Shown one piece after another: positions 1 through 64,000 of a DNA stretch of 64,000 nt. The stretch comes from Ascidia mentula. Its lineage: Eukaryota; Chordata; Ascidiacea; Phlebobranchia; Ascidiidae. The stretch covers positions 868,001 through 932,000 of the forward strand of contig OX387198.1 of the NCBI GenBank assembly GCA_947561715.1, written 5' to 3'. The stretch's first letter is position 1, and every line of letters begins with the position of its first letter. Made by a program: the position numbers and the translations under genes. The notes under the pieces are model-generated. The model was not told the origin of the DNA, made no database searches, and saw only the letters and a list, made by a program, of their open reading frames with translations.

Positions 1-493
1 GTAAACGTAATGTTTTTTTTAAATTGGTTTTTAAGTTTAAAACCAGCAATGGAAAAAACTAACAAACTATGACCAAAAAGAAATAATTAATATAAGGGAT
101 AAATAATTATGCTCTTCTGCATTTGTACAAGAATATATTGCAGTGTTGGGGTAATAGCGATTGGAAATGATTGCTAAACAAAATCCATACGTTGTTTTTT
201 GCCAGAAAGGCAGTGGTTTAATATTATGAGATAAGTTTAAGGAAACAAAGACACAAAAAACGTTCTGCATTGTTCTATCATAAGTTCCATCATATTGGAT
301 CATTATTTGATCAGTTGTGTTTTTAGCGTTTAAGTGCTGTTTGACAGCTTAGCAAAGTACGTGGCTGAGTTAGTTTTCTTGGGTGAGTGTTTTACCATCA
401 CAACGAAATAACATCACTACCATGTTCTCAAACTTACAATCCAACAAATGCCTTAGATATGAAGATAAACAAAAGGAAATGCTGAAACCCCAC

Positions 494-3400
494 CTGTCAA
501 CAGAACTCTGCTCCGAAACCAGGTTCTCCATCAACCATGGAAGTAGTTCCTTGAACTGAGTTTCCCCAGTCTCTTTCACCATCGCTCCAAGCGCTTTGGC
601 AGCAATTCCCCGAACCTCAGGGACTGGATCCAGAAGGGTGTTCTTTAAACCAGGAATAACAGCGGGAAGGTACGGGTTCAAATCCTGAAAAAATGTACAT
701 TCTCGATAATAAATTACATGAAAAACAACATACAATATAAGTAGTAGTATTTCATGTAATGGCATGATTGGCAGGATCGCCCCACTTCGCAGGTCCTTGC
801 TTGGCGAACACAGCTATCGTATTAAGATCATTAGGTATCAAGATCACGGGAAAAAGTGGCTGATCCAACAAGACTGTAATGCCTGGGCTGCGAAGCCTGT
901 AAACCTAATGACTACAATATGGGTATTTCGGATTTTTCATTTGTTTAACAGTTGTGGAATGATAAAGCTAACATAAAGTGATTAAGGATGCGAAGTCGTA
1001 GTCCCAATTTCCACAAACAAATTATGATTATTTCTTAACTCTACATAAAAAACCACTGCGATGTCACAGGTGAAGTAAGTGCGTTGGGAATACGGAGAGC
1101 CTTGAAAGCCGTTCAAGGAAAGGAAGATACATGGAATCCACCTCTACCAACCTTCTGATCTGTGAGGGAATACATGTTTCCGATAATCTGAGCCGCCATC
1201 TTCCTCGTATCCATCGAACGATCGAGAAAAGCTCGTTGGACCACAGGTAGGATGAGCGCTAGGGAAGGGGCGTCGATAAAATGAACGAACCTGGAGAAAA
1301 CGATGACGTCATTTTTAATAGATATATTATATTCCTCAAACTCCAAAAGGAGCAAAAGACGATCAGCGCCGGTATGAGATCTTTATTAAAGAAATATTAA
1401 TTTCGCCAATTGGCACCCTCAGTTGCTGTCTTATTTAAATTGAACTCTGTCATTTTCAATAGGGTTGAATATACTTGGCGTTATAGGAATAATAGATAAT
1501 GGATAAAAAAACGTAACAATGTATTTCAAAGTTGAGTAAAACGTACGAAACATTCGGTTTTCTTGTTTTGCTTTAATGAATGAAACACAATGTAAACACA
1601 TATTTTCATGAAACAATCGCCTACTTGGTGTTGAGAAGGGTCTGCAAACATTCAGTTGTTTTTCTTGAGGGGTCGCTCAACGCAGATAGAAGTATGCTGG
1701 AGATTGCTTGAATTTCAGGATTCCGAATCACGGATCCGATCTGCTTCAATGCTTGTTGACCTGGGTGGAATATCTTAGTTCCTGATTGAAGCAGTTACCA
1801 TGCAACACGAGAAACAAATTCATGAAGATCGTGTTGTTGTTTTGAAACCCTTTTGTGAACGCCCTTTCTGACATGGAAATTATACATACCTAACTAACAA
1901 CGAACATAAGTGAAAAATTGGCAAAACTTGGAAATTTAACGACTGAGTGATCATCAGGATTAACTACATTTTTACTTTCTTCATTCGCATTCGACTTTTT
2001 TCGTTACTCAGAGATTTAAACAAAATAATTCATTCGTTTATTTTGATCTCCGCAAACATGAAATGAAACATTTATCGTGAGTGAAAACAACACTGTCCTA
2101 TTTACAAGGCAGGATTGTATCAATAGAAAAAAGGCTCTTAAGGTTACATTATTTATAAATATCAACGTTTCGTTTGTAGCAGCCTTGAGCGTGATCGTGT
2201 GTCAAATTTATAAAAACTATAGCTTGTTATGCTACAGCGGGTATAGGAGAATGATCGAACAAAACATACCAGCCTTCTGTACTTTCGGGTGGGAATCGGT
2301 CAAAACCTCGCAAAGTTTTGGAACAATGCTGGGAAGGCAAGAAGAAAGTTGCTTGGGGGCGCAGAAAGCCATCGCCCCGAGCAACTCAGCGGATCCAGTC
2401 TTGGTTCTCCACAAATCTTCGTTGAGTGCATTCAACAAAGATGGGAGAACCAGTCGGACTCCGTGGCCACTCAGGTTCCGCATCACTGCACGAGCTGTGT
2501 TGTCAGCCGCCTGTGACGTAACGAGGGTGGAATTTAATGGCGAACTTGATTAGTTTATAATCAGATACACCTAAAAACTGGATTTCAATTTATCATAAAA
2601 GCATTTGAGATATGTTTGTTAATTGATTCTGGGAATCATTCCACATTCTGTTGCAACTTGCCCTGAAGATTTCCCTGTTATATAAAATTACACCAACAAT
2701 CGCAGAAACGTTAATTTCAGGCCAAAATTTGACAGTCTTGGTTTTGTTAGTTTCAAACGTTCGAAAAACAAGATGTTTTATGACAACGTATCAGTATCGC
2801 ATTCTGAAATCGCAAATGATTGCATTAAATTCCCATAACAGACAAACAACATCTAGGTATAATAATATGAACAGAAAAAGGCTTAGTTGTCACTTCTAAC
2901 CCCACACAGACAACTTACCTCCCTAACATAAGTGTTTCCATCACCAAAGCAAATGAGCAGATGGGGAAGCACGTGGACGACATAAGGTTCAAATAATCTT
3001 CCCAGCATCGCACAGAACATCTCGAACGCAAGCAAAGCTCCTTCCCTGTGCCTGCAGATGGAACCAAACAATTTGCAAAACACATTATCTGCCTCCAAAG
3101 ACACCCAGTTATCAAATCAAACAATAATGATATTGTTATGTCTGATGGTAAAGCCATACAAGTCCAAACTCCCAAGACACAGTGTTAAGTTATCAAACAA
3201 TCAACAAAGGTTTAGCCATGTGTTAATATTGTCATGTCTGTAGGTGAAGCCAAATAAGGATAATACATTGTCTGCATCCACATACATAATTTTAGGAAAT
3301 GGACTTTTGTCATAAATAAACGAAAAATGTATTTTACCAACATTCCTATTAAAAACTTAGGTAGCAAGAATTCAACAAACAAGTTTCAAAGCTGCATCTT

Positions 3401-6400
3401 ATGTTTGATAATTACAATAATTGCAAGGATCAAGACCAGAAAACCAGGTTACCTATAATTTTTCTTGTCCTGTACAGCTTCAGTTAGTTTATTCATGATG
3501 TCATGCTGCTTGAAAGAAATAATCCCGAGACCCTTAACCATGCCAGCCAACCCATAAGCGGCACCTGAGAAATATGTTAAATTTGCAAAATAGATGAACC
3601 AACTAAAAAGTATTTAGCAGATACGGAAAACTTTTATATATTTTGTATCCAATCAAACTAGAAAGTTTTTAACCAAACCGATCAGTGAGACAACTTTTGT
3701 TTTTATACAATACAACAACATCAAAACACCAATATTTATCATGAGTAAAACACCATAACCTGACCTTTGCGTTCTCCATAATTTTCAGATTCGAGTAAGA
3801 TTGTAAGAAGTTTCTGGACGATGTCGGGAGCTTGATCCTTGATAGAGGGGACAAGTGGAGGGAGACAGTTGGCTACAGCTTCTTGCACCTAGAAGTCACC
3901 AACTTGTTTGATTAAGAAAAAAATTAACTTTGGGGGAAAAATCAATAAGTAACTTGTAGTTATAGTTACCACATAATGTGCGACGTTATCAGTTCTAATT
4001 GAAAAGGTGTGAATAATGTTTGGATCTGTATTTTAAAGTGTTTGCTATAAATTGACCACTAGAAGACATAGAAAAACTGCATAAAAAATGGGCACATAAC
4101 ATAAATTTTAAAAATGTCTTTAATACTGATAGAACTTTTTGGAATAAGTATAAAATCTCCAAACATAAATCTACAAATGTGTCTTACGGGCAACAAAAAA
4201 CTTATTATCCGATGTTTTCTACAAGTTATAAAAAAATTGCATGATACATTCAGAAAAAAATGTTTCTTTAACTTACAGCATGCTAGGGTGTGGACAGGAA
4301 TAAATTTAGACTTTAGTGAATACTGTAATTTATCTTGTTGTATTAGATACAGACAGTAAAAAGCTTATTTGTTTTGTCGAAGGAGTAATAAAAGTGTAAC
4401 ACACTTTAGATAGTGCTGTGTCCTATCTAAAGTCACAGATTTGACAGAACAAAAAGGCAACAAGCCACTGATCTTAAATTTTATGTTTCACGCTTACAGC
4501 TTGTGAGGGGGTAGACAGGATCTCCGTTAGTTTTGCTACAATTGGTTTAATCTTCGGGTCGTCTTTGTCCAGATGACGAGCCAGAGTTCCGATTAGGATG
4601 ACAACACTCTGTCGGATCACGTCGTAACTTTCCGATGTTGGAGCCTAATTATGAAACACAACAACATGAATTTACGACAACAATGTGTCAATAAAGTAAT
4701 TTTGTCAGGTTTATGACATTACTTAACCCATTTCTACACCTAAAAAAATTAAAATTACAGAATCAATAAACTAACGTTCTTCAGGAAGTCTTCGAGAACA
4801 GCAAGAAGGGTTGATGAAGATTTCTTCCCGTGATCATTGATTCCTTGCAACGCTGCATCAAGCATCTTTCCTCGAACCTGAGCAAGCCAGAGTTTAGTGG
4901 AAGACAAACAAAGTTTTGGTATTCTACTCAATTATGCAATGAAAGAAATACTTCTGCCCAACACTCCTGTTGTTATGTACCAAAGCGCAACTCTTATTAA
5001 TAATCACTGTGTCAAATAATGTTTAAAAACTTGTGCTAAGGCAATGTTGTCTTAGGCAAACACTCCTGACCCAATCTTTTATGACAAATGTAAAAATTTT
5101 TTTTTTTAAGGTTTTTGCTTGCTATCCGGAACAGCTATAATGTTAGGTTGTGATTTAATATAAATATTTGGAATCCGGTACAAAAATATTACCTCTGGGT
5201 GTCGATCTCCGACTGCATCAGGGACGTAAAAACTGAAAAGGGATTCGATCTGATCCTCCAGGAGAAGAGGACTCATCTTCTTCAGAGCGAACGCAACTCC
5301 GATCCGAGGTTGGAAGTCATCCGGAGGAGATTCGGAGATAATCCTCCCTAACTGATCAAGTACTGGTGCTGCCCTCTGGTGTACAAAATTAAATGAGAAA
5401 CTGCTGCAGTCGGACTAAGCTTCAATACAAATGATTTGATCAAAAATTTACATTTGGTTGAAACATTTTAATTGGATTTAACTATTTTTTATGATGGGTT
5501 TATGAAACTCAATAGAAAGTAACAGAGATTGTAGTCAGAAAATCCATCATTTGAAACAGAAATATCAATTCCATGTAATAAATTTTCCACTGGATATCAG
5601 TACCTAAAAACCAGATCAGACAAAACAGAGCAACACTGCCTTCAATCTTTTATGGCAATTTATCTTCCATACTGGATCTCACTTTAATTCAAAGAAACAA
5701 CATCACAAACCTACCTCCAACTTTCCGTTGTAAATTTCAATCAAATCTTTGAGAATTTTTGATGTCATGTTAGGGTATTCCCCCAGTGCAGCTGCCAGTG
5801 CATCGGCAGCCGCTTGTTGAATCACAGGTTCATGATATTGTATGTCGTCCTGTAGTAAAAATAGCAACTTTAGATTTACATTCCCATAAAGAGTAATAAA
5901 TATTGAATTCTGTTTTAAATACCATGTTTATTGTTTGCTACTTGTGTCCACAACAGAAGAATACAAAGACCTTACAATAACAACTATGTTCGCCTTGATG
6001 AAAGAAAATTCATGAAGAAAATTTTCTTACGAGAAGTTGTTCGCAGATCGTTTCGTCCAAACTGAATCCCATCGATTCCCACATTTCACGAGCAAGATTT
6101 CTATTCTCCTGATCCACGTCATGCATCGCCAACCAAGCACGGCGACATATTTTCGGGTCGCTCTCATCAATGACCAACTCCAGCTTGTTTAATCCCTGGA
6201 TACAAGTTAATGATATATGGTGAAATAGAGATATTTGACTACTAGCTATTGTATGTCTCTTATATCGAATGTAAGCTATTTATAGCAGAGGAAAATAAAA
6301 AAAAAATACTTTTCACCAGGGGTGTGGTAGAAACATACTGACCCTACCCTGATTTTGTAGAATAATGTAAAATCATCAAACCTTGAGCACTTTGGCACGG

Positions 6401-9400
6401 AGAAGTGAAGTTGGTGACAGCAAATTATCAAGTAAGATTTCTATTTCCTGTGGTGTTGCACTCGCACATCTGCAAAAATAAAATTGTCGAAAATTATCCA
6501 AGCTTAATATTTAGTTTTAAAATTTTCTGCTTTTCTTTTTACTTTTTTTGTTTCAAACACAAATTTAAATAAATAATTATGACATTTTGTGTTTGCAGAT
6601 GCCTTGGCTGCTCTTCCTCTGAAACTAAAGATTTAGTTTCACAAATTTATTCAACCAACCCTTGGTTACGTTTAAACACAATATTTATTTAATCAGTTAT
6701 AAATTTTTATCTCTTAATATACAGTCACTAAAAACCAATTTTTATCACTAAAAAATTTACGGAAAAGTCAACATGCATTACCCTTGGTAACCGCTGGCAG
6801 CCTGACAAGTTTCGACCAAAACTTCACTGGAAAGTTGCTGGACTTGGACCATGGAAGTCCCGATCAAATGACACATAGTGCGGAGGATGTTCTCTCGTGG
6901 GAGGAGATCAGGGGAAGTCATCTCGCTCTCTGTGATGCGGACTTGGACATGACCGAGGATGTATTTGAGGATGTTGCACATCAGCTTGTGGTCGTTGTCG
7001 ATAATCTTCCCACTCTCATGGAGTGATCGTTGCAGAAGTGAGAACAGATAGGAAAACGCACATGTTGAATATTGGGCTGGAGACAAATATTTGTAATTGC
7101 AATAAAATCACACAAAATTACAGTTACAGTATAAATTAAATTAATACAACTTTATTAAGCAGTATTTCCATGTCAATAAGAGACAAAAAAGTTGATGTTT
7201 ATTCAGATAAATCTATTCAACATCAGTTTCTACAACTTATTCAAATAGAATCGCAAATTATCAAATCAAGTAATGTTCAAAAACCTGTGCTAAGGTGATG
7301 TAGTTTTAGGCAACATCAAAAACACTCCCAATCTTTTTTGATGAATACAAAAAATGTTTACAGTAAAGTTATTTCCATTAATTTCGTAACACCACAGTTC
7401 ATACACAAACACACAGTTACAGAACAACACAAACAATTACACTTACTTTTTTGTGGAGCCAAAATTTGATTCAACAGTTGAAGAACAACATCGTTTATTT
7501 TTGAGTGACACCAATCTTCGTTAACGCCGCAAGCTGGTTTGCTCAACCTCAACGTAGCGTAACCAACCTGAAAACCTAATTCACAACAACATCTCCATCA
7601 AAACTGGTAGGTTTCCATGGTAACAGAAAAATTTTAACACATTCAAATTTTAGACCAAAATGATCTTAGTTTTAATTTTATTACTTTCAAACTACAAACG
7701 ATGAAAATTCACTGAAATAAAATTCATTTTTTAGTATTTAAAACCAGATTCAAAATTCAGGGTTTTTTTAGTAAAAAATTCAACCATTTATTACCCAAGT
7801 CTTGGTTTATGGACATCATCGACTCGCTCATCAAAACATAGAGATCTTGTATCTGGTTTGAGACGAGGGGTGAGGGAAGAAGGTTAAGAAGAGGGTTAAT
7901 GAGTTGAACAAAGTATTTTTCTGCACCGATCACAGACGTTCCGACTGTGAATGTGGTTTCGAGAACTTTGACCATTCGATCAAACTTCTCTTTCAGCTGT
8001 AAAGAATACAAAAGAAATAGTAAAATACTCGGAACGAAATGTACTTGACTGTGCAGAAAGAAACCAATACAGGTATTATCTTCGTGTAATCGCTTCAGGT
8101 AATAGTTGGAGGGGTGTATAGAATGATGTTTATGTTCAATCGACCAGGTTATGACACAATCTAACATATCAGCTCTGTTTTCTTCAGTTACCTTTAACAT
8201 TCTCTCCCTTATTGCAGTTTCCTTCTTTAATTCCTCCTCCAACATTTCCTTCTGCTTCTTGCTCAAATTCTTTGGTATCGGGGTGACCTTGGATCGGCCC
8301 CCCGTGCCTAGAGGTCAACAGTGATGAGTTTTTAAATTCGACAATAATATAAAATTCTTATAAAGAATTTAACTTATGCAGGTAAACAAGTCTTAAAGTT
8401 CAATTACATATTTGTAATGAAATAGATTTTGACTAAATTTTTTTAGGAGATGCTTCTGCTTTCCAACTACACTGAATCAATAATCAAACATTTTCAAAAC
8501 CAAGTGGACATTGCACTTTACTATAAATTATTACAACCCAGTTTTTTGGGAGTTTTTTTTTCAAGTCAAGAGAACCCAATTTACACTGTTTCACATGAGT
8601 TAGCATTTAACCATTCACATGGGAAACAGGATTTGCTTTATAATTTAGCTTAGTAATTATAAGGTCATTGCATATTCACCTTTGACCCCGCCTGGGTCGG
8701 CCCCTTTCTTTTTTTGTTCAATTTCCTTTCTCAGTTCCTCGGCTTCTTTCTGATCTTTGTACGAATATGTTTTGTTTTCGCGTTTCACGTTCTTATTTTC
8801 AGCAATCTTTGGGGCACTTTAAACAGTTTATATGTTACCAACTATTGATGTAATTTTTTTTTAACTTGCAATTGTTTGCAAATGTTCATTTCAACTTTCA
8901 CATTAAGTCACAACTTAAATTCAGTCAAGATTTTTCGACAATATTTAATATTTTGTAAAGTTACTTTTAAGTTCACCTGTCAATAATTTTGATGTTCCAC
9001 AGTTCACCTTCTGGAGTTTCCATAATTTTAACTTCTGTATCGGTAACTTGTAAATATTTGTGATCTGACGTAATATTAAGGGTGTATTCGGTGAGATAAG
9101 GTAACATTACATGAGGGGCAATAGAAATCAAAGTGGATAAAGCCGCAAGACTGGCCTGTAGAAAAATGAAATGCAAATTAACACCAGTATTAAATTTTAA
9201 TATTATGAGTACAATTTACCAAAATGTTTCTAAAAGTAAAGTTTGCAACACAAATAGAGTTACACTGATTTAATCATAAACTATCTGTTTTCAATTTTGT
9301 AGTTCCCAATTTGTTTAATACAAAGTTTAAATGAGTGAAATATTACCTCACTATGATGTTCAGGTTTTACGACCAACTTTGAAATTTCACCCAAATTCTC

Positions 9401-12400
9401 TTCGATGAAGCATTCAACATCAAATCCACATTTGTGAAGAAAATCCAGAAAGAAATGATCGTCCAATTCAGCTGAAACAGAACGTAATAGTGTGCGATTA
9501 TTTGAAGGCAAATCCAGATGTTTTCGTATTGTTTTAAATGCTTATTATTACACAACACGTTGGTGGGTCAAACTTAAAGTGATTCTGATTCTGTGTGAAT
9601 TGAAAAGTTTGTTGTCAATATTTGAGTTTAACTTCCACTGCCTGCAGTTTATCATGAACATGAATAACTGATTTTAATTTTTCTTTTAAATATTAAACAG
9701 AACCAGGCTTACTTATACAGGGATGGTGAGAATCTACCAGAAGCATCAGGGAAACCTCGCAAGCAAAGTTTTTGTCTTCTTTCAAAGCCGGTGCAGCGGA
9801 CACACAAAACAAAGCATCAACAAACCACTTGGGGGCGATATAGCTCTTTTTAGCCTCTGCAATATCCTCCACAGCTGAAAAATCGATGACTCGCGACGGT
9901 CGAAGGCGCTGGAAAACTTCTGGCAGCAAATCTTTGCAATACTGGGAACCTAAAATTTAACAATATTTTACACATTTCAGAAAGTAAGTCATTAAACACT
10001 CTGGACATGTTTTAAAGAAAACTCTTGACCAGAAAACCAACTACATTGATTCAAATAAATGTGATATCACATAAAGTATTTTTGTTGGGGAAAACAGTTA
10101 CCATGACAACTTTGCTGAGGAATAAGTTTTTAATGTTGTGATAATTTAAAAATAACAACAAGAACATGTGCAATACTTGTTATTGTGATACCAACCTGCC
10201 AAACTGTTCAGTAATTTCTTGATTGTTTGTTGTGTTGCTTTTCTTAAATTCCAGGATTTATGGAGCAAAGCGAATATCAGACAACCATACATTTGTCTGT
10301 AAATTTAAGAGTTTTTGAACAGTTTGCATAAAAAGATTTAAAAAACACCAAATGCAACAAAACTAATTCTGAATTCGTAAACAAAATTGAAATAATATTT
10401 TACATATACATGGGTTTTTTTAACATTGCATTACAAAGTTAAATTTAAAAAAAAAAAGTAAAACGCAATAAATTTGTCAAATTGTCAAACAAAATTTAAT
10501 GATTTTGTGCAACTTACTTTATCATTTCGGGAGAAATTTTTTGTGAATGTTCCAGAAGCAAATATCCGACGAGCTTTTGCAAGTGGTACACAGCGCCCTC
10601 AGGTGAGTGGTTTAGCAATTTCTCGGATGTGAACAACGACTTCTTGGGATCGAGTATGGCACTCCAGAAGTTGGCAAATTTGTAGGCTGATAGCAACAAA
10701 ATGTTAGATGTTTCAAATTTAAAGAAAAGACATGAAAAAATTTTTCTTAAACTATATTAAAACTCATATCGTTAACTTCTTAATAACAATGTGTTGAATT
10801 ATATGTCATGAATGGTCATCTCATGTTATTTTACTAATAAGTCTTAACATAAACAGATTACCGACGTTTGTCGTGTTCTTGCCATGAGTGAAACATTAAA
10901 AAAACAACCAAAATTTTATGGCCACACACAGGAAAAAATTAACCTACTTTTAGTAAGTTCCACATTCTCTAGTTTGGAAAGAAGCACTGATGCATGTAAA
11001 GCTTCGATGACCAGAGGAATTTGTGTTTGTTGTTGAATCGCTTTCTCCACACTTTGTAGTAAATATGGGATCAAAGGTTCAACCTAAAAAATAATAAGAT
11101 GTCTATACATTATATGACTGAGAAAAGGAGATAGTAGAATTTAAGGAAATACACCTGTACATATACATATACACAAAAGTATTTTTGTGCAGAAAATTAA
11201 AGTTTCGGTAAGTTATAATAAATAATAACTTTACCTTAATTCCAAGCAACTAATTGAAAATTTTGTGCATAACAACCTGTGGTAAGGTGTCTGACTTGAA
11301 GGCTTCAATTTGACATCCAAGGTAAGCAGTACGTACGGTGGGGTTGGATGATTTAAGCGACGGAACCTTCACGAACCAATCAACCAGTTCTTTTGCTACA
11401 GATGTTTTGAACATTTTACACCAACAACCGAGCGACGTTGCAGCTGTGACCAATGTTCCTTCGTGCAATTCCTGATTATGACAGAAAAGAAATTTATGAA
11501 ATGAGTAGATTTGTCAATAAATCCCATTGCAGCTACGTTGCACAATTACACAGAGGTATATGTGTCACATAAGCAGTTTAGAAAATGCATGAAGAAATTT
11601 ACAAAATATGTGAACGAGGTTTAACAAATTTCCACTGCAACAAAATATTATTAAATCTGCTAGGGTTATGTTTATTTGGTGGTAATGGAAAATTCTGGAG
11701 GTTGGAGAATGTCATGTGTCATGGCTGCACATAGGTATCTGCATAGCAAAATCCTGTGCACAACACCGCTTAATACTTCTTTTAAGTAGGTACACACCAC
11801 AAACAATGTCATTTAAAAACTATTATCACAAAGTAAAAGCATGAAACCTACCAGTTGCAAAAATGGAATAAACATTTTTGAAACACTGCCCGCAAGCTCA
11901 TTTGCCGACCTCCCACTTCCGACTGGACTGGAAGCAAATCCCTTGATGGCTTCTAATATTGAACATTTCTGTGTAGCGAGGGTCAGTTTGCCTTGAGTTC
12001 CTAAAACATCATTTTATTAAACTGATAATTTGGTATTTCTTGTGGGAGTGATAAAATTTCAGGTCACTGGGGTGCAGTACAGTAATTTTAAGTTGGATTC
12101 AAACACGCACCTTGATTGAAATTAATATTTTGTGGGCAACTTACGCTGTATGCACTAACAGCGGCACATTGCACGATATTAAAAGTGGCCTCACTATAGA
12201 GATGAGGAATGGACACAAATTTAGGCCACTTATAGCCAGAAGTGAGTTTTAATTAAACTAAACCCAATACAACATCGACATACTTGAAAAATACAACAAA
12301 GATGTTAAAGTTTTGGCACAACTAAGTTGAGAGAATAAATTGTTGCATTCCTGAATTAGAGTTACGACCATTTTCAACAATGTCCAAAATAAATTACCTT

Positions 12401-15012
12401 TCAAAATGTTGAACAAATATTTGACCAATTCTAACACAGCATCAGAATCGCTGCATTCCTTCGCCATGGCAACAACTGCTTGGACGGCAACGTCACGATT
12501 TGCATCAGTTTTTGAAATTAACTGTGGAGTTAAGATTTTCATGAGATCGGAAGCATGACGACTCAAATCAATAGAGAGATTTCCAAGCAGATTTGCGACA
12601 CCTAGTGGAAGAAGAATTAGACGTTAACCAAAGAAAAATTTTATCAAAATATTTGAGGGGCAAAGTTGTTGAATTGATTTTAAAGGAGAAGTTCGATAAA
12701 CCACTGACTAATCTTATTAACAAACTAACTAACTGCATCTTTGTTGATTGTTTTAAACCCACCCTAAATACTACGTTAACAATTTTAAAAATAAAATCCC
12801 TAATTTCATACAAAATTTTCTCTAGGTGAACAAATTGTTATTGTCTTGTTAATTAGAATCAGCCATGATCTTTTTATGATCAGACATGCAACAAACCATA
12901 TATAATATAAAAGTTTATTATTTACATATATTAATACATATCCTGAATAAAAAGTTTCACTTACAAGGAAGTATGTTTTCTGCACTTCTCAAAAGTGATT
13001 TCTGCAGTGATGGAAAAACAACCTCAGTGAAATCTGAGTGGTCGATTTCTTTCAGAATTGGTTTGCAGGCAATCTGGAGATGAAACAAAGGCATTCATTA
13101 AATAAACTATAGATTTTTGCTTGTCTATAAATAGTTTTTGTTTTGACTCGTAAAGTGAAAGCAAGATAAATAAAGCATCAAAAATAGAGATGTGTTATGT
13201 AACTTGCCAAAAGGTCCTGTTATATCAAGTTATACCCAATCATTTAGATACAAAACCAAGACAAAAAAAACTTTTTTTACAGCAAATACTTTCCTGTATA
13301 TCTTATTTGCTGAAACAACTCACCAATGCAGAGAGAGCTGGAGCAGATTTTCCCATAATCACAGACTTAACGTACGTTGAAAGGATTTCAGATTTTTTTG
13401 CCATCATTTTCTTTCGGTCATAGGAAATCATTGCAGAGAACAGCACACATTTATAGATGGAACCTTCACCACTCAGAAGTACTTTGCTGTATATTTCCAT
13501 TGCTTTTGGTATCTAAAGAAAGCACACAAAATTTTGCCATAAATCTACAGAACAAGCAAGAAAGAGGGTATTGGACATTTCTGATATTTTCAAGTTTTTG
13601 ACAGTGAAAATATGACCCAAAAATATTACGTAAATATGATGCTGTTATTTGTATTGCCTTTACTTGTAAGGAAAACACAAGTTGTTAATTTGTATGTTTA
13701 TGGAACTAACAACAAAATAATTCTCCGAATTAACAACCTTTTTCTTATATTTAAATTTAACAAAATCTCAGCAAAAATTTTGAAGCAAATTAAGCCATCC
13801 AACCTTCTTCCATATCGCAACCAGCCTTCTTCTTCCACTATTTTGAATAGGTTTGTACATCCCACTGCACACGGCATAGAACAAGGTCGTTTCAATGTCA
13901 ATTAATTTCTTCAGTTCAACCGTCCCTTCACCCACGTCCATAAAGCATGACTCGGTAATAACTTGACACCATGACAGTGCAGAAAGTGCCTGACCAGAAT
14001 TATTGCGACTGAATAAAATGTAAGAGTGGTTAAATAATTTAAATTTTTTGTAAAAAACTGGGTCATTGGCATGGTTTTGTAAACATGTTTAATACAATAG
14101 CTGTTTTTTAAGTGTTGTGGGTTTTTAAAATTTAGGGTTAAAAAGAATATTCTCTTGTATTCTGTACATTACCAGCAAGAACCAGGTGCAATGAGACCTT
14201 TTCCCATTTCCTCCAAAACTTTCATAACAAACGGTAGAGACACATTTTTATGTTTGACGAGCAAAGTTTTAAGAAAATTCTCAACTTCTCTCCTGGATTT
14301 TGTGTCGTAGTAAATACCAATAGTGCTCGACAAGGCTATTAAACCCATCTTCACGGCTGCTTCAGGAACATCTGTCCAAAACATAAGATATCATCAAATG
14401 GAGTAATGCAGAAAGTTTTTTTCGCAGACTCAATATTTCAGTTATTGGGCACAATGTCTTGGAAGGTCTTAACTTGCACAGAGAATTTCTTTTCAGCAGC
14501 AGTTAATTGTGCGAACAATGAACACAATGGCGAACATTTTTTTGTATGATAACGTTTCAAACCAATTTCTGTGCACATATTATTGGTAAATTTTCACAAT
14601 TTTTCCAATCTGGAACTATGGTTGGTGACAGTTTCTTGTCAAGGCAATAACATGCAGACCAAAACACAAAAAGTTGAGGATTGAAAACAGGATGAACCTG
14701 GTAAAGCAAGTGCTCTGTGTATGTATTATAACAGAAAGACAAGTGATGATATCTATAGTCCATGGTTAAGATCCTCATTTTCCATGCCAGAAATCATTGA
14801 AGCTTTATAATAAATTACCTTGTTTTGTTGCAAAAAGATGGTTGACATCTTTCAACATTTCAATTCTCACATTCACCTCAGATCTTGTGGCGTTGTGGAA
14901 AAATGTTTTCAAGCTTTCCTGTGATTAAAATAAATGTATTTTGCAAAAACAGTAAATCACAAGTAATTGTATTGCAAGTGTTCCGCTACAGTTAAAATTA
15001 AAAACTTACCAT
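494..15012 (-). CDS. GCN1: GCN1, eIF2alpha-kinase activator (HEAT-repeat protein), 3' part outside window
   Basis: GCN1 binds ribosomes and GCN2 and relays amino-acid starvation to eIF2alpha phosphorylation in the cytoplasm. About 33 exons can be followed on the minus strand. The start ATG (15010-15012) is the last codon of exon 1 and is followed directly by GTAAGT. Approximate later exons: 14819-14918, 14173-14371, 13799-14010, 13322-13516, 12965-13076, 12397-12600, 11851-12001, 11279-11473, 10945-11083, 10517-10688, 10196-10296, 9716-9949, 9346-9471, 8978-9157, 8679-8816, 8191-8309, 7796-7998, 7446-7569, 6784-7081, 6382-6471, 6032-6197, 5715-5850, 5193-5377, 4774-4879, 4497-4645, 3763-3888, 3453-3566, 2921-3054, 2269-2515, 1621-1780, 1149-1291, 494-686. 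Diagnostic stretches are the [15 protein letters not shown] linker followed by a Lys/Glu-rich helix (8.2-8.8 kb) and [19 protein letters not shown] (about 600-660), both typical of GCN1. Roughly 1,500-1,700 residues are present; the family is about 2,670 long, so the C-terminal GCN2-binding part lies to the left. Exon ends are by eye. Confidence 0.93.
3105..3255. repeat. Diverged tandem duplication in a GCN1 intron
   Basis: Two similar stretches follow each other: about 3111-3165 and 3190-3255 share the order AGTTATCAAA, ATATTGTYATGTCTG and a GGTAAAGCC/GGTGAAGCC tail. The unit probably reaches back to the exon edge, because ACACATTATCTGCCTCC near 3080 resembles TACATTGTCTGCATCC near 3266. Old and intronic, with no evident function. 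Confidence 0.5.
4403..4433. repeat. Short perfect hairpin in a GCN1 intron
   Basis: ACTTTAGATA (4403-4412) and TATCTAAAGT (4424-4433) form a perfect 10-bp stem around an 11-base loop. It lies in a long intron between the exons at 3763-3888 and 4497-4645. No flanking conservation can be judged, so it may be chance or the remnant of a small inverted-repeat element. Confidence 0.4.
5012..5105 (+). repeat. Dispersed intronic repeat, copy 1
   Basis: About 90 bp beginning TCAAATAATGTTTAAAAAC and continuing through TGTGCTAAGG, CTTAGGCAA, CACTCC and CAATCTTTT. It matches 7265-7360 in another intron of the same gene, in the same orientation, at roughly 75-80% by eye. This suggests copies of an old short mobile repeat or an ancient intron duplication. 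Confidence 0.55.
7265..7360 (+). repeat. Dispersed intronic repeat, copy 2
   Basis: Partner of 5012-5105, with the same block order: TAATGTTCAAAAACCTGTGC, TTTTAGGCAA, CACTCCCAATCTTTT. No terminal inverted repeats or target duplication are visible around either copy, so the class is unknown. Confidence 0.55.
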
Positions 15013-15339
15013 TATCGTAGATTAAAGTTTTGCACAAACAGTTAACAATGTAATTCGTTGCGTTCTTCTCGATATCTTGTACAAAGGAAGCGGGTTTGTA
15101 GTTCCAAAGGTTTCGCTACGATCAATTACAATCTTTTTCCTATGTTATTATTTTGTTGAACTTCAAAAACTTTTCTTTTCAACCCGCCTATGGGAAACAA
15201 CGTGTTAACGAATCAGCTGTTCGCTATATCCGATGATAGGAATGTTACTTTACGGAAGGGTAATTCCCAATAAAAAATTTTGGCTAAATATCAGCTGAAA
15301 AATGTTTAAAAAAGGTTGGTCAGGTAATCCTTCGCATTC
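15013..15339. promoter_or_regulatory. Upstream region of GCN1, possibly a shared promoter
   Basis: This stretch holds the GCN1 5' leader (the minus-strand start ATG is at 15010-15012) and the space before the plus-strand ORF beginning near 15340. No TATA box in a convincing position and no known operator is visible. The call rests only on head-to-head geometry, and the downstream plus-strand gene is itself uncertain. Confidence 0.3.
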
Positions 15340-15753
15340 ATGTTAAACAATCTGCTTCTGTCGTGTCGTATCAAACTGTTGATGCAGACCTGCCCACTTT
15401 TGCCTATCAGGTCTCACCAGTGCCACTTGCCAGTTGAAGACGATTCCAGATTTTGGAGCTTTTGCCTCACGTTGATCCGTTTGGTACCTTTGGAGGAAAA
15501 TAAAATTGTCGATAAGAGGCAATTTTGTTCGGAAATTAGATCAAACTATTGGCAAAATCCCAACCTTACGATAGAAATCCATCAGGTTCGAAGCAAACAA
15601 TGGCGTTCTTGTAGTCCCATTGCCATTGTTATTCGTGACACACGAGACTCATATAGGCACATGCGCACCGCACCAGCAGCACTTCTACGTTACTGCCCCG
15701 ATCCAAGGTCTAGAAGAAATCAAATACCTGGCAAAAAGGTGTGTGCTAGATGA
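15340..15753 (+). CDS. Unidentified ORF, 137 codons (uncertain)
   Basis: An open frame of 137 codons in a patch of higher GC than its surroundings, which makes it more likely than chance to be coding. I recognise no family, signal peptide or membrane segment. A second frame over 15590-15788 also reads openly (for example LVVPLPLLFVTHETHIGTCA), so the true exon structure may differ and the ORF could be an exon pair in another frame. It could also be spurious. From about 15,790 to 16,201 I see no gene I can support. Confidence 0.25.
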   Translation: MLNNLLLSCRIKLLMQTCPLLPIRSHQCHLPVEDDSRFWSFCLTLIRLVPLEENKIVDKRQFCSEIRSNYWQNPNLTIEIHQVRSKQWRSCSPIAIVIRDTRDSYRHMRTAPAALLRYCPDPRSRRNQIPGKKVCAR

Positions 15754-16201
15754 AATATATGTGCTTAAACTATTGAAACAAACGTTTTAATTATTTACGC
15801 ACATGTGTTCATATATTTTGCAATGGCAATTAAGCGATTGTACACAAAAGGTATCAAACTCATTTCTGGTGGCGCTAATGCATTGCGTTTGTTCAAAATT
15901 AACAAATTTCGCCAGAAGGTAAATAAACCAACAACAGGAAGTTATCGAGAAATACGTTCTGAGATTTCTCTGAATACAGCTGGGAAATCCTGCTTTGTTT
16001 TTCCGCACGATGAAACTCAGAACGAATGCGAACATTATTCAATAAACGACTTACGACTATTAACGTAAAGGTGGGCAAATCGTTTGTATATGTTTGCAAG
16101 AAATATCTTATTTTAATAAATTTTTCAGCTGAATTTAAGTTTGTGAAGTCACAGGTTCTTCGAAAAAAACTAATTTTAGAACTAAGCTATTATTTTTGTA
16201 G

Positions 16202-16614
16202 ATGTTTCGGCTACTTCTGATCATAACCCTCGTAATGTCTGCAACCACCTCAACGTCAGCAAAGCAATATTTTAACTTTTACGCAATTTACTACAGGCGG
16301 AGGTATCATGTTTACTACTACGACCAAAAAGGTAATAATATTTGTATTGTTTTTGTCTCCTGCTTTAAAAAGCAGAAAAAAAGGCTTAACTTACCAAGCC
16401 GTTATTTTTAGTTATGTCAATGTATAGGCAGATGATATGTTAACATTGTGCAACCAAAACCGATTCCATCCTCAATGTGCACAAAACAGAATTTGTTGTA
16501 CAATTATAGCTGTGATATAAATGGTCTTAAAACAAACAAGTCTTCATTTTTTTAGCTCACCAAGATACAGAAAAGTTGGACAAGCAGTTGGAGAAATTGT
16601 TTGAAGGAAACTAA
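16202..16614 (+). CDS. Small two-exon secreted-peptide gene (62 aa)
   Basis: Exon 1 is 16202-16331 and exon 2 is 16556-16614; phases match (130 nt, then 59 nt, giving 62 codons plus TAA). The first 20 residues, MFRLLLIITLVMSATTSTSA, form a typical signal peptide with small residues before the cut. The mature part is rich in Tyr and Arg (YRRRYHVYYYDQK) and ends in a charged, helix-like segment (EKLDKQLEKLFEG). It has no cysteines. The donor is G|GTAATA and the acceptor TTTTTTTAG|CT. An acceptor-like TTTTTGTAG stands directly before the ATG, which would fit spliced-leader trans-splicing. AATAAA follows at 16641-16646. Family unknown; a peptide hormone, an antimicrobial peptide or a short membrane-associated protein are all possible. 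Confidence 0.55.
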
Positions 16615-17193
16615 TCATAACATTGTGATGACCTTGGTATAATAAAATCAATGACAAATAAAACGTGTTCTGCGCCGAAAGAATGCACATCAGAGGGAAG
16701 TTCAAATGCAGACTGCTGGGTTTCGAACACAAGAAACGGTAGAACCAACTTTGGCCTGACAACAACAGATTTTTAGTCGGTAATTTATATCCAATGAATT
16801 GTCTACTTTAGCACAAAATCTCGTTCAACACAAAATCGTAGGAAAATGTCAGAAACTAAACAATCAGAAAACTAACAAACGTTATGCAGTTAAGGTCAGC
16901 CAACACCACATAATACCCAGAGCCTTAGGAAGAGCTCATATGACGTACTTGAATAAATTTATCGCAAACCGATGGTTTTGGGCATGTGACGATGTCGTTC
17001 AGTCTGGGATTTGAGCCACAGACAACTTACCTTCTATCATGCACAAATTTGCAATCAACAATCCCTGTACTATCAACCACGGTTGGACTGATTTGCATAC
17101 AAGCCCCTAAGTTCCGGTTAAGATTTACATAAAACCGTCAGAGTCAGAGTTGCCCCAACGCACCATAGTGTTCTAGTTATTCTCAACAGAAAC
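16615..17193. other. Intergenic spacer, no gene seen
   Basis: It contains the AATAAA signals of the preceding small gene (16641-16646 and a second near 16658) and then the upstream region of the LU-domain gene. Short frames here have no convincing splice context or composition. No repeat structure was noticed. Confidence 0.5.
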
Positions 17194-19039
17194 ATGATGT
17201 TGGATTACTTTGTGGCAATCTTTGTTTTTTCGTTGGCTGTGGCGTGCGGTGAGTAAAACTTAAACTAATCATATATAATAAGAGCTTTCTGGGTGGGTAT
17301 TTTTGCTCAAGTAAGTTTTGCTTGTCGTTTGACCAATGTGTTCGGAGCTTCGTAAAACATGAAGGCCATTTCACAAAGACAAAACTAAAGTTACAAGATG
17401 TTAAAATACAGTTTTTTATATTACTTTTGTCATTCGTGTGCAGATTAAATTGACGATACGCAAATATATCATTAGGTGATTGCCTCACATGTTACAACTG
17501 TGCATATTCCTCTGGTGACATGACAACCCAGGATTGTGCTGATCCAACGTCATCAAGATCAGCTACTAAAACTTGCCCCATCGGAACGAGCGCCTGTCAG
17601 ACAACCACAAGTACTTTTACAACAGGTTCGCACATACATTGTCACTGGTGATTCTTGATATTAAAAAAGTCACACTTTGATCATGAAAATAAAGCAGTTT
17701 TAAGTAGGTTTAAAGTGCTATATTGCAAAACCTAACTTATGACAAAGAGTTTTTTTGCTGATAACTATCATGCCTGCCCAGAATTAAACTTCAACTGGTT
17801 TTAAAACACTTGTTTGCTGGGAATACTGGTAGAAGGTAAGTGCACCGGTTGGTCCGTACCACCAGTGTTCCCTGTTGTTTTGTACAAAGACGAAGGTTAA
17901 CATCGAAAAGTAGCCGATTTTTTACATTTTATGCTACAGATTTTTATTGGGGGGGAACTGACTCCTAATCTTCCTGCAATTCCTCTTTTACGTTTTCAGG
18001 CAATTCAACGATTGTACGAGACTGCGGCAACTCAGTGTTTAAAAGCGGTTGCACTTCTCCAACACCGTTTACGAAGTCGTGTGCCATTGAATGCCAGAGT
18101 GGTAAGAGTTGGGTTCATAGCGGTTGTTTAAAAAAAATTGTCACAACAATATGGCTACTTTGATTATTTAAAGTTAGATTAACATAAATGGAACTACAGT
18201 GGCAAATTATCGTAAAGTCACAGCGTGATTTCAAGATTTGTAACAGGAATATGAAATATTTTGAATATGTCGCCTAAAGTTTTTGTTTTAAAAGAGGAAA
18301 TCTTTAACACGAACCAAGAAAAAAAATCCGGTGAAAATTTTATCCAGAATGACCCGACAGGGAATATAAGATGTTCTCCTTGGCAAGACATCGAATAATA
18401 TTCCAAATTTATTCTTACAATAGTTTTGTACGTACTTAGTCATTTTGCAGTCAGTCGTAACACTAACTCTATTTTGATGTAGATTTGTGCAACAACAAGA
18501 CCCTATCCGTCTTATCATCTGTCCCAAGTTCGTCAGCTTCACCTAAAAATTTTCAAACCATATCTAACCATCGAAACACTTCCAACCAAACACTTAAAAT
18601 CCAAACAAGCACTGTTTCTTTCCCATCTTCCCCGAAGACTAACGCATCCTCATCTTCACAATCCTCATCATCACCACCTTCTCCATCACCATCACCACCA
18701 TCATCACCATCTACTTCCTCATTCTTCTTTCCATCAAGAAACTCTTCTCAGCAAATCCCAACCACATCCAACGCAACGTCAGAAAAAATGTCCCTATCTT
18801 CCACGACTTCCTTACATCCCACGTCATTCAATATGACGTCATCTGGTAAATTTAATACTGTGACGTCATTGAGCCGATCGTCTACAAAGCCGTCCCATAG
18901 CATGGAAGTGACGTCAAAAAGTACAGAGCGGTCTACGTCAGCGGGAACAATTCGCTTGCCTTGTGTTTTCGTTTATTTCGCGTGTGCGACAATGGCAATG
19001 TGTACCCTTGCGAACCAATTTGTTTCCTTACGGATGTGA
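17194..19039 (+). CDS. Ly6/uPAR (LU) domain surface protein with mucin-like stalk
   Basis: Four exons (17194-17248, 17476-17625, 18000-18101, 18483-19039), all introns in phase 1, giving 287 residues. Residues 1-17 are a signal peptide (MMLDYFVAIFVFSLAVA). Residues about 18-112 form a three-finger LU domain: CLTCYNC at the start, spaced cysteines (DCAD, TCP, ACQ, RDCG, SGC, SCA, ECQ) and a closing DLCN, the family signature. Exon 4 continues with some 130 residues rich in Ser, Pro and Thr, likely O-glycosylated. The end is hydrophobic (LPCVFVYFACATMAMC) followed by a few residues, which fits a GPI-anchor signal or a transmembrane tail. LU proteins act outside the cell as receptors, adhesion molecules or toxin-like modulators; the ligand cannot be told. 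Its AATAAA (19435-19440) lies 44 bp from the giant transposon. Confidence 0.8.
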
Positions 19040-19434
19040 ACAAATCTTATAACAACTGCGTCAAAATTATAGACAAGTCTGCGTTTGTAATAACGCCACA
19101 GTATTTGCAAGTACATACAATGTACCTATAAATACTATTGCAAGTAAAATATTTTGAATTTTCGATTAATGAAAGAACTATATTTATCCCAACGTAAACA
19201 TTTAAAAATATTTAACGGTTGAATGCGTTTGTTACTTTTTTATGTACTTTTTGTTCCCACAACCAGGGGATGCCCCTATTTTGCATGTAACTTATATTTT
19301 TGTGTAGGCGTGGTGTTACAATGGAACCCAAAATTTCTGGCTTTATGGTCTGATGTATACATAAGTAGCAGCTTTAGTGAAATTAGTTATAAAATGAGTT
19401 TACTATAAAAACATGACAAGAGAAATAGAAATCA

Positions 19435-19440
19435 AATAAA
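19435..19440 (+). terminator. Polyadenylation signal of the LU-domain gene
   Basis: AATAAA about 400 bases downstream of the LU stop codon, in a 443-bp stretch (19041-19483) with no other gene. The transposon target duplication starts 36 bp further on, so the insertion spared this 3' end. Confidence 0.55.
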
Positions 19441-19475
19441 TTGTATTTTTTTATGGTAGAGAAAGGAGCAAAACA

Positions 19476-19483
19476 GTTTTAAA
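19476..19483 (+). repeat. Left target-site duplication GTTTTAAA
   Basis: Eight bases identical to 56336-56343, immediately outside the inverted termini of the giant element. An 8-bp duplication fits KDZ, hAT and some Mutator-like transposases. A perfect match indicates that both ends belong to one insertion and that it is not very old or has been conserved by chance. Confidence 0.88.
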
Positions 19484-19760
19484 ACCGTCGTCATTTCGGC
19501 GAAATAAAAAAAAAATTCTACGAAAATTATTTTACGCATGAGTGAATACAGCTCAATTCAATATTCTATGAATTCAAAACATGTTTTATACGTGATTCAG
19601 AAATGCAACCAACTAAAAATCCGCAAAAAAAAACAATACAATCAGAGGAAATAAACAAAAAATTGATAAAATATTGAAAAATTTTACAAATGCAAGCAAC
19701 ATGGACCAGATCCATACCAATTTTACATACAAAAAGCAACTGTTAATGTAAGCCATAAAT
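19484..19760 (+). repeat. Left terminal inverted repeat, unique subterminal part
   Basis: Starts ACCGTCGTCATTTCGGCG, then A-rich sequence. Blocks shared in order with the inverted right end include TTACGCAT, AACATGTTT, GAAAGCAACATG-like sequence, CAATTTTACATAC and AAAGCAACTGTTAATGTAAG. Presumed transposase recognition region. No ORF. Confidence 0.88.
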
Positions 19761-22700
19761 CAATCACTTTCCGGGACATAGAATTTCCTATGAATTTGCA
19801 CAGGGCTTGCCTAGAGCATGCAGGTGAAGGTGATCTAAGTTAAAATACCAACCGGCTCCACAATTCCCAGCGAAATGGACTCAAACAAAGGTCATTGTGT
19901 GTGACGGCATACAGGCTGTTTGTAACCGTAATGGCGTAAGAGACATCTTGACATACAAGAGAAAATTCAAACACTTTCCGGGACATAGGAATTCCTATAA
20001 TTTTGCACAGGGCTTGCCTAGAGCATGCAGGTGAAGGTGATATAAGTTAAAATACCAACCGGCTCCACAATTCCCAGCGAAATGGACTCAAAGGCAGGTC
20101 ATTGTGTGTGACGGCATACAGGCTGCTTGTGAGCGCAATGGCGGCAGAGACATCTTGACAAAAAGCGAAAATTCAAACACTTTCCGGGCCATAGGATTTC
20201 CTATAATTTTGCACAGGGCTTGCCTAGAGCATGCAGGTGAAGGTGATATAAGTTAAAATACCAACCGGCTCCACAATTCCCAGCGAAATGGACTCAAACA
20301 AAGGTCATTGTGTGTGACGGCATACAGGCTGCTTGTGAGCGCAATGGCGGCAGAGACATCTTGACACAAAACGAAAATTCAAACACTTTCCGGGCCATAG
20401 GATTTCCTATAATTTTGCACAGGGCTTGCCTAGAGCATGCAGGTGAAGGTGATATAAGTTAAAATACCAACCGGCTCCACAATTCCCAGCGAAATGGACT
20501 CAAACAAAGGTCATTGTGTGTGACGGCATAAAGGCTGCTTGTGAGCGCAATGGCGTCAGAGACATCTTGACAAAAAGCGAAAATTCAAACACTTTCCGGG
20601 CCATAGGATTTCCTATAATTTTGCACAGGGCTTGCCTAGAGCATGCAGGTGAAGGTGATATAAGTTAAAATACCAACTGGCTCCACAATTCCCAGCGAAA
20701 TGGACTCAAACAAAGGTCATTGTGTGTGACGGCATACAGGCTGCTTGTGAGCGCAATGGCGGCAGAGACATCTTGACAAAAAGCGAAAATTCAAACACTT
20801 TCCGGGACATAGGATTTCCTATAATTTTGCACAGGGCTTGCCTAGAGCATGCAGGTGAAGGTGATATAAGTTAAAATACCAACCGGCTCCACAATTCCCA
20901 GCGAAATGGACTCAAACAAAGGTCATTGTGTGTGACGGCATACTGGCTGCTTGTGAGCGCAATGGCGGCAGAGACATCTTGACAAAAAGCGAAAATTCAA
21001 ACACTTTCCGGGCCATAGGATTTCCTATAATTTTGCACCGGGCTTGCCTAGAGCATGCAGGTGAAGGTGATATAAGTTAAAATACCAACCGGCTCCACAA
21101 TTCCCAGCGAAATGGACTCAAACAGAGGTCATTGTGTGTGACGACATAGAGGCTTCTTGTGAGCGCTATGGCGGCAGAGACATCTTGACAAAAAGCGAAA
21201 ATTCAAACACTTTCCGGGCCATAGGATTTCCTATAATTTTGCACAGGGCTTGCCTAGAGCATACAGGTGAAGGTGATATAAGTTAAAATACCAACCGGCT
21301 CCACAATTCCCAGCGAAATGGACTCAAAGGCAGGTCATTGTGTGTGACGGCATACAGGCTGCTTGTGAGCGCAATGGCGGCAGAGACATCTTGACAAAAA
21401 GCGAAAATTCAAACACTTTCCGGGCCATAGGATTTCCTATAATTTTGCACAGGGCTTGCCTAGAGCATACAGGTGAAGGTGATATAAGTTAAAATACCAA
21501 CCGGCTCCACAATTCCCAGCGAAATGGACTCAAACAAAGGTCATTGTGTGTGACGGCATACTGGCTGCTTGTGAGCACAATGGCGTCAGAGACATCTTGA
21601 CAAAACGCGAAAATTCAAACACTTTCCGGGCCATAGGATTTCCTATAATTTTGCACCGGGCTTGCCTAGAGCATGCAGGTGAAGGTGATATAAGTTAAAA
21701 TACCAACCGGCTCCACAATTCCCAGCGAAATGGACTCAAACAGAGGTCATTGTGTGTGACGACATAGAGGCTTCTTGTGAGCGCTATGGCGGCAGAGACA
21801 TCTTGACAAAAAGCGAAAATTCAAACACTTTCCGGCCCATAGGATTTCCTATAATTTTGCACAGGGCTTGCCTAGAGCATACAGGTGAAGGTGATATAAG
21901 TTAAAATACCAACCGGCTCCACAATTCCCAGCGAAATGGACTCAAACAAAGGTCATTGTGTGTGACGGCATACAGGCCGCTTGTGAGCGCAATGGCGGCA
22001 GAGACATCTTGACAAAAAGCGAAAATTCAAACACTTTCCGGGCCATAGGATTTCCTATAATTTTGCACAGGGCTTGCCTAGAGCATACAGGTGAAGGTGA
22101 TATAAGTTAAAATACCAACCGGCTCCACAATTCCCAGCGAAATGGACTCAAACAAAGGTCATTGTGTGTGACGGCATACAGGCTGCTTGTGAGCGCAATG
22201 GCGGCAGAGACATCTTGACAAAAAGCGAAAATTCAAACACTTTCCGGGACATAGGATTTCCTATAATTTTGCACAGGGCTTGCCTAGAGCATGCAGGTGA
22301 AGGTGATATAAGTTAAAATACCAACCGGCTCCACAATTCCCAGCGAAATGGACTCAAACAAAGGTCATTGTGTGTGACGGCATACTGGCTGCTTGTGAGC
22401 ACAATGGCGTCAGAGACATCTTGACAAAACGCGAAAATTCAAACACTTTCCGGGCCATAGGATTTCCTATAATTTTGCACCGGGCTTGCCTAGAGCATGC
22501 AGGTGAAGGTGATATAAGTTAAAATACCAACCGGCTCCACAATTCCCAGCGAAATGGACTCAAACAGAGGTCATTGTGTGTGACGACATAGAGGCTTCTT
22601 GTGAGCGCTATGGCGGCAGAGACATCTTGACAAAAAGCGAAAATTCAAACACTTTCCGGGCCATAGGATTTCCTATAATTTTGCACAGGGCTTGCCTAGA

Positions 22701-24850
22701 GCATACAGGTGAAGGTGATATAAGTTAAAATACCAACCGGCTCCACAATTCCCAGCGAAATGGATTCAATGGCAGGTTATTGTGTGTGACGGCATAGAGG
22801 CTGCTTGTGAGCGCAATGGCGGCAGAGACATCTTGACAAAAAGCGAAAATTCAAACACTTTCCGGGCCATAGGATTTCCTATAATTTTGCACAGGGCTTG
22901 CCTAGAGCATACAGGTGAAGGTGATATAAGTTAAAATACCAACTGGCTCCACAATTCCCAGCGAAATGGACTCAAAGGCAGGTCATTGTGTGTGACGGCA
23001 TACAGGCTGCTTGTGAGCGCAATGGCGGCAGAGACATCTTGACAAAAAGCGAAAATTCAAACACTTTCCGGGCCATAGGATTTCCTATAATTTTGCACAG
23101 GGCTTGCCTAGAGCATGCAGGTGAAGGTGATATAAGTTAAAATACCAACCGGCTCCACAATTCCCAGCGAAATGGACTCAAACAAAGGTCATTGTGTGTA
23201 AAGGCATACTGGCTGCTTGTGAGCACAATGGCGTCAGGGACATCTTGACAAAACGCGAAAATTCAAACACTTTCCGGGCCATAGGATTTCCTATAATTTT
23301 GCACCGGGCTTGCCTAGAGCATGCAGGTGAAGGTGATATAAGTTAAAATACCAACCGGCTCCACAATTCCCAGCGAAATGGACTCAAACAGAGGCCATTG
23401 TGTGTGACGACATAGAGGCTTCTTGTGAGCGCAATGGCGGCAGAGACATCTTGACAAAAAGCGAAAATTCAAACACTTTCCGGGACATAGGATTTCCTAT
23501 AATTTTGCACAGGGCTTGCCTAGAGCATACAGGTGAAGGTGATATAAGTTAAAATACCAACCGGCTCCACAATTCCCAGCGAAATGGACTCAAAGGCAGG
23601 TCATTGTGTGTGACGGCATACAGGCTGCTTGTAAGCGCAATGGCGGCAGAGACATCTTGACAAAAAGCGAAAATTCAAACACTTTCCGGGCCATAGGATT
23701 TCCTATAATTTTGCACAGGGCTTGCCTAGAGCATACAGGTGAATGTGATCAAAGTTAAAATACCAACCGGCTCCACAATTCCCAGCGAAATGGATTCAAT
23801 GGCAGGTTATTGTGTGTGACGGCATAGAGGCTGCTTGTGAGCGCAATGGCGGCAGAGACATCTTGACACAAAGCGAAAATTCAAACACTTTCCGGGCCAT
23901 AGGATTTCCTATAATTTTGCACAGGGCTTGCCTAGAGCATACAGGTGAAGGTGATATAAGTTAAAATACCAACCGGCTCCACAATTCCCAGCGAAATAGA
24001 TTCAATAACAGGTTATTGTGTGTGACGGCATACAGACTGTTTGTAACCGTAATGGCGTAAGAGACATCTTGACATATAAGAGAAAATTCAAACACTTTCC
24101 GGGACATAGGAATTCCTATAATTTTGCACAGGGCTTGCCTAGAGCATACAGGTGAAGGTGATATAAGTTAAAATACCAACCGGCTCCACAATTCCCAGCG
24201 AAATGGACTCAAACAAAGGTCATTGTGTGTGACGGCATACAGGCTGCTTGTGAGCGCAATGGCGGCAGAGACATCTTGACACAAAACGAAAATTCAAACA
24301 CTTTCCGGGCCATAGGATTTCCTATAATTTTGCACAGGGCTTGCCTAGAGCATGCAGGTGAAGGTGATATAAGTTAAAATACCAACCGGCTCCACAATTC
24401 CCAGCGAAATGGACTCAAACAAAGGTCATTGTGTGTGACGGCATAGAGGCTGCTTGTGAGCGCAATGGCGGCAGAGACATCTTGACAAAAAGCGAAAATT
24501 CAAACACTTTCCGGGCCATAGGATTTCCTATAATTTTGCACAGGGCTTGCCTAGAGCATGCAGGTGAAGGTGATATAAGTTAAAATACCAACCGGCTCCA
24601 CAATTCCCAGCGAAATAGATTCAATAACAGGTTATTGTGTGTGACGGCATACAGACTGTTTGTAACCGTAATGGCGTAAGAGACATCTTGACATATAAGC
24701 GAAAATTCAAACACTTTCCGGGACATAGGATTTCCTATAATTTTGCAAAGGGCTTGCCTAGAGCATACAGGTGAAGGTGATATAAGTTAAAATACCAACC
24801 GGCTCCACAATTCCCAGCGATATGGCAGGTCATTGAATGTGACGGTATAA
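19761..24850 (+). repeat. Left satellite array, 206-bp unit, about 25 copies
   Basis: Unit length is about 206 bp (first periods 207 and 206), read here from CACTTTCCGGG through CTTGCCTAGAGCATGCAGG, CCAACCGGCTCCACAATTCC and CATTGTGTGTGACGGCAT to GAGACATCTTGAC. Copies are mostly well over 90% alike. Variant units recur in blocks (for example GACATAGAGGCTTCTTGTG at three or four places), showing multi-unit duplications. The array edges on both sides are more diverged (TGTTTGTAACCGTAATGGCG type), as expected if homogenisation is strongest in the middle. It forms the left arm of the giant element. Confidence 0.95.
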
Positions 24851-25219
24851 AACCGATTTGTTGTGATATGTAATAAATTAGCCTATTTTGTGTCAGTATG
24901 CCGGTATTGGTATAAAGCCACTACACCACGTCAAGGTTCCGGCAATCGTAGTGGTTTTATTTTGCAGATAAAACTACATTTGGATGCAATCACATCCAAA
25001 TGAAGAAAAGAACTGATCTGAAATGTAAACATATTGTTTTATTCTGAAATTTATAACAAAAACATAACTGCTAAGTTAGTTCACATGCATTGATATGTTC
25101 CTATACATTGGTTTAGAACCATATGGTAGTCAGGCATCCCCTTCTGAAATGTATTTCGAATGAACGTGGAAACAACAAGTATAGACAATAAGATGGCTGG
25201 CAAATGTAACAGTGTCCTT
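24851..25219. other. Spacer between left arm and transposase stop; 3' UTR
   Basis: Non-repetitive sequence between the satellite arm and the C-terminus of the transposase. On the minus strand AATAAA occurs at 25038-25043, about 180 bases after the stop codon, a plausible polyadenylation signal. An imperfect inverted repeat, ACATTTGGATG...CACATCCAAATG, stands near 24972-25000. Confidence 0.5.
25038..25043 (-). terminator. Likely polyadenylation signal of the transposase gene
   Basis: TTTATT on the plus strand, AATAAA on the coding strand, about 175 nt downstream of the stop at 25220. It is the nearest canonical hexamer to the coding end. Confidence 0.45.
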
Positions 25220-28200
25220 TTAAACAAAAATCGATGGTTTGGAACCGACCCTTCTACACGTTTCCTCGTATGTACAGCTACTCGTACTCATTAAATAACA
25301 AATGATGGCCTCAAAGTACAAAACGTTGTTTAGGAAAAAATTTACATCAAGTATTTTGTCCATCACCATTTCACTCAACATGCTTCCTTCCACAATCAAA
25401 CCTGGTTTCAAATCTCGGCCGCAAAATGATTCTCGGAAAACCTGACTACCAACAAGTCGTTGACGCACGAGACGTCGACAAAACGAATATTCCACGAATC
25501 GCATTATATTGCTCATTTCATCCTGGGAAATTGTAAGGGGGGAAAAATTTTTGTTGTACTTTATCAACATATTTTTTTTACCATGGTAATATAAACATAG
25601 GCGGTAACATTCTGGTAAATTTTTTGCTTGTTGAAATGATATTAATAAAGCCGACTTTATTTTGTTGAAAATAAGGTCATATGATTGTTTTCTAGCAGAG
25701 TTTAATTCAGTAACATTCGAAATTACAATATTTCTTCCATCTATGTATTGCTCCAAAACAATATTTGTTTGAATAATGCGATCCGTAGACTTCGCTGCCG
25801 ACGCGTTGAAACATCGTGGCTTGCGACGGACAAAAATCTTAGGTTGGGCTGGGGTGCTGGATGAATCAACACCGGTCTTAACTTTTTTGTAAAATAAAAT
25901 GCAACAACCCGTAAGTATCCTTTCTTTAACACTATTCCATGCGACATGTTTTACAGTGTCGTCATTAAATTCTGTCAAATGAAATTTGTTGAATTTGTAC
26001 GTCAAATAATGGCCAGAGTTAACACTGGATCCAATATGTACAACAACAGACATAAGCTTAAACGAAACTCCTTGTTCAAAACGCAACAATTCATCTGGGA
26101 CTATACGTTTATTACTTTTCTTGCCACTTATATTCCTAAAAACAACAATGCATAATACGTCTGTTGGACTTTTGAGCTCACTGCTAATCTTCTTCTCTGT
26201 ATCCAAATTACAGTGGGAACAATGGCTGATGGCAACGTTGTGAAATTCAGTTTCACAATATGTACTGAGATTACTGTTGTCCGGGATGTGATCGAACAAT
26301 GGCAACGTAAGTACAGATTGCTCATTCTGAAATTTCGCCTCGTTGCCACATGTCTTGCAAGTTTTTGATGTATGATACTTAAACGACCAGTTTAAACCAC
26401 AACTCTTTATTACGGAAGCAAAATTAAAAAGCATTAAAAATTCAGTGGGGTCCTGCTGCTCATTTAAATTAAAATTAAGGTGACTACAGACGTCTTCGAC
26501 CAATTTCAAGTATGATGGGGAATCAACGTAGTTCTGTGCAAGATGACAAACTAAGTGACCAATCCTACTTTCTATCGTGGCTTTACTGGGAAAAACACAA
26601 GGGCGATCTAACAAACATTGAAGAGCTTGTAACACAGAATTTAACCAACAGTTATTATATAAATTTGGAAGACCGGGCAAAACTAGCTTGTTTTTAACAA
26701 TCCAAGTATTTAATTTATCACTGCAACTGATCGATTCCTGGACAAGCGCAAACACAATCCAAATACGATATCGCGCAACGTCGAACTCAATCTTATCAAT
26801 CCCAATTATGTTGTTTGCAATTTTTTCTACGGTGAAACATACACACAAACCGCAACTAGACAGATCACTCTGATATACAAGTGAGTCGGATTTAAAAGTA
26901 AGGTTACGACCGGTTATTGAAACAAAAATCGGAATTAAATATTTTCTTACTAAAGGCGTGACTTCTTTTCGCGGACTTCCAGTAGAATCATAAAGAACCA
27001 TTTCGTTCTCAAAATGTTTAAACCACAAAATCACAAAATGCCCATTAAAAAGAACTGGAATAAAAACATGCTCACACAAACGTTCGTTATGAAACATGCC
27101 ATGAAGTGCTTTGCGAATGTTTTTGAATTGTTTGCCCTGCAAAATTTCTCCCGCTGTAATAGTTGACACAAACCCAAAGGCGCCAGTCATACGTAAATTA
27201 CAATAACGGAGTGTTCTGGAAATATAACAGTCTACAACGTTGTCCGTTAACCAACCAATTGTTAAGTCACTGTGTGTATTCGCCGGGTTTTGAGTTAAAG
27301 CACAATAAGTTTTCCCACGAGGTCTACTGCAAAGGGAACACAAATCTAACCATGAAACTGACTGACGACAGGGCATGACGAGGGCGGTGTCAAAAATTGA
27401 AGTTGGGGTAAAAGGTATATGATGCCAAACGAAATCTGCAATTTTTTTACAGTCAATAAAACTATCATGGAATTTTGGACAGACAGAGAAAAATGGCATT
27501 GTCGGGGTGCACTTAAGTGGTAACATTGGTTGTGGGGAAAGTGATACTTTGTTTTCAAATTTTACACGTTTACACATAATTTCCGATGAGTAAAAACTGG
27601 TTTTGTTTCTTTTCCTCTTTTTGAACTTTGACTCCACAACCAATGTACGTTTGGCGGTTTTAATATTATTTGCTTTTAAAGGGGATTTGTTCGGTTGTTC
27701 ACGAAAGCTCAACATAGAATCTGCAAAAAGTTTTTGTAAAACTTTAATAGCATCATAATATTTGGAGACAAAATCGTCTATACGAGCTATTCTTTTTCCA
27801 TTGAATATATTTGTTTTTAAATCACCGAAATGCTCCTCAATTATTCCTTGGGTTTTGTTATTGCGTAAAACTGTTTGGTGTACACAACTTTTCATGACGT
27901 TACAGTCTGTGGAATAAGTGTAAAACATTTTCGCCTGCTCGTCACTAGTTTTGCCGTCGTGAACATGCCGTGACAAACCCCCAAGCATTATCTTTGATGT
28001 TGCACATATTCTACTTAAAACCACTTCAATTACACGTTCACAAAAACTGGGATTGCAATAAAGATTGTTTTTTATTTTTGTTTCGTTTTGTTTGTACACA
28101 TGTGAATTTAAAAATTCATCTAATTTGCGTTTGTATCGACAACAAAATGGAGATTGTTTTTCCTGTAATTTGTCAGTATGTTTATTACAAAAAGTGTAGT

Positions 28201-28557
28201 CCGTATCCTCTTTCACGCCATTGTCGTCGTCAGTCATATTGATACTGAATTTACCAGAAATTACCATTGATGTTAGCCGATTAAAATGTGTCTGAAGTAA
28301 TGAGGATGATGTTTCGCAGTTAGTCAACACAATAAAACTTTCCACAGCAATGTCTAAGTCTGCAATCGTCTCACAATTAAAAAAAACATTGAGCCAAAAC
28401 AAGTAAGTTTTTGACAGTTTGGAACTTTTGCAATGTTTGCTGCACAACGACTTCGCTGCTTTCATTGCATGGCTATAACAATTGTGAACAACAGTTTTTT
28501 TTAGGTCGCCGTAATTTGGAACTCCTGTCGCAATGCGGTAACAACGGATATGGTGGC
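25220..28557 (-). CDS. Transposase exon 2: DDE end, Ulp1 (C48) protease, USP (C19) deubiquitinase
   Basis: Second exon of the element's transposase, residues about 1219-2330. Order: a C2H-like motif HNCYSHAMKA (about 1245); catalytic Glu in GIIEEHFGDLK (about 1460) with downstream FVSKYYDAI; a basic linker; a Ulp1-type cysteine protease (about 1650-1800) with WLTDNVV, His in NGHFVILWF, Asp in LYDSTG, Gln in VYQSD and Cys in SSCGLCVC; then a USP domain (about 1847-2112) with Cys box LPNLYNNCWLNSVLQAL, QQDPTEFL, zinc pairs CKTC and CSHC, His box SGHYLTY, FNDD and CILFYK. A 220-residue tail of unknown fold follows. All expected catalytic residues of both proteases are visible. There is no usable start codon upstream (only TTG after a stop), so this must be spliced. 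The proposed acceptor is TATAG|GCCACC at 28557/28558. Confidence 0.85.
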
Positions 28558-28914
28558 CTATACATTTTTCCATAAGAAAAAAAAATTCGTTTCGAATTTC
28601 GTTTTCCCGAAACAAATTTTGTTTTGAAATAATCAATTTTGTTTCCAAAAGCAAAATTCGAAACAGAGTTCAAAACGAATTTGAGAAAAGGTGGTTATGG
28701 TCAAAAACGAAATTCGAAACAAATTTTTTGGAAAAACTTTTTTCAAAAAGTGAATATCGCTTGATGGAAACAAAGAGCTGATATTTAATATAATGACGTC
28801 AGTATTCAAAAACATATTTTTGTAAACAAATTTTGTTAACAAATCAAAGACCGTTTTGAAATGCCCAAATTTTGTCGTATCAAAAATGAAACTGTGAAAA
28901 CAAAATTTGTTTTC

Positions 28915-31900
28915 GAAACAAAATTCGTTTACAAATGCCTTTAGTACTTTACTCACTATGTTGTAAACAGTGGGAAACAAATTATGTTTTCGAAACAAAA
29001 TTCGTTTACAAATGCTTTTGGATCGTTACTATCTATGTTGCCCATAGCGGAAAACAAAATTCGTTTCCGAAACAAAATTCGTTTACAAATGCCTTTGGAT
29101 CGTTACTATCTATGTTGACCGAAGCGGAAACAAAATTTGTTTTCGAAACAAAATTCGTTCACAAATGCCTTTGGATTGTTACTATCTATGTTGCCCATAG
29201 CAGGAAACAAAATTTGTTTTCGAAACAAAATTAGTTTACAAATGCCTTTGGATAGTTACTATCTATATTGCCCATAGCGGGAAACAAAATTCGTTTTCGG
29301 AACAAAATTCGTTTACAAATGCCTTTGGTTCGTTACTCACCATGATGTCTATACCGGGAAACAAAATTCGTTTACAAATGCCTTTGGATCGTTACTATCT
29401 ATGTTGCCCATAGCGGAAACAAAATTTCTTTTCGAAACAAAATTCGTTTACAAATGCCTTTGGATCGTTACTATCTATGTTGCCCATAGCGGAAACAAAA
29501 TTTCTTTTCGAAACAAAATTCGTTTACAAATGCCTTTGTATCGTTACTATCTATGTTGCCCATAGCGGGAAACAAAATTCGTTTTCGAAACAAAATTCGT
29601 TTACAAATGCCTTTGGATCGTTACTATCTATGTTGCACATAGCGGGAAACAAAATTCGTTTTCGAAACAAAATTCGTTTACAAATGCCTTTGTATCGTTA
29701 CTATCTATGTTGCCCATAGCAGGAAACAAAATTTGTTTTCGAAACAAAATTCGTTTACAAATGCCTTTGGTTCGTTACTATCTATGTTGCCCATAGCGGG
29801 AAACAAAATTCGTTTTCGAAACAAAATTCGTTCACAAATGCCTTTGTGTCGTTACTATCTATGTTGCACATAGCGGGAAACAAAATTTGTTTTCGAAACA
29901 AAATTCGTTTACAAATGCCTTTGGTTCGTTACTATCTATGTTGCCCATAACGGGAAACAAAATTCGTTTTCGAAACAAAATTCGTTTACAAATGCCTTTT
30001 GTATCGTTACTATCTATGTTGCCCAAAGCGGGAAACAAAATTCGTTTTCGAAACAAAATTCGTTTACAAATGCCTTTGGATCGTTACTATCTATGTTGCC
30101 CATAGCAGGAAACACAATTTGTTTTCGAAACAAAATTCGTTTACAAATGCCTTTGGTTCGTTACTCACCATGATGTATATACCGGGAAACAAAAATTCGT
30201 TTTCGAAACTAATTTCGTTTTCAAATGCTTTGGTTCGTTACTCACCATGTTGTACATAGTGGGAAACATAATTTGTTTTCGAAACAAAATTCGTTTACAA
30301 ATGCCTTTGGATCGTTACTATCTATGTTGCACATAGCAGGAAACAAAATTCGTTTTCGAAACAAAATTCGTTTACAAATGCCTTTGGATCGTTGCTATCT
30401 ATGTTGCCCATAGCGGGAAACAAAATTCGTTTTCGAAACAAAATTCGTTTACAAATGCTTTTGGATCGTTACTATCTATGTTGCCCATAGCGGGAAACAA
30501 AATTCGTTTTCGAAACAAAATTCGTTTACAAATGCCTTTGGATCGTTACTATCAATGTTGCCCATAGCGGGAAACAAAATTCGTTTTCGAAACAAAATTC
30601 GTTTACAAATGCCTTTGGATCGTTACTATCTATGTTGCCCATAGCAGGAAACATAATTTGTTTTCGAAACAAAATTCGTTTACAAATGCCTTTAGCACTT
30701 TACTGACTATGTTGTAAACAGTGGGAAACAAATTATGTTTTCGAAACAAAATTCGTTTACAAATGCTTTTGGATCGTTACTATCTATGTTGCCCATAGCG
30801 GAAAACAAAATTCGTTTCCGAAACAAAATTCGTTTACAAATGCCTTTGGATCGTTACTATCTATGTTGCCCGAAGCGGAAACAAAATTTGTTTTCGAAAC
30901 AAAATTCGTTCACAAATGCCTTTGGATCGTTACTATCTATGTTGCCCATAGCAGGAAACAAAATTTGTTTTCGAAACAAAATTAGTTTACAAATGCCTTT
31001 GGATAGTTACTATCTATATTGCCCATAGCGGGAAACAAAATTTGTTTTCGGAACAAAATTAGTTTACAAATGCCTTTGGTTCGTTACTCACCATGATGTC
31101 TATACCGGGAAACAAAATTCGTTTACAAATGCCTTTGGATCGTTACTATCTATGTTGCCCATAGCGGAAACAAAATTTGTTTTCGAAACAAAATTCGTTT
31201 ACAAATGCCTTTGGATCGTTGCTATCTATGTTGCCCATAGCGGGAAACAAAATTCGTTTTCGAAACAAAATTCGTTTACAAATGCCTTTGGATCGTTGCT
31301 ATCTATGTTGCCCATAGCGGGAAACAAAATTCGTTTTCGAAACAAAATTCGTTTACAAATGCTTTTGGATCGTTACTATCTATGTTGCCCATAGCGGGAA
31401 ACAAAATTCGTTTTCGAAATAAAATTCGTTTACAAATGCCTTTGGATCGTTACTATCAATGTTGCCCATAGCGGGAAACAAAATTCGTTTTCGAAACAAA
31501 ATTCGTTTACAAATGCCTTTGGATCGTTACTATCTATGTTGCCCATAGCAGGAAACATAATTTGTTTTCGAAACAAAATTCGTTTTCAAATGACTTTGAT
31601 CCGTTACTCACCATGTTGTACAAAGTGGGAAACATTATTTGTTTTCGCAACAAAATTCGTTTATAAATGCCTTTGGTTCGTTACTCACCATGATGTCTAT
31701 ACCGGGAAACAAAAATTCGTTTTCGAAATTAATTTCGTTTACAAATGCTTTGGTTCGTTACTCACCATGTTGTACATAGTGGGAAACATAATTTGTTTTC
31801 GAAACAAAATTCGTTTACAAATGCTTTGGATCGTCACTATCTATGTTGTACATAGTGGGAAACATAATTTGTTTCCGAAACAAAATTCGTTTTCAAAGGA

Positions 31901-31960
31901 TTTTGATCCGTTACTCACTATAGTGACCATAGTGGGAAACCAAATTTGTATTTGTGTTTA
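28915..31960 (+). repeat. Satellite A array, 77-bp unit, about 39 copies
   Basis: Unit of 76-77 bp: GGATCGTTACTATCTATGTT, then GCCCATAGCGGGAAACAAAA, then two copies of an AAACAAAATTCG motif and TTTACAAATGCCTTT. A 1.75-kb block is duplicated: the marker ACTTTACTSACTATGTTGTA at about 28946 returns at 30698, and ACTCACCATGATGTCTATAC at about 29335 returns at 31087. Short frames inside are not genes. Flanking 28570-28900 is a diverged version of the same AAATTCGTTT motif. Confidence 0.93.
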
Positions 31961-32039
31961 AAACTTCACGTCAATTGACTTCAAAATAAAGCAAAGGTAG
32001 GCGGCCAATCATGCCTTAGCAGTTTTCACTGCTCGTTTC

Positions 32040-32634
32040 GTACTGGCATCTAGTATTTGTGTGCAAAACTTCAAGTCCCCTGATATTAAAATGTTCAAAT
32101 CACAGGCGGGCAACTCTCAAAATTACATAATTCCGCCGAACCTTAGCCACCGTAGTGCCAAACATGCGTTTTCGGTCGCGAATAAAAAACTAAAGGACAT
32201 AGGCCAATTAGGTTTTTATTGTTCGTTTTGTACTGGCATCTAATATTTGTGTGCAAAATTTCAAGTCGCTTGATATAAAATTGTTCAAATCACAGGCGGG
32301 CAACTCTCAAAATTACGTAATTCCGCCGAAACTTAGCCACCATAGAGCCAAACATGCGTTTTCCTTCCCGAATAAAAAACTAAAAGACATAGGCCAATTA
32401 GGTTTTCACTGTTCGTTTTCTACTGGCATTTACTATTTGTGTGCAAAATTTCAAGTCGCTTGATATAAAAATGTTCAAATCGCAGGCGGGAAGATCTCCA
32501 AATCAGTTAATTCCGCCGAACCTTAGCCAGCATCATAGTTTGAGCATGCGTTGTTGTTCACCAACAAATTTCCAAAGGACATAGGCTAATTTGGTTTCCA
32601 CCGCCCACTTTGTATTGGCATCTAGTATTTGTGT
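32040..32634 (+). repeat. Satellite B, direct-orientation block, about 3 copies of 190 bp
   Basis: Three diverged units reading GGCATCTAGTATTTGTGTGC, TTCAAGTCGCTTGATAT, CAGGCGGGCAACTCTC and ACTAAAGGACATAGGCCAAT. They are the reverse complement of the main array that follows. The orientation switch lies near 32,634, where CTAGTATTTGTGT meets CCTTTCGAATTTTATTGG. Confidence 0.9.
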
Positions 32635-35600
32635 CCTTTCGAATTTTATTGGTGAACGAAAACGTATGTTCGAAACTATGTGGCTAAGGATCGGCGAAAT
32701 CCTAACTCAAATTGACAGCTGCCCGCCTGCAATTTGAACATTTTTATATCAAGCGACTTGAAATTTTGCACACAAATACTAGATGCCAGTGCAAAACGAA
32801 CAAGAAAAACCAAATTGGCCTATGTCTTTTAGTTTTTTATTCGCGAACGAAAAGGCATGTTTGACACTATGGTGGCTAAGGTTCGGCGAAATTTACTCAA
32901 ATTGACAGTTGCCCGCTTGCAATTTGAACATTTTTATATCAAGCGACTTGAAATTTTGCACACAAATACTAGATGCCAGTATACAAAACAAGCAGTGAAA
33001 ACCAAATTGGCCTATATCTTTTAGTTTTTTATTCGCGAAGGAAAACGCATGTTTCACACTATGGTGGCTAAGGTTCGGCGAAATTAACTCAAATTGACAG
33101 TTGACCGCCTGCAATTTGAACATTTTTATATCAAGCGACTTGAAATTTTGCACACAAATACTAAATGCCAGTGCAAAACAAGCAGTGAAAGCCAAATTGG
33201 CCTATGTCCTTTAGTTTTTTATTCGCGACCGAAAACGCATGTTTGACTCTATGGTGGCTACGGTTCGTCGAAATTAACTCAAATTGACAGTTGCCCGCTT
33301 GCAATTTGAACATTTTTATATCAAGCGACTTGAAATTTTGCACACAAATACTAGATGCCAGTGCAAAACGAACAAGAAAAACCAAATTGGCCTATGTCCT
33401 TTAGTTTTATATTCGCGAACGAAAAGGCATGTTTGACACTATGGTGGCTAAGGTTCGGCGAAATTTACTCAAATTGACAGTTGCTCGCTTGCAATTTGAA
33501 CATTTTTATATCAAGCGACTTGAAATTTTGCACACAAATACTAGACGCCAGTATACAAAACAAGCAGTGAAAACCAAATTGGCCTATATCTTTTAGTTTT
33601 TTGTTCGCGAAGGAAAACGCATGTTTCACACTATGGTGGCTATAAAGGTTCGGCGAAATTAACTCAAATTGACAGTTGACCGCCTGCAATTTGAACATTT
33701 TTATATCAAGCGACTTGAAATTTTGCACACAAATACTAAATGCCAGTGCAAAACAAGCAGTGAAAACCAAATTGGCCTATGTCCTTTAGTTTTTTGTACG
33801 CGACCGAAAACGCATGTTTGACTCTATGGTGGCTAAGGTTCGTCGAAATTAACTCAAATTGACAGTTGCCCGCTTGCAATTTAAACATTTTTATATCAAG
33901 CGACTTGAAATTTTGCACACAAATACTAAATGCCAGTGCAAAACAAGCAGTGAAAACCAAATTGGCCTATGTCCTTTAGTTTTTTATTCGCGACCGAAAA
34001 CGCATGTTTGACTCTATGATGGCAAAGGTTCGTCGAAATTAACTCAAATTGGCAGTTGCTCGCCTGCAATTTGAACATTTATATTTAAAGCGACTTGAAA
34101 TTTTGCACACAAATACTAGATGCCAGTGCAAAACGAACAAGAAAGACCAAATTGGCCTATGTCTTTTAGTTTTATATTCGCGAACGAAAAGGCATGTTTG
34201 ACACTATGGTGGCTAAGGTTCGGCGAAATTTACTCAAATTGACAGTTGCCCGCTTGCAATTTGAACATTTTTACATCAAGCGACTTGAAATTTTGCACAC
34301 AAATACTACATGCCAGTACAAAACGAGCAGTGAAAACCAAATTGGCCTATGTTGTTTAGTTTTTTATTCGCGACCGAAAACGCATGTTTGACACTATGGT
34401 GGCAAAAGTTCGTCGAAATTAACTCAAATTGACAGTTGCCCGCCTGCAATTTGAACATTTTTATATCAAGCGACTTGAAATTTTGCACACAAATACTAGA
34501 TGCCAGTACAAAACGAGCAGTGAAAACCAAATTGGCCTATGTCCTTTAGTTTTTTATTCGCGACCGAAAACGCATGTTTGACACTATGGTGGCTAAGGAT
34601 CGGCGAAATTAACTCAAATTGACAGTTGCCCGCTTGCAATTTCAACATTTTTATGTCAAGAGACTTGAAATTTTGCACACAAATACTAGATGCCAGTACA
34701 AAACGAGCAGAGCAAACCAAATTGGCCTATATCCTTTAGTTTTTTATTCGCGACCGAAAACGCATGTTTGGCACTATGGTTGCCAAGGATCGACGAAATT
34801 AACTCAAATTGAGAGTTGCCCGTCTGCAATTTGAACATTTTTATATCAAGCGACTTAAAATTTTGCACATAAATACTAGATGCCAGTGCAAAACGAGCAG
34901 TGAAAACCAAATTGGCCTATGTCCTTTAGTTTTTTATTCGCGACCGAAAACGCATGTTTGACACTATGGTGGCTAAGGTTCGTCGAATTTAACTCAAATT
35001 GACAGTTGCCCGCTTGCAATTTGAACATTTTTATATCAAGCGACTTGAAATTTTGCACACAAATACTACATGCCAGTACAAAACGAGCAGTGAAAACCAA
35101 ATTGGCCTATGTCATTTAGTTTTTTATTCGCGACCGAAAACGCATGTTTCACACTATGGTGGCTATAAAGGTTCGGCGAAATTAACTCAAATTGACAGTT
35201 GACCGCCTGCAATTTGAACATTTTTATATCAAGCGACTTGAAATTTTGCACACAAATACTAAATGCCAGTGCAAAACAAGCAGTGAAAACCAAATTGGCC
35301 TATGTCCTTTAGTTTTTTATTCGCGACCGAAAACGCATGTTTGACTCTATGGTGGCAAAGGTTCGTCGAAATTAACTCAAATTGGCAGTTGCTCGCCTGC
35401 AATTTGAACATTTATATTTAAAGCGACTTGAAATTTTGCACACAAATACTAGATGCCAGTGCAAAACGAACAAGAAAGACCAAATTGGCCTATGTCTTTT
35501 AGTTTTATATTCGCGAACGAAAAGGCATGTTTGACACTATGGTGGCTAAGGTTCGGCGAAATTTACTCAAATTGACAGTTGCCCGCTTGCAATTTGAACA

Positions 35601-38600
35601 TTTTTACATCAAGCGACTTGAAATTTTGCACACAAATACTACATGCCAGTACAAAACGAGCAGTGAAAACCAAATTGGCCTATGTTGTTTAGTTTTTTAT
35701 TCGCGACCGAAAACGCATGTTTGACTCTATGGTGGCAAAAGTTCGTCGAAATTTACTCAAATTGACAGTTGCCCGCTTGCAATTTGAACATTTTTACATC
35801 AAGCGACTTGAAATTTTGCACACAAATACTACATGCCAGTACAAAACGAGCAGTGAAAACCAAATTGGCCTATGTTGTTTAGTTTTTTATTCGCGACCGA
35901 AAACGCATGTTTGACTCTATGGTGGCAAAAGTTCGTCGAAATTTACTCAAATTGACAGTTGCCCGCTTGCAATTTGAACATTTTTACATCAAGCGACTTG
36001 AAATTTTGCACACAAATACTACATGCCAGTACAAAACGAGCAGTGAAAACCAAATTGGCCTATGTTGTTTAGTTTTTTATTCGCGACCGAAAACGCATGT
36101 TTGACACTATGGTGGCTAAGGATCGGCGAAATTAACTCAAATTGACAGTTGCCCGCTTGCAATTTGAACATTTTTATGTCAAGAGACTTGAAATTTTGCA
36201 CACAAATACTAGATGCCAGTACAAAACGAGCAGAGCAAACCAAATTGGCCTACATCCTTTAGTTTTTTATTCGCGACCGAAAACGCATGTTTGGCACTAT
36301 GGTTGCCAAGGATCGGCGAAATTAACTCAAATTGACAGTTGCCCGCCTGCAATTTGAACATTTTTATATCAAGCGACTTGAAATTTTGCACATAAATACT
36401 AGATGCCAGTGCAAAACGAGCAGTGAAAACCAAATTGGCCTATGTCCTTTAGCTTTTTATTCGCGACCGAAAACGCATGTTTGACTCTATGGTGGCTAAG
36501 GTTCGTCGAATTTAACTCATATTGACAGTTGCCCGCTTGTAATTTGAACATTTTTATATCAAGCGACTTGAAATTTTGCACATAAATACTAGATGCCAGT
36601 GCAAAACGAGCAGTGAAAACCAAATTGGCCTATGTCCTTTAGTTTTATATTCGTGACCGAAAACGCATGTTTGACACTTTGGTGGCTAAGGTTCGGCGAA
36701 ATTTACTCAAATTGACAGTTGCCCGCTTGCAATTTGAACATTTTTATAACAAGCGACTTGAAATTTTGCACACAAATACTACTTGCCAGTACAAAACAAG
36801 CAGTGAAAACCAAATTGGCCTATGTCTTTTAGTATTTTATTCGCGACCGAAAACGCATGTTTGGCACTATGGTGGCTAAGTTTCAGCGAAATTAACAAAA
36901 ATTGACAGTTGCCCGCTTGCAATTTGAACATTTTTACATCAAGCGACTTGAAATTTTGCACACAAATACTAGATGCCAGTACAAAACGAGCAGTGAAAAC
37001 CAAATTGGCCTATGTCCTTTAGTTTTTTATTCGCGACCGAAAACGCATGTTTGACACTATGGTGGCTAAGGATCGGCGAAATTAACTCAAATTGACAGTT
37101 GCCCGCTTGCAATTTGAACATTTTTATATCAAGCGACTTGAAATTTTGCACACAAATACTAGATGCCAGTACAAAACGAGCAGAGCAAACCAAATTGGCC
37201 TACATCCTTTAGTTTTTTATTCGCGACCGAAAACGCATGTTTGGCACTATGGTTGCCAAGGATCGGCGAAATTAACTCAAATTGAGAGTTGCCCGCCTGC
37301 AATTTGAACATTTTTATATCAAGCGACTTGAAATTTTGCACATAAATACTACATGCCAGTGCAAAACGAGCAGTGAAAACCAAATTGGCCTATGTCCTTT
37401 AGCTTTTTATTCGCGACCGAAAACGCATGTTTGACTCTATGGTGGCTAAGGTTCGTCGAATTTAACTCATATTGACAGTTGCCCGCTTGTAATTTGAACA
37501 TTTTTATATCAAGCGACTTGAAATTTTGCACATAAATACTAGATGCCAGTGCAAAACGAGCAGTGAAAACCAAATTGGCCTATGTCCTTTAGTTTTATAT
37601 TCGTGACCGAAAACGCATGTTTGACACTTTGGTGGCTAAGGTTCGGCGAAATTTACTCAAATTGAGAGTTGCCCGCTTGCAATTTGAACATTTTTATAAC
37701 AAGCGACTTGAAATTTTGCACACAAATACTACTTGCCAGTACAAAACAAGCAGTGAAAACCAAATTGGCCTATGTCTTTTAGTATTTTATTCGCGACCGA
37801 AAACGCATGTTTGGCACTATGGTGGCTAAGTTTCAGCGAAATTAACAAAAATTGACAGTTGCCCGCTTGCAATTTGAACATTTTTACATCAAGCGACTTG
37901 AAATTTTGCACACAAATACTAGATGCCAGTACAAAACGAGCAGTGAAAACCAAATTGGCCTATGTCCTTTAGTTTTTTATTCGCGACCGAAAACGCATGT
38001 TTGACACTATGGTGGCTAAGGATCGGCGAAATTAACTCAAATTGACAGTTGCCCGCTTGCAATTTGAACATTTTTATATCAAGCGACTTGAAATTTTGCA
38101 CACAAATACTAGATGCCAGTACAAAACGAGCAGAGCAAACCAAATTGGCCTACATCCTTTAGTTTTTTATTCGCGACCGAAAACGCATGTTTGGCACTAT
38201 GGTTGCCAAGGATCGGCGAAATTAACTCAAATTGAGAGTTGCCCGCCTGCAATTTGAACATTTTTATATCAAGCGACTTGAAATTTTGCACATAAATACT
38301 ACATGCCAGTGCAAAACGAGCAGTGAAAACCAAATTGGCCTATGTCCTTTAGCTTTTTATTCGCGACCGAAAACGCATGTTTGACTCTATGGTGGCTAAG
38401 GTTCGTCGAATTTAACTCATATTGACAGTTGCCCGCTTGTAATTTGAACATTTTTATATCAAGCGACTTGAAATTTTGCACATAAATACTAGATGCCAGT
38501 GCAAAACGAGCAGTGAAAACCAAATTGGCCTATGTCCTTTAGTTTTATATTCGTGACCGAAAACGCATGTTTGACACTTTGGTGGCTAAGGTTCGGCGAA

Positions 38601-41340
38601 ATTTACTCAAATTGAGAGTTGCCCGCTTGCAATTTGAACATTTTTATAACAAGCGACTTGAAATTTTGCACACAAATACTACTTGCCAGTACAAAACAAG
38701 CAGTGAAAACCAAATTGGCCTATGTCTTTTAGTATTTTATTCGCGACCGAAAACGCATGTTTGGCACTATGGTGGCTAAGTTTCAGCGAAATTAACAAAA
38801 ATTGACAGTTGCCCGCTTGCAATTTGAACATTTTTACATCAAGCGACTTGAAATTTTGCACACAAATACTAGATGCCAGTACAAAACGAGCAGTGAAAAC
38901 CAAATTGGCCTATGTCCTTTAGTTTTTTATTCGCGACCGAAAACGCATGTTTGACACTATGGTGGCTAAGGATCGGCGAAATTAACTCAAATTGACAGTT
39001 GCCCGCTTGCAATTTGAACATTTTTATATCAAGCGACTTGAAATTTTGCACACAAATACTAGATGCCAGTACAAAACGAGCAGAGCAAACCAAATTGGCC
39101 TACATCCTTTAGTTTTTTATTCGCGACCGAAAACGCATGTTTGACTCTATGGTGGCTAAGGTTCGTCGAAATTAACTCAAATTAACAGTTGCCCGCTTGC
39201 AATTTAAACATTTTTATATCAAGCGACTTGAAATTTTGCACACAAATACTACATGCCAGTACAAAACGAGCAGTGAAAACCAAATTGGCCTATGTCCTTT
39301 AGTTTTTTATTCGCGACCGAAAACGCATGTTTCACACTATGGTGGCTAAGGTTCGTCGAATTTAACTCAAATTGACAGTTGCCCGCTTGCAATTTCAACA
39401 TTTTTATATCAAGCGACTTGAAATTTTGCACACAAATACTATATGCCAGTACAAAACGAGCAGTGAAAACCAAATTGGCCTATGTCCTTTAGTTTTTTAT
39501 TCGCGACCGAAAACGCATGTTTCACACTATGGTGGCTAAGGTTCGTCGAATTTAACTCAAATTGACAGTTGCCCGCTTGCAATTTCAACATTTTTATATC
39601 AAGCGACTTGAAATTTTGCACACAAATACTATATGCCAGTACAAAACGAGCAGTGAAAACGAAATTGGCCTATGTCTTTTAGTTTTTTATTCGCGACCGA
39701 AAACGCATGTTTGACTCTATGGTGGCAAAGGTTAGTCGAAATTAACTCAAATTGACAGTTGCCCGCTTGCAATTTGAACATTTTTATATCAAGCGACTTG
39801 AAATTTTGCACACAAATACTAAATGCCAGTACAAAACGAGCAGAGCAAACCAAATTGGCCTACATCCTTTAGTTTTTTATTCGTGACCGAAAACGCATGT
39901 TTGGCACTATGGTTGCCAAGGATCGGCGAAATTAACTCAAATTGAGATTTGCCCGCCTGCAATTTGAACATTTTTATATCAAGCGACTTGAAATTTTGCA
40001 CATAAATACTAGATGCCAGTGCAAAACGAGCAGTAAAAACCAAATTGGCCTATATACTTTAGTATTTTATTCGCGACCGAAAACGCATGTTTGACTCTAT
40101 GGTGGCTAAGGTTCGTCGAATTTAACTCAAATTGACAGTTGCCCGCTTGTAATTTGAACATTTTTATATCAAGCGACTTGAAATTTTGCACATAAATACT
40201 AGATGCCAGTGCAAAACGAGCAGTGAAAACCAAATTGGCCTATGTCCTTTAGTTTTTTATTCGCGACCGAAAACGCATGTTTGACACTATGGTGGCTAAG
40301 GTTCGTCGAAATTAACTCAAATTAACAGTTGCCCGCTTGCAATTTGAACATTTTTATATCAAGCGACTTGAAATTTTGCACACAAATACTACATGCCAGT
40401 AGAAAACGAGCAGTGAAAACCAAATTGGCCTATGTTATTTAGTTTTTTATTCGCGACCGAAAACGCATGTTTGACTCTATGGTGGCAAAGGTTAGTCGAA
40501 ATTAACTCAAATTGACAGTTGCCCGCTTGCAATTTGAACATTTTTTTATCAAGCGACTTGAAATTTTGCACACAAATACTAAATGCCAGTGCAAAACGAA
40601 CAAGAAAAACCAAATTGGCCTATGTCCTTTAGTTTTTTATTTGCGTCCGAAAACGCATGTTTGAGACTATGGTGGCTAAGGATCGGCGAAATTAACTCAA
40701 ATTGACAGTTGCCCGCCTGCAATTTGAACATTTTTATATCAAGCGACTTGAAATTTTGCACACAAATACTAGATGCCAGTACAAAACGAGCAGTGAAAAC
40801 CAAATTGGTCTATGTCTTTTAGTTTTTTATTCGCTACCGAAAACGCATGTTTGACACCATGGTGGCTAAGGTTCGTCGAAATTAACTCAAATTGACAGTT
40901 GCCCGCCTGCAATTTGAACATTTTTATATCAAGCGACTTGAAATTTTGCACACAAATACTAGATGCCAGTGCAAAACGAACAATAAAATCCAAATTGGCC
41001 TATGTCTTTTAGTTTTTTATTCGCGACCGAAAACGCATGTTGGACACTATGGTGACCAAGGATCGGCGAAATTAACTCAAATTGACAGTTGCCCGCCTGC
41101 AATTTGAACATTTTTATATTTATTTTTATATCAAGCGACTTGAAATTTTGCACACAAATACTAGATGCCAGTACAAATCGAGCAGTGAAAATCAAATTGG
41201 CCTATGTCCTTTAGAATTTTGTTGCTGATCGAAAACGCATGTTTGAGACCTTATAGTGGCTAAGGTTCGGCGGAAATAATTGATTTTGAGAGTTGACCGC
41301 CTGCGATGGTGCTCGAAAAATTTTTTGACATTTTTGAATC
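32635..41340 (-). repeat. Satellite B main array, 190-bp unit, about 45 copies
   Basis: Unit length is 190 bp, with landmarks TTGCCCGCTTGCAATTTGAA, TATCAAGCGACTTGAAATT, TTGCACACAAATACTAG, AAATTGGCCTATGTCC and TCGCGACCGAAAACGCATG. Between about 36,590 and 39,440 five monomers form a higher-order unit of 950 bp repeated three times: near-identical variants sit at 36779, 37729 and 38679, and at 36969, 37919 and 38869. Three identical single units stand at 35527, 35717 and 35907. Both strands of most units happen to be open for 65-75 codons; as 190 is not a multiple of three, these cannot be one long protein. Confidence 0.95.
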
Positions 41341-42187
41341 AAGTGACTTTGAACTTCACACACAAATTACAGATTCTGTTTCCACTATGAACAACATATT
41401 TGTGTCGGACTAATGGTATTACAACACAGTGATTAACGGATCAACGACATTTGTAATCGAATTTTGTTTCAAAAACAAATTTTGTTTCCCACTATGTACA
41501 ACACAGCGATTAACGGTTTAAATGCATTTATAAACGAATTTTGTTTCGAAAACAAATTTTGTTTCCCACTCTATACAACACAGTGATTAACGGATCAAAG
41601 GCATTTGTAATCGAATTTTGTTTCGAAAACAAATTTTAATTCATGCTATGTTCATGATGTTTTTGTGCAACTTTTTGCATTTTTGAATAGATAAAATCAG
41701 TTATCACAGTATATATGGACGTAAGTTATACTTACTGAGGCGTTTCAACTTTAAATTAAGAAACGTTTTGCTTCAACATATGCCCTACTCACACATATTT
41801 CGCACTGCGTTTGTTTCGTGTGATAGTGGATGAAAATCTAGTTTGTTTTGGATTAATTCGTATGACTTGTTCCAACAGATTAGTTTGACAAATTAGTTGA
41901 AAAAGATTTCTGATTTAGGAACAATCCTTAACCCCGGCCCCATTATCTCACGTTTGGACCAACATTGTCCAATTTATCCGATAGTGTTGATTTAAATAGC
42001 TCATTTGACACCTGTATAACCTAGCATTTTTATTCCATAACATGTTACAGCACGTTTGCGTAACGCTTCTAATTTCAAGTATGGCCCTCTACCCCCATCA
42101 TGTGGCCAGTCGTCGTCAAGAATTTTGTTCACAAAATTCGTTCACAAAATTCGTTTACAAAATTTCAATTTTGTTTCCCACCATTAC
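41341..42187 (-). repeat. Right intron flank with inverted satellite A remnants
   Basis: About 41440-41640 holds nearly three inverted satellite A units (CGAATTTTGTTTCGAAAACA, TTTTGTTTCCCACT, ACGGATCAAAGGCATTTGTA). About 41,650-42,110 is single-copy AT-rich sequence in which I see no gene. From 42118 to 42187 further A-type motifs (ACAAAATTCGTTCACAAAATTCG) run up to the splice donor. Confidence 0.8.
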
Positions 42188-45100
42188 AACGGTTATAATA
42201 TTCCAAACGAGATTCTCTACAAAACGCTTTCAAAACTGCGTTCCACATTGCCATTGAGCCATCAATGATAAGCAGTTTTGGCTGGCGGGACACACTACAG
42301 ACTTTGATACAATCAAAAAGAAACGTTTCCAAAAAGTGACTTATCGAAATTGCGTCATGGTTCGTTGTCACGCAAGTTGCAACTGGAAGCGGTGTGCAAC
42401 CTTTGCTTGGGTTTCTAATTAGCAAAGTATAAACTTGAAAGTCTTTGTAATTTTCCATCCGGCGCAACACGCTTCCAGTGGCATCAAAATACACAACGTC
42501 CACAGCGCAAATTCGGTTAAACGTTTTCAATTGTGCGTTCGTGTACATCGTTACCAAAGGAGGATGTAAACGAATGCAACGTACAAACTTTATATCATCC
42601 TTTTCCATTTCTAAAAGCTTTACGTACAAATTTACAAACCATAATCTACTGTGCTTGTTTCCGTGGCTGTTTTCGCTTTTGATGTTATTTAAAACTGATT
42701 TCGATGGAAAATAAGTATGGGCGCCTAACCAACGTTCTTCAGGACAAAGTTTGTCAAACAATTTTCTGTGCTGATTTACGGCAGTTTGATTTTTCAACTC
42801 TTGGCGAATTTTGTCCCTCAACAAGCCACTTATGCGTCTACTTTTTCTACATCCACGTTTATGATTACGCTTACCAGATATTTCAACCCGTCCTTCGACC
42901 TTGTCTACAAATGACCAAAATGTTACAACAAACTTAACGCCACACATGCAATCTTCACATCTTTTATGGGCGCAATACAAATTTATCCAACCTTCCTTGT
43001 TACAGTTTTTATCCTTAGCAATCGCCTCAAAGTTTAACAAATAATTGTTTGACACATTCGGGACACAACCGGCATACATCTTTCGAATTTGTTCAACAGC
43101 AATATCAACATACAACTCATTACCAAAATGGTGATTGGATCTATTTTCGACCAGGGATTGCCACTCCTGCAAGGACAACATAAACATGCCACTAACATTC
43201 ACATTTGCACTGTGATGAAATTTTCGCTGAATTTCCAAATTTACTCCACCAAGTTCATTAATTACATCACAAGTTTCTTTGTTAGGAGAATAAACACATG
43301 CATTATCGTTTTCGGCTGCAATTTCTCCACATAACATCGTCGTAATATCGTCTCCGAAACTGTTGTTATCCAAACCATCAAAACCACTATGGTGGAGTTC
43401 AATGTTTTCCTCAGAAGCAACGCATGATGCCTTTTCCTCTACAGATCTAGAAGCAACCGGTGTACTAGTTTTAACGGGGAACTCAAGGTCAACAGCGAAA
43501 GTCTCAAAATCAAAACTACGACAGGTTGTGTCAGCGGAAGACGCATTCGGAATTTTATCGTTAGGCGAAAGTTTATTGTCGCCATTTAGTGAAACTTCAC
43601 ACTGTTGTGTTCTATGTGCAAAGCAAGATTGAGATTCAAGATGAACGCCAGAACATACCAAATTCGAGCACTTCCACTGGTCTTTCGTTAAAGTTACTGC
43701 GACGGACGATTTGTCAAACACGCATTTGGGATGAAACCAATGCAGACACGTTTCACACTCCACCATTAATGTACCATCGTAGGGCATATTGCAAACACAG
43801 AATAAAGTTTCATCAGGTACAGGCGTACTAGCTGGTGACAAATTTTGGGATATTTCCAAGTGATGCGTTTTTTTGAAACCCGTTTGAACTTTTTTGCGAA
43901 ATTCACTGTTTGAAGCCCAAAACTTTTTTACTTTTAACCTGTTTTTTTCGCTCAAACCAAGTTTACAACATTTCAAAACCTCCTTAACGGCCTTGTTTGG
44001 CAGCCTTGACGTCCTTGGATATTCATGCAAACATTTAACTAGAGCTTGAACAGCTCCAAAAAAATTGATTTCCTCGTTTCGTGGTGTGGTTAAGGAGGTG
44101 GAACCGCGGCGTGGAGCCAAAGACTTCTTAATTTCTTTTTCATTAGCCTTACAAAACTGGAACAGCTTTTTTAATCGCTTGTTAATTTCAACTCCCTCCC
44201 ATAAATTGCAAGAGCACAGAAAATTAAAGCCAAGTGTTTTTGTGAATTGTTTACGTCCATAAAAGTCCAAATATCGGCAAATTACTTTAATTTTTCCATC
44301 ACGAGTTTTATACATGCCACCACCAGTTTGCACCAACCGTCCAGATAACCGCAACGGTAACAATAAAGCAGGTACGCAAGCATATCGCTTTCGACCAGGC
44401 CGGCTTCTCCAAATTACTCGACGAAAACCAGGAATAAACGAAAAACAGCTGAAGGCGCAATCAATCACATATCCAAAACCAACCGAAGACAAACAGTACT
44501 GCATAAAAAAAAGGTAGAACACAAAAAAACTGAGGATAGTGTAAATACCTCGTTTGAAGCCATCGAACGCAAATCCAAACAACTTTCCTGTTGTACGAAC
44601 GGCTTTAGCAGTCCCGCTGCGCTTTGCTTCATTGTCGACTCGGCCATGGGAACCAACAGCTTTAGTCGACGAGTCACGAACGGCTTTAGCAGTCCCACTG
44701 CTCTTTGCTTCATTGTCGACTCGGCCAAGGGAGCCAACAGCTTTAGCCGACGAGTCACGAACGGCTTTAGCAGCCCCACTGCTCTTTGCTTCATTGGCGA
44801 CTCGGCCAAGTGAGCCAACAGCTTTAGCCGACGAGTCACGAACGGCTTTAGCAGTCCCACTACTCTTTGCTTCATTGTCGACTCGGCCAAGGGAGCCAAC
44901 AGCTTTAGCCGACGAGTCACGAACGGCTTTAGCAGCCCCACTGCTCTTTGCTTCATTGTCGACTCGGCCATGGGAGCCAACAGCTTTAGCCGACGAGTCA
45001 CGAACGGCTTTAGCAGTCCCACTGGTCTTTGCTTCATTGTCGACTCGGCCATGGGAGCCAACAGCTTTAGCCGACGAGTCACGAACGGCTTTAGCAGTCC

Positions 45101-45842
45101 CACTACTCTTTGCTTCATTGTCGACTCGGCCAAGGGAGCCAACAGCTTTAGCCGACGAGTCACGAACGGCTTTAGCAGCCCCACTGCTCTTTGCTTCATT
45201 GTCGACTCGGCCATGGGAGCCAACAGCTTTAGCCGACGAGTCACGAACGGCTTTAGCAGTCCCACTGCTCTTTGCTTCATTGTCGACTCGGCCATGGGAG
45301 CCAACAGCTTTAGCCGACGAGTCACGAACGGCTTTAGCAGTCCCACTGCTCTTTGCTTCATTGTCGACTCGGCCAAGGGAGCCAACAGCTTTAGCCGACG
45401 AGTCACGAACGGCTTTAGCAGTCCCACTGCTCTTTGCTTCATTGTCGACTCGGCCATGGGAGCCAACAGCTTTAGCCGACGAGTCACGAACGGCTTTAGC
45501 AGTCCCACTACTCTTTGCTTCATTGTCGACTCGGCCAAGGGAGCCAACAGCTTTAGCCGACGAGTCACGAACGGCTTTAGCAGTCCCACTGCTCTTTGCT
45601 TCATTGTCGACTCGGCCATGGGAGCCAACAGCTTTAGCCGACGAGTCACGAACGGCTTTAGCAGTCCCACTGCTCTTTGCTTCATTGTCGACTCGGCCAT
45701 GGGAGCCAACAGCTTTAGCCGACGAGTCACGAACGGCTTTAGCAGTCCCACTGCTCTTTGCTTCATTGTCGACTCGGCCAAGGGAGCCAACAGCTTTAGC
45801 CGACGAGTCACGAACGGCTTCCTTCATGTTCTTTAGCCGCAT
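42188..45842 (-). CDS. Transposase exon 1: 27-aa repeats, PHD finger, GCM/FLYWCH-like zinc region, first two catalytic Asp
   Basis: First exon, residues 1-1218 of a predicted 2,330 from ATG at 45840-45842. Residues about 8-412 are 15 copies of a 27-residue repeat. A basic region follows (MYKTRDGKIKVICRYLD, near residue 510). The PHD finger is at about 678-735: FCVCNMPYDG, CETC, HWFHPKC, WKCSNLVC (C4HC3). A GCM/FLYWCH-like Cys/His region, LYCAHKRCEDCMCG to GKRNHKRGC, is at about 954-1000; such modules precede Mutator-like cores. Catalytic Asp 1 lies in VYFDATGSV (about 1118) and Asp 2 in LIIDGSMAMWNAV (about 1192). A possible 50-nt intron at 44501-44550 (GAG|GTATTT to TATGCAG|TA) would shift the frame into a stop, so I keep the read-through; translation could instead start at the Met near 44,313. 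Confidence 0.82.
44595..45820 (-). repeat. 81-bp in-frame coding minisatellite, about 15 copies
   Basis: Unit of exactly 81 bp (landmarks ACGAACGGCTTTAGCAG, TTTGCTTCATTGTCGACTCG, GGAGCCAACAGCTTTAGCC on the plus strand). In the transposase frame it encodes KAVRDSSAKAVGS, then L/HGRVDNEAKSSGTA, a Lys/Arg, Ser and Ala-rich, disordered-looking 27-mer. Copies differ by few bases; two main variants (SLGRV and SHGRV) are interspersed. Because 81 is divisible by three, other frames on both strands also stay open (472 codons on the plus strand), which are taken as shadows. Confidence 0.88.
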
Positions 45843-46054
45843 GCAGTCAACGACGGAACCGAAACAGCTTAGGGGTTTGTATTTTCTTCGTCCGTTGAGT
45901 GATGGACTGGAGTGGAAAGAGTTGTTTAGAGTTGCTTTTTTTGGACAGACGGTGACGGTTGGAACTGTTTAACAGAAAATAGTTTGAATTGTGTCAAAAT
46001 AAATTTGTTTCGTAATTTGTACTGCAAATTATTACAATACGAAATGGGAAACCA
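45843..46054. other. Spacer between SGNH gene and transposase
   Basis: A 212-bp gap between the SGNH stop codon (46055) and the transposase ATG (45842), both genes reading leftward. It should hold the SGNH 3' UTR and transposase promoter/leader unless the two are exons of one transcript. No canonical AATAAA is seen on the minus strand here. Confidence 0.45.
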
Positions 46055-47028
46055 TTAGATTATATGCTGCATTGAAATTATTTTGGTCATTTTTATCTCA
46101 CCAACTGAATCTTCCACAGCCAGAAGAGTATGGACATGTTCTTCAAGACTGTCCATGTAGTGGCGCAGCCCTACGTCTGAGAGATGGAGTTTATCGCTCC
46201 AGTTCCCTCGATCGTTGGAGATGTTAAAATCCAAGAAGCTGAGCCCATACTCCTGAGCAAGGTTGCACAGTACCCGGTTGACTTGTGGAACGCAGTCTTT
46301 GTGAAAACCAGATTGTTTCAAGATTCCAGCCATCACAATCTTAAACGAACATCATAAAAAAATGACTTATACCATTGAATATATTTCTAACCAAAAGGGG
46401 GAGTACGTTTATGTTACGCAAACAGACAAAAAATACTGGGGCCGGTATTCCTATTATTTGCTACGTGTTTAACAACTAAACTAACGTTGCTTACACAACA
46501 ATAAACCAACCTGGGACTGCGGGTACGTTTGTTGGCACACCTCGATCAGCTGTTGAAAATCAGTCCCGATACTGTTATGGTGGTGATCAGCATGCCGAGA
46601 GACCAGGTCGTTCGTACCAAGAGCCAGAATGATAAAATCAACTGACTCGAACCTTTTCCCGTACATGAGTTCCTCCGCCCCATGGTTCAGTGTTCCCCCT
46701 GGAATAGAAATGGCACTTAAAGTAAAAAGTTTACTTATCGCCGATACCACCTGGGGGCAGACAATGTTCCTCCCGTTGCTATCGGTCACCAACAACACGG
46801 AAGGAAGTGGTGACCCCTCAGCAAGGAGGTAACATGTCTGCTTCCCGGACACTCCAACTTCATACTTCTTGGGCGGCGTTCTTCTTCCCATCGTCAATTG
46901 ATCTTTGCTCCTCAAACACAGGACTGTCGTGGCTTGTTGAGAAATGTATTGGATACTGAGGTCGTCGGATATGGATGATGTCTCGGATAGCAATGGATGA
47001 TAATAGAGCGTTTCGCAAGTATAGTTTT
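46055..47028 (-). CDS. SGNH/GDSL-type hydrolase carried by the transposon (5' exon not located)
   Basis: Two exons, 46511-47028 and 46055-46339, joined in phase 0 (TACCCGCAGTCCCAG|GTTGGT to TTTAAG|ATTGTG) give 267 residues. All four SGNH blocks are visible: Ser in LLVTDSNGRN (block I), Gly in SIPGGTLNHG (block II), Asn in LALGTNDLV (block III) and Asp-His in DKLHLSDVG (block V), so an esterase/lipase-like triad is intact. An acceptor TTTTGCAG opens the first exon in phase 1, so at least one more 5' exon lies upstream in 47030-47690; I could not place it. SGNH domains occur in several animal transposons with unknown role. It sits inside the right arm, just upstream of the transposase. Confidence 0.78.
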
Positions 47029-47689
47029 CTGCAAAATTATCAATTTAAATAAAACAGATCCCGTCAGCACAGATTGCATCGTTTTAAAGAGTGCTTAACT
47101 GCGTCTCCCAGTCGTTAACCACTCTTCACACTTAGCTACATCTCCCATACTTCAATTACGTCAATTAGCAGATGAAAGGTATCATTTTAATTCAATACGA
47201 TAGGAAAGAACTTAAATAATTCTGCTTTAAAAGACTTAAAATAGTTTTAAACTTTCTTCACTAAGTTTATGTAAAAGTCAAACCATCATTGTATGCATCG
47301 CGGTAAGCTTCTCCAAGGCAAATATAAAGTTCTACACAATCTTATAGTCACCTACACGAACAAAATAATCAAAAATCTTCAAACATCTACTCACCAAGGT
47401 AACAAATAGCAAGTGAACTTTAATAAAATTTTGAACAAACTTCCGGTGTAATTGCTGTGACGTAACAAAGGTTAGGAAAGACGTCCATTGGGCAATTTAA
47501 AATAGGAGCAAAAGAGGAGCAATTGCTCCGACCAATCAGACAACACAAAATTACATTGAAAACATTATGAAAATGATAATGAGGAATATGGAGAAAACAC
47601 AACATATTTCATAACGTTAAACATCTTCAACGCCACACCTAACTACAAAACGATAGTATTAATCTAGGTAAAAGATGAGGAAAAGTAAG
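47029..47689. promoter_or_regulatory. Single-copy region between SGNH exon and right satellite arm; likely promoter and 5' exon
   Basis: About 660 bp, AT-rich. A palindrome GAGCAATTGCTC (near 47516) is followed directly by CCAATCAG (minus-strand CTGATTGG, a CCAAT-box sequence). It is the only unique sequence upstream of the element's leftward genes, so their promoter should be here or in the satellite. A missing short SGNH 5' exon is expected. No specific start site can be assigned. Confidence 0.4.
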
Positions 47690-50600
47690 CCGCTTTCAGA
47701 CAATTTTGCTGGGAGTTGTGGAGCCGGTTGGTATTTTAACTTATATCACCTTCACCTGTGTGCTCTAGGCAAGCCCTGTGCAAAATTATAGGAAATCCTA
47801 TGTCCCGGAAAGTGTTTGAATTTTCGCTTTTTGTCAAGATGTCTCTGCCGCCATTGGGCTCACAAGCAGCCTCTATGCCGTCACACACAATGACCTGCCT
47901 TTGAGTCCATTTCGCTGGGAATTGTGGAGCCGGTTGGTATTTTTACTTATATCACCTTCACCTGTATGCTCTAGGCAAGCCCTGTGCAAAATTATAGGAT
48001 ATCCTATGGCCCGGAAAGTGTTTGAATTTTCGCTTTTGCCAAGATGTCTCTGCCGCCATTGGGTTCACAAGCAGCCTGTATGCCGTCACACACAATGACC
48101 TTTGTTTGAGTCCATTTCGCTGGGAATTGTGGAGCCGGTTGGTATTTTAACTTATATCACCTTCACCTGCATGCTCTAGGCAAGCCCTGTGCAAAATTAT
48201 AGGAAATCCTATGGCCCGGAAAGTGTTTGAATTTTCGCTTTTTGTCAAGATGTCTCTGCCGCCATTGGGCTCACAAGCAGCCTCTATGCCGTCACACACA
48301 ATGACCTGCCTTTGAGTCCATTTCGCTGGGAATTGTGGAGCCGGTTGGTATTTTTACTTATATCACCTTCACCTGTATGCTCTAGGCAAGCCCTGTGCAA
48401 AATTATAGGATATCCTATGGCCCGGAAAGTGTTTGAATTTTCGCTTTTGTCAAGATGTCTCTGCCGCCATTGGGTTCACAAGCAGCCTGTATGCCGTCAC
48501 ACACAATGACCTTTGTTTGAGTCCATTTCGCTGGGAATTGTGGAGCCGGTTGGTATTTTAACTTATATCACCTTCACCTGCATGCTCTAGGCAAGCCCTG
48601 TGCAAAATTATAGGAAATCCTAAGGCCCGGAAAGTGTTTGAATTTTCGCTTTTTGTCAAGATGTCTCTGCCGCCATTGCGCTCACAAGCAGCCTCTATGC
48701 CGTCACACACAATGACCTGCCTTTGAGTCCATTTCGCTGGGAATTGTGGAGCCGGTTGGTATTTTTACTTATATCACCTTCACCTGTATGCTCTAGGCAA
48801 GCCCTGTGCAAAATTATAGGATATCCTATGGCCCGGAAAGTGTTTGAATTTTCGCTTTTGTCAAGATGTCTCTGCCGCCATTGGGTTCACAAGCAGCCTG
48901 TATGCCGTCACACACAATGACCTTTGTTTGAGTCCATTTCGCTGGGAATTGTGGAGCCGGTTGGTATTTTAACTTATATCACCTTCACCTGCATGCTCTA
49001 GGCAAGCCCTGTGCAAAATTATAGGAAATCCTTTGGCCCGGAAAGTGTTTGAATTTTCGCTTTTTGTCAAGATGTCTCTGCCGCCATTGCGCTCACAAGC
49101 AGCCTCTATGCCGTCACACACAATGACCTGCCTTTGAGTCCATTTTGCTGGGAATTGTGGAGCCGGTTGGTATTTTAACTTATATCACCTTCACCTGCAT
49201 GCTCAAGGCAAGCCCTGTGCAAAATTATAGGAAATCCTATGGCCCGGAAAGTGTTTGAATTTTCGCTTTTTTTCAAGATGTCTCTGCCGCCATTGGGCTC
49301 ACAAGCAGCCTCTATGCCGTCACACACAATGACCTGCCTTTGAGTCCATTTCGCTGGGAATTGTGGAGCCGGTTGGTATTTTTACTTATATCACCTTCAC
49401 CTGCATGCTCTAGGCAAGCCCTGTGCAAAATTATAGGAAATCCTAAGGCCCGGAAAGTGTTTGAATTTTCGTTTTGTGTCAAGATGTCTCTGCCGCCATT
49501 GCGCTCACAAGCAGCCTCTATGCCGTCACACACAATAACCTGCCATTGAATCCATTTCGCTGGGAATTGTGGAGCCGGTTGGTATTTTAACTTATATCAC
49601 CTTCACCTGCATGCTCTAGGCAAGCCCTGTGCAAAATTATAGGAAATCCTATGGCCCGGAAAGTGTTTGAATTTTCGCTTTTTGTCAAGATGTCTCTGCC
49701 GCCATTGCGCTCACAAGCAGCCTCTATGCCGTCACACACAATGACCTGCCTTTGAGTCCATTTTGCTGGGAATTGTGGAGCCGGTTGGTATTTTAACTTA
49801 TATCACCTTCACCTGCATGCTCAAGGCAAGCCCTGTGCAAAATTATAGGAAATCCTATGGCCCGGAAAGTGTTTGAATTTTCGATTTTTTTCAAGATGTC
49901 TCTGCCGCCATTGGGCTCACAAGCAGCCTCTATGCCGTCACACACAATGACCTGCCTTTGAGTCCATTTCGCTGGGAATTGTGGAGCCGGTTGGTATTTT
50001 TACTTATATCACCTTCACCTGCATGCTCTAGGCAAGCCCTGTGCAAAATTATAGGAAATCCTAAGGCCCGGAAAGTGTTTGAATTTTCGTTTTGTGTCAA
50101 GATGTCTCTGCCGCCATTGCGCTCACAAGCAGCCTCTATGCCGTCACACACAATAACCTGCCATTGAATCCATTTCGCTGGGAATTGTGGAGCCGGTTGG
50201 TATTTTAACTTATATCACCTTCACCTGCATGCTCTAGGCAAGCCCTGTGCAAAATTATAGGAAATCCTATGGCCCGGAAAGTGTTTGAATTTTCGCTTTT
50301 TGTCAAGATGTCTCTGCCGCCATTGCGCTCACAAGCAGCCTCTATGCCGTCACACACAATGACCTGCCTTTGAGTCCATTTTGCTGGGAATTGTGGAGCC
50401 GGTTGGTATTTTAACTTATATCACCTTCACCTGCATGCTCAAGGCAAGCCCTGTGCAAAATTATAGGAAATCCTATGGCCCGGAAAGTGTTTGAATTTTC
50501 GCTTTTTGTCAAGATGTCTCTGCCGCCATTGGGCTCACAAGCAGCCTCTATGCCGTCACACACAATGACCTGCCTTTGAGTCCATTTCGCTGGGAATTGT

Positions 50601-53600
50601 GGAGCCGGTTGGTATTTTTACTTATATCACCTTCACCTGCATGCTCTAGGCAAGCCCTGTGCAAAATTATAGGAAATCCTAAGGCCCGGAAAGTGTTTGA
50701 ATTTTCGTTTTGTGTCAAGATGTCTCTGCCGCCATTGCGCTCACAAGCAGCCTCTATGCCGTCACACACAATAACCTGCCATTGAATCCATTTCGCTGGG
50801 AATTGTGGAGCCGGTTGGTATTTTAACTTATATCACCTTCACCTGCATGCTCCAGGCAAGCCCTGTGCAAAATTATAGGATATCCTATGGCCCGGAAAGT
50901 GTTTGAATTTTCGCTTTTGTCAAGATGTCTCTGCCGCCATTGGGTTCACAAGCAGCCTGTATGCCGTCACACACAATGACCTTTGTTTGAGTCCATTTCG
51001 CTGGGAATTGTGGAGCCGGTTGGTATTTTAACTTATATCACCTTCACCTGTATGCTCTAGGTAAGCCCTGTGCAAAATTATAGGATATCCTATGGCCCGG
51101 AAAGTGTTTGAATTTTCGCTTTTTGTCAAGATGTCTCTGCCGCCATTGGGTTCACAAGCAGCCTGTATGCCGTCACACACAATGACCTTTGTTTGAGTCC
51201 ATTTCGCTGGGAATTGTGGAGCCGGTTGGTATTTTAACTTATATCACCTTCACCTGTATGCTCTAGGTAAGCCCTGTGCAAAATTATAGGATATCCTATG
51301 GCCCGGAAAGTGTTTGAATTTTCGCTTTTTGTCAAGATGTCTCTGCCGCCATTGGGTTCACAAGCAGCCTCTATGCCGTCACACACAATGACCTGCCTTT
51401 GAGTCCATTTCGCTGGGAATTGTGGAGCCGGTTGGTATTTTTACTTATATCACCTTCACCTGTATGCTCTAGGTAAGCCCTGTGCAAAATTATAGGATAT
51501 CCTATGGCCCGGAAAGTGTTTGAATTTTCGCTTTTTGTCAAGATGTCTCTGCCGCCATTGGGTTCACAAGCAGCCTGTATGCCGTCACACACAATGACCT
51601 TTGTTTGAGTCCATTTCGCTGGGAATTGTGGAGCCGGTTGGTATTTTAACTTATATCACCTTCACCTGCATGCTCTAGGCAAGCCCTGTGCAAAATTATA
51701 GGAAATCCTTTGGCCCGGAAAGTGTTTGAATTTTCGCTTTTTGTCAAGATGTCTCTGCCGCCATTGCGCTCACAAGCAGCCTCTATGCCGTCACACACAA
51801 TGACCTGCCTTTGAGTCCATTTTGCTGGGAATTGTGGAGCCGGTTGGTATTTTAACTTATATTACCTTCACCTGCATGCTCTAGGCAAGCCTTGTGCAAA
51901 ATTATAGGAAATCCCATGGCCCGGAAAGTGTTTGAATTTTCGCTTTTTGTCAAGATGTCTCTGCCGCCATTGCGCTCACAAGCAGCCTGTATGCCGTCAC
52001 ACACAATGACCTTTGTTTGAGTCCATTTCGCTGGGAATTGTGGAGCCGGTTGGTATTTTAACTTATATCACCTTCACCTGCATGCTCTAGGCAAGCCCTG
52101 TGCAAAATTATAGGAAATCCTATGGCCCGGAAAGTGTTTGAATTTTCGTTTTGTGTCAAGATGTCTCTGCCGCCATTGCGCTCACAAGCAGCCTCTATGC
52201 CGTCACACACAATAACCTGCCATTGAATCCATTTCGCTGGGAATTGTGGAGCCGGTTGGTATTTTAACTTATATCACCTTCACCTGCATGCTCTAGGCAA
52301 GCCCTGTGCAAAATTATAGGAAATCCTATGGCCCGGAAAGTGTTTGAATTTTCGCTTTTTGTCAAGATGTCTCTGCCGCCATTGCGCTCACAAGCAGCCT
52401 CTATGCCGTCACACACAATGACCTGCCTTTGAGTCCATTTTGCTGGGAATTGTGGAGCCGGTTGGTATTTTAACTTATATCACCTTCACCTGCATGCTCA
52501 AGGCAAGCCCTGTGCAAAATTATAGGAAATCCTATGGCCCGGAAAGTGTTTGAATTTTCGCTTTTTGTCAAGATGTCTCTGCCGCCATTGGGCTCACAAG
52601 CAGCCTCTATGCCGTCACACACAATGACCTGCCTTTGAGTCCATTTCGCTGGGAATTGTGGAGCCGGTTGGTATTTTTACTTATATCACCTTCACCTGCA
52701 TGCTCTAGGCAAGCCCTGTGCAAAATTATAGGAAATCCTAAGGCCCGGAAAGTGTTTGAATTTTCGTTTTGTGTCAAGATGTCTCTGCCGCCATTGCGCT
52801 CACAAGCAGCCTCTATGCCGTCACACACAATAACCTGCCATTGAATCCATTTCGCTGGGAATTGTGGAGCCGGTTGGTATTTTAACTTATATCACCTTCA
52901 CCTGCATGCTCTAGGCAAGCCCTGTGCAAAATTATAGGAAATCCTATGGCCCGGAAAGTGTTTGAATTTTCGCTTTTTGTCAAGATGTCTCTGCCGCCAT
53001 TGGGCTCACAAGCAGCCTCTATGCCGTCACACACAATGACCTTTGTTTGAGTCCATTTTGCTGGGAATTGTGGAGCCGGTTGGTATTTTAACTTATATCA
53101 CCTTCACCTGCATGCTCTAGGCAAGCCCTGTGCAAAATTATAGGAAATCCTAAGGCCCGGAAAGTGTTTGAATTTTCGCTTTTTGTCAAGATGTCTCTGC
53201 CGCCATTGGGCTCACAAGCAGCCTCTATGCCGTCACACACAATGACCTGCCTTTGAGTCCATTTCGCTGGGAATTGTGGAGCCGGTTGGTATTTTTACTT
53301 ATATCACCTTCACCTGTATGCTCTAGGCAAGCCCTGTGCAAAATTATAGGATATCCTATGGCCCGGAAAGTGTTTGAATTTTCGCTTTTGTCAAGATGTC
53401 TCTGCCGCCATTGGGTTCACAAGCAGCCTGTATGCCGTCACACACAATGACCTTTGTTTGAGTCCATTTCGCTGGGAATTGTGGAGCCGGTTGGTATTTT
53501 AACTTATATCACCTTCACCTGCATGCTCTAGGCAAGCCCTGTGCAAAATTATAGGAAATCCTATGGCCCGGAAAGTGTTTGAATTTTCGCTTTTTGTCAA

Positions 53601-56061
53601 GATGTCTCTGCCGCCATTGGGCTCACAAGCAGCCTCTATGCCGTCACACACAATGACCTGCCTTTGAGTCCATTTCGCTGGGAATTGTGGAGCCGGTTGG
53701 TATTTTTACTTATATCACCTTCACCTGTATGCTCTAGGTAAGCCCTGTGCAAAATTATAGGATATCCTATGGCCCGGAAAGTGTTTGAATTTTCGCTTTT
53801 TGTCAAGATGTCTCTGCCGCCATTGGGTTCACAAGCAGCCTGTATGCCGTCACACACAATGACCTTTGTTTGAGTCCATTTCGCTGGGAATTGTGGAGCC
53901 GGTTGGTATTTTAACTTATATCACCTTCACCTGCATGCTCTAGGCAAGCCCTGTGCAAAATTATAGGAAATCCTTAGGCCCGGAAAGTGTTTGAATTTTC
54001 GCTTTTTGTCAAGATGTCTCTGCCGCCATTGCGCTCACAAGCAGCCTCTATGCCGTCACACACAATGACCTGCCTTTGAGTCCATTTTGCTGGGAATTGT
54101 GGAGCCGGTTGGTATTTTAACTTATATTACCTTCACCTGCATGCTCTAGGCAAGCCTTGTGCAAAATTATAGGAAATCCCATGGCCCGGAAAGTGTTTGA
54201 ATTTTCGCTTTTTGTCAAGATGTCTCTGCCGCCATTGCGCTCACAAGCAGCCTGTATGCCGTCACACACAATGACCTTTGTTTGAGTCCATTTCGCTGGG
54301 AATTGTGGAGCCGGTTGGTATTTTAACTTATATCACCTTCACCTGCATGCTCTAGGCAAGCCCTGTGCAAAATTATAGGAAATCCTATGGCCCGGAAAGT
54401 GTTTGAATTTTCGTTTTGTGTCAAGATGTCTCTGCCGCCATTGCGCTCACAAGCAGCCTCTATGCCGTCACACACAATAACCTGCCATTGAATCCATTTC
54501 GCTGGGAATTGTGGAGCCGGTTGGTATTTTAACTTATATCACCTTCACCTGCATGCTCTAGGCAAGCCCTGTGCAAAATTATAGGAAATCCTATGGCCCG
54601 GAAAGTGTTTGAATTTTCGCTTTTTGTCAAGATGTCTCTGCCGCCATTGGGCTCACAAGCAGCCTCTATGCCGTCACACACAATGACCTTTGTTTGAGTC
54701 CATTTTGCTGGGAATTGTTGAGCCGGTTGGTATTTTAACTTATATCACCTTCACCTGCATGCTCTAGGCAAGCCCTGTGCAAAATTATAGGAAATCCTAA
54801 GGCCCGGAAAGTGTTTGAATTGTCGCTTTTTGTCAAGATGTCTCTGCCGCCATTGGGCTCACAAGCAGCCTCTATGCCGTCACACACAATGACCTGCCTT
54901 TGAGTCCATTTCGCTGGGAATTGTGGAGCCGGTTGGTATTTTTACTTATATCACCTTCACCTGTATGCTCTAGGCAAGCCCTGTGCAAAATTATAGGATA
55001 TCCTATGGCCCGGAAAGTGTTTGAATTTTCGCTTTTGTCAAGATGTCTCTGCCGCCATTGGGTTCACAAGCAGCCTGTATGCCGTCACACACAATGACCT
55101 TTGTTTGAGTCCATTTCGCTGGGAATTGTGGAGCCGGTTGGTATTTTAACTTATATCACCTTCACCTGCATGCTCTAGGCAAGCCCTGTGCAAAATTATA
55201 GGAAATCCTTTGGCCCGGAAAGTGTTTGAATTTTCGCTTTTTGTCAAGATGTCTCTGCCGCCATTGCGCTCACAAGCAGCCTCTATGCCGTCACACACAA
55301 TGACCTGCCTTTGAGTCCATTTTGCTGGGAATTGTGGAGCCGGTTGGTATTTTAACTTATATCACCTTCACCTGCATGCTCAAGGCAAGCCCTGTGCAAA
55401 ATTATAGGAAATCCTATGGCCCGGAAAGTGTTTGAATTTTCGCTTTTTGTCAAGATGTCTCTGCCGCCATTGGGCTCACAAGCAGCCTCTATGCCGTCAC
55501 ACACAATGACCTGCCTTTGAGTCCATTTCGCTGGGAATTGTGGAGCCGGTTGGTATTTTTACTTATATCACCTTCACCTGTATGCTCTAGGCAAGCCCTG
55601 TGCAAAATTATAGGATATCCTATGGCCCGGAAGGTGTTTGAATTTTCGCTTTTTGTCAAGATGTCTCTGCCGCCATTGCGCTCACAAGCAGCCTCTATGC
55701 CGTCACACACAATGACCTGCCTTTGAGTCCATTTTGCTGGGAATTGTGGAGCCGGTTGGTATTTTAACTTATATCACCTTCACCTGCATGCTCAAGGCAA
55801 GCCCTGTGCAAAATTATAGGAAATCCTATGGCCCGGAAAGTGTTTGAATTTTCGCTTTTTGTCAAGATGTCTCTGCCGCCATTGCGCTCACAGGCAGCCT
55901 CTATGCCGTCACACACAATGACCTTTGTTTGAGTCCATTTCGCTGGGAATTGTGGAGCCGGTTGGTATTTTAGCTTATATCACCTTCACCAGCATGCTCT
56001 AGGCAAGCCCTGTGCAAATTGATAGGAAGTTCTATGTCCCGGAAAGTGATTGATTTTTGGC
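47690..56061 (-). repeat. Right satellite array, inverted 206-bp unit, about 41 copies
   Basis: Reverse complement of the left-arm satellite (GTTTGAATTTTCGC, GTCAAGATGTCTCTGCCGCC, GCCGTCACACACAATGACC, GGGAATTGTGGAGCCGG, CCTAGGCAAG-type landmarks). Its inner edge stops at the same unit position as the left array (TGCTGGGAGTTGTGGAGCC against CTCCACAATTCCCAGCG). Higher-order periods are visible: a 411-bp dimer at 47901, 48312 and 48723; a 618-bp trimer at 49340, 49958 and 50576; and a block of about 2.27 kb returning between 51371 and 53636. Frames of 65-73 codons on both strands are by-products. Confidence 0.95.
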
Positions 56062-56335
56062 TTACATTAACAGTTGCTTTTGGTATGTAAAATTGTTATG
56101 GATCAATGTTCATGCCCATGTTGCTTTCGTTTTTAAAAATTTTCGTTACTTTGTCAATTTGTTGTGTTTTTCTTCGGATTGTATTGTTGTTTTTGCAGAT
56201 TATAAGTTGGTCATATTTCTCAATCACTTATGAAACATGTTATAATTTCATACAAATTTGATTTAAGCTGTGTTTACTGATGCGTAAATTAAATTTCGTG
56301 AATTTTTTTTTTTATTTCGCCGAAATGACGACGGT
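56062..56335 (-). repeat. Right terminal inverted repeat, unique subterminal part
   Basis: Ends TTTCGCCGAAATGACGACGG plus T, the inverse of the left end, and aligns with 19484-19760 along its length with scattered substitutions and small gaps. The two ends have diverged noticeably while the terminal 30 bp are nearly identical, as expected for a constrained transposase-binding tip. Confidence 0.88.
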
Positions 56336-56343
56336 GTTTTAAA
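56336..56343 (+). repeat. Right target-site duplication GTTTTAAA
   Basis: Exact copy of 19476-19483, immediately beyond the right terminus. It lies 305 bp before the MALT1 start codon. Confidence 0.88.
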
Positions 56344-56648
56344 GTCAATAGATTTACCAGATTTCATGTGCGATTTACAATATTATTTTTTTCTAAAACA
56401 TTTTCTAAATTGGAAACAATATTGTATAAATCCCCTGAACACATTTGTGAAAATGAACTGTGAATCCAGGCAATAAAAATAGCTGATGAACTAAAATAGC
56501 AATAAAAATCCTCCGTGCTAACAAACTTTTCAATCTGGATGTACACTTGTGCTTTGTGCAGTATTATTATAGAGTATCAATATAAAAGAAACATACAAGA
56601 CCAAAATATGCTTTATCATTTTGTCATTAGGGAGGTTTTAGTGTTACA
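56344..56648. promoter_or_regulatory. Upstream region of MALT1
   Basis: The 305 bp between the transposon and the MALT1 ATG. TTTTGTCATTAG and TTTTAG shortly before the ATG (about 56619-56641) look like splice acceptors, so either a 5' UTR intron or spliced-leader addition is possible. The original promoter may have been separated by the insertion. No TATA box was assigned. Confidence 0.4.
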
Positions 56649-59600
56649 ATGCTTAGGTCAAGATTTGCCAACTGTATCTTGAATCAAATCCCCTTTAATG
56701 TCTTTGAAGATTTGTGTTGCAACCTGAATGTGGAAGGACCTTGCAACTGGAAACACGTCGCCAGGACTTTACAAGAAAAGGAACATTTTTTCAGGTAATA
56801 TTGTAGAACAGTTTATACAGCAAAATCATCGAGAAGCTTCATTACAAATTGTAGTAATCATAAGACTTACCCCACAGTATTAGGGTATATACAAACTAAG
56901 AATCAATCTGAATAAAATGCCTTTAATTCAAAGGTTTTTATAGTATACATTGCAGAGTTTGGCCTGTAGGTAGGAAAAGGTTGTCAACTCCTGTTACGCA
57001 AGGCCTAAAATGTGTATTTTGGGGATAATTCATACATATATATATAAATTTTGTAAAACTTATGGAGAATCTGATATTTTGACCAATATGCCTATGATAT
57101 GCCAAAACTTCATTTTGGAGATGAAAGTGATTCCTTTGTAAACTTGGGCCAACAACCTTAATATTAGTGATGTTCCCAAGTCCAAATTATCCGGCCCGGC
57201 CGGATCCGGATAGTTATCAATCAAATCCGGCCGGATAATTTGGATCCGGCAGTTTATTAACACCGATTCGTGTATTTTATCGGTATGGCAAAAACGTTTG
57301 ATTGCCAAACAGAATGCTATGCTTATCATGAGTGGAAAACCTTTATAACAAACTGCAGAAAAATCGGAAGTCGGCAAATATCACAGACTGGGTTTCAAAA
57401 ACGAGTAATTTGCAAAATGTTTGTCCGTTTTTAGGACAGAAATGCTTTCCCAACTATCCGGTTAAATCAAGTGTATTATCCGGCCGGGTCCGGGCATTAA
57501 AAATTGGTCAATATCCGGCCGGGTACCCGGATCCGGCGCAAGACATCACTACTTAATATATAGATGTTTAAATAATTTGTTCTCCAGACGGAAGCAATTG
57601 AAAAAAAACAAAAAATAACAGTTGTGTAAATCTTTTATTAAACCCTCCTCGTTTTTTTTGTTTCAGTGACAACGATTTTATATTTCTATGCAATTCACGC
57701 ATGAGTGCATTTGGAATGGTGAGGAAGATCGTGGAGAGACAAGTGACCGTCGCATTTCTTCTTCAATATCTTGATGCGTTGCCGTGCAATTGTGCATCTA
57801 ATGCTCTCCTTAACAGTTTGGGTAACTTTGTTTTTTAGCATTGTGTTAAGGCATGCAGGCCTAACCTGGCCCATTGGGTCTTTAATTCTGGCTTGTCATT
57901 GGTTCAGATAAATTAGCATTAAAATTTTTGCAATTTTGTTGCAACTTTTAAACATGGTACGTCTTGTTTTGTCATAAAGTGCAGTGTGAACAATCTTTGT
58001 CTACTTTATACTTTATGGACCATTGATTTGTGAGTAAAAAAGTTCACCCACACCTGTAGACATTCACACATAAGTTCAATTGCTATACTGAAATGATGTT
58101 TTAACCAAATTGGGGGAAAAATGGGGCAGCATCATGCGAACATGTGTCTTGTTTGTTTTTGCAGAGAAATACTTTGAGATGAATTCACTTATGCCAAACA
58201 TACAGAGCAGTACAGGTTATTACTCACATGAGAGAGTTATGTCTGTTCCCATGCCTCGTCCAGTAATGCCATACAATCACCCTGTAAGTTACACTGTGTT
58301 GTACCAAAAACTACATTTTCTGGTCTGCAAAACTACAACAACATTCCTGAATAAAATGTAGCTATAAAGATCTTAAGAATGGCATCATAAAGATTGTATA
58401 TACAATGAATACATATGCAAACAAATGATCAAAATACTTTTTCTTTAAAGCAGAAGAAAAAATGAAATTATGGAAACAACTGACTAGTTTTTCCTTTTGA
58501 TGTTGCTATTCATGCTGCAGTTTTAGTTATCAGTTGCAGTATGTTAAACTTCTTTTAAAATAAACATTGCTATAATGGTGTTAATAGCTGGCATTGATTT
58601 GCATAGAAGATGGCTGCCATAATTTTGTTTGCAACAGTTTATGTTTGTGTTTGTTTTAGGTACAAGACAGGTGTCACAGTTTTGCTGCTGGTTCCCCTCT
58701 TCCATATGGTATGAGATATCCAGTGGATCATTTACATCATATGGACCAACATTCACATCAGATTCCTCCAACCATGGCACAAGTAAGTGTAAACTTTTGG
58801 GTTATTCCTTGTTCTTGTGTGTGTAACTATGTGGTGGTTCTGGCAGCTACTAGAAAACTGTTTTTGGTTCTCGGTTAAACCATTTCATATACCTTAATGT
58901 GTGTAGATTTTAAATTTACCTGCAATCGCAACGGATCAAAATAAATAAATGAATGGATCTGTTTGTGTTATTGGCCAATATGTACATCAGTAAAGAAGAA
59001 AATCGAGATTGTGGGCTATTGACATAAATCATGTGTGTGATGTGAGAATCTAATATTAAAAAAATACCTGAATCTTTTGCATACAAACCTTAAAGAACAT
59101 TTGCTGCTAAATCTGTCTTGTTTGTAACAATCACCTTTTTAACTCACAAACTCTTAACTAGAATAAAACAACTAATATGTTCAATGTGAGAATAGAAAAG
59201 TCTGCATCAACATCATGTGTTTGTTTAGCTTATCAGTTTCAAAACATAAAAAATGTTCGATAAACAGTTGGAGTAAATTGGAGTGATTTATTTTGTAGAA
59301 ACCGATCAAAATCCTGGAGCAGCCAAAGGATCAACAGATTAGTCAAGTCAATTGTGGTATTCTGCGCTTCCGAGTCGAGACTGAATTGCCCGACATCACA
59401 TACCAGTGGTACCACAATGATAAATTGATTGCTGACGAAACGAATCCCATTCTATTTCTGCAAAACAACTCCGTCGAAACGATTGGGAATTATTACTGTG
59501 TCGCAAAGTCCCCTTCCATGGGCCACAGTCCCATTGGTTCAACTCGATCGAGAACAGCATTCGTCGACAGCAGTGAGTGAAATTTGTTAAAGTGTTTAAT

Positions 59601-62600
59601 TGTATGTACTTAGATGTAACTTCACGATTTGACAATTTTAAAGCAAGGTGTTTTAAAAAATTATCAAAAGATGAAAACACTGGCAACCAACTCTCATGAA
59701 AGCCATGTGTTGCATTAGCTATACATATTATAAATGTGTTTCCTGCAAATGATGATTCTGTGCTTTATTAACTTTATTATAATTATTAAAGGCGTTTAGT
59801 TTTGTTTTTTCATCATTCCTTTGATGGTTTCACTTTCTTCACCAGGAAAACTTGAAAAAATTAAAATGCAAATAAGTTGTCACGCATGATTGCATGTAAA
59901 TGGCATTCCTGAACGGATGAGCTGAATGTAAATCTACGTGTTTACAGGATGTGAGATTACGCAGCACGTATCCGAGTTTAACGCTTCCGATAAGATTGCC
60001 CTCTTGGTCGGGAATGATCTTTATCAAAACAATCGACGACTTCCCGCCGTTTCCAGAGATATCAGAGTCCTCAGCAAAATATTTAAGGTTTTTCTTTGAA
60101 CGTATTTTATTCTTATGGTTTTCCTTTAAACCATAGTTTAAGATTTTCCTTTAAACATATTCTGGACAAACATTGCTGTGATGAGCATCATCCGGGGAGT
60201 TTGTGGAGAATAAATGTTTTTAGGAGTATAGAAAACCGTATTCTCGCCTAAACCGTATTCTCTGAAGAGTATTAAGAATATACAAGTAACTTGCTATAGC
60301 TATAAATTGTCCAGATGTGATTAGTTTCTAGGTTTTATAATTAGCAAAACTAACCAGTGTTAACCCCGCTAACATTGACGGATTAAATTTGATCTGGTCT
60401 GGATCAACATTTTGCACGTTGACCGAACTCGAGTACAATTACGTGAATTTCATTTAATATTTCTATTAAAGGAGGAATTGCATTTCCGGACTTTGTCGTT
60501 TGAGAACTTGAACTTCACCGAGATGCATCGTGTATTGCTTCTATTAATCGACCTTAGTCTCATGGGATGCTATTGTAAGTCTCAACTCTCAACCTGTGTT
60601 TGTGGTCGATTATAAAGATGTAAATTAACTTCCAAGCTCACGGCAAACCTCGCATACCAAAACTATTTCTATAATGCTGTTTACAATGAAAAACTTTGCT
60701 GAAACGAAGTAAAATTTTAACTTAAATTACAGCATATCGATCGCACTTTCTTTTGGACGCAAAGTTTTCTTGTTTTGCCCTTTTTTATCCAGTAAATTTA
60801 TCCACCATGTCTTTGCAAGTCGTAGCGAGATGAGAAAATGAAGCCCCTAATGTTGTTTAAAGGACATACAAGTCAATCCGTACGTTGTTAGACAATTTAA
60901 CCTCACGAACAGATTCCGTTGTTCTAGAACTAAATACCCACTTTCCGCTTGATTGCTTGACATTTTTTCGTCACGCCTCACTTGTGACCTCTGTCGCAGG
61001 TGTGTTCTTCTTTGGAGGTCACGGTTACGAGAACGATGGGCAGTGTTACCTCGTGCCTACAGACGCACCGAGTAAATACGACTCCTCGCACTGCATTAAA
61101 GCTCACTCGGCGTTGGAGGATGTGCAGAGGAGGAGGGAGCCGAACATGATGCTCATACTCCTAGATATCTGCAGGAAAAGGTTACGGAAAGAAGTTGATG
61201 TTTTTTGTCACCACTTAACCCAGTCCTCCTATGTCTAAGTGATTAAATGCTGGCCAATGTTCCTTAGTGGGTTTCATACGTTTTGCGTGAATCCATGTGA
61301 TTTTCGTACATATTTTTAATAACGTCACACGTCAAATAGATTAGCCCGCAACCCCGTCCATCCCTGGTTGTCTACGCGACTACAGTGACATGTTTATTAA
61401 AGGCGTTAGGTCGGAAACTCTGTCAGTAAACGGCTGACATGTCAATGTTATCTGAATTGCAGCCAAGTCTTAACATTGAAGTAATTAATTTTGTGGTTTT
61501 CCAAGCTCATGTTGGTATCTTTTAACAGCAATCCTTACGACAAAGGAGGGAATTCATCTTCTCGAAACTCTTTCACCGATAACGTGGTTTTCGCCTACGC
61601 CACGTAAGTCATCTTACCTATCGTTAAACCATGTCGCCCGATATCTTTACTGAATTAATAGCAAATATGTTGCAACGGATAAATTCGCTGAAGTACAACA
61701 CGACGAATCCGGATTCGATTGTTCAATTTCATATCAACAATTTCAACCCAGCTCGGCTTGGAGTGTAACGCTGTACCCAGGCGTCGATTTAGGGGTGACT
61801 GGGGTGACATGTCACCACTCACAAACAAACAGGGGTGACAACGCATGTATTGTCACCCCTGGGTTTCATTTGAAATTAAAAAGTATTGCCAGAATAAACA
61901 TACATTATACTATGCGTTAAGCTAGTTTCAAACGACCTGTATTATCACCGTCATAATCATGACAAACACAAGTGTCTCGTGGATTGTTACGCAGCGCAGC
62001 AGTTGTTGTAGCATAATGGTAAGAATCGGCATTGTTGCGTTATAATTTGTATGTTACTTCATAATTACCAAATCTGCAATGGCGATACGACTGACAAAAT
62101 GTTTTTGGGTGTTTCTAAAACCTGGAAAAGTCACCCTTAATATTTTACAAAACGTTAAAAAATCGACGCCTATGACGCTGTGTAGTTAGCATGGATTCTA
62201 TTCATAACTTTTGGCTTGACTTTATCCGAAACCACGGTTTCGTATCAAGGTTTCACATTCGTTGACGTCAATATGACCGAGGAAGTGCTGTAAGGGTTGG
62301 CTTTATTTTGGTTTCGTCGTCGTAAGTGCTTTATAATAACCTGGCTATTGTTGATGCTACAAAGTGTACACTAACCTTTAAAAACCTTTAAAAAAAAAGT
62401 GTACACCCACCTTTAAAAAAAGTTAAAAACCTTTGCTTGTAGTACTGAGAATAGCGAGGCTTACGAGGAGAGAGATGGGCACTTCGGAATATTCGTTGAA
62501 TCTCTACAGAAACATCTCAAGAAACCAATCCGCGTTAATCACATGCTTTCGTACGTACAGGATGACGTCAGGAAGAGTGACGTACAGGTAATTGGTGACG

Positions 62601-64000
62601 TATAGGTAGTGGGAACACGAAACCAGGATGTAATTAAAAGTGATTGTTTGCTCACAATCGGGGATTTGTTTTGCATCTAGTCTCACGGCAACTGTGCTCA
62701 ACAGCATGGCTTAAGGCATTACATGGTTTAGTTAAGCCTACATCCAAATACATTCTGGGTTCATTTTTTTGCCAAGTTTTCAATCGGTTGATTCATCATG
62801 TTTTTGTCTTCCCCGTGTTAATCCACATCTGGGTTAATTATCAGTATGGAAAACTGTTGCAACTTAACTTCACACCACGCTAAGTCAATTTCACCAAACG
62901 TCCCACACAGTATTTACACCGCACCCAATAGAGGATATTTTTTATTTGTTTTTAAGTTTATGGAAGTGAAGACGTTGCTTTCGACCAACCGATGTTTGAC
63001 CGATCGACTCGAACCAGGGGAAGGATACAGCGCCGCTCACAGCAAATGGAAGGAAATACACGGTGAGATTGTAAAAACGAGTTCGTGAAATAACTCGTAA
63101 GTAAAAGAGGTGTGGTTGATTAATGAGGGAAAATTACATTGGTTTGATTTGCAGAGAGTATAAAGTGCACACTGCTTCCACATGCAAGGTCCTATTAGTG
63201 CAGCTGGTGACTACTAGGTACATTGGTACAAGCACATAGTGAAATTTAAGGGCCGTGCTAGTTTACCAGCTAGTTCAGTTCTACAGCCACCAGCTGCGCT
63301 GATGAGGTCTTATTGCTCGAAACAATGTGCACTGTCCATATTGGTTTTTGTTTGTCAGATATAATAGAATTAAAACTGATTTATTTAAATGTGTATTTGC
63401 CTACTGTGTTCAACGTATTTAAAGCTTGTAAATCAGTAATAGTTAAGATAAAGTGACAACCAGAGTTTCATATACCTCCACCCATTGCTTACCCTGTCGG
63501 CATCTCACTTAAAACATAAATAGTTCCACTAAACATAATCTTTACATTTATTTTTAGAAGTCCCAGATCTTCCATTGTTAATTCAATGTAAAGAGAACGG
63601 GATATCGTTCGCTGTAGCGATGAAGTCGGTGTTAACGAATTGTGTGGAGATTTCTTCAACCGTGGAAGATTCGAACAACTTCCATTTATGTGAAGTCGTC
63701 ATAAGGGTGGACAGAATCGAGGTAGCGTTTCTAATTATTTATTGTTAAGTTTAGATGCTACAGTAACTTGAGGGATTCAATCTTTCTGCATGATCGCATA
63801 TACTCAAAAGCCGTGATTCCCAACCTTTTTGTGGTTGCGTACCACTTAAAGGTAAAACAATTTCGACGCGTACCACCTAGTTGAGTGTTACAAAGTAACC
63901 TAGGGGTGAAGTAACAAACATTTTGAGATCACTTACGATTTTTTACACCACAAGCCAACTTTTTTAAACGTGAAGTTCTTGTTTTTAGGATCAGAACCTG
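56649..64000 (+). CDS. MALT1: MALT1 paracaspase, 3' end outside window
   Basis: Scaffold and arginine-specific protease of NF-kB signalling (CARD-BCL10-MALT1 complex). Exons: 56649-56794, 57667-57821, 58165-58283, 58660-58782, 59299-59572, 59948-60087, 60472-60574, 61000-61180, 61529-61603, 62443-62587, 62957-63062, 63558-63721 and the start of another at 63989. All phases agree, giving 577 residues so far. Residues 1-100 form a death domain (NQIPFNVFEDLCCNLN); 101-181 a His/Met/Pro-rich linker; 182-272 one Ig domain (YQWYHND, IGNYYCVAKS); the caspase-like domain begins at KIALLVGNDLYQNNRRLPAV (about 286), with catalytic His361 in GGHGYEN and Cys411 in LLDICRK. The small-subunit part (GHFGIFVESLQKHL) and a post-caspase Ig-like part follow. 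Human MALT1 has two Ig domains before the protease; only one is seen here. Confidence 0.93.
57165..57551. mobile_element. hAT-type MITE in MALT1 intron 1
   Basis: 387 bp bounded by an 8-bp duplication CTTAATAT (57157-57164 and 57552-57559) and short inverted ends TAGTGATGTTC / GACATCACTA. Subterminal repeats rich in CCGGCCGGATCCGG lie at both sides. A short degraded frame in the middle (WVSKTSNLQNVCPFLG) could be a remnant of a larger parent. The 8-bp duplication and TA-starting ends fit hAT. Non-autonomous. Confidence 0.8.
61776..62174. mobile_element. hAT-type MITE in MALT1 intron 9
   Basis: 399 bp. The left end CCCAGGCGTCGATTT mirrors the right end AAATCGACGCCTATG apart from two of the outer three bases. 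Flanks are ACGCTGTA (61768-61775) and ACGCTGTG (62175-62182), an 8-bp duplication with one change. The left part holds GTGACTGGGGTGACA and related GTGAC/GTCAC repeats. No coding capacity. Confidence 0.72.
63150..63350 (+). repeat. Structured repeat-like segment in a MALT1 intron
   Basis: Two nested inverted pairs, GTGCACACTG (about 63167) with CAATGTGCAC (about 63323) and GCAGCTGG (about 63201) with CCAGCTGC (about 63289), enclose a CTGATGAG...CGAAAC core near 63299-63324. This resembles a hammerhead ribozyme core or a small retroelement derived from one, but stem I and the cleavage triplet do not fit well. It may be a decayed copy. Confidence 0.3.
63808..63920 (+). mobile_element. Fragment resembling a hAT-family terminus
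   Basis: GTGATTCCCAACCTTTTTGT at about 63813 resembles the ends of Charlie-like hAT elements (CAGTGRTTCYCAACCTTTTT type), followed by GCGTACCACTTAAA. No matching right end or target duplication was found before the next exon, so it is truncated or decayed. Confidence 0.35.

Follow-up and report, generated by a model that had tools for sequence, protein, structure and literature searches.

A probable giant foldback-type Mutator-like DDE transposon with a multi-domain gene, carrying a second mobile element, on chromosome 2 of Ascidia mentula

The window analyzed here is a stretch of 64,000 nucleotides from chromosome 2 of the tunicate Ascidia mentula (C2:868001–932000; genome 195.8 Mb), and its features are collected in Table 1. 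A large element occupies its middle part. To the left of it lies a 184-aa open reading frame without a Pfam match, and the left flank itself (19100–19483) matches the genome once, at its own locus. Downstream are an Ig exon above the Pfam cut-off and a caspase-like exon that scores 19.8 bits against a cut-off of 21.4; this pair, the latter exon below its cut-off, fits the MALT1 gene that had been proposed there.

The ends of the element lie exactly where the original prediction had placed them. The octamer GTTTTAAA abuts both tips with no intervening base, and the 18-bp tip ACCGTCGTCATTTCGGCG has no third match in the window at ≤3 mismatches (0.02 expected). By itself the octamer is frequent, matching 18 times across the window (13 expected); a chance duplication was rejected because two random flank octamers agree with a probability of 8e-5. 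The two subterminal ends, predicted to be alignable over about 280 bp, are 85.6% identical across 278 aligned bp, and the predicted inverted satellite arms are present as arrays of a 206-bp unit. Tip to tip the element measures 36,852 bp, including a second, nested element (below) without which the host element would be about 23.2 kb long.

Table 1. Features of the host element and of the element nested in it (window coordinates)
Feature	Position	Strand	Remarks
Left target site duplication (TSD), GTTTTAAA	19476..19483	.	sequence match
Left 18-bp tip, ACCGTCGTCATTTCGGCG	19484..19501	+	sequence match
Left subterminal inverted repeat	19484..19761	+	inner limit approximate
Left arm, 206-bp satellite, 24.6 copies	19760..24825	.	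tandem repeats
Transposase frame, 3′ part	25220..28549	-	
USP (UCH) deubiquitinase-like domain	25889..26674	-	Pfam and alignment; Cys/His/Asp kept
Ulp1/C48-like domain	26830..27256	-	His-Asp-Gln-Cys motif; limits approximate
Third putative catalytic residue (Glu)	27836..27838	-	alignment of members
Nested second element	28550..42187	.	boundaries within a few bases
77-bp satellite, nested element	28898..31949	.	
190-bp satellite, nested element	32022..41304	.	first 2.7 copies inverted
Inverted 77-bp satellite copies, nested element	41420..41637	.	
Transposase frame, 5′ part	42187..45842	-	27-aa repeats, PHD, first two putative catalytic Asp
First two putative catalytic Asp codons	42483-42485, 42261-42263	-	alignment of members
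PHD finger	43665..43799	-	profile match
81-bp coding tandem repeat (27-aa unit)	44595..45820	-	
Second SGNH exon	46096..46339	-	Asp 46193-46195, His 46184-46186
5′ exon region, SGNH/GDSL hydrolase N-part	46484..47014	-	start and exact 3′ splice site predicted
Ser and Asn codons of the first SGNH exon	46778-46780 (Ser), 46610-46612 (Asn)	-	
Right arm, inverted 206-bp satellite, 40.6 copies	47703..56063	.	tandem repeats
Right subterminal inverted repeat	56058..56335	-	inner limit approximate
Right 18-bp tip, ACCGTCGTCATTTCGGCG, inverted	56318..56335	-	sequence match
Right TSD, GTTTTAAA	56336..56343	.	sequence match

The same tips occur elsewhere in the genome. The exact 18-bp tip has 16 matches genome-wide and its reversed control none; at ≤3 mismatches there are 202 matches vs 88 for the reversed control, among them tip subfamilies beginning ACCACC- and ACTGCT-. 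From about half of these 202 matches we drew 25 tip pairs, spanning 1.3–36.9 kb (at least four further pairs lie outside the 25). An exact 8-bp TSD flanks 18 of the 25, a 9-bp duplication (GTTCCATTC) one, and none was found at six. The further copies with other 8-bp duplications that the original prediction suggested seeking thus exist, and such elements, which it called rare in animals, are not so in this genome. The sibling at C52:2781038–2797170 (16,133 bp; TSD TAGTTAAC) is 98.9–99.0% identical to the window copy in the unique parts. Copies on C2 and C73 are 100% identical across the 4,350 bp compared and other copies 99.6%; the near-identity of the former two fits recent movement, and duplication of a larger segment could also explain it. 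The 206-bp satellite matches listed (about 150 of 403) fall within these elements, within fragments of them, or next to either.

We also searched for empty sites with the joined flanks of six TSD-bearing elements, scoring the best 40 of 176 candidates. The flanks of C1:2116572–2130055 match three paralogous sites on C1 (99, 96, and 93%) straight through the insertion point, with a single AAATTTAC in two and one substitution in the octamer of the third; for the five other elements the best 40 of the 176 candidates held no empty site. Given the paired tips, the 8-bp TSDs at other copies, and the empty sites of this relative, the host element is a mobile element of cut-and-paste type, and the claim of a transposon that has its two ends and a target duplication of 8 bp is borne out.

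Three observations concern rearranged or unusual surroundings of such elements. At C69:16394970–16407608 the tips have mirror-image flanks, which points to an element whose surroundings were rearranged by inversion or fold-back. A dispersed repeat adjoins the TSD CATTCCTG: 14 of its 25 listed copies elsewhere end exactly one base before that point, and the rest within 10 bases of it. At C71:14067239–14109687 nine transposase fragments with equal match statistics stand in tandem at a spacing of about 5 kb.

The coding regions had been described as intact-looking, and this is true of each half; the large frame as a whole is broken by the nested insertion of about 13.6 kb. In the uninterrupted C52 sibling it is a single frame of 2,340 aa. 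The order of the parts in the gene is SGNH exons, 27-aa repeats, PHD, DDE, Ulp1/C48-like domain, USP, and a conserved tail. Frames of at least 1,950 aa contain 16 of the 86 matches to the transposase core without a stop in the match, and a 17th has one stop. We aligned the C52 sibling with 14 frames from 30 loci, leaving out the near-identical copies and those that are most broken. Both Asp residues and the Cys and His of a CxxH motif are invariant in all 15 rows, and the Glu in all 13 rows that reach it; this conservation suggests that the Asp/Asp/Glu are the catalytic DDE residues. The PHD finger is present in 13 of the 15 members (profile E 1.4e-9).

The two protease-like domains differ in how directly they are recognized. 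The window protein matches Pfam UCH above the cut-off (2.5e-12), a USP profile gives E 1e-9, and the Cys, His, and Asp are kept in an alignment of four sequences. Pfam C48 has no match in the window protein, so that the C48 label there is putative, drawn from relatives and from the motif. C48 is found above the cut-off in eight relatives, 0.6–1.4 kb downstream of the core (seven from a clade about 29% identical and one 59% identical), and in three of the eight the frame that holds it is exactly as long as the core's; one relative reaches E 0.022, below the cut-off. The Ulp1-like motif is kept, with Asp replaced by Asn in two of five sequences.

When spliced as we predict, the SGNH exons score 40.8 bits against a Pfam cut-off of 32.9, and each exon singly falls below it. 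The first exon has 83 genome matches, many of them directly upstream of cores, including cores of the 29% clade; loci L046–L050 have none nearby among the matches listed. Among solved structures the closest to the SGNH part is PDB 4c1b (E 0.0066), an ORF1-encoded protein which we take to be the zebrafish ZfL2-1 esterase, a retrotransposon protein. The C-terminal part is 71, 47, and 37% identical to three relatives. A protein search with the 1,144-aa 3′ part returned no homologue, an NCBIfam scan was uninformative, and a single-sequence structure prediction of a region other than the DDE core (pLDDT 38) was not used.

Between subfamilies dN/dS is 0.22–0.31 at dS 0.35–1.1 (six comparisons) and falls to 0.13 where dS, at 2.8, is nearly saturated; the C-terminal part gives 0.26 (dS 0.61) and 0.18 (dS 2.4, near saturation). 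Near-identical copies range from 0.26 to 2.0 on few changes. The set comprises 19 rows, with the window row left out and three more, saturated, without a ratio. These ratios indicate that the deubiquitinase and SUMO-protease-like domains are under purifying selection.

With regard to classification, the closest likeness is to foldback elements and to Rehavkus. The kilobase-long satellite arms of the A. mentula element exceed the arms of FB elements, which are smaller. It shares with FB4/FB-NOF, Tetris, and Tm1 inverted arms of variable-number tandem repeats; the published TSDs are 8–10 bp in Tetris and 9 bp in Tm1, and foldback elements are mostly ascribed to Mutator (PMC3169594, PMC4079207). 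Tetris copies, as described in the available text, are without conserved ORFs, whereas the A. mentula element has a multi-domain transposase gene. Rehavkus (Repbase, e.g., Rehavkus-1_TC of Tribolium) is described as having a PHD in its transposase, long ends, and minisatellite or satellite in its inverted termini (PMC6446971, PMC10218199), and the A. mentula element resembles it in all of these, with 206-bp satellite arms in both the window copy and the sibling. It differs in a TSD of 8 bp in 18 of 19 TSD-bearing pairs (9 bp printed for Rehavkus), in its size (16–23 kb without the nested element vs 9.5 kb), in its tunicate host (arthropods and annelids are the printed hosts), and in its SGNH, C48, and USP parts, of which the available text of those two accounts makes no mention.

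Elements combining a C48 protease with a Mutator-type transposase are known as well; the protease of KI-MULE is Ulp1. With its putative C48 the A. mentula element is like KI-MULE, as far as the available text describes it, in this combination and unlike MULEs with Ulp1 in that the C48-like domain lies in the transposase frame, is followed by USP, and comes without a match to the Pfam MULE model (PF10551). That model has no match in the 15 members at E 1, and none of its 70 genome places coincides with the 86 core loci (compared by eye). Elsewhere in the genome PF10551 and PF02902 (C48) matches lie 1.2–1.9 kb apart in the eight pairs compared (e.g., C52:1214102/1216194), and these are probably canonical MULEs with Ulp1 in A. 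mentula. Among database proteins, one (P0002) is co-linear over PHD, DDE, C48-like, and USP-like parts, with the PHD region aligned and a further 1,286 aa at 32% identity; its Pfam PHD is below the cut-off, it matches neither C48 nor UCH, and it ends within the USP-like part. A second (P0003) is 24% identical in the DDE and has Pfam C48 (1.4e-12) and no PHD or UCH match; a profile comparison of its C48 region with ours is weak (probability 1.5), though co-linear. Among the papers listed from the open-licence PMC literature, none describes a deubiquitinase fused with a transposase.

We have not filed the element as Rehavkus, since its TSD departs from the 9 bp in print, and because the Pfam MULE model has no match we have not filed it there either. 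P, hAT, and Zisupton-like elements make 8-bp TSDs, and it is conceivable, if rather unlikely, that the host element belongs to one of these superfamilies or to an undescribed 8-bp-TSD DDE superfamily instead; both the 8-bp TSD and the silent MULE model speak for this. The PHD, the long ends, and the satellite in the inverted ends, all printed marks of Rehavkus (PMC6446971, PMC10218199), argue against it, as do the existence of a distant DDE plus C48 homologue and the presence of C48 beside canonical MULE matches in the same genome. On its sequence features, then, we think that the element would work like a giant foldback or Rehavkus-type Mutator-like element.

The original prediction regarded the whole as one complete 36.85-kb transposon whose insertion accounts for all the satellite DNA of the window. 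This does not hold: the 77- and 190-bp satellites (28898–41637) belong to a second mobile element. Comparison of the window with the C52 sibling gives two aligned blocks that meet at 28551 and 42186 with 11 bp in common, so that an empty site GGTAACAACGGTTATAAT has become GGTAACAACGG-block-ACAACGGTTATAAT in the window copy, and seven siblings (L032–L036, L038, and L045) read through this site in one frame without the block. Of 41 genome matches to the left 348 bp of the block, 28 are nearly full length, and of 35 to its right 548 bp, 30 are full length; together they form 26 co-oriented pairs 10–31 kb apart, the window's included (two match tables compared by reading). Listed matches of the 190-bp satellite (best 7 of 738 candidate places scored) fall within the spans of this second family, with one exception near 18.59 Mb on C2, where a right end lies alongside and no left end is listed for it; most of these satellite places have no listed first-family tip nearby.

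One could still take the 13.6-kb block for the transposon's own part, such as an intron, since everything is enclosed by one tip pair and one TSD pair and since GT...AG at the block edges would yield a frame-keeping product with seven extra residues (by eye). We consider this very improbable, with the block absent from that place in seven siblings, its two ends recurring in 25 other co-oriented pairs, and the listed outside matches of the 190-bp satellite sitting in or beside those other places. The siblings without the block led us to reject a single insertion, and we likewise rejected an intron as the primary reading of the block; candidate splice sites do exist. The nested element of about 13.6 kb thus inserted later, into the transposase frame of the window copy, and with this frame interrupted the window copy probably depends on its siblings.

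The nested element has no ORF of at least 150 aa and, with its inverted 77- and 190-bp arrays, is likewise built like a foldback element. The ends of its family are constant and non-identical (GGATATGGTGGCC... and ...CCACCATTACATAGG; ATGGG in one copy). Seven other copies showed no TSD, and only GG is common to both junctions; in the window copy the right junction (ACAACGG) equals the left flank of the target. Such a pattern is what insertion by a site-specific recombinase (Crypton-like) might leave. A second copy of this family lies inside another tip-bounded element (C71:810486–841778, TSD CAAATTTC), where its left flank has no significant transposase match.

Long tandem arrays are easily misassembled, which is the ground on which the locus might be called an assembly artefact or a chance satellite block joining unrelated contigs. 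This is almost certainly wrong given that the same anatomy and TSDs are repeated at many loci, that a relative has paralogous empty sites, and that the available description of the A. mentula assembly (kaAscMent1.1) reports a QV of 64.9 (PMC11109543).

We therefore hold, with considerable confidence, that the locus is a giant Rehavkus/foldback Mutator-like DDE transposon with a multi-domain gene, lying between two genes of chromosome 2 and later entered by a second element. On its arrival a giant DDE transposon would have duplicated 8 bp of target between the two genes. Its minus-strand gene would encode an SGNH hydrolase, its exons presumably spliced onto the long frame, and then a very long polypeptide running through PHD, DDE, C48-like, USP, and C-terminal regions. 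The transposase may bind the tips and subterminal arms, cut, and insert with an 8-bp stagger, while the PHD finger may read chromatin and the two proteases may strip SUMO and ubiquitin off the transposase or off silencing factors. The satellite-bearing element of about 13.6 kb would then have entered the transposase frame of this copy.

A bolder proposal, which we put forward tentatively and judge somewhat less probable than its opposite, is that these elements form a new lineage of transposons, found in a tunicate and in one or more other organisms, in which one polyprotein joins a transposase to SUMO-type and ubiquitin proteases that counter SUMO/ubiquitin silencing and so keep very large satellite-armed elements active. 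According to the available text of one account, DNA transposition falls significantly above 6 kb of cargo, and artificial constructs of 100–200 kb have been moved (PMC6431247). The A. mentula elements offer a tunicate family of cut-and-paste type with several members of 13–20 kb and larger, in which long frames stay open, some copies are nearly identical, and empty sites give direct evidence, and the joined deubiquitinase and SUMO-protease-like domains make a counter-silencing function of a transposon testable. The nesting, in turn, shows two satellite-bearing mobile families building satellite DNA in a compact genome.
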